A stretch of 64,000 nt of DNA. It comes from Siphonodentalium dalli (lineage: Eukaryota > Mollusca > Scaphopoda > Gadilida > Siphonodentaliidae). The notes beneath the pieces were generated by a model. It did no database searches. It was given only the letters and a program-made list of their open reading frames with translations, and was not told the origin of the DNA. This document shows, in pieces, positions 1 through 64,000 of this stretch (the stretch's first letter is position 1; the number at the start of each line of letters is the position of its first letter). The position numbers were made by a program, and so were the translations under genes. The DNA is taken from the NCBI GenBank assembly GCA_032622095.1, contig CP136065.1:94433343-94497342 (forward strand), written 5' to 3'.

Positions 1-1081
1 ACTTGAACAGTAATGCTTGGATCTCAATGAAATTTTGTATGGATGTTCACCACTATGAGGACATTTAATGGCATATTCAACTGTTTTGTTTTGTTTTTTG
101 TGCTATAGTTATTCATCTTCGTTTATATGAAAATGCTGATTTTTGGGTCTATCTGTCTGAGTATAGCAGTCATAAGTTATAGATATGCCCACACTAGGCG
201 GTATGCCACTAGGGGGTATGTACCGGACGACAGTCCATCTCTTGTTTTTAATTTTATTGGAAATACCTTCAATCAATTTAGGACATTTTACGACTCGAGG
301 AAACATTCAAACCGGGAGAACTCTATCTCTGAATGAGATTGCCTGAAAATTAGTATAAAAAATATGTCCAAATTGGTTATCACATTATGTAAGAAAATAT
401 TTATATAAAATCAACATTAATTGATAAAAGTGTTTCCAGACAGGTGTCTTCGATTCATATCTGTTATTTTATACCCCGGAAACTATATAAAACTTGTTAT
501 AGGAAGTGATAGACCATCTTTAAAGCGTGTGTTTTCTATGATTTTTTATACGCCTGTTTTTTTAAACGTGATGTATTATGTTATCCATCTGTCGTGGGGA
601 CTTGAGTAAGTTTGAACTGAATGGAATGAAATTTGGTATGTGGGTTTATTAGCACAAAATACAGCTCAAGTTCAAGTTTTGGTTCCGCCTGCCAATTTTC
701 ACCAGCCCTTTATGTTGGAATTTGCACTCAATATTCGTTTCCAGTTGGCAAGTCTGAATTGAATGGAACTCTGTCTTGTGCAACATCACATCAGATCAGC
801 CTGTGTTCATGTCTACATTTTTGATAACCAGGGGGGTATTTTGCCTCGCCCTGGCTGTGCTCTTGTATAATGGTTGATTTGGTTCAACGAAAGACCTGTT
901 TTTTACATAACATTAGTCACATTGTTTTTGACATAACACTACAGTCACATTATTTATAAAAAACCTTTTCTTTTTTTGTGATTCATACATTTTCTTATGC
1001 TATCAGAATGATGGTCAGATTATATATTTTCTGTTCTGTTAATTCTATTGTAGCTTTTGTAGATACCTGTATTTCTAATAG
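1..1081. other. Upstream region, no gene recognised
   Basis: This is AT-rich sequence 5' of the putative exon 1. A dispersed repeat lies at about 601-790; it contains GAACTGAATGGAATGAAATT and GTTGGAATTTGCACTCAAT and recurs at 45262-45620. Short ORFs here look accidental. No promoter elements are placed with confidence. Confidence 0.5.
601..790 (+). repeat. Dispersed repeat (copy of the 45262-45620 family)
   Basis: It shares GAACTGAATGGAATGAAATT, TTTGGTATGTGGGTTTA, TTTTCACCAG and GTTGGAATTTGCACTCAAT with the longer copy downstream. The class is unknown. Confidence 0.75.
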
Positions 1082-1151
1082 ATGAAAGTGATGGTTTCGA
1101 GATTCTCCATATGGATAATGTTGAGTACATTTACATCTATATCCTCAACTG
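1082..1151 (+). CDS. Putative exon 1: signal peptide of the ApeC gene
   Basis: An ATG at 1082 opens 23 codons plus one base and ends at a good donor (GTAAGA at 1152). The peptide begins MKVMVSRFSIWIMLSTF and has a short basic start, a hydrophobic core and a small-residue tail (SISSTG), as expected for a secretory signal. It ends in phase 1, exactly what the acceptor of the exon at 4880 needs; the split codon would read Asp. No TSS or upstream acceptor can be proved, and the exon is too short to be tested by composition. An upstream 5' UTR intron or further exons before 4880 are possible. The assignment is inferred from phase, position and signal-like character. Confidence 0.5.
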
Positions 1152-1171
1152 GTAAGACATATCCTAAATTT

Positions 1172-1760
1172 AACCCTTTCTATACTAAATATTCATTGAT
1201 GAGTTCTTCACTTAGGTGATGTTCAGATAATAAGTTATTAACACTTTACCCAACAAACTGGCCAAAAACGCCCAAATAAAGCTTCAACAGCCTAAAATAT
1301 CTTCTGTCTGTCTCAATACCACCATACAAATATGGGTATCATTGGAACCGGTTCATTGACCACATTGTGATGGTTACAGTTATGCCCTGTGCCAATGCAT
1401 TCTCTTATATATGCGAGTCGACCATAGGTCGCCTCGCATATATAAGAGAATGCATTGGCCTAAAAAAAATCTTTTTTTAACACTTTTTACCATTTTTTCT
1501 TACATTCTTTAACAATTTTAGAATTTTTTCTTACATTTTTTAACAATTTTTATAATATTTTTCTACATTCTTTGACAATTTTATCATTTTTAATATGTGT
1601 TAAGCCAATGCATTCTCTTATATATGCGAGGCGACCTATGGTCGACTCGCATATATAAGAGAATGCATTGGCACAGGGCCGTTCTGTTGGGTAAAGGGCT
1701 AATAGGAGGTTTGTGTTGAACTTATTATCTGAACATTTACCATAGGTAACTTGTTGAACT
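1172..1760. mobile_element. TTAA MITE with nested paired-hairpin MITE
   Basis: The outer piece starts TTTAACCCTTTCTATACTAA and has the ATTCATTGATGAG segment seen at 3283 and 29770. It is interrupted at AGATAATAAGTTATTAA by an inner element, 1242-1698. The inner element has ends CACTTTACCCAACA / TGTTGGGTAAAGGG. Inside it lie two 75-bp imperfect palindromes (about 1391-1465 and 1603-1675) that are inverted copies of one another. TTAA at 1238 and the CCCTTT-type ends suggest piggyBac-like mobilisation (inference). Confidence 0.8.
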
Positions 1761-1979
1761 ATATTTAGTCACCTATTATCTTATTTTGACCACCAAAAGT
1801 TAGCACTAATGGTAATTATTTCGGTATTGATAAGAACAAAATGAACAGAGCCAGAAATTGACAATTTTAATCCGAAATCATAAGAACTGAGAACGCATAA
1901 GAAATCCTTACCAAATGTCCTTATGGCAGTGGTATCTCAGCGGAGCGATGGGAGATAACTCTGCCTGGAGTTTGACCAG

Positions 1980-2095
1980 ATACCTTACATTAGAATTCAC
2001 CCTGATGTTTATAAGTTATAATTGACATGACTTCATACCAGGCACCTTACATTAGAATTCACCCTGATGTTTATAAGTTATAATTGACATGACTG
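1980..2095 (+). repeat. 62-bp direct duplication
   Basis: The segment from TACCTTACATTAGAATTCAC to the end of ATAATTGACATGACT occurs at about 1980-2035 and again at 2043-2095. The rest of 1760-3278 has no gene I can support. A weaker pair at 2420 and 2540 shares CCGGAACGAGGCT. Confidence 0.85.
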
Positions 2096-3282
2096 CAGAC
2101 TATCTGTGATCGATGAGAAGGGAGGAAGAGAGATTGTGATATTTGCAAGCTTAATACATGGACAGCTATGTGTCCTGGTAAAAAAGGCAAGTGTGCCCCC
2201 TTTGACTGATGGCATGGTGTCCTGCGGCCCCGTCTGCCCATTGATCTGGCACCCCTGCCTCTGACTATTTATGTAGTATTGGTTTTAACCTACCCGAAAC
2301 CTGCTGTATCCCATGAGACTGAAGGCAGTATGGGATATGGCTGGTTGAGGGTAGAAATTTAAACTGCTATGTGAACAGACTCTGGGTAACAAATTTATCT
2401 ATTGAAATTCCGTTCCCATACCCAAAAAGCAAATTAATATCCGGAACGAGGCTCCTGCACGATACAGAGAGTCAGAAACCTTCTGTGGAGGCTCCAACTT
2501 AATATGGAAAATGTCTATTGTCTGGGGAGTTGGTTGTAATTTCCGGAACGAGGCTATCACATGATAGAGGAAATATTTCAGTGGTTTGGTGGAAATATCA
2601 AGGGTTTCAATGCAGATAGCCCATGTTATGTGTAGCAATCGACAAATTCAATATACTGATACACACTAGTCAATAGATAAAATGTGGAGATCAATCTCTA
2701 CCAGAGTGCACCAGTCCTACTTCCTTTCTGACCCTGTCACTGGCTGGGTACAAGTCTGGTTTTTTTATTTTTAGCAAGGGGGTTTTCAAGCCAAAATGGC
2801 GAAACCGACCGCCTCACAGTCAAATTTCCTATGTGCTTTGAGATCAATTCACTTGCTAAAACTTAATGACAGAATGGAAAATTAGAGCGGTAGTTTTGTT
2901 GACGATTTTCGCAAGCTACTTTCAAAATTGCAGCAAATTAGAACTCTTGTGTTTGACTTACCATGCATGTTGTCATTTGCGTTTAGAATTTTGTGTTGAT
3001 ACAATTATAAGAGAACTAAATCACACCGTTTCACAATATAGTTCTTTGGTTCCAGTGGGACTTTCCAAACTTAAGGTACGAAATTACACAAACTGTGTTC
3101 GATATTTTATATGCTTAATAGGGGCAACATGTTGCTCTGTTCACATACCGGTAGTATAAATCTTAATATCACAGAAGTCCACCAGATGTGGGTCAAATGT
3201 CGCCGGTAGCCACAGTCTTACCGAGTCCTCAAGGGAGGTAAACCCTGCATGGAGTTTGATTGAAATTTGGATGTGATATTAA

Positions 3283-3497
3283 CCCTTTCTATACTAAATA
3301 CTCATTGATGAGTAGTTCTCTGATTCATTATCTGAACATTTCCCACCAGTGAATATGAACCATTCTACTCTTATGTTATTTGATTTTCTGTCTGTCGTCT
3401 GCTTTTATTACCTGAACACCCCTCCAAATGAGTAATAGGCCATTCTAATGTATCATGTTGTAACAGAATGGGAGAATCCATTTAGTATAGAAAGGGT
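3283..3497. mobile_element. TTAA-type MITE
   Basis: The ends are inverted: CCCTTTCTATACTAAATACT at the left (after TTAA at 3279) and TTTAGTATAGAAAGGG at the right. The subterminal CATTGATGAGTAGTT recurs at 29780, 39100 and 44040. It is about 215 bp and piggyBac-like by end sequence and target. Confidence 0.75.
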
Positions 3498-3600
3498 AAG
3501 GGATAAATATTGTGCAGTTCACATGTTAATAAGTTGGTACCATGCACCTTCTATCTGAATTGACTAATATCAATATCAATATCAATTTAACAAGTCATTC

Positions 3601-4092
3601 GACTTATAGTCTCAGATGGTATTGCAGTAATATCACAAAATGGGGTATCAACCGTAAAAGTCATATTTTTATCATATAGATACATGTAGGAGTCCATCAT
3701 CCTTTTAAAATTTGTTAAAGTTACAACACCAACAACAAACTCTGGCAAATTGTTCCCCAAGTTCACTACGGTACTCTTTGGCAGAAGAAGTATTTCCTAA
3801 TATCATTGCTGCATTGTCGAAGTTGTAGCTTCTGAATGTGTCCTCTTGTATTACGATACAACACACTTTGGAAAAGAGTTTCTGTGTTTACATTGTATTG
3901 GTCATTGAGTCGATTGAGATATTTATAGGTCTCGATTAAATCACCACGTAGTCTCCTGAATTTCACCGACATCAAATTCAATCTCACTATTCTGTCTCTG
4001 TAGTTTTCCAGAGTGATGCACTGGTATTGGAGATGCGTTTCCAAGACAGTACTACAATATTCCAAAACAGGTCTTACCATTGTCACATACAA
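3601..4092 (-). pseudogene. Non-LTR retrotransposon fragment (end of reverse transcriptase)
   Basis: On the minus strand 4092-3766 encodes MYVTMVRPVLEYCSTV, then LENYRDRIVRLN, FRRLRGDLIETYKYLNRL and TRGHIQKL ... FFCQRVP. This order is the well-known C-terminal region of LINE polymerases (VRPxLEY, RLRGDLIETYK, TRGH, FFxxRV). After a frameshift near 3766 the minus strand resumes as VVNLGNNLPEFVVGVVTLTNFK. No catalytic part remains and it is 5' truncated, hence a dead copy. The clade is not determined. Confidence 0.88.
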
Positions 4093-4129
4093 CTTACTGA
4101 TATACTGTCAGATGACTTTAGAGCTCCTT

Positions 4130-4870
4130 AATTGTCATTTTCTCTGAATTTAAAGACATATTATGAACTTACTGTAAAAGTACATTTATTCTTGTTGTTA
4201 TAATTTTCGTGGTTGTTGATAACCACGAAATTAAAAACCCCACGAAAACATGTTATCTTCGAAACTATCGTGGTTGCCATTTTGAGAATGTCATGTGGGA
4301 GGAACATGTAACTCGATTGACCCGATGTACATTCAAAGTCTAGGGAGTTATGTTATGAGAAGAGAGTAACTTTCACCTAGGTTATGTAGGTTTATGTAAT
4401 ACAATCCCGTTGTTGACATTCTCAATAGTCAACAAAAGCTTGGATATGCGACATGCTAATTAATTAAACGCCAACAGTGCGGATGCGCAATTTACGACGG
4501 ATCGCAGAGGTGTCTGCACTTTTATTAGTTTGATTGATTGTTATTATTGGGGGGTTTGGAGGCGACTTTTAATACCGTCGGACCCACAAATTTACAAACC
4601 CTCGAAAAAGTCACAAATGGCTGAACCACGAAAATTTATACCAATGAATATAAAGCCATTCACAGTATTTCTCTACCTGAAAATGATATCTTATCTGGCA
4701 TCTGAACTTTGCAAAAAATGTAAACAAACAGTCCATCATTCGTCCAGAACAAATCGCCGACAAACAAACGAGAATGATTTTGCTAAGGAAAGTCTCTATA
4801 TTTTATTTAGATAATTGAAAGATTTATTCGCTGTGCGCCCCAGCGATGTGTTTCACATCACTTTATGATT
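4130..4870 (+). mobile_element. Dispersed element carrying a single 40-bp seed, with inserted MITE
   Basis: The left edge TTTAAAGACATATTATG, the core AAATGTAAACAAACAGTCC and the right edge CAGCGATGTGTTTCACATCA match the flanks of the big satellite (46730, 46888 and 59620). This copy has only about one and a half repeat units (4718-4775), with GCCGACAAA in place of GCTGATAAA. A separate MITE (4172-4665) interrupts its left part. The right end lies just before the exon 2 acceptor. Confidence 0.75.
4172..4665. mobile_element. MITE with TA flanks and CTGT...ACAG ends
   Basis: The left end TACTGTAAAAG with ATAATTTTCGTGGTT is inverted relative to the right end AACCACGAAAATTTATA and CACAGTA. The arms match imperfectly over about 70 bp. 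A Tc1/mariner-like origin is inferred from TA and CTGT ends. Confidence 0.6.
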
Positions 4871-4879
4871 TACTTCCAG

Positions 4880-5014
4880 ATCAGAACTGCGGAATACCTT
4901 GTCCTTGTTTTATGGATGGGATTTATCATGATCTCGGGGATAAGTGGAGCGCTGAGAAAGAGCCATGCATCATCTATGAATGTTTGAGAGGTTACTACCA
5001 AGTAGTCGAAAGAG
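4880..5014 (+). CDS. Exon 2: VWC-like cysteine module
   Basis: Acceptor TACTTCCAG precedes 4880 and donor GTATGT follows 5014; the exon is phase 1-1 and 135 nt long. It encodes one module starting DQNCGIPCPCFMDG, with W in DKWSAEKEPC and a closing C-x4-C (CIIYEC). The spacing C-x3-C-x-C ... W ... C-x4-C resembles the first half of a von Willebrand C domain; the family name is inferred by pattern only. The last 29 nt plus the donor are the first unit of the 69-bp array that follows. A dispersed repeat ends just before the acceptor, so the upstream intron border is made of repeat DNA. If the donor is missed, the frame ends at a TAG at 5026-5028. Confidence 0.85.
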
Positions 5015-6620
5015 GTATGTATACGTAGTCAAGCCTGGTGAAGGATCAAAACCTCAGAGGTTACTACCAAGTAGTCGAAAGAGGTATGTATACGTAGTCA
5101 AGCCTGGTGAAGGATCAAAACCTCAGAGGTTACTACCAAGTAGTCGAAAGAGGTTTGTATACGTAGTCAAGCCTGGTGAAGGATCAAAACCTCAGAGGTT
5201 ACTACCAAGTAGTCGAAAGAGGTTTGTATACGTAGTCAAGCCTGGTGAAGGATCAAAACCTCAGAGGTTACTACCAAGTAGTCGAAAGAGGTATGTATAC
5301 GTAGTCAAGCCTGGTGAAGGATCAAAACCTCAGAGGTTACTACCAAGTAGTCGAAAGAGGTTTGTATACGTAGTCAAGCCTGGTGAAGGATCAAAACCTC
5401 AGAGGTTACTACCAAGTAGTCGAAAGAGGTTTGTATACGTAGTCAAGCCTGGTGAAGGATCAAAACCTCAGAGGTTACTACCAAGTAGTCGAAAGAGGTA
5501 TGTATACGTAGTCAAGCCTGGTGAAGGATCAAAACCTCAGAGGTTACTACCAAGTAGTCGAAAGAGGTTTGTATACGTAGTCAAGCCTGGTGAAGGATCA
5601 AAACCTCAGAGGTTACTACCAAGTAGTCGAAAGAGGTTTGTATACGTAGTCAAGCCTGGTGAAGGATCAAAACCTCAGAGGTTACTACCAAGTAGTCGAA
5701 AGAGGTATGTATACGTAGTCAAGCCTGGTGAAGGATCAAAACCTCAGAGGTTACTACCAAGTAGTCGAAAGAGATATGTATACGTAGTCAAGCCTGGTGA
5801 AGGATCAAAACCTCAGAGGTTTCTACCAAGTAGTCGAAAGAGGTTTGTATACGTAGTCAAGCCTGGTGAAGGATCAAAACCTCAGAGGTTACTACCATGT
5901 GGTCGAAAGAGGTTTGTATACGTAGTCAAGCCTGGTGAAGGATCAAAACCTCAGAGGTTACTACCATGTGGTCGAAAGGGGTATGTATACGTAGTCAAGC
6001 CTGGTGAAGGATCAAAACCTCAGAGGTTACTACCATGTGGTCGAAAGGGGTATGTATACGTAGTCAAGCCTGGTGAAGGATCAAAACCTCAGAGGTTTCT
6101 ACCAAGTAGTCGAAAGAGGTATGTATACGTAGTCAAGCCTGGTGAAGGATCAAAACCTCAGAGGTTTCTACCAAGTAGTCGAAAGAGGTTTGTATACGTA
6201 GTCAAGCCTGGTGAAGGATCAAAACCTCAGAGGTTACTACCAAGTAGTCGAAAGAGATATGTATACGTAGTCAAGCCTGGTGAAGGATCAAAACCTCAGA
6301 GGTTTCTACCAAGTAGTCGAAAGAGGTTTGTATACGTAGTCAAGCCTGGTGAAGGATCAAAACCTCGGAGGTTACTACCAAGTAGTCGAAAGAGGTTTGT
6401 ATGCGTAGTCAAGCCTGGTGAAGGATCAAAACCTCAGAGGTTACTACCATGTGGTCGAAAGAGGTATGTAAATGTAGTTAAGGCAGGTGATAGATCGAAA
6501 CCAGAGGTTTCTACCATGTGGTCGAAAGAGATATGTAAATGTAGTTAAGGCAAGTGATCGAAACCTGAGGTTTCTACCATGTGGTCGAAAGAGATATGTA
6601 GTCAAGCCAGGTGAAGAAAA
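4986..6620 (+). repeat. 69-bp minisatellite amplifying the exon 2 donor
   Basis: There are about 22 full units of 69 bp plus two decayed ones. Each holds the last bases of exon 2 (GGTTACTACCAAGTAGTCGA), the donor position and about 40 nt of intron. Units alternate between GTATGT and GTTTGT at the donor; two units (near 5770 and 6250) read GATATGT and lose the GT. A subset near 5890-6060 shares CATGTGG in place of CAAGTAG. Because 69 is a multiple of three, a repetitive 522-codon ORF (4980-6548) runs through the array. It is in a different frame from the exon and I read it as a by-product of the repeat, not a gene. Confidence 0.97.
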
Positions 6621-7052
6621 CCTCATGTAAGTTTTTGAGGACCTTCTTAAAGCAATGGTTTTTTATAGACTGGATATGTGGAGGGTGCTTATATATTTAA
6701 GCTGGCAAACCGTATAATAAATACATACGTACAGAGATTCATGGGGGCTATATACACAATTTTTGGGGATGATTGAAATCAGTAGCATCTGTCTGTGTGT
6801 CCAGCCTTGAGATATTTTAATCTGGAACATGTATGTATTCTCTCGAGTTCATTCCAATGATGACAATAACTATTTAAATATCAGAATAATTACTAGTAGC
6901 ATACATGTATACAGCCATCTTCATAAAAAAAATTATGATGCTGTTATGTATTACACAATGTAAATATCGGTCGCGATGTTCATTAAATTTACACACATAT
7001 TTTCGGGAATGATTAAACACTGAAATTGTCAATTCATTTTTGCAGAATTATT
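6621..7052. other. Intron 2, no gene seen
   Basis: AT-rich intron sequence between the 69-bp array and a C-rich dispersed repeat at about 7053. No ORF, RNA gene or clear repeat is recognised. Confidence 0.5.
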
Positions 7053-7150
7053 ATACTCCCCCCCCCAAGTTATGGGGGTATATAGGAATCAGCTTGTCCA
7101 TCTGTCTGTCGGGGCGTCCATCCGTCCATCGAAGGAACATTGTCCCAGCT
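7053..7150 (+). repeat. C-rich dispersed repeat, short copy
   Basis: It begins CTCCCCCCCCCAAGTTATGG, then GGAATCAGCTTGTCCATCTG and runs of GTCC-like words. It is related to the longer copies at 7663 and 46297. Confidence 0.8.
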
Positions 7151-7360
7151 TGTATTCCTACATTTGCAGTAAAATTACAAATTACATAAAGTTGTAAGTG
7201 GTCGAACAACATACTTGGCACAATTTCGCTTCAATTTTATAGGCCCATAAATGCAACCAAAAAGATGTTGCTTTCATATTTATTCACACCGTGACAGTGT
7301 TAATTTATTCACCATGATTTACTTTCCACAACAAAATTGTAATTTATGTAATCTCCACAG

Positions 7361-7474
7361 GTATCAACTTTAAGGGAGAGTGTAAGAAAGAAAATGACAC
7401 ATGGAGCGATAACTGCCTCACGTATCGAGGATTTGTAGAAGGGACATATCCTTACTACAAGCTCATCGAAGTAG
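7361..7474 (+). CDS. Exon 3: degenerate cysteine module
   Basis: Acceptor ATCTCCACAG precedes 7361 and donor GTAAGG follows 7474; the exon is 114 nt, phase 1-1. The translation begins GINFKGECKKENDTWSDNC and ends YYKLIEV plus the shared Gly codon. It keeps the central W and two cysteines, but the position expected for the last Cys of C-x4-C is Gly (CLTYRG), and the first Cys is also missing. It therefore looks like a diverged member of the module series rather than a canonical one. Matching phase and good splice sites support it as a real exon. Confidence 0.75.
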
Positions 7475-7662
7475 GTAAGGTTGCTAATAAAGGCCCACTT
7501 AATTCTCAAATTCCCAGATCACATTATATACCACATATTCCATAGTATATACCATTTGAAAGAGGAGACTCCAAAACATTGTGTTATCCACTTATCTGAT
7601 CGAATAAACTGGGAACATGTTGTTATTTTTGAGGTACCAAAGTGTGTTCTGTTCTTAATTAT

Positions 7663-8397
7663 ACCCCCCGCAACGAAGTTAGGGGGGGGGGGGGTATACT
7701 GGAGTCAGCTCGTCCGTCCGTCCGTCCGTCCGTCGTCCGTCCGTGGACACAAATTTGTCCGGAGTTTTTCTCAGTCGTTTTTTGATCAATTTCCGTGAAA
7801 CTTGGCACAGGCATCAACCACCATGGGAACCTGTGCACCTGCGATTATGACGTTTGTCGGACTTTTTTTGGTGGAGTTATTTCCCCTTATCGACTTAGAA
7901 ATTTTTTGCAACATGTATAATTTTGTCCGAGCTTTTATTCCTACATTTTTAGGTCAATTTTTTTTTTAACTTGGCACAGACATTTAGTACCATGGGAACC
8001 TGTGCACCTGCGATTATGACGTCTGTCCGACTTTTTTTGGTGGAGTTATCCCCCTTTTTCGACTTAGAATTTTTGTTGCAACATGCCTATAATTTTGTCC
8101 GAGCTTTTATTTCTACATTTTTAGGTCAATGTTTTTTAATCTTGGCACTGATATTTAGTACCATGAGAACCTATGCACCTGCGATTATGATGTCTGTCCG
8201 CCTTTTTTTGTGGTGTTATTCCCCTTTTTCGACTTAGAACATTTTTGCAAAATGCATAATTTTGTCCGAGCTTTTATTCCTACATTTTTCGGTCGATAGA
8301 TTACGGTTAGGTTTGTGCACCTGCTATGGGAACTGTTATTTTATTATTTTAACTAAATGTTTACTGACATGTGAAACATCTTAGTTTTTTTAAAACA

Positions 8398-8431
<34 letters not shown>

Positions 8432-8465
8432 ATCCTTAGTCCCATTGGGACAGTCACACCTCTAG
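7663..8465 (+). repeat. Long C-rich dispersed repeat with internal tandem units
   Basis: The start ATACCCCCCGCAACGAAGTT is followed by a G run, GTATACTGGAGTCAGCTCG and (GTCC)n at 7706-7745. Three tandem units of about 175 bp follow (7800-8290); each contains ACCATGGGAACCTGTGCACC-like sequence, TTTTGTCCGAGCTTTTATT and CCTACATTTTT. A poly-G run closes it. Short ORFs inside are repeat-derived. Confidence 0.85.
8399..8430 (+). repeat. Poly-G tract
   Basis: About 32 consecutive G residues after AACAC. The length is prone to sequencing and assembly error. Confidence 0.95.
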
Positions 8466-8553
8466 TTTTAAACTGGACTGTATTGCCAGTCTATTATTCT
8501 CAATGGATGGGGAATAACTCTATCTCTAAATTTGAATTTTGATGCATTCTGGG

Positions 8554-9232
8554 TAGAGGCGGACTGGGCCAAAAATACGGCCGGGGAAATGAATATAATA
8601 ACGGCCCATCTGCCGAAGGCTATAAGAGGCGCAAAATGTTATGTTTTCTATAGAATAAACGGTAACTGGGCCAATACTGACATTTTGTCAATGGCATTAG
8701 TAATGTTAAAGATTGTCTGTCTCTTCCGGGCCACAATTACAACAACAACATAATTTTTTATAAAAGGCGGGAGGGGTGTGTGAGAAATTTTTGGGGATTT
8801 ACAGCTGGGAGTTACCGTTAAAGTCTCGAGATTAACGGGGTCTTTACGTGGTGTTATATGATGCTGACAAGTTCATTTAATGACAAAATTACAATTAGTC
8901 ATGCGTCGACAGATAAGTAGAACCATTGAGCATCCATAAGAGAAATAACTCCATGTAATTAACGAGCATTTCAAGCAAATTGCACGGCGTGTAATCATCT
9001 TAATCGTCTGTGCCGATAAACAACTAATAGGTTTAAATGTAAACGGTCAAGTAAGGTAACGAAAGAAACCGACATCGTTTGACGTGAGTGCTTGGTGTGA
9101 AGTAGCACTGCAATTCTTCAATTTCAGGAACATACATGTATGTGTGCATTGATATTAGTATAATAAGACATGCATTCACTCACCGGCCCATCGGGAATTT
9201 AACCGGTCTCCCGATCGGCCAGTCCGCCTCTG
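8554..9232. mobile_element. Non-autonomous hAT element
   Basis: Terminal inverted repeats are TAGAGGCGGACTGG at the left and CCAGTCCGCCTCTG at the right. An exact 8-bp target duplication, ATTCTGGG, lies at 8546-8553 and 9233-9240. The 679 bp between hold no transposase. End sequence and 8-bp duplication fit the hAT superfamily. Confidence 0.9.
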
Positions 9233-9325
9233 ATTCTGGGTTAATAACGGGGGTGAATCTGAGTATTTCTATCACTTGGTGTACACTCCTAGGCGACAGC
9301 TGTTCTGTATTCTAGTGGATATATA

Positions 9326-9529
9326 CAGTAATGCACTAAATAATCGACTGCTTAACCACAGGATTTAGTCGGAAATATGGCTTGTTGCCATTCATCCAAA
9401 AGCTCTCGGCCATATTTCATCGGCGAGAGCTTTCCGATGAATGTCAACAAGCCATATTTCCGACTAAATCCTGAAAAGTTACCCATAATTCTGCTGTGGT
9501 TAAGCACTCGATTAATTAGGGCATTACTG
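9326..9529. mobile_element. Palindromic CAGTAATGC MITE
   Basis: The ends CAGTAATGCACTAA / TTAGGGCATTACTG are flanked by TA. The arms contain TTAACCACAG, GGATTTAGTCGGAAATATGG and CTTGTTGCCATTCAT, and nearly the whole element folds back. Related copies: 38825, 43867, 44623, 44937 and 63479. The TA flank and CAGT ends suggest Tc1/mariner-type mobilisation. Confidence 0.85.
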
Positions 9530-9532
9530 TAT

Positions 9533-9954
9533 ATTATTAGTTTTATTTCATGCCATCAATAGTCATAACAGTGACTCTGAAAAGAAATAATCGGCACTAA
9601 AAAATTTAGTGGGCCTTTCAATGTGTGTTTTGTTTACGTTATCGTTAAAAAATATATAGAGAACCTATCTATAAACACCGGCGACAGCCAATGGATGATT
9701 AGATTCCAGGGTACTTGAATAGAATGAGATAAATTTGAATGAAATTCTGGGATATTGACATTGTTTTATTGTCGTCTTACATTGAAGGTTACACATTGGT
9801 TTCAGATTACTTCCGTATTGCGAGAGTGACTAATAGCCAATCTTGGTGCCAAGGGAGGTGACTGAAAGACAAATTTGCAGTTTTAAAGTTTTGAAATGCT
9901 GTCCAAACGCTATGTTAAATATGTTATGTTAAATACTACTACTGGTATACAATT
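9533..9954. other. Intron 3 segment, no gene seen
   Basis: AT-rich sequence between the palindromic MITE and the left arm of the large inverted repeat. Nothing is recognised. Confidence 0.5.
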
Positions 9955-10664
9955 GCTTATATTAGTCCAGTGCATTTGTGGTTTTACTCAGAACTAATTG
10001 CAACAGAATTTTTTTTTGCTGGAATTGGTACATATACCCTCCATAAACAACATACTAAAAATCAGCAAAAATCGGAAAAAGGGAAATTAGTGAATTTCGT
10101 GAAAAAAAATAGGAAAAATTTGGTCAAATCATCAATTTATGGATTTTCATGAATGGAAACCATTCCCAGATTCCTTAAGTATTTTTCAAGTTGTGTGCCT
10201 TCAAAATCGCGAGTTTACCTGATTTCGGAGCCTTAATTTCGCAGAATGAGCCAAATGCCGTATTATATGGTTAATTATTTAAAAATCTAGAGCAAAATTA
10301 ATGACTTTTTCACTATTTTAGTAATTTCCTCACTAGATTAAACACAAAATATGATTAATATGTGCATCTATGAATAAGGAGAATAAAATATTCTCAAACA
10401 AAATGTGTGTTCCATTGTATGGACGTAGCCAAGTTTGCCTTGACACAGAACTCGTGTGATGAAATGCCATATTTGAGGTCATGTAACTCAATAAATTAAT
10501 ATCCATATGCTCTGCTTTTCTCATAACATTTTGAGAATACTAGATTGAACAAATTGTGAAGGAATTTCCAAATACATTGGTGAAGAAAATAAAATTATGG
10601 TCCTATGAACTCTTAGTCTAGCCTCTTTTCCGAAAATGCTATTGTGGTGCGTTTTTGTCAATTT
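9955..10664 (+). repeat. Left arm of long inverted repeat
   Basis: It matches the reverse complement of 25536-26016 (outer part, up to about 10333) and of 22042-22395 (inner part, about 10330-10664). Shared words include GTCCAGTGCATTT, CTAATTGCAACAGAATTTTT, TTTAGTAATTTCCTCACTA and CACAAAATATGATTAATATG. The arms differ at many positions, so the repeat is old. The Ngaro element interrupts its inner end. Confidence 0.85.
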
Positions 10665-11079
10665 TAAATTACCATTGGAACACCGCTCCAAGGGTTTTAT
10701 GTCTCCGTCGAGGCACCAGTAAATTTTAAAATTCGCGCCGGTCATCTCGATTCTCACAGCGCGAGATTTTGCGAGAAGCTACCGCTTCACAACTTCACCT
10801 GCGAGCTTCCGACAAGAAAGCTGATGCAAGATGGTGCAATACTATTGGTAAATATATATTCCTTTCTCAACGTTATAGATTGTTGTTAAATTAATAACCA
10901 TCGTAAAGTTTTATGAGTAATTAGTCAGTCAAAATAAACTTCCAGCAAATTATAGTTTCCACTTACGGAACTATATCTTATACTGCGCAGCAATACGCTA
11001 ATTAACAACTGCGCACTTCCTTTCTATCTCTGATCTTCAAGGTGTGCAGTTCACAGTTATAGAAACTCCTAAACTTTTT
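10665..11079 (+). repeat. Ngaro split repeat A1
   Basis: 415 bp starting TAAATTACCATTGG and ending CTAAACTTTTT; I saw no difference from A2 at 18162-18576. It probably contains the 5' promoter (inference). Confidence 0.95.
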
Positions 11080-11149
11080 AACTTTTCAAGGTAGGTACCT
11101 GCCGCTGAGCTCAAATTGTTTTAGAATTTAAGTCAATAGTCGTTTCTTG

Positions 11150-11824
11150 ATGGCTTATTACGTTCCACACAGGGAGATCCGTGTAGCCGTGGTTGGGCAC
11201 TCATTCATTCGTCGCTTGGGTGAACAACTTGGCTACGCGGATCGCCATGGGTCGACTTTCGAGGGTCACGATTTCTCGGGGGACCTCAGAATTCAAAATT
11301 ACATGGGCATCCCGGTGAATATCAGATTTTTCCACAAAGGGGGTGCTCATGTCCCAGATCTGTTGTCTTTACATACAGAGTTACGACAGTTCCTACCACA
11401 TGCCATTATCGTGCAATGTGGATCCAACGATCTCTGTAGGAGCACCCCCACTTCAGTAGTGTCTGATATTCTTAGCATTTGCACCGTGTTCCGGAGCATA
11501 GCATCAGTAAAGAAGGTTTTAGTGTGCCATGCTATGCCCCGTTTGGCAGTGCGGGGCCATAAATCTGTGGAAACCTACAATGGCCACGTTTCCGACTTCA
11601 ATGACCAGCTTAGTTGGGCCTTATCGCAAGCTACAGCAGCTTGGGAAACGTGGCCACATAGGCGTTTTATTGACGAGCCCCTGCACTTTAAATCAGACGG
11701 TGTACATTTATCTGGCCAGTCTCTGGTTTTGTATATGGCCAGTATCCGGGATGCCATTTCTTATGGAATTGCGGCTTTGTCTTGGTTAGCCCCCCCTTTG
11801 GTGGCCCCCCTCAGAAATGCGTGA
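11150..11824 (+). CDS. SGNH/GDSL-like hydrolase ORF of the Ngaro element
   Basis: 224 codons from ATG 11150. SGNH blocks are clear: block I VAVVGHSFIRR with the nucleophile Ser18; a Gly block at KGGAHV (about 73-75); block III VQCGSNDL with Asn93; block V DGVHLSG with Asp183 and His186. The fold is typical of esterases or acetylhydrolases; the substrate is unknown. SGNH ORFs are known from Ngaro and some other retrotransposons, where their role is unsettled. Here it lies first, ahead of gag, separated by 1.7 kb of noncoding sequence. The C-terminal tail (SWLAPPLVAPLRNA) is Pro/Ala rich. Confidence 0.9.
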   Translation: MAYYVPHREIRVAVVGHSFIRRLGEQLGYADRHGSTFEGHDFSGDLRIQNYMGIPVNIRFFHKGGAHVPDLLSLHTELRQFLPHAIIVQCGSNDLCRSTPTSVVSDILSICTVFRSIASVKKVLVCHAMPRLAVRGHKSVETYNGHVSDFNDQLSWALSQATAAWETWPHRRFIDEPLHFKSDGVHLSGQSLVLYMASIRDAISYGIAALSWLAPPLVAPLRNA

Positions 11825-13496
11825 TCTTTGTAAGTATTTCTGCTCGTGTGATGACACGCAGGCTATTTTGCTTGACCAATTTAAATTTTTATGAGCTTGG
11901 CGGTGGGTGCCATTTGCCCATCAACTTCAGCTCCACTGCTTTGCATGTCATTGTAAGTTGCTTGTTTTTCTGCTACTCTACTCAGAGGTGCCTATTAAGC
12001 GTGTCAAACAATTGTTAATTCTGGGAGTTTCCCAGCGATCATTAATTACATTTGGGTTCACTATATTTAATTTAACCAATATTCACCCACCATTATAGAC
12101 CATCACGTTTTATAGGCACCTTAGAGTATGTCACAGCCATCACCGGATATATCATTTAGCTCTCATTTGTTTATTTTCAGTTCACATATAACCACTGTTC
12201 TTTTGTGGGTCTGTCAGTTGATCATAACAACTAATTTAAAAACAAAAAATTCTCAATAGTTTGTGGCACATTTCAACTTTTACGTGTCAGTTTGAAGTCG
12301 TTTAGATTTTAGACAGTGTTTACATTGTTATTGTCCAGATGAGTGAGCTAATGATTTTTCTCATTACCGGTGCAGAGTTTGGTTTTTGCTGAACTCTGGA
12401 GCTTTAGCAGTTTTTAAGGTGCTCTTAGCCTTAAATTAGCACAATGATTTTTCTCGTTCATTTCCGGTGCAGAGTTTCTGTTTCCGGGACTCTGGAGCTT
12501 GATGGCATTTTTAAAGTCCTTAGCATTGAATTAGCACACCTACTATGGGTTAGAATTATTTTTCAGGCTCATGAGTTTCACTCACTTGTGGTTTCTGCTT
12601 CGGTGAGATTTTTCACATCAAAGATACATTTATATATTATAAAATAAAAAAATAAAAAAAAATAAATAAAAAAAAAATAATAATAATAATAATAATAATA
12701 AATTATTAACCAGCTCATTGTCCTACATGATGGCATCATGAGTGGCTAATTGTTAGCATTTTCTTTATTATATATTTTTCCCCAAAGCTCACCTTAATAG
12801 AAAGACAAGTCACCATAAATGTCGTTTGTTTTCGCTACCCACGCATGTTAACATGTGTCTAGCTCGCAAGTATTGTACATGACTTTATGCTTGTTTCTGC
12901 CCCTTTTCAACAGGTCAGATTGTAGCATTAGTTAATACACCGGTGTGCCAGGTTTGCCAACCTTCAGTTGTATTTCCCTCATTTGATCCTAATAACAAAC
13001 ACAAAACAAAAAAGGAAATATGTTCATACCGGTCAATTCCGGCATATAATAATTGGTTACAATAATTATTAATTTTGGTCAATAATAATTTATTGTCGTT
13101 TCAGGCTATACAATGCTGTTGTTTGGCAAACCCCCGTTTGATTTATCAAAATTCTGACTGGTTTGACATGTCAGCTGCACCCGCATTTTTACTTGTACAT
13201 GTATGGTGACTAAGCTTGAGCATACTGACTATTCTTTCTTACTCGAAACTAATTGCGTTGTCTCATCAACATTATGTCTATGTGTTAGCATAAGGTTGTT
13301 ATTTCAATTAAATTGGTAACAGTCAAGGACTTGCACAGGTACATACAGTATTTCAACTACACCATTTTAAGTCGCCACACAATGCAGATGTTCTGCTTTG
13401 GTATGCTCAAGCTTGGTTTCTTAATCTAAATTGATAACCTCATGCTTTTGACGGTCCTTAATTTTACAGTGACTACCTGTGACATCAATCCTCATC
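11825..13496 (+). other. Ngaro noncoding spacer between SGNH and gag ORFs
   Basis: 1.7 kb without a credible ORF. It contains a repeated segment: ATGATTTTTCTC, CCGGTGCAGAGTTT and TCTGGAGCTT occur at about 12350 and 12442. An AT simple repeat follows at 12640-12705 (AATAAAA-rich and (AAT)n). It may hold an intron or internal promoter for gag, but no signal is decisive. Confidence 0.6.
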
Positions 13497-15113
13497 ATGG
13501 TGAGACCCAGCAAAACTGCTTCAGCTCCTAAACGCAGAGGGCGCCCACCAGCAGCATCTCGTGCGCAACCACAGCCCTCTCGTCCAGTTTACTGCCAGCC
13601 TCATCCTGGTTCGGCTTCGTCTTGCTCCGTTACTGCCGGTTCTTCTGCAGCCAGTACCAGTTCTGCCAGCTGCATTACGTCTCCGTCCAGTGGCTCTGCT
13701 TCGGCTCCTAATCGCAGAGGCCGCCCACCAGCAGCATCATATCAAGTTCATCATCAGCCTACACATCCGGTTACCTTACAGCCTCATTCTGGGTCGTCTT
13801 GGACTCCCTCTGTTCCTGTTGGTTTTTCTCCAACCGGTATCGGTTCTGCCACCTGTGTTACATCTCCATCCAGTGGCTCTCTCCCAGTGTCTTACGCGGA
13901 GCTGTCTTGGACTTCAACCATACCTATGGGTTATACTCATACCAGTTCGAGCTCTGCCACGTTTAGTACATGTACATCATCCTGTGGCTCTGTTCCGCTC
14001 ACTCATACTGTTCCAGCATTACCAGTGACGATGATGTCAACTTCGCTCGCGGGTGGCATTGGACAGCCTATCAGTCAGCCTTTTATTCCATTGCCGGTCT
14101 CCGGTCTGACTTTTCCTGCCTGTTCGATTCAGCCTTCATCTTACCAACAACATTCATCACCCCCGGGACTTCAGATGCCGTTCCCTCCGGGAACAGTGCC
14201 CAACCAACATGACTTTTCGATGCCGGGCAATACCTTCATGCCTCATCCGATGGATGGTCTGCATACACTCCCAGCTTCACCTCGAACCAGCCCGCTGTTC
14301 AACTCTGACATTCCTACCGGCATCCAAGCTTCTGCGTCCGGTACGCCACTCTTAGACTTTGTGTCTTTAGCATCACCACTAGATGCTCATGTTCCAAACA
14401 AATTACGTGCTCAGATTTGGGCTGATGAATTCGTCCCTATGATCTCTCTATTGCCCGACTACGAACACAATCCAACCGCATTTTCATTGGACATGGGATA
14501 TCCGGGCGTTCAGGCTTTTCTGACGCCTCCAAAACCTCCGAAAACAATTTCAGACATAAATCAGTGGCTTGATGCTTTTATCGTTTTCACAATTATTTAC
14601 ATTTCACGCCACCCTGAACAAATTACTAAACTACTCAGCTACATGATGCGTATTCGAAAGATGGCTCGTACAGGTTATAACTGGGCTTCATATGATCGCC
14701 AGTTTCGGCTGATGAGGCAGTTCAACCCAAGTCTCTCATGGGACCATATCCAATGGGAGTTGTATATGCAAACCGCTCCAATGCAAACCGCTCCACGGTT
14801 TCCAACTTTTTCAGCCAACAATCCAGAACGAACGAAGCCGCGTTTTCAAAATTCCACCAATCGTGCGCGTCAACCCATTCCGAACGGGTTTTGTTGGGAC
14901 TTCCATCGGGGAAAAAATTGCTCCGGATGCAACTTTTCCCATTCCTGCTTTTTCTGCAAACAGCAGCATAGCTTCATTCGATGCCCGCGTCGAAATAACA
15001 ACCGAAATAACAACCGTGCAGGCAATTTCAACACACAACAAAACAATCAAGTCAATCGCGCCTCGCGTCAATCAAAAACTTCCAACACCAATACGGGTCC
15101 GAATGTTAAATGA
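13497..15113 (+). CDS. Gag-like protein of the Ngaro element
   Basis: 538 codons from ATG 13497. The N-terminal 300 residues are rich in Ser, Pro, Thr and Ala, with two AT-hook-like motifs (PKRRGRPP near residues 11-18, PNRRGRPP near 71-78). A more ordered region follows (about 310-430), including IWADEFVPMISLLPDYEHN. The C-terminus has a cysteine-histidine cluster at 466-496: CWDFHRGKNC, CNFSHSC and FFCKQQHSFIRC, a zinc-binding type common in DIRS-order gag proteins. The last residues are Asn/Arg rich, suiting nucleic-acid binding. The stop at 15111-15113 overlaps the RT start. Confidence 0.88.
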   Translation: MVRPSKTASAPKRRGRPPAASRAQPQPSRPVYCQPHPGSASSCSVTAGSSAASTSSASCITSPSSGSASAPNRRGRPPAASYQVHHQPTHPVTLQPHSGSSWTPSVPVGFSPTGIGSATCVTSPSSGSLPVSYAELSWTSTIPMGYTHTSSSSATFSTCTSSCGSVPLTHTVPALPVTMMSTSLAGGIGQPISQPFIPLPVSGLTFPACSIQPSSYQQHSSPPGLQMPFPPGTVPNQHDFSMPGNTFMPHPMDGLHTLPASPRTSPLFNSDIPTGIQASASGTPLLDFVSLASPLDAHVPNKLRAQIWADEFVPMISLLPDYEHNPTAFSLDMGYPGVQAFLTPPKPPKTISDINQWLDAFIVFTIIYISRHPEQITKLLSYMMRIRKMARTGYNWASYDRQFRLMRQFNPSLSWDHIQWELYMQTAPMQTAPRFPTFSANNPERTKPRFQNSTNRARQPIPNGFCWDFHRGKNCSGCNFSHSCFFCKQQHSFIRCPRRNNNRNNNRAGNFNTQQNNQVNRASRQSKTSNTNTGPNVK

Positions 15114-16659
15114 AATGTTATCAGGTTACAGTCAAAGGAAACGTGATTTCTTAATTGACGGATTCAAAAATGGTTTTCGATTGGGTGTCAGGGGTGAAAT
15201 ATCGTCTCGCGAACCAAAAAACTTGAAATCGGCTTTAGAATTTCCTGAAGCAGTTCGTCGCAAATTAACACATGAACTGTTGTTGGGTAGAATTGCAGGG
15301 CCCTTTAACACTCCTCCTTTTAACGACCTTATAATCTCTCCCATCGGGGTTGTTCCCAAAAAACAACCTGGGGAATTTCGCCTAATCCATCATCTGTCCT
15401 TTCCCGAGGGCGACTCCGTAAATGATCATATACTCCCAGAGTACAAGTCCGTTTCTTACTCTTCGGTCCAAAATGCTATCGACATCATTCAGAAGCTTCC
15501 AAAAGGCTGCTTCTGTTCAAAAATTGATGTACTTTCTGCATTCAGGGTTCTCGCATCGCATCCGGACGATTATAGCCTCCTAGGTTTCAAATTTGAAGGG
15601 AAATATTATTTTGATAAATGTATGCCGATGGGGGCTTCTTCAAGCTGTCATAATTTTGAGGCTTTCAGCTCCTCATTGGAGTGGATAGCTCAAAACAAAT
15701 TAGCTATACGTCATTCCGTACACTACTTGGACGATTTTATTCTCTTGGCTTCAACGGAATCCATTTGTGAGGCGTATTTATCATCCTTCTTAACCATGTG
15801 TCATAATTTAGGTGTTCCCATTGCACATGACAAAACTGTGTCACCTACTACATGTATCACATTTTTAGGTATACAGCTGGACACAATTAACATGACAGCC
15901 TCTCTACCGCGTGACAAAGTACAGCTATGCATCTCAAAAATCGAAGTCTTAATAGGCAAAAACAAAGTGCCGTTACGTGAACTTTTGTCAATTATTGGTC
16001 TATTGAATTTCACTTGTTCTGTCATTCAGCCCGGGAGAGTTTTTCTCCGTCGATTAATCAACCGAACGATTGGAATTAAGAAATTACATCATCGAATTAG
16101 AATCACAAACGATGTCAGGGAGGACTTGCATATCTGGCTTCTTTTTCTTAGACATTTCAACGGTACGTCTTTTTTCCTAAACCGGCAATGGGCAACGTCC
16201 CGCACATTATCATTCTATACAGACGCAGCTGCTTCTGTGGGTTTTAGCGCCATTTTTCATAATGAGTACTTTGCGGCTAAATGGTCTGACCGTGAAAAAA
16301 CTTTGAATATATCTGTCCTTGAACTATATCCAATAGTGCTAGGGTTACATATATGGGCATATACTTTGAAAAATAGCTGCCTATTATTCTACTGCGATAA
16401 TATTGCGGTGGTTTCTATCATAAACAAGCAAACAACTAAAGACCGTCACTTGTTGCTACTTTTAAGACAGTTGGTCTTGATATGTCTGACACATAATATA
16501 ATGTTTAAGGCTAGGCACATCAGTGGGGTTTCTAATGTTAAAGCGGACCTTCTGAGCAGAGGCAAATTTAAGCTGTTTCAGCATATGTTTCCTTCTTTTC
16601 AGGAGGTATCTTTCAGTCTGCCAACCAAGCTCCATCTAGAGAGCTTACTGAGACTCTAA
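15103..16659 (+). CDS. Reverse transcriptase / RNase H of the Ngaro element
   Basis: The frame is open from 14863 (no ATG there); the first in-frame ATG is 15103, overlapping the gag stop by 11 nt, giving 518 codons. RT motifs: KIDVLSAFRVL, the PMGASSSCHNFEAF block and HYLDDFILLAS with the catalytic pair at 210-211. RNase H follows: FYTDAAASVGFS (Asp374), VLELYPIVLG (Glu407), FYCDNIAVVS (Asp432) and VKADLLSR (Asp482). It would copy the element RNA into DNA. All acidic catalytic residues are present and there is no internal stop. Expression could be by termination-reinitiation at ATGTTAAATGA or by frameshift inside the 250-nt overlap with gag. Confidence 0.95.
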   Translation: MLNEMLSGYSQRKRDFLIDGFKNGFRLGVRGEISSREPKNLKSALEFPEAVRRKLTHELLLGRIAGPFNTPPFNDLIISPIGVVPKKQPGEFRLIHHLSFPEGDSVNDHILPEYKSVSYSSVQNAIDIIQKLPKGCFCSKIDVLSAFRVLASHPDDYSLLGFKFEGKYYFDKCMPMGASSSCHNFEAFSSSLEWIAQNKLAIRHSVHYLDDFILLASTESICEAYLSSFLTMCHNLGVPIAHDKTVSPTTCITFLGIQLDTINMTASLPRDKVQLCISKIEVLIGKNKVPLRELLSIIGLLNFTCSVIQPGRVFLRRLINRTIGIKKLHHRIRITNDVREDLHIWLLFLRHFNGTSFFLNRQWATSRTLSFYTDAAASVGFSAIFHNEYFAAKWSDREKTLNISVLELYPIVLGLHIWAYTLKNSCLLFYCDNIAVVSIINKQTTKDRHLLLLLRQLVLICLTHNIMFKARHISGVSNVKADLLSRGKFKLFQHMFPSFQEVSFSLPTKLHLESLLRL

Positions 16660-17552
16660 ATTTTTTACTTTCTCGATCATTGGCTCCTTCTACACAGAAA
16701 CAGTACTCAACGGCATTGAATCATCTGGTATCATTTGGTCTGGCTACATGCCTTCCACTACACATTCCATTATCTAGTGATACAATCTGTTTATTCATAT
16801 CGTATTTGTATCGTAAGGGTTTAGCAGCTAGCACAATTACCAGTGCTATTTCAGCGGTTGCCTTCGTGCACAAAATAAGAAATGCACCAGATCCAACTCA
16901 AGCTTTTATAGTAAAGAAGATCTTAATGGCCATTCGCAGACTACTTCCTGTTTGCGATGTTCGTTTACCTATTACATTAAATATACTTAATAGGCTTCTC
17001 TCTGTAGCACCCCTTTTGGGCATTTCAGTTTTTATGCAGAGACTACTCGCGGCAGTTTTTACTACTGCCTTTTTTGCTATGGCTCGAATCGGTGAGATTT
17101 GTCCAAATAATCATGCTAACAAGGACAAGATCTTACAATTGAGCGATTGCATTACTTCTGCCTCAGACTTTACCTTAATTTTCAGAATATTCAAACACAA
17201 CAGTGATGGCCGTCCTCACTTCATTCGGTTATTTCCTCAAACACCATTAAAACCATGCCCAGTTGAAAATTTAAAGGCTTTTTTGTGCATTAGAGGCAAT
17301 CACCCGGGTCCTCTCTTTTCTTATCCGGATGGGCAACCTTTGTTGCGACATAAATTTGATAATCTCCTCAAACAGTGTTTATCCATATGCAATCTAAACA
17401 GCAAACGCTATTTGTCACATAGCTTTCGCATAGGCGCCGCATCATGGGCGGCAGACTCAGGATATTCAGATTCTCAGATAAGACGAATGGGTCGTTGGAA
17501 ATCGAACGCTTTCCTCAGATACATTCGCCCTTCGCCACTATCCCAAAGCTGA
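16572..17552 (+). CDS. Tyrosine recombinase of the Ngaro element
   Basis: The frame opens at 16572 and overlaps the RT frame by 88 nt; there is no ATG near its start, so a -1 shift from the RT frame is likely. The N-terminal domain (APSTQKQYSTALNHLVSFG) is the SAM-like core-binding fold. The catalytic set is complete: Arg at codon 17085 (MARIGEIC), His 17418 and Arg 17427 (LSHSFRIGAASW), Trp 17496 (MGRWKSN) and Tyr 17520 (RYIRPS). It would integrate a circular DNA intermediate without making target duplications. Confidence 0.94.
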   Translation, partial: AVSAYVSFFSGGIFQSANQAPSRELTETLNFLLSRSLAPSTQKQYSTALNHLVSFGLATCLPLHIPLSSDTICLFISYLYRKGLAASTITSAISAVAFVHKIRNAPDPTQAFIVKKILMAIRRLLPVCDVRLPITLNILNRLLSVAPLLGISVFMQRLLAAVFTTAFFAMARIGEICPNNHANKDKILQLSDCITSASDFTLIFRIFKHNSDGRPHFIRLFPQTPLKPCPVENLKAFLCIRGNHPGPLFSYPDGQPLLRHKFDNLLKQCLSICNLNSKRYLSHSFRIGAASWAADSGYSDSQIRRMGRWKSNAFLRYIRPSPLSQS

Positions 17553-18006
17553 GTTGGTTCTCCTGCATTTCTTGCTTCGTGTTCAGATTACCATTCACAT
17601 GTACTCACTTGTATATAATGTTTATTGTTGATTATGTGATGGCTAATTGTTTCTATTTTATACTTTTTCGACTATCCGTCCTCTATTATGTGATATATTT
17701 GTGATTTGGTGCTAACACACCCAAGGGTGATTATTCCAGTGTTCATGCATGTATGCACCCAAGGGTGATTATTCCAGTGTTCATGCATGTATCTTTTTGT
17801 TATACATGCTCTTACTATATAGTTTATTCACGTTATTTAAGCTCAAATTTTTGGTGCTACGTTTATCATACTGCCTCATTATCACAGCTTTTGTTTCGAG
17901 CATGGAACACCCCCCCCCCAGTCGTGTTTTTTTCCGGTTGCAGTGGGTTGAGACTTTGTCAAGCTTTTACTGTCTTAATGAGGGTATTTGCTTGCCAATG
18001 TCTCGT
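17553..18006 (+). other. Ngaro 3' noncoding region with 38-bp duplication
   Basis: No ORF is supported. A direct duplication at about 17715-17790 contains CACCCAAGGGTGATTATTCC and CAGTGTTCATGCATGTAT twice. CACCCAAGGGTG is a short palindrome. Confidence 0.75.
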
Positions 18007-18165
18007 GGCATCTTTGAACCCACTGTTCATATGTTTTTTAACATTTATTTGGCTACCTTTATCTTTTTTATTATGTGAACCATATATACATATTTTTGTT
18101 ATATAAAGGTAGTCCACATCGCAATAGATCTTGATTAACCCTTTACGCCAAGCCGGGGAGATAAA
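18007..18165 (+). repeat. Ngaro split repeat B1
   Basis: 159 bp from GGCATCTTTGAACCCACTG to GCCGGGGAGATAAA. It abuts A2 with a shared TAAA at 18162-18165. It matches B2 (18969-19127) except for one base near its start. Confidence 0.95.
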
Positions 18166-18576
18166 TTACCATTGGAACACCGCTCCAAGGGTTTTATGTC
18201 TCCGTCGAGGCACCAGTAAATTTTAAAATTCGCGCCGGTCATCTCGATTCTCACAGCGCGAGATTTTGCGAGAAGCTACCGCTTCACAACTTCACCTGCG
18301 AGCTTCCGACAAGAAAGCTGATGCAAGATGGTGCAATACTATTGGTAAATATATATTCCTTTCTCAACGTTATAGATTGTTGTTAAATTAATAACCATCG
18401 TAAAGTTTTATGAGTAATTAGTCAGTCAAAATAAACTTCCAGCAAATTATAGTTTCCACTTACGGAACTATATCTTATACTGCGCAGCAATACGCTAATT
18501 AACAACTGCGCACTTCCTTTCTATCTCTGATCTTCAAGGTGTGCAGTTCACAGTTATAGAAACTCCTAAACTTTTT
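18162..18576 (+). repeat. Ngaro split repeat A2
   Basis: 415 bp matching A1, starting at the B1/A2 junction AGATAAATTACC. This junction is the expected internal site for circle formation. Confidence 0.95.
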
Positions 18577-18968
18577 CCCGCCACCACCCCTTCGACCACC
18601 TTCATTCCATGCTCCTAGATAAGCCTTACAATTACGGATGTGTCAATGGGATAGTTTTATTGTCAAGGTTCACATTTTTAATCTTTAGGTTATCGCATCC
18701 ACATAAACCCCAGGTACATCACGGTTTATTAATCTGGTCCTCACGAGCCGTCTTTTCTTTCCCATTGACATATCTCTTTTTTCATTTACCGGGTGACTGG
18801 TCGGTATTATGTACTTAAGTCGCAGTCCTTCTTTTCAAACCAGATTTCATCTATTTCTGGTTTCACCTTTGAAACTACCGGTACTGATACGGTATTTTAT
18901 CTTTATACACTTAATTTCACCGCCGACTCGTTACCCGGTTATTTCATTTCCATCTCATTAAGTTGTTT
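18577..18968 (+). other. 392-bp spacer between A2 and B2
   Basis: Single-copy within the element up to 18896; the last part is included in the tandem duplication. It starts CCCGCCACCACCCC. It has no ORF of note and no match to the sequence before B1. In the usual Ngaro scheme A2 and B2 lie together, so this spacer is notable. Confidence 0.8.
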
Positions 18969-19127
18969 GGCGTCTTTGAACCCACTGTTCATATGTTTTT
19001 TAACATTTATTTGGCTACCTTTATCTTTTTTATTATGTGAACCATATATACATATTTTTGTTATATAAAGGTAGTCCACATCGCAATAGATCTTGATTAA
19101 CCCTTTACGCCAAGCCGGGGAGATAAA
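18969..19127 (+). repeat. Ngaro split repeat B2 (right end of element)
   Basis: Copy of B1 ending GGGGAGATAAA, after which the flank AGGATTTTAGGC begins. A further copy (21185-21343) was made by the later segmental duplication. Confidence 0.95.
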
Positions 19128-19825
19128 AGGATTTTAGGCATATTCAGAAAAATTAACGAAAGTTTATTATGTAAAATTATGTGATCTGTCCTCTTAAATC
19201 ATTTTTTTGTTGAGAAAATAGCATTTCAATGGTTATACCAATGAATGTTACTGGATTTCACTCATCATTGTGGAAACTTACTCCAAATTTGAATGGCAGA
19301 ACAATGGGGTAGGGGAAAGCATATCAACAAAAACTTCAAAATTATGCATCTTGAAGCATAAAACTTTATATTAACAGCTTCTGCTTACATTGTTCTTTCA
19401 TACATAATTTCATATTTCCTTTGTTTATGTTTATTGACAGAGCTATAATATTTTTTGTCATAATTTGGCAGTGAAATGTCAAATTGGCATTTTGAGATTG
19501 TTTTTATACAACATAACCATAAAATTCTTAATCAACGTCCGATAACGTATTAAGCAGTTTTATAATGCAACAGGAATGTACACAAACTGAAAGAAAACAA
19601 CATTGTGTCTGAAATGGCTGTAATTTGGTGATAAGATTGCATTTTGTGATTTTTCCTACCCCTATACCAACGTTAAAATTTGGAGTCAGTTTCCTGAAAA
19701 ATGAAAGAAATCAAGTGACATACTATGGCATAACCAATGTAAGGCTAATTTTTTATCACTAAAGTGTTGTGGGAGGAAAGTTGAAATAAATTTACATGTT
19801 AAAACACCCATTGTTTTTTGTTTTT
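19128..19825 (+). other. Inverted-repeat loop sequence, no gene
   Basis: AT-rich sequence right of the Ngaro element. Its first 14 bp (AGGATTTTAGGCAT) continue the left arm past the insertion point; the rest is the spacer between arms. No ORF is supported. Confidence 0.65.
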
Positions 19826-20463
19826 CATCTCGTGTGTGCATACTGATATGGCCGTATGGCGTATGTCTACCCATTGACATTTTTTGCTTTCTTTATGTGG
19901 AAATAACAAATTACCATGTGATCTATGCCATGCATTTCGAAGGGATGAAACATCGATCCTCTCTTTCGGCTATCTCTCCCAGTTGCGGCATTATCTCCCG
20001 TTGCATCTACGTTGTGCATCCTTGTCGATTGTTTGTCACCAATACATGGAACCTGCAAAAACAATTCAAACGGCACTTTGTCTTAAAATGGCATATCTCC
20101 CTGTAAACACGTTTCATATAGTTTCAGGGGTATAACATATTAGATTTGAATCGAAGACCCCTGTCCGGAAATGCTTCTATCAATTAATATTGATTATATT
20201 TCGAATATTTTTGGTATAAACATGGGTGATTGTTTAGCTAACGACCAATACTGCTAACATATACCATTATATTGTATAATGTTGACAAATAAACGTTAAT
20301 TATACTCATTACCGCTCGTAACTATAGAATATAACGATACAAACAATCAATCTGAGACACTTGGTCTTCGGGAACACCTTAATAATATCTATAGCTATCT
20401 GATAACGCATGGACGTTCATGAAATAAAATAAATAAATTTCCCTTTTAATCATCTAACTTTAC

Positions 20464-20523
20464 CTGACTATCTACTGTATGCTGTGTTCCTGGTCGGGCA
20501 TCACTGTATTCAGTTCCTTCCAT
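20464..20523 (-). pseudogene. Orphan copy of first exon of the minus-strand element gene
   Basis: Identical to the exon at 23980-24039: ATG at 20523, 20 codons starting MEGTEYSDARPGTQ, donor GTAAAG. Its second exon was in segment Z, which is missing from this copy, so it cannot form the same gene. Confidence 0.6.
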
Positions 20524-20919
20524 ATTTTTAAAGGACGATCGGTAGATTTACTCTGGAAAATAATAATATATTTTGAACATACAGTTTGGAAAAATATCAA
20601 ACAATGGTACATGTACATTAAAATGAGAAATATGCTAACGCCCGTAGAGATCATATACCACCAGTACAAACCTGGAAACTTTTTGACAGGGAACCTTATA
20701 AAGTCAAAAAATAACACGGGGAATATATTTCTTAGTGATTATCTGTTCCTTGATCGTGTATGTCGCTATATGTGAAGGTCCAAACTCGAAATTGCATATT
20801 TTTCTGTGACTTTTGTGAGCCAATATCGCAAAAAAACATTGAATTAATTACCCAGGAAAAGTTCATAATTGTAAGAAACGCAAAGCAAAATCGCTCACAA
20901 AGTCACCTAAATCGTGAAA

Positions 20920-21112
20920 TCCGAAGGCGCTGGCCAGATACTTACCCCATCCGAACCCCATAAATACAAATTATTAAATGAAAATCGGACAGCACTTCCC
21001 CTCCCAAGGTGCTGGCCAGATACTTACCCCACCGAACACCATAATCACTTAAAATAATGAAAATCGGACAGCACTTCCCCTCCCAAGGCGCTGGCCAGAT
21101 ACTTGCCCCACC
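20920..21112 (+). repeat. About 78-bp tandem repeat, truncated copy
   Basis: Units contain GAAAATCGGACAGCACTTCC, CCTCCCAAGG and CTGGCCAGATACTT. The array is cut at 21112 by the duplication junction; the fuller version is at 24436-24745. Confidence 0.9.
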
Positions 21113-22041
21113 TTATCTTTATACACTTAATTTCACCGCCGACTCGTTACCCGGTTATTTCATTTCCATCTCATTAAGTTGTTTGGCGTCTTTGAACCCA
21201 CTGTTCATATGTTTTTTAACATTTATTTGGCTACCTTTATCTTTTTTATTATGTGAACCATATATACATATTTTTGTTATATAAAGGTAGTCCACATCGC
21301 AATAGATCTTGATTAACCCTTTACGCCAAGCCGGGGAGATAAAAGGATTTTAGGCATATTCAGAAAAATTAACGAAAGTTTATTATGTAAAATTATGTGA
21401 TCTGTCCTCTTAAATCATTTTTTTGTTGAGAAAATAGCATTTCAATGGTTATACCAATGAATGTTACTGGATTTCACTCATCATTGTGGAAACTTACTCC
21501 AAATTTGAATGGCAGAACAATGGGGTAGGGGAAAGCATATCAACAAAAACTTCAAAATTATGCATCTTGAAGCATAAAACTTTATATTAACAGCTTCTGC
21601 TTACATTGTTCTTTCATACATAATTTCATATTTCCTTTGTTTATGTTTATTGACAGAGCTATAATATTTTTTGTCATAATTTGGCAGTGAAATGTCAAAT
21701 TGGCATTTTGAGATTGTTTTTATACAACATAACCATAAAATTCTTAATCAACGTCCGATAACGTATTAAGCAGTTTTATAATGCAACAGGAATGTACACA
21801 AACTGAAAGAAAACAACATTGTGTCTGAAATGGCTGTAATTTGGTGATAAGATTGCATTTTGTGATTTTTCCTACCCCTATACCAACGTTAAAATTTGGA
21901 GTCAGTTTCCTGAAAAATGAAAGAAATCAAGTGACATACTATGGCATAACCAATGTAAGGCTAATTTTTTATCACTAAAGTGTTGTGGGAGGAAAGTTGA
22001 AATAAATTTACATGTTAAAACACCCATTGTTTTTTGTTTTT

Positions 22042-22395
22042 ATGGCCCAAAACCTTTTAGAATGGACAAAAATGCCTCAAACTGGCATCTTTGGAAACAA
22101 GCTAAGACTAGGTATTCAAAGGGCCATAAGTTGATTTTCTTAAATAATGTCCTGTTTATACCTTTACAATTTGTTAAATCCAACATACTTAAAAGGTTAT
22201 AAGAAAAGCATGGCATATGGGAATTAAATTATTGAGTTACATGACCTCAAATATTGCATTTCATCACACACGTTCAGTGTCATAGGCAAAATTTGCTAAG
22301 TCCATACAATGGAACACACATTTTGTTTGAGAATATAATCTTCTTCTTAATTATAGATGCACATATTAATCATATTTTGTGTTTAATCTAGTATA
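22042..22395 (-). repeat. Inner part of right arm of the long inverted repeat
   Basis: The reverse complement matches 10330-10664 plus the 14 bp at 19128. It reads across the Ngaro insertion point without interruption (TCTAAAAGGTTTTGG on the minus strand), so it is the empty site. It ends at 22395 where the TA-flanked element begins. Confidence 0.88.
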
Positions 22396-22757
22396 CTGGA
22401 TCGTGTTTTTGCCTTACATCCGGGGCTGAAACAAAGGTTCTGTTCATTTTCAGCAGACTTCTCTTTACATCCGTTTTCAAATTTGCTGAGAGTTTTTTTC
22501 AGGGTATATGTTTTATAGCAGTCGTTTGACATGTGGTAGCTGAAAATGTTGTTCAATGTGGAAATTCGTTCGTGAACTTCATCGCCGCGTATCAATGCTG
22601 CTGCTTTCACCTTTTCTTTGCCATTATCGGTAGAAGACAGAGGTGTATTTGGGTCATCCGTCTGGCATATGATACACAGATCTGGTCGTATGCTCTTCTC
22701 CTTCTTCATTTTCTTCAAACGTGTGCATGTCTCCTCGATAGAATCGCCTGTGGCATT
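22383..22757 (-). CDS. Second exon: CIICQ-type cysteine domain protein
   Basis: On the minus strand an acceptor (TTTGTATTTGCAG) leads into 124 codons beginning NATGDSIEETCTRLKKMKKE. Features: RPDLCIICQTDD (C-x2-C), LSSTDNGKEKVKAAALIRGD, then YHMSNDCYKTYTLKKTL, and NLCFSPGCKAK with a further Cys pair. The order C-x2-C ... G-K ... H-x4-C-Y-x2-Y-T recalls an N-terminal domain of large uncharacterised invertebrate proteins, many probably transposon-linked; function unknown. The last codons lie in the element terminus and the stop in the flank, so the protein looks truncated. It joins in phase 0 to the exon at 23980-24039, giving about 144 residues. Confidence 0.7.
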   Translation of the reverse strand, partial: NATGDSIEETCTRLKKMKKEKSIRPDLCIICQTDDPNTPLSSTDNGKEKVKAAALIRGDEVHERISTLNNIFSYHMSNDCYKTYTLKKTLSKFENGCKEKSAENEQNLCFSPGCKAKTRSSILD

Positions 22758-23023
22758 CTGCAAATACAAAAATCTAAATTAACCTTAAATAATAACTCGG
22801 TGGAAGCTGTTGATATAACAATTGGCTAAGCGAGCAAATGGCTATTCAAGTGGAAATAAGCGGGAAAATGTGTCAAAACAACAATGTTGACGGGTATCGT
22901 ATCATTTCTCCATGTGAAGGGTGAAAACGAAGCACCTGTGAAGATGGCCTCATCTAAGACATATATTTGCGTATAAGGGAATGTAAATTGTTTGTATATG
23001 TCACCAGTGAGGTATGCCGAGTT

Positions 23024-23293
23024 TGAGTCAGATATGTTATATTAACTTAAATGAGATTGGAACCATTCGGGATACTCATTCACATCGGAATTACCTGAAA
23101 TTATCATTATGATGAAACTGGGCTAACACGCGAGACTGGTGACATGTCTATGACTTTTTGAGTCAGATATGTTATATTAACTTAAATGAGATTGGAACCA
23201 TTCGGGATACTCATTCACATCGGAATTACCTGAAATTATCATTATGATGAAACTGGGCTAACACGCGAGACTGGTGACATGTCTATGACTTTT
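23024..23293 (+). repeat. 135-bp tandem duplication
   Basis: The unit from TGAGTCAGATATGTTATATT to GTCTATGACTTTT occurs at 23024-23158 and 23159-23293 with no difference seen. It lies in the intron of the minus-strand gene. Confidence 0.95.
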
Positions 23294-23979
23294 AGAAAAA
23301 TCTCATCTAACACTGTAAAAGTATAGCAAGTGCCACAATTTCATCTCGTGTGTGCATACTGATATGGCCGTATGGCGTATGTCTACCCATTGACATTTTT
23401 TGCTTTCTTTATGTGGAAATAACAAATTACCATGTGATCTATGCCATGCATTTCGAAGGGATGAAACATCGATCCTCTCTTTCGGCTATCTCTCCCAGTT
23501 GCGGCATTATCTCCCGTTGCATCTACGTTGTGCATCCTTGTCGATTGTTTGTCACCAATACATGGAACCTGCAAAAACAATTCAAACGGCACTTTGTCTT
23601 AAAATGGCATATCTCCCTGTAAACACGTTTCATATAGTTTCAGGGGTATAACATATTAGATTTGAATCGAAGACCCCTGTCCGGAAATGCTTCTATCAAT
23701 TAATATTGATTATATTTCGAATATTTTTGGTATAAACATGGGTGATTGTTTAGCTAACGACCAATACTGCTAACATATACCATTATATTGTATAATGTTG
23801 ACAAATAAACGTTAATTATACTCATTACCGCTCGTAACTATAGAATATAACGATACAAACAATCAATCTGAGACACTTGGTCTTCGGGAACACCTTAATA
23901 ATATCTATAGCTATCTGATAACGCATGGACGTTCATGAAATAAAATAAATAAATTTCCCTTTTAATCATCTAACTTTAC

Positions 23980-24039
23980 CTGACTATCTACTGTATGCTG
24001 TGTTCCTGGTCGGGCATCACTGTATTCAGTTCCTTCCAT
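23980..24039 (-). CDS. First exon of the CIICQ-domain gene
   Basis: ATG at 24039 on the minus strand, 20 codons (MEGTEYSDARPGTQ... ending DSQ), then donor GTAAAG, phase 0. The next acceptor in phase is at 22757, giving an intron of about 1.2 kb. An extra exon between them is not excluded. Inferred from splice signals and phase only. Confidence 0.5.
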
Positions 24040-24435
24040 ATTTTTAAAGGACGATCGGTAGATTTACTCTGGAAAATAATAATATATTTTGAACATACAG
24101 TTTGGAAAAATATCAAACAATGGTACATGTACATTAAAATGAGAAATATGCTAACGCCCGTAGAGATCATATACCACCAGTACAAACCTGGAAACTTTTT
24201 GACAGGGAACCTTATAAAGTCAAAAAATAACACGGGGAATATATTTCTTAGTGATTATCTGTTCCTTGATCGTGTATGTCGCTATATGTGAAGGTCCAAA
24301 CTCGAAATTGCATATTTTTCTGTGACTTTTGTGAGCCAATATCGCAAAAAAACATTGAATTAATTACCCAGGAAAAGTTCATAATTGTAAGAAACGCAAA
24401 GCAAAATCGCTCACAAAGTCACCTAAATCGTGAAA

Positions 24436-24745
24436 TCCGAAGGCGCTGGCCAGATACTTACCCCATCCGAACCCCATAAATACAAATTATTAAATGAAAA
24501 TCGGACAGCACTTCCCCTCCCAAGGTGCTGGCCAGATACTTACCCCACCGAACACCATAATCACTTAAAATAATGAAAATCGGACAGCACTTCCCCTCCC
24601 AAGGCGCTGGCCAGATACTTGCCCCACCCGAACCACATAAACATATTATAAAATGAAAATCGGACAGCACTTCCCCTCCCAAGGCGCTGGCCAGATACTT
24701 GCCCCACCCGAACCCCATAAACATATTATAAAATGAAAATCGGAA
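24436..24745 (+). repeat. About 78-bp tandem repeat
   Basis: About four units sharing GAAAATCGGACAGCACTTCC, AAGGCGCTGGCCAGATACTT and CCCCACCCGAAC, separated by AT-rich ATAAACATATTATAAAAT-like words. Minus-strand ORFs across it are repeat-derived. Confidence 0.93.
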
Positions 24746-25535
24746 CCACATAATTACATATTATACCTGCCCCGTATACATAACAATAAAAATATGGTAA
24801 CGGCATGCTCAAGGTTACTATATAAGTATATTATATAACACAAATAATATAAGTTAACTCCAATACATAGATTATATTTCTATAATTACCTGTAATCTTG
24901 ATAAGATCTTTGACCTGTGTCTTCAGAAGCAAAACACAAACTGCATATGTAGGTATTATTTTCAAACAATGGCTGAATGCAGTCAAAGATAGACAACTCT
25001 CAAGAAGCCAAAGGCATATGGCGAGATTCCAGTTTAGATGTCATGAAGTCGATGACGTCATAGTGACGTCACATGGCCCTTTACTTGATATGTGATATGG
25101 TGGTCTCTTCTAAATATATGTTATATTCAACATAGGGGGGGGGGGGACTCGTTGATTCCTGCAATGGCTATAGGGCAGACATTGACTAAGCCCATTCTCA
25201 ATGATATTTGATTGTTACCATGGCAACGGAGATATATATGGCCAGCCAACTTGTACCTAGCATTTCCCATTAAGTTAGATATGTTTATATAGCAAATATA
25301 GATATGTGCAGGCAGTTATAACAAATCCAACGCGAGATAAGTGGTTAAATGCAAGCATTTCAGTTGTTGAAACCTCAATATTTGGCATGTATATTTAAGC
25401 CGTTGCCATGGCAACCGCAGGACTTTGTGTGATGTATACCCAAATTTTTTTGAAAGCATATAACCTACTGATTGAAGTGCACATATAATCAGTTCTCCAC
25501 ATGAAAATCCTACGGGGGTCAATGGTGGGGCCAGT
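24746..25535. other. Right part of the TA-flanked element, no gene
   Basis: AT-rich; a short G run at 25136-25146 and a CGATGACGTCATAGTGACGTC region with overlapping TGACGTCA-like words at 25049-25070. TTGCCATGGCAAC and TTACCATGGCAACG occur at about 25403 and 25214. Confidence 0.5.
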
Positions 25536-26016
25536 ACTATAGTGAGGAAATTACTAAAACACTGAAAAGTCCCTTCAGTTTGCTCTAGTTTTTTTTTATA
25601 ATTAATCATAAATAAGGCATTTTGGCGAATTCTTCGAAATTGAGGCCCCGAAAATGGGCCGAAATGAGGTAAACTCACGTTTTTGAAGGCACACAACATG
25701 AAAAATATGTAATGAATCTGGGACTGGTTTTCAGTACTAGGTTCAGGAAATTGAGGACGACACAATACGCATGCTATTTGTAGGATTTGTGAATTTGATT
25801 GTTTTTATATACATCCATGATAATCCATAAATTGATGATTTGACCAAATTTCCCCAAATTTATTTCACGAAATTCACCAATTTCCCTTTTTCCGATTTTT
25901 GCCGATTTTTAGTATGTTGTTTATGGAGGGTTTATGTACTTATTCCAGCAAAAAAAAATTCTGTTGCAATTAGTTCCGGGTTTGGCATTTATTCTCATAA
26001 ATGCACTGGACTATAT
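25536..26016 (-). repeat. Outer part of right arm of the long inverted repeat
   Basis: The reverse complement matches about 9955-10333, including CTCACTA, TTTTTGCTGGAATAAGT-like and TAATTGCAACAGAATTTTT words. Identity is moderate. The arm ends near ATGCACTGGACTATA. Confidence 0.85.
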
Positions 26017-26517
26017 GGTCAATGTTCATACATTAGTTGCCCATCTTGGCATTTATGATGCCGATTTAGCTGGGTTATAGAGGACATGGTTACACAGATA
26101 TTACGCTGTTTTTGGCCTATTTGTCAGCATTACTAACATCAAGCTAAAAATAAATGCCAAATTTAAATATTGGTTTCATCAAATTATTTTTACATGAGTT
26201 ATGGCCCCTTTTCAACTTAATTCAGTTGCTTTAATAACAATTTACAAGTAAACTAACAGGCATATTTAGCCACATCCCAGTTATGCTGTTGTTATATGTT
26301 CAATAACAGTATTATGTAATCAGTTGTCGGACCATCCCACCGTCTGTCTGACTTCACGTCAACATTTCGGGTTTCCAGATGATAACTTTAATCGATCGGT
26401 TTGACAAATTTGCCTGCAATGAGTTATTTTATTTGTTGTTGTTCTTGATATCCTAGATACTGTTTAGAATGCTGAATGAAACTTTAACCAATATTTTATT
26501 CTAATGCTTATTTATAT
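26017..26517. other. Intron 3 segment before the acceptor array
   Basis: No gene. From 26350 the sequence GACTTCACGTCAACATTTCG is the start of a 952-bp block repeated at 27302. Confidence 0.6.
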
Positions 26518-29372
26518 GGCAGGCTGTGCTGATGATAATGGGGAAACATTAACCCAGATTTTATTCTGTTTATTTATATGGCAGGCTGTGCTGATGATAA
26601 TGAGGAAACATTAACCCAGAATTTATTCTACTGTTTATTTATATGGCAGCTGTGCTGATGATAATGGGGAAACATTAACCCAGATTTTATTCTATTGTTT
26701 ATTTATATGGCAGGCTTTGCTGATGATAATGGGGAAACATTAACCCAGATTTTATTCTATTGTTTATTTATATGGCAGCTGTGCTGATGATAATGAGGAA
26801 ACATTAACCCTGATTTTATTCTAATGTTTATATATATGGCAGGCTGTGCTGATGATAATGAGGAAACATTAACCCAGATTTTATTCTGTTTATTTATATG
26901 GCAGGCTGTGCTGATGATAATGGGGAAACATTAACCCAGATTTTATTATAATGTTTATATATATGGCAGGCTGTGCTGATGATAATGAGGAAACATTAAC
27001 CCAGAATTTATTCTGTTTATTTATATGGCAGGCTGTGCTGATGATAATGGGGAAACTTTAACCCAGAATTTATTCTACTGTTTATTTATATGGCAGCTGT
27101 GCTGATGATAATGAGGAAACATTAACCCAGATTTTATTCTAATGTTTATATATATGGCAGGCTGTGCTGATGATAATGAGGAAACATTAACCCAGAATTT
27201 ATTCTGTTTATTTATATGGCAGTCTGTGCTGATGATAATGAGGAAACATTAACCCAGATTTTATTCTGTTTATTTATATGGCAGGCTGTGCTGATGATAA
27301 TGACTTCACGTCAACATTTCGGGTTTCCAGATGATAACTTTAATCGATCGGTTTGACAAATTTGCCTGCAATGAGTTATTTTATTTGTTGTTGTTCTTGA
27401 TATCCTAGATACTGTTTAGAATGCTGAATGAAACTTTAACCAATATTTTATTCTAATGCTTATTTATATGGCAGGCTGTGCTGATGATAATGGGGAAACA
27501 TTAACCCAGATTTTATTCTGTTTATTTATATGGCAGGCTGTGCTGATGATAATGAGGAAACATTAACCCAGAATTTATTCTACTGTTTATTTATATGGCA
27601 GCTGTGCTGATGATAATGGGGAAACATTAACCCAGATTTTATTCTATTGTTTATTTATATGGCAGGCTTTGCTGATGATAATGGGGAAACATTAACCCAG
27701 ATTTTATTCTATTGTTTATTTATATGGCAGCTGTGCTGATGATAATGAGGAAACATTAACCCTGATTTTATTCTAATGTTTATATATATGGCAGGCTGTG
27801 CTGATGATAATGAGGAAACATTAACCCAGATTTTATTCTGTTTATTTATATGGCAGGCTGTGCTGATGATAATGGGGAAACATTAACCCAGATTTTATTA
27901 TAATGTTTATATATATGGCAGGCTGTGCTGATGATAATGAGGAAACATTAACCCAGAATTTATTCTGTTTATTTATATGGCAGGCTGTGCTGATGATAAT
28001 GGGGAAACTTTAACCCAGAATTTATTCTACTGTTTATTTATATGGCAGCTGTGCTGATGATAATGAGGAAACATTAACCCAGATTTTATTCTAATGTTTA
28101 TATATATGGCAGCTGTGCTGATGATAATGAGGAAACATTAACCCAGATTTTATTCTAATGTTTATTTATATGGCAGGCTGTGCTGATGATAATGAGGAAA
28201 CATTAACCCAGAATTTATTCGGTTTATTTATATGGCAGTCTGTGCTGATGATAATGAGGAAACATTAACCCAGATTTTATTCTGTTTATTTATATGGCAG
28301 GCTGTGCTGATGATAATGAGGAAACATTAACCCAGATTTTATTCTAATGTTTATTTATATGGCAGGCTGTGCTGATGATAATGGGGAAACATTAACCCAG
28401 ATTTTATTCTAATGTTTATTTATATGGCAGGCTGTGCTGATGATAATGGGGAAACATTAACCCAGATTTTATTCTAATGTTTATTTATATGGCATGCTGT
28501 GCTGATGATAATGAGGAAACATTAACCCAGATTTTATTCTGTTTATTTATATGGCAGGCTGTGCTGATGATAATGAGGAAACATTAACCCAGATTTTATT
28601 CTACTGTTTATTTATATGGCAGCTGTGCTGATGATAACGGGGGAAACATTAACCCAGATTTTATTCTAATGTTTATATATATGGCAGGCTGTGCTGATGA
28701 TAATGAGGAAACATTAACCCAGATTTTATTCTGTTTATTTATATGGCAGGCTGTGCTGATGATAATGAGGAAACATTAACCCAGATTTTATTCTGTTTAT
28801 TTATATGGCAACCTGTGCTGATGATAATGGGGAAACTTTAACCCAGATTTTATTCTGTTTATTTATATGGCAACCTGTGCTGATGATAATGGGGAAACTT
28901 TAACCCAGATTTTATTCTGTTTATTTATATGGCAACCTGTGCTGATGATAATGGGGAAACTTTAACCCAGATTTTATTCTGTTTATTTATATGGCAACCT
29001 GTGCTGATGATAATGAGGAAACATTAACCCAGATTTTATTCTGTTTATTTATATGGCAACCTGTGCTGATGATAATGGGGAAACTTTAACCCAGATTTTA
29101 TTCTGTTTATTTATATGGCAACCTGTGCTGATGATAATGGGGAAACTTTAACCCAGATTTTATTCTGTTTATTTATATGGCAACCTGTGCTGATGATAAT
29201 GAGGAAACATTAACCCAGATTTTATTCTGTTTATTTATATGGCAACCTGTGCTGATGATAATGGGGAAACTTTAACCCAGATTTTATTCTACTGTTTATT
29301 TATATGGCAGGCTGTGCTGATGATAATGGGGAAACATTAACCCAGAATTTATTCTGTTTATTTATATGGCAG
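26518..29372 (+). repeat. About 62-bp minisatellite amplifying the exon 4 acceptor
   Basis: About 43 units of 61-65 bp. Each contains the acceptor (TTTATTTATATGGCAG), the first 20-odd nt of exon 4 (GCTGTGCTGATGATAATGGG) and AAACATTAACCCAGATTTTA. Variants include GGCAGCTGTG, GGCAACCTGTG (clustered 28805-29260) and ATATATATGGCAG. A larger duplication with 952-bp offset (26350-27301 to 27302 onward) copies unique flank plus about 14 units. The last unit leads straight into exon 4. Confidence 0.97.
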
Positions 29373-29489
29373 GCTGTGCTGATGATAATGGGGAATGTCT
29401 AGATGTCGGAAGGAGGAGAGAACATCAATGTCATATACAGGAATGTCAGATAGTCGATGGCTGCTTCACGATGTCACAGATTGCTCATG
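29373..29489 (+). CDS. Exon 4: VWC-like cysteine module
   Basis: Acceptor TTTATATGGCAG precedes 29373 and donor GTATGT follows 29489; it is 117 nt, phase 1-1. It starts GCADDNGECLDVG and contains CHIQEC, giving C-x6-C ... C-x4-C, plus one extra Cys (DGCFTM) near the end. The usual central W is absent. The first 23 nt of the exon and the acceptor are the motif repeated about 43 times upstream. A foldback element begins 13 bp beyond the exon, and its target duplication copies the donor region. Confidence 0.83.
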
Positions 29490-29502
29490 GTATGTTTAGG
29501 AG

Positions 29503-29750
29503 CAAGCCTTGAAATAGGGTGTCTGTCATTTGCAGAATGAGGTCCCCAGAGGGTGAATTTAGTGATGCTACCCCGCATAGCGGGCTAGCATCACCAAACT
29601 CACCCTCTGGGGACCTCATTCTGCTTACACCTCAGCAGAATGAGGTTCCCAGAGGGTGAATTTGGTGATGCTAGCCCGCTATGCGGGGTAGCATCACTAA
29701 ATTCACCCTCTGGGGACCTCATTCTGCAAATGACAGACACCCTATTTCAA
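29503..29750. mobile_element. Foldback element with double hairpin, beside exon 4
   Basis: The ends CAAGCCTTGAAATAGGGTGT / ACACCCTATTTCAA are inverted. Inside, two palindromes of about 95 bp (29533-29630 and 29635-29730) share AGAATGAGGTCCCCAGAGGG and a loop with CCCCGCATAGCGGG. The flank GGTATGTTTAGGAG occurs on both sides (29489-29502, 29751-29764), a 14-bp direct repeat that includes the exon 4 donor. Sister copies: 38078-38228 and 63086-63333. Confidence 0.9.
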
Positions 29751-29928
29751 GGTATGTTTAGGAGATTAACCCTTTCTTTACTAACCACTCACTAATGAGT
29801 AGTTCCCTTAGGCCAAATAAAAAATATTATTTGAGTCTCAGACACTGCCGCGTTGAAATAAATGGCCCGCATTGGACTTTTTATTTTGATTTTTGATATT
29901 ATGACCAAAAAAGTGGGGGGAAAAAAAA

Positions 29929-31475
29929 ATTCAGAAAGAGAACAAGAGAAAACCTGTTGATACTGCTGCGCCAGATACCGTTAGACCAGAATGCGATGCT
30001 GTAATCCAGCAAGAGAAAAAGAGAAAGCTCCCTGAATCTGAACAGACAGAACCAAAACGATCGAAGCATGCCACGTCATTTAAAACATCATGGAACAAGG
30101 CTAGACCGTGGCTACTGTACGTGACAGATGTGGGCATGTTTTGTGAATTCTGTCGGAAGCATGACATGCAGCCATTTGACTGCGAGACATGGAACACACA
30201 GCCATGTAAACGCCTTCGCTTAGAGAGCATTGTGGATCACGAGAAGTCGAATGCGCACAAAATTGCATCCAAGCTTAGCGTCGATAAACACCAAACAGAC
30301 GTCAAGGAAACTATAGTTCCGTCGTTGTCAATGAACGACATGAGCAGAACTTTCGCATGCCTGTACTTCTTGTGCAAACAAAGAATTTCACATACAACAA
30401 ACTTTGTACATCTACTCGACCTAATGGACTATATGTCTCTGTTCAGGGGCTGCTAGATGAACCAGAACTAAAGGTGTTAGAACCCTCTTGAACACGATGG
30501 CTTTCTATTGGGTTATGTGTGGCACGAATAAAGAAAACATTGGCCAGCATTATTATCAGCTTGGAGAGAGAATCTGAAGAACGAGGTGATGCCAAAGCTG
30601 CAGGTCTGAGCATGTTTATGTCGGACTTTCAATTTATTGCCACTCTACTTTTATTCTGTGATGTTCTGCCCAAAATCAACTGACTGTCCAAAATATTCCA
30701 GGACAGTGAACTTGATTATGCTCTTGTATATAGCTCCCATTGTGCAATCAACAAGAAATCAAATCTCGAAGATGTCCGAAAGTGATTATGACGCTGACAA
30801 CTTGAAAGAAATTTTGGCATACATTCTTTGAAAGAAGCAGGCGTTAATGTAAGCTACAACAAACGAAATATTCGTGGAAAGGGTGACACTGAGAGTGAAA
30901 TGGTGGACAAATATCGTGCTGACGTGAAGATTCCCTTCATTAACAATATTATTTCAAACTTGGATAACAGATTTACCGATTCCGGTGTAATTACTTCATT
31001 CAGAATATTCAACCCTTCTCATATGGACAAAGGAGATAAAGTTTATGGAAAGAGTGAAATTCAGACCCTCATTAACCAATTTGGCGGCTATTCAGTTGAT
31101 GAGGCAAAGGAAGAATGGGATGATTTTCGGGAATATATGGCATTGAACATGGAGAAGATGAATACTCGAGATGTTGTGCGTGCTTTGACGGGGCATTCGA
31201 AAAACCCACTGAGAATGGTTTATCCAATAACATCACACTTGGCTGAAATATATCGAGTGGTACCACCACATACCGCAAACGTTGAGCGTGATTTCAGCCA
31301 GATGAAACTGATCAAATCATGTCTCAGAAACCGTATGGTGGAGGAAACGTTAGACGCAGTCATGCGTATAGTAATTGAAGGACCGCCCCTGGAAGATTTC
31401 CCCTTCCAAGATGCGGTTAAACTGTGGGCAGATGGAAAGAATAGGCGATTAAAAGTCCATTCCATGAAAGTGTGA
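29929..31475 (+). pseudogene. Decayed hAT-like / ZNF862-like transposase gene
   Basis: Frame 1 from 29929 to 30456: a Lys-rich start, FKTSWNKARPWLLY, a zinc finger MFCEFCRKHDMQPFDC and HEKSNAHK (C-x2-C ... H-x4-H). A frameshift near 30450 leads to another frame with LLDEPELKVLEPS, a stop, TRWLSIGLCVARIKKTLASI, SLERESEERGDA and FIATLLLFCDVLPKIN. The last part, 30828-31475, has VERDFSQMKLIKSCLRNRM and MRIVIEGPP, the hAT dimerisation signature. The stops and frame changes mean it is inactive. The nearest known type is the ZNF862/KIAA1586-like group (pattern judgement). Confidence 0.87.
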
Positions 31476-31995
31476 CGTAACTGAAGTTGTATAAACAAAC
31501 ATTGTAAATAGACGACACTGTGTATAGTAAAAAGAAGGAAATCACGTGGGAAATATGACATGACGCGATTAGTACTCAGGCGATGATTGGCACGTGTTCG
31601 TGTGACGCTGTTGTTAGTTCTCTCCAAGACAGCCTTTGATATTATGCCGCCGTTTCAGTTTACTGTACCGGATTAACCTGTTAAATAATTGGATTTATAT
31701 AAAGAATATGCAGGGGAATCTTATACCGGGTGAGTTACACTGACTTTCAAATTACGTTCGCCCAAATTTAAAATATGAAATGTCCCTATTTTATGATAAT
31801 TTGTCAGAGGCCTTGTGGTGTATTTTACACCCGAAATGCAAGGAAAACGCGTTTGCGGGCGCTAATAATCCAAATTTTCTTCCGATTGGCCGAACCATGG
31901 TCGCCCAATAGGACTGATGACCCTCCCGCCCGGGACTATTTTTGGGGATTGGCACATCCCTGTAAATGTAACAAGAAAAATATATACCAAGGAAT

Positions 31996-33133
31996 TAGTG
32001 ATGCGGACCGGGCCGGACCACCTTGGGTGGTCCGATCCACTGCCAAGGCAGTCCAGTCCGGTCCGGTCCAGGCCATTCCGGTCCGGTACACATGCCTGGA
32101 CCGGTCCAAAACGGTCCGGTCCACCTATAGTAGGCTATATGTTAATGAATTCTCTGTTTTCTCAAAGTTTTTACTCTATATAGTACAAACTATAAGGTTA
32201 CTGAGTTCAGTGCATTGCAATGAGTTCATATATGTTAAAACATACATTGTTTGCCGAGTGTATGCATCATTGTCTGTCTCTGGTGGGATATACTGGGAAC
32301 GATGCACGATAATAGTATTTCTAGTAATGCGAACATGCACTAATTCAATGTATTGGACAGATATATAGCTAGGGCCAGAATGTGTTATAACCAATCTAAC
32401 ATGGCACTCAACTGATCGTATGTATGATTCGTATCATATTTATTTTCATTAAATTGAAATTTAAACGAAATAACTATACTGATGAAAATTATACAAATGT
32501 GTACTAATATGACTACTACATTAATATTGGAGTCTTGGAGATTGTGATTGCTGATTGTATAGTCCTGACAATTACAGTTATACACCTAAGTACAACTATA
32601 CTATTGGATTAATGTGACTGTCTTGTGTATGTACTATGTAATGTGGTGTGCATGGTTCTTCGATAATTATAACTGTGAAAAACAATAGAATACTCGATTC
32701 GATATCCATCCAAATTGATTAGTTGATGCCATGTTACACTGTTTATGACAAATAGTTCCATACGCATTCAGTTGCATGTTTGTCGCATTGATAGGGTGCT
32801 ACATAGACTGTTGGCCAGTGTTACACTAACACATTTTAAGGAAAGTGACATGTACAAAGTACATCTATACATTGTTTTCGTGGCATCAAACGTTTAATAG
32901 ATATTAACCACTTGAATGTGTCAATACATCGTTGCTAATTGATATGACGGCAAATACGCAATAATATTCGCGATAGTTTATTATAACTGAAGTAAAATAG
33001 TGGACCGGACCGGAGAGTACCGGACCGGCAGCAAAAAGCAGTCCGGTCCAGTGACAACCGGTCCGGAACGGACCGCGGTCCACCCCTGGACCGCGGACCG
33101 GACCGGTCCAAAGCGGTCCGGTCCGCATCACTA
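31996..33133. mobile_element. hAT MITE with GC-rich iteron ends
   Basis: Termini TAGTGATGCGGACCGG / CCGGTCCGCATCACTA; exact 8-bp target duplication CAAGGAAT at 31988-31995 and 33134-33141. 1138 bp. Both ends carry clustered GGTCCGGTCC words in inverted arrangement (32000-32125 and 33000-33125); the centre is AT-rich without a transposase. Confidence 0.95.
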
Positions 33134-33235
33134 CAAGGAATATACTATGTAGTTCAGTATGTAAGTATCTTATTATGGAATATGTATTTTCTATTTGAAA
33201 ATGTTATTTTTATATCAGATTAAATGAGTGTATAT

Positions 33236-34477
33236 TAGTGCTGGGACGGTTGGGTTTTTTTCCTAACCGGTTAACCACGGGCATTAACCTAATCATAACT
33301 GATTAACTGAGACCATCATTACCCTAAGTACGAGATTGAATACACTGGTCACTATATCAGCAAAACAAGTGTTTATTACACGTCCCGGACACATTGATAT
33401 ACATGCGATCACAAACGATGTCTTGGTCGTACAATGCAGGCCCGTTATGGCGATCAAATAGTGGTAAATGTGTATAAATTAATTCAGTTTTGAGCCCAAA
33501 TAAACTCAAATATAATATATATTGGTAGTGCGCTAGTATATCGATGTTTACGGGAGTTCCGCGCCGCATAAACAACGCTTGCTTGCAAAACCTTCAGCGA
33601 CGAAATATAGTTTCTTCCTCGTGTATATCCCGGGCACGATTAGCCCAAACATGTGTACTACAAGGTACTGAAGGTAGGTATACTGTTGTTTAGTAATGTT
33701 TACTAGTGTCTGGGTATAGGTAGGTATGTATTAATCACAGTGGCTCCACGATGTTACTTCAATTATTTAATAAACAAATTCAAACAAAATTAAATCGTTG
33801 TGATTCATTACACAAGCCCCAGTCAGTGTTTAGGAAATAAAGTTATCAAACACATCACTATACTCCGAGTTCCCACTCCCAATAGGCCTGTGTGTATTTT
33901 CTGGTTGTGCGACTTCATATTGGATGTTGATCCAGAATAAACGAATCGCGTTCGGCAGGCCTTGCATTCCGCCCAGTTCTTCTTTTTTTTGCGTCATCTT
34001 CAATTAGGACTAAATGTCCCCAAACGTTCAATTTCCGTTTTTGTAGGTCTTCTATCATCGCTTTGAGACGAACTAATGGTAATGACAAAGGGAGGGGGCA
34101 GTTTCAAGAAAACAGACATACTATTGATGACGTAGTAAAAGTCTAGATTGCTTTGATGTATGCCGCGGTGCGCGTGCAGCCGGAATCAAGTGTAGTTGTT
34201 GGTTTCATGTCTAGAAAAGCCGCCGGTGATCAAACGGGCTTGTGTTGTGGGGTATATGAATACACAATCAACTTTCCAAATCACTTCTAAGCGGCTTCTT
34301 ATTACTTACTCTCATTACTTAAACTTCCGTAAATGATTTCGGCAACATTTACACGGAGTACTACGATGATAGTACGATCGTTATCAATAGTACGGTTATC
34401 CGGTTGTGGCCTCCTCCAACCGGTTGACACGCGTAACCGAACCGTAACCAGATATCTGGACAACCATCCCAGCACTA
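33236..34477. mobile_element. Second hAT MITE
   Basis: Ends TAGTGCTGGGACGGTTG / CAACCATCCCAGCACTA; target copies GTGTATAT (33228-33235) and ATGTATAT (34478-34485), 7 of 8 identical. 1242 bp with no transposase. The relative at 42200-42839 shows the uninterrupted site (AATGAGTTTATATGCAT). Confidence 0.93.
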
Positions 34478-34940
34478 ATGTATATGCAATACAAAGTTCT
34501 TTTTTTTTTACTATTACTAGACAAGGGAAGCTATCAGGAACCATGCTTACAATGTGCACAAAAAAGATATAAAATCCTTCCTCTCTCATTGATTCAGATA
34601 AAAAATTGTCTGAGACTCAAATATTTTTGTTTTGGCCTTAGATACTAGTTTTACATCGTCTGATCTCTAAAGCATAATTAATTCAATTCAGATATATACC
34701 TGATATTCCAATGGTTGACTGTAGTATCTCATAGTGTTTGTCGAAAGAGTATTTGTATTGTGTTTGTAATCATCGAATTGAAAATTATTTGTATTTTAAG
34801 CAAATACGTAGGCATGCAATGTAATTGGCTCATCTCTTGTTCATTGAGACATAATGTTTGTTTTTTTTAGCTGGGAGTGATTTACTTAGACACCAATATA
34901 TAATTCTGAATGTGATCTGCATGTTTCTTTTGCTTTTCAG

Positions 34941-35057
34941 ATTGTTTGACTAAGGAAGGTTGCAAAAAGAAGGACTCATTCTGGCATGATGGCTGTAGTG
35001 TATATCAGTGTGCAGATAATGGTGGTGATGAAGTCTATACTACTCTCGTTAGAGATG
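34941..35057 (+). CDS. Exon 5: VWC-like cysteine module
   Basis: Acceptor TGCTTTTCAG precedes 34941; the donor is GTTAGT at 35058. It is 117 nt, phase 1-1. The peptide begins DCLTKEGCKKKDSFWHDGC and continues SVYQCADNGGDE: C-x5-C ... W ... C-x4-C, the clearest example of the module. Its last 58 nt and donor are the first unit of a six-unit array. Reading past the donor meets TAG at once (GAT GGT TAG), so this donor has to be used for the frame to continue. Confidence 0.85.
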
Positions 35058-35635
35058 GTTAGTTTTATATTTAAATTGAGTCCTGCTACAGTAGTGCTCA
35101 CAAACGCTGTATTGTATATCAGTGCACAGATAATGGAGATGGTGAGGTCTATACTAATTTTGTCGTTAGAGATGGTTAGTTTCATATTTAAATTTATTCC
35201 TGCCTCAACAGCACTCACGAAGGCTGTATTTAAATCTGTATATATGCCGGTGGTGATGAAGTCTTTTCTACTCTCGTTAGAGAAGGTTAGTTTCATATTT
35301 AAATTGAGTCCTGCTACAGTAGTGCTCACAAACGCTGTATTGTATATCAGTGCACAGATAATGGAGATGATGAAGTCTATACTTATTTCGTCGTTAGAGA
35401 TGGTTAGTTTCATATTTAAATTTATTCCTGCCTCAGCAGCACTCACGAAGGCTGTATTTAAATCTGTATATATGACGGTGGTGATGAAGTCTATACTACT
35501 CTCGTTAGAGAAGGTTAGTTTCATATTTAAATTTAGCCCTGCCTCAGTGGCGCTCACGAAGGCTGTATTGTGTATCAGTGTACAGATGATGATGGTGATG
35601 AAGTCTATACTAATATAGTTTCATATTTGTTCCCT
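35000..35635 (+). repeat. About 114-bp array amplifying the exon 5 3' end and donor
   Basis: There are six units, the last partial, starting at about 35000, 35113, 35231, 35341, 35459 and 35570. Each contains a copy of the exon segment VYQCxDNGxxEVYT..., the donor GTTAGT and 50 nt of intron. Units 2+3 match units 4+5, giving a higher-order dimer. Units 2 and 4 keep a translatable exon piece with one extra codon; units 3 and 5 have a diverged start. None has an acceptor directly before it. Confidence 0.92.
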
Positions 35636-35640
35636 GTTAG

Positions 35641-36080
35641 CCATTACATCTTCAAATGACACCTATCTGAATTTCCAGTTGTGCTTAAATTGGAGATTGA
35701 GTTTTCAACTCTTTGAAAGTTCTGTAAAACTTTTTGATAGGTTCAGTTTGGGTAATAGAGGAGGTGCCGAGAACACGTTAATTTTATTTATAATAAGACT
35801 ATTGTTTTTCTTCTCCCAATACCATTATAGTAATGTGATCATTTCCCGAACATCGGATCAGCTACAGTTTGATCTGATGTCATACCACCCTTCTCTCTCT
35901 CTCGCATATTGCGCATGCACATATCCATAAAAAGCCTATTTATTAAAAGACTATTTATTATACAAAAATATTTCCTTGTTTACTCTTGTTACTAGTGACC
36001 TACATGGGGTTTCATTTCTTAATTCATGACAGATATTGTGCTTTTTAAATAAAAAGCATGTCATATAACAAACCTGTTAT
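35641..36080. other. Intron 5, no gene
   Basis: AT-rich intron between the exon 5 array and a foldback at 36081. No supported gene or RNA. Confidence 0.5.
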
Positions 36081-36234
36081 TGCTGCAGTGAATTTATCTG
36101 GGGTTCTTATCATGTCTCGTTTGAAGAGGTCAGATTGCTGCATCAGACTTTACGCCTGCAGCAATTCATTTGATCCAGCAACCTGACCTCTTCAACTCCA
36201 TGTCATACTTCGCCCAGATCAATTCACTCCAGCA
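36081..36234. mobile_element. Foldback MITE before exon 6
   Basis: Inverted arms: TGCTGCAGTGAATT / AATTCACTCCAGCA, TTGAAGAGGTCAG / CTGACCTCTTCAA and TTGCTG / CAGCAA. It ends 45 bp before exon 6. Confidence 0.7.
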
Positions 36235-36279
36235 CTAACATGTATTTATTTGGCATAAAAGATGATTAACTCTTCACAG

Positions 36280-36585
36280 AACACATAATGCGTTGGCCGA
36301 GGGGCAAGTATGGAATACTGGAGTCCGACACGGGATGCCCTGATGACGGAGACTCTGATTGGATGACTGGCTCTATTCTTCACTACGGCAATGGCTCTAA
36401 TGATTGGTCATTTGAGTTTAACTTAGGAGGGAATTACACAGAAGCATTTTTCAACCATACGTTCTGTATCCATGACGACAGCCTTGCAGGCTCATCTGCA
36501 GATCTGGAGGAGGAGGATATGTCATACGATACATTTTGGGAGCCTGGGTGGTATTGTGTGATGAAGGTTGGGCAGTGTGCTAAAG
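36280..36585 (+). CDS. Exon 6: ApeC domain, first part
   Basis: Acceptor TCTTCACAG precedes 36280, donor GTAAGC follows 36585; it is 306 nt, phase 1-1. The translation carries the ApeC opening MRWPRGKYGILESDTGCP, then W-x2-G, an FNHTFCIHDD segment, and the second signature WEPGWYCVMKVGQCAKG. An acidic stretch (DLEEEDMSYD) lies between them. ApeC domains occur in apextrins and ApeC-containing proteins of cnidarians, molluscs, echinoderms and amphioxus. Some amphioxus members are reported to bind bacterial cell-wall muropeptides; function here is inferred. Three NxS/T sites (NGSN, NYTE, NHTF) suit a secreted protein. Confidence 0.94.
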
Positions 36586-36638
36586 GTAAGCAGATTGATT
36601 GATTTTTATTTTGATAATATGATCAGCATTGTATAGAT

Positions 36639-36781
36639 GATATTACTTGGTTTGTTTGATATTAGGCCCGATATCAGCCCGAGGTAACCTCATATCAGCC
36701 TGAGACCGAAGGTCAAATGCTGATATGAGGTTACTGATGGCTGATATCAGGCCAATAATATCAAATCAACCAAGTAATATC
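36639..36781. mobile_element. Foldback MITE in intron 6
   Basis: Inverted ends GATATTACTTGGTTTGTTTG / ATCAAATCAACCAAGTAATA, with inner arms GGTAACCTCATATCAGC / GCTGATATGAGGTTAC. Loop GACCGAAGGTC. Confidence 0.85.
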
Positions 36782-36972
36782 CTATTTATTATTTAGATCG
36801 CCTCTTAGTAACTTTTAAATGATTGACGTCACAAAAATATATATATCTACACATTATTTAGCAGTGAGATAGAGTTATGGCATGTCGTAAAACCGTATTA
36901 CTCAGAATTGTGATGTCGTAAAGTGATATTACTTGGATTGATGATGTCATAAAATTATATTACTTGGTTTAA

Positions 36973-37102
36973 CCCTTTCAGTGCCAAGTCCGAATTTTGT
37001 ATCAACCCATATTTCCTTGATAATTTTTCAAATTTATTGATTATAATAATGTGATACATTGAAGGAAAGAGCTCTTAGAAATCGGACTTGGCACTGAAAG
37101 GG
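36973..37102. mobile_element. Short TTAA-type MITE
   Basis: Ends CCCTTTCAGTGCCAAGTCCG / CGGACTTGGCACTGAAAGGG after TTTAA at 36968; the right flank reads TTAC. About 130 bp, piggyBac-like ends. Confidence 0.8.
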
Positions 37103-37679
37103 TTACGGGCAAATTGAAGCGATATTCACCTTGTTCAATAACAATCAGTTCTGGGGAAATTAAAAAACATGTGTATACATTACAAAGATAAAAACATTAC
37201 AAAAGATACATACAGTCATACATTGAGTAGAGTTGAAATTTGAATAAGGACGTATTTATGTAGGCTTGTTAGAGGTTGTAAAAGTGGTAGCTTTAAAGAA
37301 GAGAGGTGGTGGGCTGTCGGGTCGTAAATAGGACAATTGATGACACAAAAAAGTCCCATAAGGGACTTATTTCCATTATGGTCCCTAAATGTCTCCCGGC
37401 AATATGAGAGTGTATGATACAAAATTTGTTAGGACATAGTTGTCAATTAAAGAGTTGAAGCTGGAATGTCATTCCTTTACCACAGAAATTGGGTTTGTTA
37501 ACATTTACATATAGCTATATATATATAAAATAGTAATTGTGATTTTTCTCCCAGACCCCTGGACCGATATCAACCAATTTTGGTGTGGTGACTCAGGTTA
37601 CCATGGCAGAGATTATATTGGTGTTAGTTTTTAAAACTTTTGATTTAAACATTTTTAATTAAATAAATAATAATAAAAT

Positions 37680-37930
37680 AAATTAAATTGAGCAAAGAGC
37701 TCAATCTAAAAAAAAAAAATTAGCTGCCACTGAATAAAGGCTTTATCTAAGATCAAAATGTGTGCTGAGCACACACAGTTTCGATGCTTAATAATGGCTT
37801 CCAAAGGGAGCCTGTTTCAGCTAGTAGTATATAAAATTTAACATAAATTAAATCAGTATAAAGAAGGCGGAGAACAGTGTTGTGTGGCACTACTGGAGGA
37901 AAAGGGATGAGAAGACGATGGTACCGTAGA
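37680..37930 (+). repeat. Dispersed repeat, unknown class
   Basis: Shares GAGCAAAGAGCTCAATCTAA, GATCAAAATGTG, GAATAAAGG and CCAAAGGGAGCCTGTTTCA with 63735-63925. No ends identified. Confidence 0.7.
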
Positions 37931-38077
37931 GACGGCAAACCAAATTTAAATAAATAAATGAATACATTGAGGATATTGCTATAATATCAATAATAGCTAC
38001 ATCCACTTCATTTTCTATAGTATTTGCCATCAGGTTTGAACAATTTAATGTCTTATGTTTTGATCTGAAATGTCACA

Positions 38078-38228
38078 CAAGCCTTGAAATAGTGTGCCTG
38101 TCATTTGCAGAATGAGGTCCCCAGAGGGTGAATTTAGTGATGCTAGCCCGCTATGCGGGGTAGCATCACTAAATTCACCCTCTGGGGACCTCATTCTGCA
38201 AATGACAGACACCCTATTTCAAGGCTTG
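38078..38228. mobile_element. Foldback element, single-hairpin copy
   Basis: Ends CAAGCCTTGAAATAG / CTATTTCAAGGCTTG; near-perfect palindrome with AGAATGAGGTCCCCAGAGGG. Flanks ATGTCACA and ATGCCACA (7 of 8 identical) suggest an 8-bp target duplication. Unlike 29503 and 63086, it has one hairpin, not two. Confidence 0.9.
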
Positions 38229-38824
38229 ATGCCACACCTGAATCAACATCACGCAGTTGAACATTTTGACAGGCCAAGGGAGAGGTAAGACATTCCCAAA
38301 CCACCTTGTGTCCACATCCTTGGTTATAAGTTATATGTATATCAATAGTTCTTTCATCTCAGATTTTAGTTGTCTGAATGGGTGGGGTTTGTCACATCAT
38401 TAGTATTGATGCACAATTTTCTGGAAGTCTTGCTTTGTCTCTGTTGGTTTGCTATGAGCACTTCTAATTGTTTTGAGTTTGTTTGGTCCTGAAATTTCTC
38501 AAAATCTTAAATATTGACATAATAGAGATGGATAAAGTGTTTGTCAATACTAATAATGCTGATGTTTGTGGTGGGATGGGTAATTGTGCAAAATTTCAAT
38601 GTTAATGAAGTTCCATTGTCTAAGATGCCTGATACACTCCTTTAATAGGCTGCCTTTAGCCTAAAGTTTAGGAAAAGAATCAACCCAAGTGCTGTCAACC
38701 TGATTTCATGTACACATTTCATGTACTGTAAATTTTGTTTCCCCTACAAATTGTTACATGCTACTAACACACACAGAAGTCTTGTCAGGCTTGGTAGTAC
38801 AGAAGAAAATGCAGTGTCCAGATA

Positions 38825-39037
38825 CAGTAATGCTCTATGTAATCAACCCCTTAACCACAGCAGAATTATGGGTAACTTTTCAGGATTTAGTCGGAAATAT
38901 GGCTTGTTGCCATTCATCGGAAAACTCTCGGGGAGAGCTTCCCGATGAATGGCAACAAGCCATATTTCCGACTAAATCCTGAAAAGTTACCCATAATTCT
39001 TCTGTGGTTAAGAAGTCGATTACTTAGAGCATAACTG
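38825..39037. mobile_element. Palindromic CAGTAATGC MITE
   Basis: TA-flanked, CAGTAATGCTCTA / TAGAGCATAACTG ends. The arms pair across GGATTTAGTCGGAAATATGG and the centre CTCTCGGGGAGAG. A TTAA-MITE remnant follows (39080-39170). Confidence 0.9.
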
Positions 39038-39279
39038 TATATAGGACTATGGTCGTTTGTTGAACTTATTATTTGAACATTTCCTAAGGGAACTTCTCGC
39101 CAATGAGTATTTATAAAGAAAGGGTTATTGTGGGGCTGAACATTCCCTGTGGGATAACTACTCATCAATGAGCATCTGAACAGCTGAACGTCTATACAAA
39201 TTGATGAATAATAAAGGGGCAGCAGACCACAGTGTCCCCTGAAAAAGTGGCAAGTCGATGCCGCTTTGTTGAAGAAATT

Positions 39280-39690
39280 AAAAAAAATGTTGAAATTTAC
39301 TAAGTTGAAAAGGGTTAATAACTCCGTAAAAAAATAATTCTTCCATCATCTATATACATGTTGCACATCTCCAATATGTGGGTAACAATACTCTGAAGTT
39401 TCAAATATCTACGATCAAAACTGTAGGAGGAGTTGATTACACCACGAAGGTACCCTCATACAGAAAATTATAAAAAATGCTGAAATTTTCTAAGTCAAAA
39501 AGGGTTAATAACTCCGTAAAAAAATAAAAAATTCTGTCATCTATATACATGTTGCACATCTTCAATATATGGGCAACAATATTCTGAAGTTTCAAATCTC
39601 TGGGATGAAATCTGTAGGAGGAGATGATTACACCATGAAGGTACTCAAAAGTGTGACGGACGGATGAACGGACGGACGGAGCCCGTTTCT
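39280..39690 (+). repeat. Two tandem units of about 190 bp plus GGAC-rich end
   Basis: Each unit has AAAAGGGTTAATAACTCCGT, CATCTATATACATGTTGCAC and TCTGTAGGAGGAG-like words. The end GACGGACGGATGAACGGACG is the complement of the GTCC-rich family. Confidence 0.85.
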
Positions 39691-39767
39691 ATAGTCGGGG
39701 GACAAAAATTAAGAAACAATTAGTAAAACTTACAACCCGCTTATTTCAGACAACCCACTTATTTCAG

Positions 39768-39986
39768 GTTTTCAAAATGGTTTCATTCGGATGAATGATA
39801 AATTGTCGGACACACAGACCAGGTCCTACACCGGCCGCCTGCCTGATGGATCATATCATTTAATGACAAAGTTTGAGTTCTGTTGCCGTAGAGATGGCTT
39901 GACAACAAAGCAGATTATACTACCGATGAGGAATCCTTTCATGCTGTTCATGGCAGAGGAAGCAAACGCTTGCCAAGAAGTCAGGG
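39768..39986 (+). CDS. Exon 7: ApeC domain, middle part
   Basis: Acceptor TTATTTCAG precedes 39768 and donor GTATGT follows 39986; it is 219 nt, phase 1-1. It encodes FQNGFIRMNDK, then GRLPDGSYHLMTKFEFCCRR and DG, then ILPMRNPFMLFM and CQEVRG. The order F-x2-G-x-I, LPDG-x-Y, FCCR-x-DG, LP-x3-PF and CQ-x-V-x-G is the diagnostic core of ApeC. An in-frame alternative acceptor-like AG lies 18 bp upstream (TTATTTCAG, 39743-39749 area), but the chosen site keeps the phase. It joins directly to exon 6 (..CAKG-FQNG..) as in known ApeC proteins. Confidence 0.95.
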
Positions 39987-40159
39987 GTATGTTGTTCTCC
40001 TTTGGAATATACTAAGATAATATTCATGTTTCGGCTAAAACAAAAATCTTTCTATGATTTCAGCTGTTTTCTATTTCTCTAGGGGCATCTTATGAGACAC
40101 AGGCGTTTCAAATGGTGATGAATTATAGTATTTTAATCATATTTTATGGCATAGATTGT

Positions 40160-40280
40160 TATTAAATATAGAATACACCCATAGTAGCCAAGAATAAAAA
40201 AAATTCACCACGAGTGGTATTGTGGTTACAATTCCACGAGTGGTGAATTTTTTTTATTCTCGGCTACTATGGGTGTATTT
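40160..40280. repeat. Palindrome with CACCACGAGTGG arms
   Basis: AATACACCCATAGTAGCC and TTCACCACGAGTGG pair with CCACGAGTGGTGAA and GGCTACTATGGGTGTATT. A related GTATAAA/TATACC family continues to about 41040. The rest of intron 7 (39987-43074) holds no recognised gene. Confidence 0.85.
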
Positions 40281-41472
40281 TGTTTATACCATAATTATCA
40301 TTCTTCGGTCGCTTCGTAAATGTATTGCTACTCTGTTGGTGACTGTTAACATGTATGTGCACCGAGTGACCCAAATATGTTAAGCTATCATGAATATGGG
40401 TCACGCATAGTACTACATATTTCTAGGAAATTCGGTGATCCGCCACTTTCTTGGGCATCAGTCAGCTGATGTGAACACACATTCAGATTTCCCACATTGC
40501 AGATACCATTAACAATCTATATGTTGTTGTCAAAATGTAAGCCGTCATTCGCTTTAAACACGGAAAGGCAGACGAACACGTGCGTTTGTTTTTGTTTACA
40601 TTTTCAACAGCTGTCGCCGACCTATATAAAACGTGTACTTTGTCAGTGCATCTAGCATAAAACATCTTTAAACTAACTTTAATATGTCATTTTTCGACAA
40701 ATAAACCCAGTAAATGGAATTGGATGGTATATATCTCTGTGTTTAGACCACTTATCACATTTCAGAGTGTTTTGAGTCAGAAAAATTGTGTATTTACTTC
40801 GCGAAGTGGGCATGACGAAAAATTGGGCTAAATTTCGACAGCGAGGTCACCAGAGGTCAAATGACGGGTCGTTCTACTATGGGTATAAACTTTTAACACA
40901 TAAAGTGCCGTTGAAAAATTTACACAACAGTAGAAATTTATACCAATAGTAGGAAACTTTATACCCACAGTAGGATGTAAAGATGAAATTTACAAAATAG
41001 GTGTTATACACACAGTAGCATAGCCAATTATGGTATAAAACCTTATATCAAGGCACTATCAAAAAAATAATCAGTGACTCGAAAATTAAGTGGGCCTTTA
41101 ATAAAATCTAACCTCTTTGCAAAAACATCTATTAGGTACACATTTTCTGTCTGATCATTCCCCAATCATGAGGTAATGTACATAAGCTGCCGCCATGAAT
41201 ATGATTTTCAGCTGGTTATGAGCATTTATTGTTTATATACAAACTTTCTGTACAGGATTTCTCCTTTGATTTCATAACACAGCATACGATCTTGACAATA
41301 ACATGCTATTTATGCGATATTTATGATTGGTATAAGAAGTCTGTCTATATTTTAATCTTGTGCTGTTTAATGAATGTGACTATATATATTTTAACAACAA
41401 TAATCACTGTGAACGCTATCCATATCTTCAAATATTTTAAGCGGTTTTAAAACGAAATAATGTCCTAATTTA

Positions 41473-41880
41473 AAGGTACTCAATCCGATCAGATGCTCCT
41501 AAATTACTATTTCTTTGGCTTCGGGGGTAAAAAATATTTGATTCAAGTCGAGGAACCCACCCATCAAAGCTCAGAGTGATTAGATATCGATGTTTGAACT
41601 TTGCGGTTTCTATTGTTTGTGGGCCACAAACTGATTGAAGCACGAGGGTCAAATGGACGGTCTTGCAGATAAAGATGGATATTATCCATCTTTATCTGCA
41701 AGATCGTCCATTTGACCTCGTATTTCTGGTAATCAAACAATTGAAATAACAAAATTCAAAAATCTATATCTGATCAATCTGAGTTTTGACGGGTGGTTTC
41801 CTTGACTCGAATCAAATATTTTTTACCCCTGAAGCTAAAGAAATAGTAATTTAGGAGCGTCTGATTGGATTGAGTACCTT
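41473..41880. mobile_element. Foldback MITE, 408 bp
   Basis: Long inverted arms from AAAGGTACTCAATCCGATCA at the left to GATTGGATTGAGTACCTTT at the right, with AAATTACTATTTCTTTGGCT matched on the other side. Centre: GATGGATATTATCCATC. A half copy is at 44440-44570. Confidence 0.9.
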
Positions 41881-42199
41881 TAATGACATATGCCTTGATT
41901 GTATGAACTGGAGCATTCCGTTCTCCCTATTGTCAAAAAAATTAGTCCTTAGTCAATTTACAGTTTCTCAGCCCTGCATGGTCCAAAAACCCTGTGCGTG
42001 CAACCTTTTTGTTCTCGTTTGATCTGTTGGAAAAAAATTATAATCAGTACAAAATAACTGTTAAGTTTTTATACAAACTGCTCATCAATGAGACCCGTTT
42101 CCTGATTAACAATCATTTTAATTACTGTAATTTGTAACCATGTACTAAAATGCGATGTTTTGCATTTGCTAACTCAATAAAAATGTGTCTGACACTTTA

Positions 42200-42839
42200 G
42201 GGCAAAAAAAAAAAAATTGGTTCTCAGGCCCCGCCGCATTGAATAAAAAGGGCGGCATTAGGCCTTTTTATTGCAATGCCTGATGTTATGACAAAAAAAC
42301 TAACGGAAAAAAAAATTTGAATTTTTTTTATTTTTTATTTTTATTTTTTTGTAACATGTAATGTGTTAAAAAGTGACTTGCAGGCTTACAACATGAAGTA
42401 GATGACTACAATTAAGAAAATGATTAGCTGATCCTCATGCTCTTCTTACAATTAGTCATTGTGAACAACTTACACTAATTGTAACTTTATACAATTGAAA
42501 GGCACAGGACTAAATTCAGGATCACATATTAGAATGGGGAGGTATCAGTTTTTAGACAACAATACAGTAGTTAATGTCAGGGGCATTATATATTGTTAGG
42601 TAATCCCAGTCATACACTGGTAGTACAATGTCATTTTTATATAAGACTAAATGAGTTTATATGCATAACAGTTCCCTCTACCTTTCTGGTTATTACTAGA
42701 CAGAGGAAGGTATCTTTGTCCATGCTTACTATGCGCAGAAAAAATAAAAATAAAAAATAAAAAATAAAAATAAAACCCTCCCTCCCTCATTGATTTGGAA
42801 AAACAAATTGCCCGAGAACCAAAACATTTTTTTTTGGCC
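42200..42839. mobile_element. 640-bp deletion relative of the 29811 element
   Basis: Ends GGGCAAAAAAA...TTGGTTCTCAGGCC and GCCCGAGAACCAAAAC...TTTTGGCC; TTA on both sides. It shares GAATAAAAAGGGCGGCATT-like left and CCATGCTTACTATGCGCA right subterminal regions with 29811-34637. It has no ORF and lacks both hAT insertions. Confidence 0.85.
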
Positions 42840-43078
42840 TTATTGGGTTATTTTTGTATGAAATAGATCACTTGGAATCTATCAACTAACTTTCTATATG
42901 TTTTAGAAATTATGGCCGCTGCCAACTGAAATTATACCCAGAGCTAGCTGATACAGAGGTGGAATTTTTTGTTGCCTTGTGAGATATAAAATAATAAATT
43001 AATTGCTGCGTTTGAATGTTTTCAAAATTTTTTGGCCTGAGAAATGGGAATTTGAGTGGTCTAATATTATCCTCTTAA

Positions 43079-43467
43079 CCCTTTACCCAACAAAACGGCC
43101 AAAAATGCCCAAATAAAGCTTCAACAGCCTAAAATATCTTCCGTCTGTCTCAATAACACCATACAAATATGGATATCATTGGAACTGGTTCATTGACCAC
43201 ATTGTGATGGTTACAGTTATGCCCTGTGCCAATGCATTCTCTTATATATGCGAGTCGACCATAGGTCGCCTCGCATATATAAGAGAATGCATTGGCCTAA
43301 CACTTTTTACCATTTTTTCTTATAATATTTTCTACATTCTTTGACAATTTGATCATTTTTAATATGTGTTAAGCCAATGCATTCTCTTATATATGCGAGG
43401 CGACCTATGGTCGACTCGCATATATAAGAGAATGCATTGGCACAGGGCCATTCTGTTGGGTAAAGGG
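43079..43467. mobile_element. Paired-hairpin TTAA MITE beside exon 8
   Basis: Exact TTAA on both sides (43075-43078, 43468-43471). Ends CCCTTTACCCAACA / TGTTGGGTAAAGGG. Two palindromes (about 43226-43300 and 43374-43445) contain GCCAATGCATTCTCTTATAT and ATGCGAGTCGACCATAGGTC; the right is the reverse complement of the left. It ends 31 bp before exon 8. Confidence 0.93.
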
Positions 43468-43498
43468 TTAACACGATGTATTTTTTGGTATTATTTAG

Positions 43499-43645
43499 GT
43501 ATGGTTTCGAGTGTTGAGTTCTTCACCTTTGATGACGCATATGCAGTGAGTGATCAACAGAAGTCATTGGGTATACAACCTGAGATTAAGACAGAAGATG
43601 GAAGCACGAGTGTATACTTCTGCTACTACAAACCCGTCTTATGTG
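43499..43645 (+). CDS. Exon 8: ApeC domain, last part
   Basis: Acceptor TATTATTTAG precedes 43499 and donor GTAACT follows 43645; it is 147 nt, phase 1-1. The peptide GMVSSVEFFTFDDAYAV continues from exon 7 and ends VYFCYYKPVLCG, the CYY ending typical of ApeC. The domain is thus complete and split over exons 6-8. A TTAA-flanked MITE ends 27 bp before the acceptor, leaving only TTTTTTGGTATTATTTAG as the polypyrimidine region. Confidence 0.92.
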
Positions 43646-43866
43646 GTAACTTTGTTTATTTACAAGAATCTTGAAAATTTTTATCAATAAATTGAGACCA
43701 AAATTGTATGATGTCATATGATTGCAGTTTCATCTTTTCCAATAAACTAACCAATGACTGTTCTTATTGCATTGTCCCATTCAGTTATAATGGTATATAT
43801 TGGGACAGTTTATTCTTTATATGGAGGGTTTTTTATAATAAAAAAAATGCCAAAAAAATTGAATTA

Positions 43867-43981
43867 CAGTAATGCCCTAAGTAATCGACTCCATAACCAC
43901 AGCAGAATTATGGGTAACTTTTCAGGATGTTGCCATTCATTGGAAAGCTCTCACCCGAGTCGATTACTTAGGGCATTACTG
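43867..43981. mobile_element. CAGTAATGC MITE, internally deleted
   Basis: TA-flanked ends CAGTAATGCCCTAAGTAATC / GATTACTTAGGGCATTACTG; most of one arm is missing. Confidence 0.88.
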
Positions 43982-44439
43982 TACACCTCTGTGATTATCC
44001 TGTTTGGTCATTTGTTGAACTTATTATATGAACATTTCCTACGGGATAACTACTCATCAATGAGTATTTAGAATAGATAGGGTTTACTTACTAAGATTGA
44101 TAACCATTACTTTTGGAAGGATCATTTGATATATAGAAGTCTTAGTTTCTTAAAATAATACCATTGATTTACAGTTACCAAGGCCATTTGTTGAAACATT
44201 TATTTAAAGGTACAAATCTGATTTGATGGTCCCTGTATCATCAGTTTCCAACAACATCAACATTTCTTCAAAAGACGCTTTATTTATCAGAATTGATTAA
44301 TAACCGAAAAATAATGCTAAGCACTGTGAACTCTAGTAAAAAAATTCCAAAACGTGTTATATATCAACATTTTGTTTAATGCAATTTGATATCGAGAGTA
44401 TGTCGGTCAGCTCATAGAATATATGCTTGGCTGCCAAAT

Positions 44440-44570
44440 ATTGTAGGTGGTGAAAAAAAAACAGATTTCAAAAATCTATATCTGATAACTATGGGCTTTG
44501 ATGGGTGGGTACCTCGACTTGAATCAAATATTTTTTACCCCCGAAGCCTAAGAAATAGTAATTTATGAGA
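44440..44570. mobile_element. Half copy of the 41473 foldback family
   Basis: Shares TTTCAAAAATCTATATCTGA, GATGGGTGGGTACCTCGACT and AATCAAATATTTTTTACCCC with the right arm at 41750-41860. Confidence 0.8.
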
Positions 44571-44622
44571 GTTATTTCGGATTATGTATTTTAAAACTTT
44601 TTTCCCAAGTGAACTACATGTA

Positions 44623-44757
44623 CAGTAAGGCCCTAAATAATCAACTCCTTAACCACAGCAGAATTATGGGTAATTTTTCAGGATTTAGTCGGAAATATGG
44701 CTTGTTCAACCCATAATTCTGCTGTGGTTTAGGAGTCGATTATTTAAGGCATTACTG
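44623..44757. mobile_element. CAGTAATGC MITE upstream of exon 9
   Basis: Ends CAGTAAGGCCCTAAATAATC / GATTATTTAAGGCATTACTG with TA flanks; shortened centre. It ends 42 bp before exon 9 and can pair with the copy after it. Confidence 0.88.
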
Positions 44758-44799
44758 TATGCCTTAAATATTTCCATGTTTTTCATCTCATCCATGTAG

Positions 44800-44922
44800 G
44801 CTGTACAGACAATGATGGAGAATATATGCCACTCTGGAAGGAAGTAACCAAGAACTGTGTGACAAAGCGGTGTATACAGGAGTATGGTGTGCAAGACCCT
44901 CAGATAGAGATAGTCAGTGGAG
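44800..44922 (+). CDS. Exon 9: VWC-like cysteine module
   Basis: Acceptor TCCATGTAG precedes 44800; donor GTATGT follows 44922; it is 123 nt, phase 1-1. It starts GCTDNDGEYMPLWKEVTKNC and continues VTKRC: a single N-terminal Cys, W, then C-x4-C. The second Cys of the usual pair is absent (Glu-Tyr region). Two copies of one palindromic MITE family flank it, ending 42 bp before and starting 14 bp after the exon. Confidence 0.87.
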
Positions 44923-44936
44923 GTATGTAATATGTA

Positions 44937-45131
44937 CAGTAATGCTCTAATTAATCGACTCCTTAAACACAGCAGAATTATGGGTAATTTTTCAGGATTT
45001 AGTCGGAAATATGGCTTGTTGCCATTCATCGGAAAGATCTCCCCGAGAGCTTTCCGATTAATGGCAACAAACCTGAAAAATTACCCATAATTCTGTTGTG
45101 TTTAAGGAGTCGATTAATTAGAGCATTACTG
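44937..45131. mobile_element. CAGTAATGC MITE downstream of exon 9
   Basis: Ends CAGTAATGCTCTAATTAATC / GATTAATTAGAGCATTACTG, TA flanks, full palindrome with CTCCCCGAGAG centre. It starts 14 bp after exon 9. Confidence 0.9.
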
Positions 45132-45261
45132 TATGGGCAAGACCACAGACTTAGGCGAATGGTGTAGTTTTCATAAGTTCTGCAGAATTTTTATATTCCC
45201 ATTTTTTAAAAACTGTCTGTCTGTCCATCGAGGTAGCCTTCTGTCCGTCCATTCGTTTTTT

Positions 45262-45620
45262 TTCATTTCCAGATGATAACTTTATTAAGTCTGAACTGAA
45301 TGGAATTAAGTTTGGTATGTGGGTTTTCAAGCACAAAATACAGGTCAATTTCAAATTCGGGTTCCACCCGCCTATTTTCACCAGAGTTAATTTACAGCCC
45401 TTTTGTTGGAATTTGCACTCAATTTTCATTTCCAGATGATAACTTTATTAAGTCTGAACTGAATGGAATGAAATTTGGTATGTGGGTTTACTAACATAAT
45501 ATACAGGTCAAGTTCGAATTCAGGTTCCACTCGCAGTTTGTGGGTTTACCAGCACAAAAACAGGTTTCTTTCCCTTTTTGTTGGAATTTGCACTAAATTT
45601 TCATTTCCGGACAATAACTT
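45262..45620 (+). repeat. Dispersed repeat with three tandem units
   Basis: Units share TTCATTTCCAGATGATAACT, TTATTAAGTCTGAACTGAAT and GTTGGAATTTGCACT; about 165 bp each, the third diverged. A related piece is at 601-790. From 45620 to 46290 I see no gene or known repeat. Confidence 0.85.
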
Positions 45621-46296
45621 TAGTAAGTCTGAACTGAATATAGATAGATAGCTCTTCAAAACCTTAAGAAAACTACACCTCTCAGCAGACTATGCTAAGG
45701 CCTGTATTATACAGCGAGCTAAACACCAGGAATTCTGGTGTAAAAATGGCAAAGTCCAGAAAAGCATGTGTGAGACACGACATATAAAACCATCTGGCTT
45801 GTTAAGTTTTCCCTGGCATGAGCTAATGTAAGGCACGTCTTGTCCGGAAATGCTATAATGATCTATCGGGCATGGTAGATGTGTGGCTGATCACATAAAT
45901 CCATGTTGTGCTAACCACGGGTCATACTAAGATGATTCAGTGAAAATCACCCATTTGGAGTAGAGCATGCACAATTTTAAGTTATTTGCAAGATTGCACC
46001 ATCCCTGGATTGTCCTACTATGACCTGTGTCTGGCACATCGTATAAAACAGTGTCAGGCTACATATTTGTTGACCCTTGGCCGTTGTCAGTATACATTGA
46101 AGGCTACGGTACTATGGTGACACACATGTATTAAATGACAAAGGACGTTTCACGAAATTTGGTCAATATTTACCTATAAATCTAACACATGTTACATGTG
46201 CCGGAGACGCGCAATGTCAAGCCAGATGAAAATAGCATGACCAATGTTTGGCACGGCAAATAAAATGGGCATATCACACACACTTGGTGTCATTAT

Positions 46297-46620
46297 ACCC
46301 CCCTCACAATGAGTTGTGGGGGGTATACTGGAATCAGCTTGTCTGTGTGTCCATCTGTGCGTGGACACAATTTTGTCCAGGCTTTTATTCCTACATTTTT
46401 CAGTCATTTTTTTAAAACTAGGCACAGATATTTAGTACCATGGGAACCTGTGCACCTGTGATTATGAGGTCCATCTGACTTCTTCTTTTTTTGAGTTATC
46501 CGCCTCTTTCGACTTATTTCAGAACATGCAGAACTTTGTCTGAGCTGGTATTCCTACATTTTCAGGTCAATTTTGTTTAGAACTTGGCACAGAGGCCAAT
46601 CCAGCTTTTTCATAATCCAT
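46297..46620 (+). repeat. C-rich dispersed repeat copy
   Basis: Starts ATACCCCCCTCACAATGAGT, then GTATACTGGAATCAGCTTGT and one ACCATGGGAACCTGTGCACC unit. Same family as 7663-8465. Confidence 0.85.
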
Positions 46621-46887
46621 TGGTTATCCCACTTTCTCGCTCGTTTCCACCTGAGTAAACTTTACTGGATTAACATATTGTTATATTTGCGACTTTCATT
46701 GAATCATCATTGTTGAAATTACTGATATGAAGTTTAAAGACATATTATGTGGTTATTCCACTACTTCAAACTGATATTTTATGACTCAGCCACTACACCC
46801 ATTTGAAAAATGTGTCATTAAACTATTATTGTTGAACAATTTAACAACAAGGGATGTACCATTTCATAAAACACAGTGTGTGAACTG

Positions 46888-49800
46888 CGCATAAATGTAA
46901 ACAAACAGTCCACCATTCATCCCGAACAAATCGCTGATAAACAAACAGTCCACCATTCATCCCAAACAAATCGCTAATAAACAAACAGTCCACCATTCAT
47001 CCTGAACAAATCACTAATAAACAAACAGTCCACCATTCATCCTGAACAAACAAACAGTCCACCATTCATCCTGAACAAATCGCTGATAAACAAACAGTCC
47101 ACCATTCATCCTGAACAAATCACTAATAAACAAACAGTCCACCATTCATCCTGAACAAATCACTAATAAACAAACAGTCCACCATTCATCCTGAACAAAT
47201 CACTAATAAACAAACAGTCCACCATTCATCCTGTACAAATCACTGATAAACAAACAGTCCACCATTCATCCCTAATAAATCACTAATAAACAAACAGTCC
47301 ACCATTCATCCTGTACAAATCACTGATAAACAAACAGTCCACCATTCATCCTGAACAAGTCACTGATATACAAACAGTCCACCATTCATCCCGAACAAAT
47401 GACTGATATACAAACAGTCCACCATTCATCCCGAACAAATCACTGATAAACAAACAGTCCACCATTCATCCCTAATAAATCACTGATAAACAAACAGTCC
47501 ACCATTCATCCCGTACAAATCGCTGTTATACAAACAGTCCACCATTCATCTCGAACAAATCGCTGATAAACAAACAGTCCACCATTCATCCCGAACAAAT
47601 CACTGATATACAAACAGTCCAACATTCATCCCGTACAAATCACTGATATACAAACAGTCCACCATTCATCCCGAACAAATGACTGATATACAAACAGTCC
47701 AACATTCATCCCGAACAAATCACTAATATACAAACAGTCCACCATTCATCCCGAACAAATGACTAATATACAAACAGTCCACCATTCATCCCGAACAAAT
47801 GACTAATATACAAACAGTCCACCATTCATCCCGAACAAATCACTGATAAACAAACAGTCCACCATTCATCCCTAATAAATCACTGATAAACAAACAGTCC
47901 ACCATTCATCCCGTACAAATCACTGATATACAAACAGTCCACCATTCATCCCGAACAAATGACTGATATACAAACAGTCCAACATTCATCCCGAACAAAT
48001 CACTGATATACAAACAGTCCACCATTCATCCCGAACAAATGACTAATATACAAACAGTCCACCATTCATCCCGAACAAATCACTGATAAACAAACAGTCC
48101 AACATTCATCCCGAACAAATGACTAATATACAAACAGTCCACCATTCATCCCGAACAAATCGCTGATATACAAACAGTCCACCATTCATCCCGAACAAAT
48201 GACTAATATACAAACAGTCCACCATTCATCCCGAACAAATGACTAATATACAAACAGTCCACCATTCATCCCGAACAAATGACTGATATACAAACAGTCC
48301 ACCATTCATCCCGAACAAATGACTAATATACAAACAGTCCACCATTCATCCCGAACAAATCGCTGATATACAAACAGTCCACCATTCATCCCGAACAAAT
48401 CGCTGATATACAAACAGTCCACCATTCATCCCGTACAAATGACTAATATACAAACAGTCCACCATTCATCCCGAACAAATCGCTGATATACAAACAGTCC
48501 AACATTCATCCCGAACAAATGACTAATATACAAACAGTCCACCATTCATCCCGAACAAATCGCTGATATACAAACAGTCCACCATTCATCCCGAACAAAT
48601 GACTAATATACAAACAGTCCAACATTCATCCCGTACAAATCACTGATATACAAACAGTCCACCATTCATCCCGAACAAATCACTGATATACAAACAGTCC
48701 ACCATTCATCCCGAACAAATGACTAATATACAAACAGTCCACCATTCATCCCGAACAAATCGCTGATATACAAACAGTCCACCATTCATCCCGAACAAAT
48801 GACTAATATACAAACAGTCCAACATTCATCCCGAACAAATCACTGATATACAAACAGTCCAACATTCATCCCGAACAAATGACTGATATACAAACAGTCC
48901 ACCATTCATCCCGAACAAATGACTAATATACAAACAGTCCACCATTCATCCCGAACAAATCGCTGATATACAAACAGTCCACCATTCATCCCGAACAAAT
49001 GACTGATAAACAAACAGTCCACCATTCATCCCGTACAAATCACTGATATACAAACAGTCCACCATTCATCCTGAACAAATCACTGATATACAAACAGTCC
49101 ACCATTCATCCCGAACAAATGACTGATATACAAACAGTCCAACATTCATCCCGAACAAATCGCTGATATACAAACAGTCCACCATTCATCCCGAACAAAT
49201 GACTAATATACAAACAGTCCACCATTCATCCCGAACAAATCGCTGATATACAAACAGTCCAACATTCATCCCGAACAAATGACTAATATACAAACAGTCC
49301 AACATTCATCCCGAACAAATCACTGATATACAAACAGTCCAACATTCATCCCGAACAAATCACTGATATACAAACAGTCCACCATTCATCCCGAACAAAT
49401 GACTAATATACAAACAGTCCACCATTCATCCCGAACAAATCGCTGATATACAAACAGTCCACCATTCATCCCGAACAAATGACTGATAAACAAACAGTCC
49501 ACCATTCATCCCGTACAAATCACTGATATACAAACAGTCCACCATTCATCCCGAACAAATCACTGATATACAAACAGTCCACCATTCATCCCGAACAAAT
49601 GACTGATATACAAACAGTCCAACATTCATCCCGAACAAATCACTGATATACAAACAGTCCACCATTCATCCCGAACAAATGACTGATATACAAACAGTCC
49701 ACCATTCATCCCGAACAAATCACTGATATACAAACAGTCCACCATTCATCCCGAACAAATGACTGATATACAAACAGTCCAACATTCATCCCGAACAAAT

Positions 49801-52800
49801 CACTGATATACAAACAGTCCACCATTCATCCCGAACAAATGACTAATATACAAACAGTCCACCATTCATCCCGAACAAATCGCTGATATACAAACAGTCC
49901 ACCATTCATCCCGAACAAATGACTGATATACAAACAGTCCACCATTCATCCCGAACAAATCGCTGATATACAAACAGTCCACCATTCATCCCGAACAAAT
50001 GACTAATATACAAACAGTCCACCATTCATCCCGAACAAATCGCTGATATACAAACAGTCCACCATTCATCCCGAACAAATGACTGATATACAAACAGTCC
50101 AACATTCATCCCGAACAAATGACTGATATACAAACAGTCCAACATTCATCCCGAACAAATGACTGATATACAAACAGTCCAACATTCATCCCGAACAAAT
50201 GACTGATATACAAACAGTCCACCATTCATCCCGAACAAATCGCTGATATACAAACAGTCCACCATTCATCCCGAACAAATGACTAATATACAAACAGTCC
50301 ACCATTCATCCCGAACAAATCGCTGATATACAAACAGTCCACCATTCATCCCGAACAAATGACTGATATACAAACAGTCCAACATTCATCCCGAACAAAT
50401 CACTGATATACAAACAGTCCAACATTCATCCCGAACAAATGACTGATAAACAAACAGTCCACCATTCATCCCGTACAAATCACTGATATACAAACAGTCC
50501 ACCATTCATCCCGAACAAATGACTAATATACAAACAGTCCACCATTCATCCCGAACAAATCGCTGATATACAAACAGTCCACCATTCATCCCGAACAAAT
50601 GACTGATAAACAAACAGTCCACCATTCATCCCGTACAAATCACTGATATACAAACAGTCCACCATTTATCCCGAACAAATCACTGATATACAAACAGTCC
50701 ACCATTCATCCCGAACAAATGACTGATATACAAACAGTCCAACATTCATCCCGAACAAATCACTGATATACAAACAGTCCACCATTCATCCCGAACAAAT
50801 GACTGATATACAAACAGTCCACCATTCATCCCGAACAAATCACTGATATACAAACAGTCCACCATTCATCCCGAACAAATGACTGATATACAAACAGTCC
50901 AACATTCATGCCGAACAAATCACTGATATACAAACAGTCCACCATTCATCCCGAACAAATGACTAATATACAAACAGTCCACCATTCATCCCGAACAAAT
51001 CGCTGATATACAAACAGTCCACCATTCATCCCGAACAAATGACTGATAAACAAACAGTCCACCATTCATCCCGTACAAATCACTGATATACAAACAGTCC
51101 ACCATTCATCCCGAACAAATCACTGATATACAAACAGTCCACCATTCATCCCGAACAAATGACTGATATACAAACAGTCCAACATTCATCCCGAACAAAT
51201 CACTGATATACAAACAGTCCACCATTCATCCCGAACAAATGACTAATATACAAACAGTCCAACATTCATCCCGAACAAATGACTAATATACAAACAGTCC
51301 ACCATTCATCCCGTACAAATCACTGATATACAAACAGTCCACCATTCATCCCGAACAAATCACTGATATACAAACAGTCCACCATTCATCCCGAACAAAT
51401 CACTGATATACAAACAGTCCACCATTCATCCCGTACAAATCACTGATATACAAACAGTCCACCATTCATCCCGAACAAATGACTAATATACAAACAGTCC
51501 ACCATTCATCCCGAACAAATGACTAATATACAAACAGTCCACCATTCATCCCGAACAAATCACTGATATACAAACAGTCCACCATTCATCCCGAACAAAT
51601 CACTGATATACAAACAGTCCACCATTCATCCCGAACAAATCACTGATATACAAACAGTCCACCATTCATCCCGAACAAATGACTAATATACAAACAGTCC
51701 ACCATTCATCCCGAACAAATGACTGATATACAAACAGTCCAACATTCATCCCGAACAAATCACTGATATACAAACAGTCCACCATTCATCCCGAACAAAT
51801 GACTAATATACAAACAGTCCACCATTCATCCCGAACAAATGACTGATAAACAAACAGTCCACCATTCATCCCTAATAAATCACTGATAAACAAACAGTCC
51901 ACCATTCATCCCGTACAAATCACTGATATACAAACAGTCCACCATTCATCCCGAACAAATCACTGATATACAAACAGTCCACCATTCATCCCGAACAAAT
52001 GACTGATATACAAACAGTCCACCATTCATCCCGAACAAATCACTGATAAACAAACAGTCCACCATTCATCCCGAACAAATGACTGATATACAAACAGTCC
52101 ACCATTCATCCCAAACAAATGACTAATATACAAACAGTCCACCATTCATCCCGAACAAATGACTGATATACAAACAGTCCACCATTCATCCCGAACAAAT
52201 AACTGATATACAAACAGTCCACCATTCATCCCGAACAAATCACTGATATACAAACAGTCCACCATTCATCCCGAACAAATGACTAATATACAAACAGTCC
52301 ACCATTCATCCCGAACAAATCACTGATATACAAACAGTCCACCATTCATCCCGAACAAATCACTGATATACAAACAGTCCACCATTCATCCTGAACAAAT
52401 GACTAATATACAAACAGTCCACCATTCATCCCGAACAAATGACTAATATACAAACAGTCCACCATTCATCCCGTACAAATCACTGATATACAAACAGTCC
52501 ACCATTCATCCCGAACAAATGACTGATAAACAAACAGTCCACCATTCATCCCGTACAAATCACTGATATACAGACAGTCCACCATTCATCCCGAACAAAT
52601 CACTGATAAACAAACAGTCCACCATTCATCCCGAACAAATGACTGATATACAAACAGTCCACCATTCATCCCGAACAAATCACTGATAAACAAACAGTCC
52701 ACCATTCATCCCGAACAAATGACTGATATACAAACAGTCCACCATTCATCCCGAACAAATCACTGATAAACAAACAGTCCACCATTCATCCCGAACAAAT

Positions 52801-55800
52801 CACTGATAAACAAACAGTCCACCATTCATCCCGAACAAATGACTGATATACAAACAGTCCACCATTCATCCCGAACAAATCACTGATAAACAAACAGTCC
52901 ACCATTCATCCCGAACAAATGACTAATATACAAACAGTCCACCATTCATCCCGAACAAATGACTGATATACAAACAGTCCACCATTCATCCCAAACAAAT
53001 GACTGATATACAAACAGTCCACCATTCATCCCGAACAAATGACTAATATACAAACAGTCCACCATTCATCCCGAACAAATCACTGATAAACAAACAGTCC
53101 ACCATTCATCCCTAATAAATCACTGATAAACAAACAGTCCACCATTCATCCCGTACAAATCACTGATATACAAACAGTCCACCATTCGTCCCGAACAAAT
53201 CACTGATATACAAACAGTCCACCATTCATCCCGTACAAATCGCTGATATACAAACAGTCCACCATTCATCCCGAACAAATGACTGATATACAAACAGTCC
53301 AACATTCATCCCGAACAAATCACTGATATACAAACAGTCCACCATTCATCCCTAATAAATCACTGATAAACAAACAGTCCACCATTCATCCCGTACAAAT
53401 CACTGATATACAAACAGTCCACCATTCATCCCGAACAAATGACTGATATACAAACAGTCCAACATTCATCCCGAACAAATCGCTGATATACAAACAGTCC
53501 ACCATTCATCCCGAACAAATGACTAATATACAAACAGTCCACCATTCATCCCGAATAAATGACTGATATACAAACAGTCCACCATTCATCCCGAACAAAT
53601 GACTAATATACAAACAGTCCACCATTCATCCCGAACAAATGACTGATATACAAACAGTCCACCATTCATCCCGAACAAATGACTGATATACAAACAGTCC
53701 ACCATTCATCCCGAACAAATGACTAATATACAAACAGTCCACCATTCATCCCGAACAAATCACTGATAAACAAACAGTCCACCATTCATCCCTAATAAAT
53801 CACTGATAAACAAACAGTCCACCATTCATCCCGTACAAATCACTGATATACAAACAGTCCACCATTCATCCCGAACAAATCACTGATATACAAACAGTCC
53901 ACCATTCATCCCGTACAAATCGCTGATATACAAACAGTCCACCATTCATCCCGAACAAATGACTGATATACAAACAGTCCAACATTCATCCCGAACAAAT
54001 CACTGATATACAAACAGTCCACCATTCATCCCTAATAAATCACTGATAAACAAACAGTCCACCATTCATCCCGTACAAATCACTGATATACAAACAGTCC
54101 ACCATTCATCCCGAACAAATGACTGATATACAAACAGTCCAACATTCATCCCGAACAAATCGCTGATATACAAACAGTCCACCATTCATCCCGAACAAAT
54201 GACTAATATACAAACAGTCCACCATTCATCCCGAATAAATGACTGATATACAAACAGTCCACCATTCATCCCGAACAAATGACTAATATACAAACAGTCC
54301 ACCATTCATCCCGAACAAATGACTAATATACAAACAGTCCACCATTCATCCCGAACAAATCACTGATATACAAACAGTCCACCATTCATCCCGAACAAAT
54401 GACTGATATACAAACAGTCCACCATTCATCCCGAACAAATCACTGATATACAAACAGTCCACCATTCATCCCGAACAAATGACTAATATACAAACAGTCC
54501 ACCATTCATCCCGAACAAATGACTGATATACAAACAGTCCACCATTCATCCCGTACAAATCACTGATATACAAACAGTCCACCATTCATCCCGAACAAAT
54601 GACTAATATACAAACAGTCCACCATTCATCCCGAACAAATCACTGATATACAAACAGTCCACCATTCATCCCGAACAAATGACTAATATACAAACAGTCC
54701 ACCATTCATCCCGAACAAATGACTGATAAACAAACAGTCCACCATTCATCCCGAACAAATCACTGATATACAAACAGTCCACCATTCATCCAGAACAAAT
54801 CACTGATATACAAACAGTCCACCATTCATCCCGAACAAATGACTAATATACAAACAGTCCACCATTCATCCCGAACAAATGACTAATATACAAACAGTCC
54901 ACCATTCATCCCGAACAAATGACTGATATACAAACAGTCCACCATTCATCCCGAACAAATCACTGATATACAAACAGTCCACCATTCATCCCGAACAAAT
55001 GACTGATATACAAACAGTCCACCATTCATCCCGAACAAATGACTAATATACAAACAGTCCACCATTCATCCCGAACAAATGACTGATATACAAACAGTCC
55101 ACCATTCATCCCGAACAAATGACTAATATACAAACAGTCCACCATTCATCCCGAACAAATGACTAATATACAAACAGTCCACCATTCATCCCGAACAAAT
55201 CACTGATAAACAAACAGTCCACCATTCATCCCGAACAAATGACTAATATACAAACAGTCCACCATTCATCCCGAACAAATGACTAATATACAAACAGTCC
55301 ACCATTCATCCCGAACAAATGACTGATATACAAACAGTCCACCATTCATCCCGTACAAATCACTGATATACAAACAGTCCACCATTCATCCCGAACAAAT
55401 GACTAATATACAAACAGTCCACCATTCATCCCGAACAAATGACTGATAAACAAACAGTCCACCATTCATCCCGAACAAATCACTGATATACAAACAGTCC
55501 ACCATTCATCCCGAACAAATCACTGATATACAAACAGTCCACCATTCATCCCTAATAAATCACTGATAAACAAACAGTCCACCATTCATCCCGAACAAAT
55601 CGCTGTTATACAAACAGTCCAACATTCATCCCTAATAAATCACTAATATACAAACAGTCCACCATTCATCCCGAACAAATGACTGATATACAAACAGTCC
55701 AACATTCATCCCGAACAAATCACTGATATACAAACAGTCCACCTTTCATCCCGAACAAATGACTAATATACAAACAGTCCACCATTCATCCTGTACAAAT

Positions 55801-58800
55801 CACTGATAAACAAACAGTCCACCATTCATCCCTAATAAATCACTGATAAACAAACAGTCCACCATTCATCCCGAACAAATGACTGATATACAAACAGTCC
55901 ACCATTCATCCCGAACAAATGACTAATATACAAACAGTCCACCATTCATCCCGAACAAATGACTGATATACAAACAGTCCACCATTCATCTCGAACAAAT
56001 CACTGATATACAAACAGTCCAACATTCATCCCGAACAAATCACTGATATACAAACAGTCCACCATTCATCCCGAACAAATGACTAATATACAAACAGTCC
56101 ACCATTCATCCCTAATAAATGACTAATATACAAACAGTCCACCATTCATCCCGAACAAATGACTGATATACAAACAGTCCAACATTCATCCCTAATTAAT
56201 CACTGATAAACAAACAGTCCACCATTCATCCCGAACAAATCGCTGTTATACAAACAGTCCACCATTCATCCCTAATAAATCACTAATATACAAACAGTCC
56301 ACCATTCATCCCGAACAAATGACTGATATACAAACAGTCCAACATTCATCCCGAACAAATCACTGATATACAAACAGTCCACCATTTATCCCGAACAAAT
56401 GACTAATATACAAACAGTCCACCATTCATCCCGAACAAATCACTGATAAACAAACAGTCCACCATTCATCCCTAATAAATCACTGATAAACAAACAGTCC
56501 ACCATTCATCCCGTACAAATCGCTGTTATACAAACAGTCCACCATTCATCTCGAACAAATCGCTGATAAACAAACAGTCCACCATTCATCCCGAACAAAT
56601 GACTGATATACAAACAGTCCAACATTCATCCCTAATAAATCACTAATATACAAACAGTCCACCATTCATCCCGAACAAATGACTGATATACAAACAGTCC
56701 AACATTCATCCCGAACAAATCACTGATATACAAACAGTCCACCATTCATCCCGAACAAATGACTAATATACAAACAGTCCACCATTCATCCCGAACAAAT
56801 CACTGATAAACAAACAGTCCACCATTCATCCCTAATAAATCACTGATAAACAAACAGTCCACCATTCATCCCGTACAAATCGCTGTTATACAAACAGTCC
56901 ACCATTCATCTCGAACAAATCGCTGATAAACAAACAGTCCACCATTCATCCCGTACAAATCACTGATATACAAACAGTCCAACATTCATCCCGAACAAAT
57001 GACTGATATACAAACAGTCCACCATTCATCCCGAACAAATGACTGATATACAAACAGTCCACCATTCATCCCGAACAAATGACTAATATACAAACAGTCC
57101 ACCATTCATCCCGAACAAATCGCTGATAAACAAACAGTCCACCATTCATCCCGAACAAATCACTGATATACAAACAGTCCAACATTCATCCCGTACAAAT
57201 CACTGATATACAAACAGTCCACCATTCATCCCGAACAAATGACTGATATACAAACAGTCCACCATTCATCCCAAACAAATGACTAATATACAAACAGTCC
57301 ACCATTCATCCCGAACAAATCACTGATAAACAAACAGTCCACCATTCATCCCTAATAAATCACTGATAAACAAACAGTCCACCATTCATCCCGAACAAAT
57401 GACTAATATACAAACAGTCCACCATTCATCCCTAACAAATCACTGATAAACAAACAGTCCACCATTCATCCCTAACAAATCACTGATAAACAAACAGTCC
57501 ACCATTCATCCCGAACAAATCACTGATAAACAAACAGTCCACCATTCATCCCTAATAAATCACTGATATACAAACAGTCCACCATTCATCCCTAATAAAT
57601 CACTGATAAACAAACAGTCCACCATTCATCCCTAATAAATCACTGATAAACAAACAGTCCACCATTCATCCCGAACAAATGACTAATATACAAACAGTCC
57701 ACCATTCATCCCGAACAAATCACTGATAAACAAACAGTCCACCATTCATCCCTAATAAATCACTGATAAACAAACAGTCCACCATTCATCCTGAACAAAT
57801 CACTGATATACAAACAGTCCACCATTCATCCCGAACAAATGACTAATATACAAACAGTCCACCATTCATCCCGAACAAATCACTGATAAACAAACAGTCC
57901 ACCATTCATCCCTAATAAATCACTGATAAACAAACAGTCCACCATTCATCCCGAACAAATGACTAATATACAAACAGTCCACCATTCATCCCGAACAAAT
58001 CACTGATAAACAAACAGTCCAACATTCATCCCGAACAAATCACTGATATACAAACAGTCCACCATTCATCCCTAACAAATCACTGATAAACAAACAGTCC
58101 ACCATTCATCCCGAACAAATCACTGATAAACAAACAGTCCACCATTCATCCCTAATAAATCACTGATATACAAACAGTCCACCATTCATCCCTAATAAAT
58201 CACTGATAAACAAACAGTCCACCATTCATCCCTAATAAATCACTGATAAACAAACAGTCCACCATTCATCCCGAACAAATGACTAATATACAAACAGTCC
58301 ACCATTCATCCCGAACAAATCACTGATAAACAAACAGTCCACCATTCATCCCTAATAAATCACTGATAAACAAACAGTCCACCATTCATCCTGAACAAAT
58401 CACTGATATACAAACAGTCCACCATTCATCCCGAACAAATGACTAATATACAAACAGTCCACCATTCATCCCGAACAAATCACTGATAAACAAACAGTCC
58501 ACCATTCATCCCTAATAAATCACTGATAAACAAACAGTCCACCATTCATCCCGAACAAATGACTAATATACAAACAGTCCACCATTCATCCCGAACAAAT
58601 CACTGATAAACAAACAGTCCACCATTCATCCCTAATAAATCACTGATAAACAAACAGTCCACCATTCATCCCTAATAAATCACTGATAAACAAACAGTCC
58701 ACCATTCATCCCGTACAAATTGCTGTTATACAAACAGTCCACCATTCATCTCGAACAAATCGCTGATAAACAAACAGTCCACCATTTATCCCGAACAAAT

Positions 58801-59495
58801 CACTGATATACAAACAGTCCAACATTCATCCCGAACAAATCCCTGATATACAAACAGTCCACCATTCATCCCGAACAAATGACTGATATACAAACAGTCC
58901 ACCATTCATCCCTAACAAATCACTGATAAACAAACAGTCCACCATTCATCCCGAACAAATCACTGATATACAAACAGTCCAACATTCATCCCTAACAAAT
59001 CACTGATAAACAAACAGTCCACCATTCATCCCGAACAAATCGCTGATATACAAACAGTCCACCATTCATCCCAAACAAATCACTGATAAACAAACAGTCC
59101 ACCATTCATCCCTAACAAATCGCTGATAAACGAACAGTCCACCATTCATCCCGAACAAATCGCTGATAAACAAACAGTCCACCATTCATCCCGAACAAAT
59201 CGCTGATAAATAAACAGTCCACCATTCATCCCGAACAAATCGCTGATAAACAAACAGTCCACCATTCATCCCGAACAAATCGCTGATAAACAAACAGTCC
59301 ACCATTTATCCCTAACAAATCGCTGATAAACAAACAGTCCACCATTTATCCCGAACAAATCGCTGATAAACAAACAGTCCACCATTCATCCCGAACAAAT
59401 CGCTGATAAACTAACAGTCCACCATTCATCCCAAACAAATCGCTGATAAACAAACAGTCCACCATTCATCCCGAACAAATCACTAATAAACAAAT
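46888..59495 (+). repeat. 12.6-kb satellite of 40-bp units in intron 9
   Basis: About 315 head-to-tail units of ACCATTCATCCCGAACAAAT followed by CACTGATATACAAACAGTCC with variants. Three positions vary most: CAC/CGC/GAC before TGA or TAA, GATATA versus GATAAA, and CCGAAC/CCGTAC/CCTAAT. Edge units (46888-47300, 59100-59490) use GATAAA like the single-copy seed at 4718; the centre uses GATATA. One unit near 47041 is shortened. The flanks match the dispersed element at 4130-4870. Small minus-strand ORFs are repeat by-products. Confidence 0.98.
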
Positions 59496-59741
59496 GAGAA
59501 TAATTATGCTAACGAGTCACTATATTTGATTTCTATGAGAGAATGATGTTGTGTGCTGGCAAGTTTGATATAAATTAATTAAAATAATTTCTTTGAGCTA
59601 GGTTTATTTGCTGTGCCCCCCAGCGGAGTGTTTCGCATCACTTTAAAGTGTTATCCTGGTATAGTGTGATCCCTAATTGATCATGTGGATATGGTCTTAC
59701 ACAGGGTATAGTGTGAAGAGTGCCTTAAGATGACAGCTTAA

Positions 59742-59997
59742 CCCTTTCAAGATGGGGGTAGAGTTGGTGCAGCATTAAAGATCATGTGCCAGTGCATTCT
59801 CATATATGCAAGTCTCCCATAGGGAGCTATGCATGTATAAGAGAATGCACTGCTGGCTTATAAAGTTAAGGTAAATCTTGTTATGCCAATGTATTCTCTT
59901 AGATATGTGAGGCTCCCTATGGGAGACTCGCATATATAAGAGAATGCATTGGCACAGTTTGTTTTCAACATTTAAGGAAGCTCCAGTCATATAAGGG
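59742..59997. mobile_element. Paired-hairpin TTAA MITE
   Basis: TTAA on both sides (59738-59741, 59998-60001). Ends CCCTTTCAAGATGG / CATATAAGGG. Two hairpins with GTGCCAGTGCATTCTC and CTCCCTATGGGAG centres. Confidence 0.85.
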
Positions 59998-60127
59998 TTA
60001 AGAGCTGATTTTACACTCAATCTAAACTTAAGGAAGAAATATATAATTAATAGACTGTAGGAGGTCTGCAAAAAGTATCTGATTGTGATGGTTTACTTAT
60101 TCTGTAGCTTTCTGAAATTTTGCGAAA

Positions 60128-60348
60128 ACCCTGTGCCAATGCACTCTCTTACATATGCCAGTCTCCCATAGGGTGCCTCACATATATAAGATAATGCATT
60201 GGCCTAACACTATTCACCTTGACATTTTAAGCCAGTGCCTTCTCTTATATATGCGAGGCTCCTTATGGGAGACTCGCATATATAATAGAATGCACTGGCA
60301 CAGGGTCTTTAATGTTCCACCAGCGCAGCTCCTGCCATGAAAGGATTA
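60128..60348. mobile_element. Paired-hairpin MITE, diverged
   Basis: Two hairpins starting CCCTGTGCCAATGCACTCTC and ending GAATGCACTGGCACAGGG, with CTCCCATAGGG / CCTTATGGGAG centres. The outer ends are unclear. 60349-60629 holds no gene. Confidence 0.75.
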
Positions 60349-60629
60349 AATCCATAGATATGGATCAACTGTGTATATATTTAGTTATACTGGGGAAACA
60401 GCCAGATTTTATTTTCTATCATAGCATTGAGTCAACATTTTGAAATTACTCTATTATATTTTTCTGATCTATTCTTGTTCTTGAATAGTTTGATCGGTAG
60501 TAAAGTTTAATTTACTGACATTTAATTTAGAGACTTCTTTGGGGATGAAGATGGTAAATTTTAGGCACCAAATGGGGTAAATGTTTCTGCTTAATGATGA
60601 CAATGATTAATTCTCTTGAAATATCACAG

Positions 60630-60767
60630 GATGCAGTACAATTGACGGCTGTCGTAAAAGTGGTGAGATGTGGACAGATTTCGAAGGAGAGAAATGCATC
60701 ACTCACATGTGTGAGGGACTCCGGGTCAATCTCACTTTGAAATATGTATCAAAGCAAGTATATAAAG
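60630..60767 (+). CDS. Exon 10: VWC-like cysteine module
   Basis: Acceptor AATATCACAG precedes 60630; donor GTAATT follows 60767; it is 138 nt, phase 1-1. The peptide begins GCSTIDGCRKSGEMWTDF and has CITHMC near its middle: C-x5-C ... W ... C-x4-C. It carries one NxT site (NLTL). It follows the 15.7-kb intron that holds the 40-bp satellite, so splicing must cross about 315 tandem units. Confidence 0.88.
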
Positions 60768-60869
60768 GTAATTTGTAACTTGTGATCTCCACACCCCCAA
60801 TTATAATTACATATTTTTTTGTTTTTCAGCAACTGCTTTTGCTGATCTAAGTTGACCATGGTACGCTGC

Positions 60870-62245
60870 CACTGGCCAAATTTGCCAATGGCAAAAAATA
60901 TTTTCATTTGGCTAAAAAAAAAAATTCATTTGGCAAAAAATTTGGCAAATTGGTTTTTAAATTATGTGATGTGAACTATCATCGAAGGTGGACTATCCGT
61001 TACGCATGCCGACAATGCAAAGGGAAACCCAATCAACAGATATGTCAACCTAGCAGTCAGCAGTGATATGTGACCCGCCATATCAAATCCAGTCGGAAGT
61101 CGGGATTTGTTTACCCTGTGCCAATGCATTCTCTTATATATGCGAGTCGACCATAGGTCGCCTCGCATATATAAGAGAATGCATTGGCTTAACAATTTTT
61201 TATCATTTTTTTAAAATAAATGTTTCTTACAATTTTTAGGACATAAAATAAAAAACATCCATTACCCTGCAGGGAGCCCCACACATATATAGAAGCACAT
61301 AGAAGAGTGTCGTCTGCTCATGTTTGTCTGGGGCTCTGTATGGGTGAAATTATAAAATTGTTAAAGAATACAAGAACAAATTATTAAAATTGTAAAAAAA
61401 TGTTAGGCCAATGCATTCTCTTATATATGCGAGGCGACCTATGGTCGACTCGCATATATAAGAGAATGCATTGGCACAGGGTAAAAAAATCCCGACTTCC
61501 GACTGGATTTGATATGGCGGGTCACATATGTCAAAAGTGATACATTTATGTAATTTTCTTTAGTTTTCACAAAACGGTAATACCTTTATCAAACTACCAT
61601 CAAACAGTTAATCAAACGTGGTTAAAATATTGCAGTCAGAAAAAAGAATGTTCTGTATTTATTTCATTGAGGCTGCATGGTGTAAGTAATTTGTAATAGG
61701 CTCTCAAGGTAGATTACAACACTTTGCACGGAACAGCAAAAGGTGATTATAAAATTGTTTTTACAGATAATCCCATGCGTATGCACATTACTGGCGACAC
61801 TGTACACAGCGTATTTATGATACCTGTGTGTTGTTGCCAGCGATTATAATACAATAGGTTAATCAGTCGAACGTGAATAGCGAGCAGTGGATAAATTGGT
61901 GGTTTGGCTTTGTTGCCAACTAAGACACAGGAGAAAGTAACATGTATGCTATGTATGATTGCTGTGATGACAGATACTTCAAGTTTCAAAACTGTCTTAT
62001 CAACATAATACGTAATTTCTGTTGTCGCTTAGATATTTATTTTTACTTTGATATTAATAATACTAGCTTTGTTTCACAAGCCCATTTTACCTCTGATTGT
62101 GGTTAGGTTTTACATTATATAACAACAGTAAAAAAAAATTAAAATTTCCTTCAATTTCCCCAATTATAATATACCCTCAATTAAATTTGGCAAATCATTT
62201 TGAAATTTGGCAAAACAAAATTTCATTTGGCAAAAATTTTGGCAA
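60870..62245. repeat. TTTGGCAAAA-rich inverted flanks enclosing other repeats
   Basis: TTTGGCAAAAAATTTGGCAA words at 60875-60960 recur in inverted or like form at 62185-62245 (AATTTGGCAAATCA, CATTTGGCAAAAATT). Between them lie the MITE at 61067-61528 and AT-rich sequence without a gene. Whether this is one element is uncertain. Confidence 0.45.
61067..61528. mobile_element. Paired-hairpin MITE with GACCCGCCATATC ends
   Basis: Outer inverted ends TATGTGACCCGCCATATCAA / GATATGGCGGGTCACATA, then TCCAGTCGGAAGTCGGGATT inverted likewise. Inside are the same two 75-bp hairpins as at 1391 and 43226 (61116-61190, 61405-61480). So the hairpin pair is shared by elements with different ends. Confidence 0.9.
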
Positions 62246-63085
62246 GAGAATATTTGGGTCCAGCTACAACCCTGAAGTTGACATTAAACATAAGCATTGC
62301 TGCTGGCCTGGTGCAATCATATTATACCTGTATATTGTTATCAATTCCAAGAAAATATGTCATTTCTCCTTTTCAGCTCAAATTGATAAAGTAAAGTTTC
62401 AGCCATTGCCATGCCTTGGTCTCCTTCATTGTCATCCATCCGTCTGCCTGTCAACAATTTGTTTTTGCACACCCTATCTTACTCTCAGTAATCATCGAGT
62501 ACTTGTTGAACACAATGATTGCAGCGGAATTCACTTCTTCGGGGAAACAACGCCAGCACCACATGGTTGAAAGACCGTTTGATATTCAAGATATAGAGGA
62601 TCTCTAATGAGACTCAATTCTATACAAAAGTTATTAACAGTGTGCACGAGGTGGATGAGGTTAATAAATTTTTTATAGAATTACGACAGATTTTAGATCC
62701 ATTTTATCAGATAATTACATTTTAGCAAGGAAAAATGATCTCGATACGGCTGGGGTTAAAACATATTTATATGGATTTCCTTATCACAACCAAAGAGGAA
62801 GTAAAGACATCTTCAAGAAAAGATATAGTTCCATTTTAAATGAGTCTTCTCATGTTGTCAAAATTGTTCAACCACCCTTATCACCCATGTTTATCACACA
62901 GTCAACACTAAGCAACCCAACACAAATAGAATATCATAATTATATTCTAATTAGCATAATAATAAAGGTCCGGCATTGACATCATCATCATTGCACTAAG
63001 CTCTTACATCACTGTGCATGCCTATAATACACGTGTGTCTTACTAATATATATAAGCCGGGTTTAGGGGCTAATTATGTGATAAA
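62246..63085. other. Intron 10 segment, no gene
   Basis: AT-rich. ORFs at 62097-62607 show no recognisable domain and cross repeat sequence; I do not accept them. Confidence 0.5.
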
Positions 63086-63333
63086 CAAGCCTTGAAATAG
63101 GTTGTCTGTCATTTGCAGAATGAGGTCCCCAGAGGGTGAATTTAGTGATGCTACCAGTGGGCTAGCATCACCAAATTCACCCTCTGGGGACCTCATTCTG
63201 CTTACACCTCAGCAGAATGAGGTTCCCAGAGGGTGAATTTGGTGATACTAGCCCGCTATGCGGGGTAGCATCATCAAATTCACCCTCTGGGGACCTCATT
63301 CTGCAAATGACAGACACCCTATTTCAAGGCTTG
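63086..63333. mobile_element. Foldback element with double hairpin, beside exon 11
   Basis: Ends CAAGCCTTGAAATAGG / CCCTATTTCAAGGCTTG. Two hairpins as in 29503-29750, the first with a shortened loop. No target duplication is evident. It ends 17 bp before exon 11. Confidence 0.9.
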
Positions 63334-63350
63334 GGAATGCATGTTTACAG

Positions 63351-63473
63351 GCTGTCGAGAAGGTGACCTTTGTAGAGAGGTCGGATTCACATCATCTAGC
63401 TTCTGTTTTGAGACTCAGTGTGTGCAAGAGGATGAATTTGATCAACTACCTTACTTCAAACCAATAAAAGAAG
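63351..63473 (+). CDS. Exon 11: VWC-like cysteine module
   Basis: Acceptor ATGTTTACAG precedes 63351; the donor is GTATAC at 63474; it is 123 nt, phase 1-1. It begins GCREGDLCREVGFTSSSFC and continues FETQC: C-x5-C ... C-x4-C, with F at the usual W place. A foldback element ends 17 bp before it, and a truncated MITE of another family starts about 5 bp after the exon, inside the donor consensus. The final phase-1 donor shows the gene continues beyond 64000. Confidence 0.85.
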
Positions 63474-63478
63474 GTATA

Positions 63479-63625
63479 CAATCGACTCCTTAACCACAGA
63501 AGAATTATGGGTAATTTTTCAGGATTTAGTTGGAAATATGGCTTGTTGCCATTCATCGGAAAGCTCTCAGTGAGCCATGAAAAAATCCTGAATAATAATT
63601 CTGCTGTGGTTAAGGAGTCGAGATT
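63479..63625. mobile_element. Truncated CAGTAATGC MITE in the exon 11 donor region
   Basis: Begins CAATCGACTCCTTAACCACA about 5 bp after exon 11 and ends TGTGGTTAAGGAGTCGAGATT. It lacks the terminal CAGTAATGC. Bases +6 onward of the donor are element sequence. Confidence 0.8.
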
Positions 63626-64000
63626 ACATTGATACTTTATTTTGGGGGATTTACAGCAAAGACAAACAAGAATGCACTCATAGAGATTTAAACAAACAAA
63701 AATTTAATTAAAAAATAACGTGTTTTTTTTTTTAAATTGAGCAAGGAGTTCAATCTAAAAAAATATTTTAAAATTTGAATACTTTTTTTTTTTAAATCCA
63801 AATATTTAAACGATCAAAATGTGCGTACAAAGGGGCCATCACTGAGTACAGAGCCACAGGCCACTCTGATGCTGAATAAAGGTTCCCAAAGGGAGCCTGT
63901 TTCATCTAGTACTATATTAAATAATGCACAAATGTTGGCACTCTACCAGAGTCTATTCCAGTTAATATTCCTGGCGAGGGAAGATGATTGACACTTGATC
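63626..64000. other. Intron 11 start, dispersed repeat
   Basis: 63735-63925 is a copy of the 37680-37930 repeat (GAGCAAGGAGTTCAATCTAA, CCCAAAGGGAGCCTGTTTCA). No exon is seen before the window ends. Confidence 0.6.

Follow-up and report, generated by a model that had tools for sequence, protein, structure and literature searches.

Three of the 18 exon borders readable in a single gene of the scaphopod Siphonodentalium dalli sit within tandem arrays: two donors (exons 2 and 5) and one acceptor (exon 4). In each array the unit, which is of minisatellite size, consists of an exon edge, the splice site and the adjoining intron edge. The gene was analysed in a stretch of 64,000 nt (contig CP136065.1, positions 94,433,343 to 94,497,342 of the forward strand; hereafter the window). 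What makes the case notable is the presence of three arrays in one gene, with dozens of units and with exon edges that recur unchanged among the intronic copies. Repeats at exon borders have been described before, under the name 'mirages' in lancelets, but have been little studied, and the gene described here is a large example. We consider it probable (roughly 0.78) that the three arrays are mirage-type minisatellites, which arose by independent short duplications that were tolerated and were then followed by unequal exchange.

The host gene and the anatomy of its three arrays

Exons 2 to 10 of the gene are readable in the window, giving nine exons and 18 borders. All nine have a length that is a multiple of 3 and are of phase 1-1, and together they form a joined open frame of 463 residues. 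Residues 166-340 of the joined exons match the Pfam family PF16977 (ApeC; E=4.9e-36), and this match crosses the exon 6-7 junction. The seven small cysteine exons resemble each other, with a shuffle p<0.05 in 15 of the 21 pairs and not in the other six. The open joined frame, the ApeC match over the exon 6-7 junction and the similarity of the small exons make the exon borders credible. Judged by its sequence, the host gene is a member of the ApeC (apextrin C-terminal) family, which is linked to immunity and has been found in several phyla (PMC9585378). A search for solved structures of the ApeC part gave none at E up to 1, no relatives of the ApeC domain or of a retroelement were confirmed among the viral contigs searched, and an Rfam search gave no match at the gathering score.

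Arrays were called by Tandem Repeats Finder (TRF) and then counted unit by unit. The features are as follows, with their basis in brackets.

4880..5014, + strand: exon 2, cysteine-rich, phase 1-1 (frame; related to the other small exons)
4987..6625, + strand: array 1, 69-bp units over the exon 2 donor (TRF, unit count)
7361..7474, + strand: exon 3, neither border with an array (frame; border copy test)
26478..29395, + strand: array 2, units mostly of 62, 64 or 65 bp over the exon 4 acceptor (TRF, unit count)
29373..29489, + strand: exon 4 (frame; small-exon similarity)
34941..35057, + strand: exon 5 (frame; small-exon similarity)
34991..35614, + strand: array 3, 111-117 bp units over the exon 5 donor (TRF, unit count)
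36280..36585, + strand: exon 6, with the N-terminal portion of the ApeC domain (frame; Pfam match)
39732..39767, + strand: exon 7 acceptor present as a tandem pair of 18-bp units that hold intron sequence only (TRF)
39768..39986, + strand: exon 7, with the C-terminal portion of the ApeC domain (frame; Pfam match)
44800..44922, + strand: exon 8 (frame)
60630..60767, + strand: exon 9 (frame)
63351..63473, + strand: exon 10 (frame)

TRF and the unit counts confirmed the claim of a preliminary description that one gene carries three border arrays, and they also support its statements that the units are unrelated, that each holds exon edge, splice site and intron edge, and that the arrays extend into the intron, where they indeed lie. 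Its unit numbers (about 22, 43 and 6) were close to our recount of 24, 44 and 5 full plus 1 truncated. A blastn search of the rest of the window (E up to 1e-3) gave no copies of the three units. Spanning copies were absent from the remaining 15 borders in the blastn test, and the rows that were added when the minimum TRF score was set to 30 span no border. Each array-bearing exon appears to keep one border copy with an open frame, and the exon-side junctions at 5014/5015 (exon 2), 29372/29373 (exon 4) and 35057/35058 (exon 5) are predicted to be in frame.

Array 1 (TRF: 4987-6600, period 69 bp, 23.5 copies) has 24 units, 21 of them gap-free and 69 bp long and the last three degenerate; the unit contains 28 bp of exon and 41 bp of intron. 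The exon unit is identical to four other units, the outer three show 14, 21 and 20 differences from it, and the remaining units show 0-3. Array 2 (TRF: 26478-29395, period 62 bp, 46 copies) has 44 units when counted one by one, with ∼39 bp of intron and 23 bp of exon. A block in this array recurs after 952 bp (two copies, 100% identical for ∼800 bp), and for this reason part of the array's 5′ flank turns up a second time within it and breaks the row of units. Here the exon unit is identical to two intronic units, and the outermost unit and its 952-bp-spaced copy differ from the consensus at 8 positions, the others at 1-6. Copies in the arrays, and above all the block in array 2, could have been miscounted or falsely duplicated by the assembly.

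Array 3 (TRF: 34991-35612, period 114 bp, 5.5 copies, with an additional 228-bp row) consists of five full units and one truncated unit, with two alternating unit types, and its first unit contains 66 bp of exon (from 34992) and 48 bp of intron. The exon-side unit has 19-24 differences from the other full units, which suggests that homogenisation does not take in the exon edge there. Homogenisation with drifted outer units was observed in arrays 1 and 2.

Proposed origins of the arrays: tolerated duplication, chance and junction bias

We infer that each of the three borders underwent tandem duplication of a short segment comprising the edge of the exon, the splice site and the edge of the intron, through repair or replication slippage, involving 0-3 bp of microhomology. 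Inspection by eye shows an overlap of 1 bp between the edges of array 1, of 3 bp (GAA) for array 2 and of 0 or 1 bp for array 3; matches this short fit slippage or joining by microhomology and do not fit recombination of long repeats. The duplications would have been tolerated because an intact junction stayed at the exon and the extra copies fell in the intron. Unequal exchange may then have raised the number of copies and made them alike, the one at the exon edge among them, with drift of the intron-distal units. The exon-side splice site is presumably still used by the spliceosome, and the intronic copies would have no selected role. Some observations count against this account: the donor of array 3 has changed less than the sequence around it, the exon unit of that array seems not to be homogenised with the others, and the cited part of a study of human exon-intron boundary repeats describes them as altering splicing and forming new introns (PMC2812944).

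It is possible, though on the unlikely side, that the arrangement is due to chance, i.e., that the gene lies in a repeat-rich region, that three out of its many arrays came to end in exons by accident, and that they were noticed as many windows were read. TRF arrays cover 32.6% of the window, which is in line with such a reading. For a permutation analysis with an exon-sparing null, 33 of the 41 TRF rows were merged to 29 intervals, nested rows being omitted, and each interval took the largest period and copy number among its rows. The window was picked after the fact and the figure depends on the arrays counted: the probability of at least three border-spanning arrays was 0.038 for all 29 merged arrays and 0.026 for the 19 with a period of at least 20, which is compatible with chance; it was 0.005 for the 10 with a period of at least 20 and at least 2.4 copies, and it fell to 0.0017 for the 7 with at least 3 copies and to 0.0003 for the 4 with at least 5 copies, which argues against it. 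The occurrence of a like arrangement in unrelated lancelet genes and in human genes also speaks against chance. At the level of positions, however, no excess was found: a direct spanning copy within 4 kb was present at 3 of the 18 borders and at 188 of 914 controls, in a test that counts any local copy, not arrays alone, and with controls every 50 bp whose neighbours are not independent (292 of 1024 when the three arrays are left in). The earlier statement that three cases in one gene are unlikely by chance is supported in part, its argument being weaker than it was first put.

It is doubtful in our view that splice junctions are especially prone to tandem duplication (mutational hot spots), for instance through R-loops, polymerase pausing or co-transcriptional breaks, and that arrays therefore begin at them more often than at other sites. 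The array-level probabilities given above favor such a bias, as do those obtained when the border-touching duplication at the exon 7 acceptor is included (4 of 29 arrays; P=0.005) or when only the founder unit is placed (P 0.0002 to 0.008), and several lancelet genes show recurrence at junctions. That duplication consists of 2 × 18 bp, and its upstream AG would add 6 codons in frame. The GC skew of the three array borders is also above that of the other 15 (0.32 versus 0.09 at ±40 bp). Yet this skew test is weak: of the eight flank sizes tried, those from ±15 to ±100 bp gave an exact P between 0.042 and 0.23, and ±150 bp gave 0.009, so that what had been proposed as transcription-linked slippage comes down to a weak excess of G over C that varies with the flank taken. 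Further points against a hot spot are the lack of an excess at the position level and the single-strand folding of the units, which is no better than that of shuffles (z -0.58, 0.00 and 0.93), contrary to hairpin-driven slippage. The longest array in the window, a 40-bp satellite, is moreover internal to an intron and has a skew opposite to that of the border arrays. In purine or AT richness the array borders were not distinct. Both chance and a hot spot are compatible with tolerance of the duplications; the array-level enrichment, if real, exceeds what tolerance alone would give and would call for a local mutational bias.

Proposed roles of the intronic copies

It seems improbable that the arrays act as stores of exon-edge variants from which exchange or conversion rewrites the edge codons, diversifying a putative immune recognition protein. 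Two observations bear on this: the exon-side copy of array 1 and that of array 2 each have identical counterparts in the intron, and arrays 1 and 3 encode open variant peptides. Intronic units of array 1 encode RGFYQVVER, RGYYHVVER and GGYYQVVER beside RGYYQVVER (22 of 24 units translated), and array 3 holds two full open variants and a truncated one. Open frames of 522 residues through array 1 and 222 residues through array 3 were rejected as coding, their frames being different from that of the exons; they exist because the periods of 69 bp and 111-117 bp are multiples of 3.

The suggestion that selection retains the copies as decoys or buffers through which splicing is tuned was not borne out, and we hold it to be quite improbable. 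The splice dinucleotide is intact in many units (GT in 20 of 24 in array 1, lost in 4; AG in 35 of 44 in array 2, lost in 9; GT in all 5 of array 3), and in the cited part of a Caenorhabditis elegans study intronic minisatellites are linked to alternative splicing (PMC4039745). The donor hexamer of array 3 shows no change across the 5 units, while neighbouring parts vary (mean variability 0.17 in the exon part and 0.09 in the intron part; 1 of 9 donor positions variable versus 17 of 51 around it, 60 bp compared). Arrays 1 and 2 behave in the opposite way, their splice sites varying more than most of the unit. The donor hexamer is the most variable part of array 1 (mean 0.095 versus 0.022 in the exon part and 0.001 in the other intron part, 21 gap-free units), although the surplus of variable sites there falls short of significance (3 of 8, P=0.06), and 11 of the 24 donors carry the weaker GTTTGT (4.7 versus 8.8; all splice-site scores use general metazoan frequencies as weights). 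Over 36 units of array 2 (8 of the 44, with a one-base acceptor deletion, were left out), variation affects 25% of the units at the acceptor G and 28% at the base that follows, which puts these two in third and fourth place for variability among 40 positions, 30 of them invariant. Read straight through, decoy donors run into a TAG, four codons past the junction codon of exon 2 in array 1 and one codon past that of exon 5 in array 3, and 0 of 34 upstream AGs in array 2 are in phase and open; the number of decoy junctions yielding a productive message is thus 0 for a straight read, in which additional splicing within the array is left aside. Recent homogenisation leaves few independent events, so these counts represent absence of support for decoys and not disproof.

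Very improbable is the view that units are being recruited as alternative exon ends, i.e., nascent exons or introns according to the model of intron gain by tandem duplication, which has been proposed for lancelet globins and for human genes with exon-intron boundary repeats: units 1, 2 and 4 of array 3 have open exon parts (66, 69 and 69 bp) with both cysteines retained, but units 3 and 5 carry a stop, and at the internal starts (units 2-6) an AG is absent in 2 of 5 and weak in 3 of 5 (-0.6 to 0.7, versus 3.8 to 11.4 for the nine real acceptors). As predicted from sequence, the open ApeC frame needs no new intron, and the acceptor-like sites in array 3 are weak.

Relation to known border repeats

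The preliminary description had proposed a recurring mechanism, and recurrence of the kind is supported by published border repeats in lancelets and in human genes. Mirages have been described in the lancelet genes Adh3, the globins BflGb6 and BflGb9, troponin C and PGBD5 (PMC3087553, PMC3902484, in the parts cited). According to these parts, and as in the ApeC gene, their tandem units straddle the junction of exon and intron, on the donor or the acceptor side, and many units contain splice signals; for these mirages, which share the anatomy seen here, normal splicing by RT-PCR and length variation are reported (PMC3087553, part cited). Concerted evolution that leaves out the boundary units, as described there (PMC3087553, PMC3902484), is likewise found in arrays 1 and 2, whereas in array 3 the unit types alternate and the exon unit stands apart. 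Unlike the lancelet genes, the ApeC gene has three mirages, two of them with 24 and 44 units; those lancelet mirages for which the cited parts state numbers have 2 to 7 (BflGb6, 6 or 3; PGBD5, 2 or 7 and 3 or 6).

In human segmental duplications, internal tandem repeats at exon-intron boundaries vary between paralogues, and 27 intron modifications are reported, with units of ∼30 bp on average × 4 and novel introns with transcript support (PMC2812944, part cited). Compared with these, the ApeC units are longer and the arrays far larger, and no new intron is apparent from the sequence. Splice signals are also copied in intron gain by tandem duplication (the AGGT model, ATP2A1; potato RdRp, in which the copied segment is an intron-exon structure), cases that, as far as the cited part goes, involve few copies and made a new spliced intron (PMC4974935); the ApeC arrays instead repeat an existing border many times, with no new intron in evidence. 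Finally, the lancelet immune gene VCBP3 has, like the ApeC gene, partial copies of adjacent exons in its introns, in VCBP3 with canonical splice sites, although these are reported as data not shown and the cited part, unlike our case, does not mention arrays (PMC2632668).

Border repeats are a visible meeting of tandem duplication and splice sites, and they have been proposed as raw material for new introns. The ApeC gene is a good test object for three questions: whether junctions attract duplications, by what means the spliceosome settles on one of dozens of nearly identical sites, and whether coding edges can be rewritten from arrays in the intron.

Gene model and arrays at three exon borders

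Nine exons of the ApeC (apextrin C-terminal) gene could be placed, numbered here as in the preliminary description, and all nine have a length divisible by 3, phase 1-1 and AG/GT flanks.

4880-5014, +, exon 2 (E2)
7361-7474, +, E3
29373-29489, +, E4
34941-35057, +, E5
36280-36585, +, E6, part of ApeC match
39768-39986, +, E7, part of ApeC match
44800-44922, +, E8
60630-60767, +, E9
63351-63473, +, E10

Joined, these exons give an open frame of 463 residues, and a Pfam search of this frame returned a match to ApeC (PF16977, E=4.9e-36, residues 166-340) that crosses E6 and E7, and no other family at E up to 1. The seven non-ApeC exons are mutually similar (mean z 2.6), with 15 of the 21 pairs beating shuffles at p<0.05 and six not doing so, and these small exons have the consensus GC....GC...G..W...C....C. 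The open frame, the ApeC match and the exon similarity, all read from the sequence, back the three predicted borders occupied by arrays in addition to the splice signals.

TRF returned 41 tandem repeat rows in the whole window, and the following three arrays all rank within its four longest.

4987-6625, array 1, over the exon 2 donor: 21 gap-free 69-bp units and three degenerate ones
Ending at 29395, array 2, over the exon 4 acceptor: 44 units, spacing mostly 62, 64 or 65 bp
34991-35614, array 3, over the exon 5 donor: five full units, each 111, 114 or 117 bp long, plus a truncated one

The end of exon 2 contributes 28 bp to the array 1 unit, and the start of exon 4 contributes 23 bp to that of array 2. 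In array 3 the five full units (34992-35561) have exon parts of 66, 69, 63, 69 and 63 bp, all divisible by 3, each joined to an intron part of 48 bp. Two unit types alternate in this array; units 2 and 4 are open variants that keep both cysteines, and units 3 and 5 contain a stop. A block of array 2 that includes part of the 5′ flank recurs at 952-bp spacing with ~800 bp identical, which points either to an exchange that happened very recently or to an artefact of assembly. A blastn search (E up to 1e-3) found no further copy of the units of arrays 1, 2 or 3 elsewhere within the 64-kb window. Together, TRF, the unit counts and the exon model show that the arrays reported in the preliminary description at the exon 2 donor, exon 4 acceptor and exon 5 donor are real and that their anatomy was correctly read.

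Other repeats and elements lie in the same gene region. The longest tandem array of the window by TRF is a 40-bp satellite (~315 copies, 46901-59494) that fills most of intron 8, and a single diverged relative of its unit stands alone at 4721-4754, close to exon 2. Immediately downstream of the exon 4 donor lies a foldback element of ~250 bp (29490-29764), bordered by the 13-bp direct repeat GTATGTTTAGGAG, which includes the intron side of that donor; the exon 4 donor sequence is thus also present in two copies. Two more copies of this element are located at 38082-38224 and at 63090-63333, the latter ending 17 bp upstream of exon 10. At the exon 7 acceptor there are two tandem 18-bp intronic copies (39732-39767), each ending in CAG, and use of the upstream AG would add six in-frame codons. 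Region 11132-17552 looks like parts of a putative tyrosine-recombinase retroelement; it holds a reverse transcriptase (PF00078) together with weak matches to a GDSL lipase and to a phage integrase. Intron 4 holds hAT-like transposase remains (29905-31475; a zf-C17orf113 match and a weak Dimer_Tnp_hAT match).

Clustering of arrays at exon borders

Three such cases in one gene had been considered unlikely by chance, and at the level of arrays this view is partly supported. Under a null model that lets arrays fall inside introns or stop within an exon but never cover a whole exon, three arrays spanning a single border were observed among all 29 merged arrays where 0.76 were expected (P=0.038). 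The expected number of border-spanning arrays fell to 0.66 for the 19 arrays with a period of at least 20 (P=0.026), 0.37 for the 10 that also have at least 2.4 copies (P=0.005), 0.26 for the seven with at least three copies (P=0.0017) and 0.17 for the four with at least five copies (P=0.0003), the observed number being three throughout. Without the exon rule P was 0.031, 0.020 and 0.0008, and 0.0001 for arrays with at least four copies; placing the founder unit alone gave 0.008, 0.007 and 0.0002. In addition, 4 of the 29 arrays touch a border (P=0.005). At the level of positions, however, there is no excess: a direct copy spanning the position, at most 4 kb away, was found for 3 of 18 borders versus 188 of 914 control positions outside arrays 1-3 and the satellite, any local duplication being counted, whether in an array or not. 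When arrays 1-3 were included, 292 of 1024 controls had such a copy. Because of this, and because the three-array case was selected from many findings, the clustering is suggestive of a junction-directed process but does not by itself establish one.

Splice sites within the copies and origin of the arrays

Scored with a weight matrix of general metazoan frequencies, the true exon 2 donor reaches 8.8, a value equalled in 6 of the other 23 units of array 1; among these 23, 11 carry the weaker GTTTGT, two have GGG preceding GTATGT and four lack GT. Within the 21 gap-free units variability is highest in the donor hexamer, and the 9-bp donor site holds three of the eight variable sites (P=0.06). 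In array 2 the AG is kept in 35 of 44 units and lost in eight consecutive units near the exon and in one more, and the acceptor G and the following base rank third and fourth in variability (40 positions, 36 units). Array 3 shows the opposite trend, with GT present in all five full units and variable positions at 1/9 in the donor versus 17/51 in its surroundings. Read straight through, use of a decoy donor, that is, an extra copy inside the array, would meet a stop as the fourth codon (array 1) or immediately (array 3), and among the 34 upstream AGs of array 2 there is not one that is both in phase and open. Selection for decoy sites, one of the mechanisms proposed earlier, thus finds no support, even though the donors of array 3 are conserved. 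Since splice sites are variable in arrays 1 and 2 and decoys, read straight through, would be unproductive, the copies on balance, and despite array 3, resemble tolerated by-products rather than maintained decoys.

The homology at the array edges, read by eye, is 1 bp (array 1), 3 bp (array 2) and 0 or 1 bp (array 3). This is consistent with slippage or microhomology-mediated joining, either of which may have started the arrays. In array 1 the exon-side unit has four exact matches among the intronic units, whereas the outermost units show 14 to 21 differences from it, and in array 2 the exon-side unit has two exact matches, indicating that exchange reaches the exon edge in both; between the exon unit of array 3 and the remaining full units there are 19 to 24 differences. 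Transcription-linked slippage, also proposed earlier, may have started the arrays: GC skew is higher at the three array borders than at the 15 others, with an exact P that depends on the window size (0.009 to 0.23 across eight sizes).

Known counterparts

Several published reports describe comparable structures. In lancelet globin genes, intron-exon boundaries are duplicated in minisatellite-like fashion, with Adh3 and other loci cited as well; splicing is described as normal despite the copies, length differs among haplotypes, concerted evolution excludes the boundary units, and boundary duplications are proposed as a route to new introns (PMC3087553). PGBD5 is a further lancelet case, reported with citation of troponin C (PMC3902484), and a lancelet immune gene has introns with partial exons bearing splice sites (PMC2632668). 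Tandem repeats at exon-intron boundaries are reported in 27 human cases with novel introns (PMC2812944), and a duplicated intron-exon structure in potato (PMC4974935). The lancelet minisatellites built from exon-intron boundaries, named mirages, have the same structure as arrays 1-3. The arrays of this scaphopod gene are thus of a known kind, and their number, three in a single gene, together with their size of dozens of units makes them a strong example of it.
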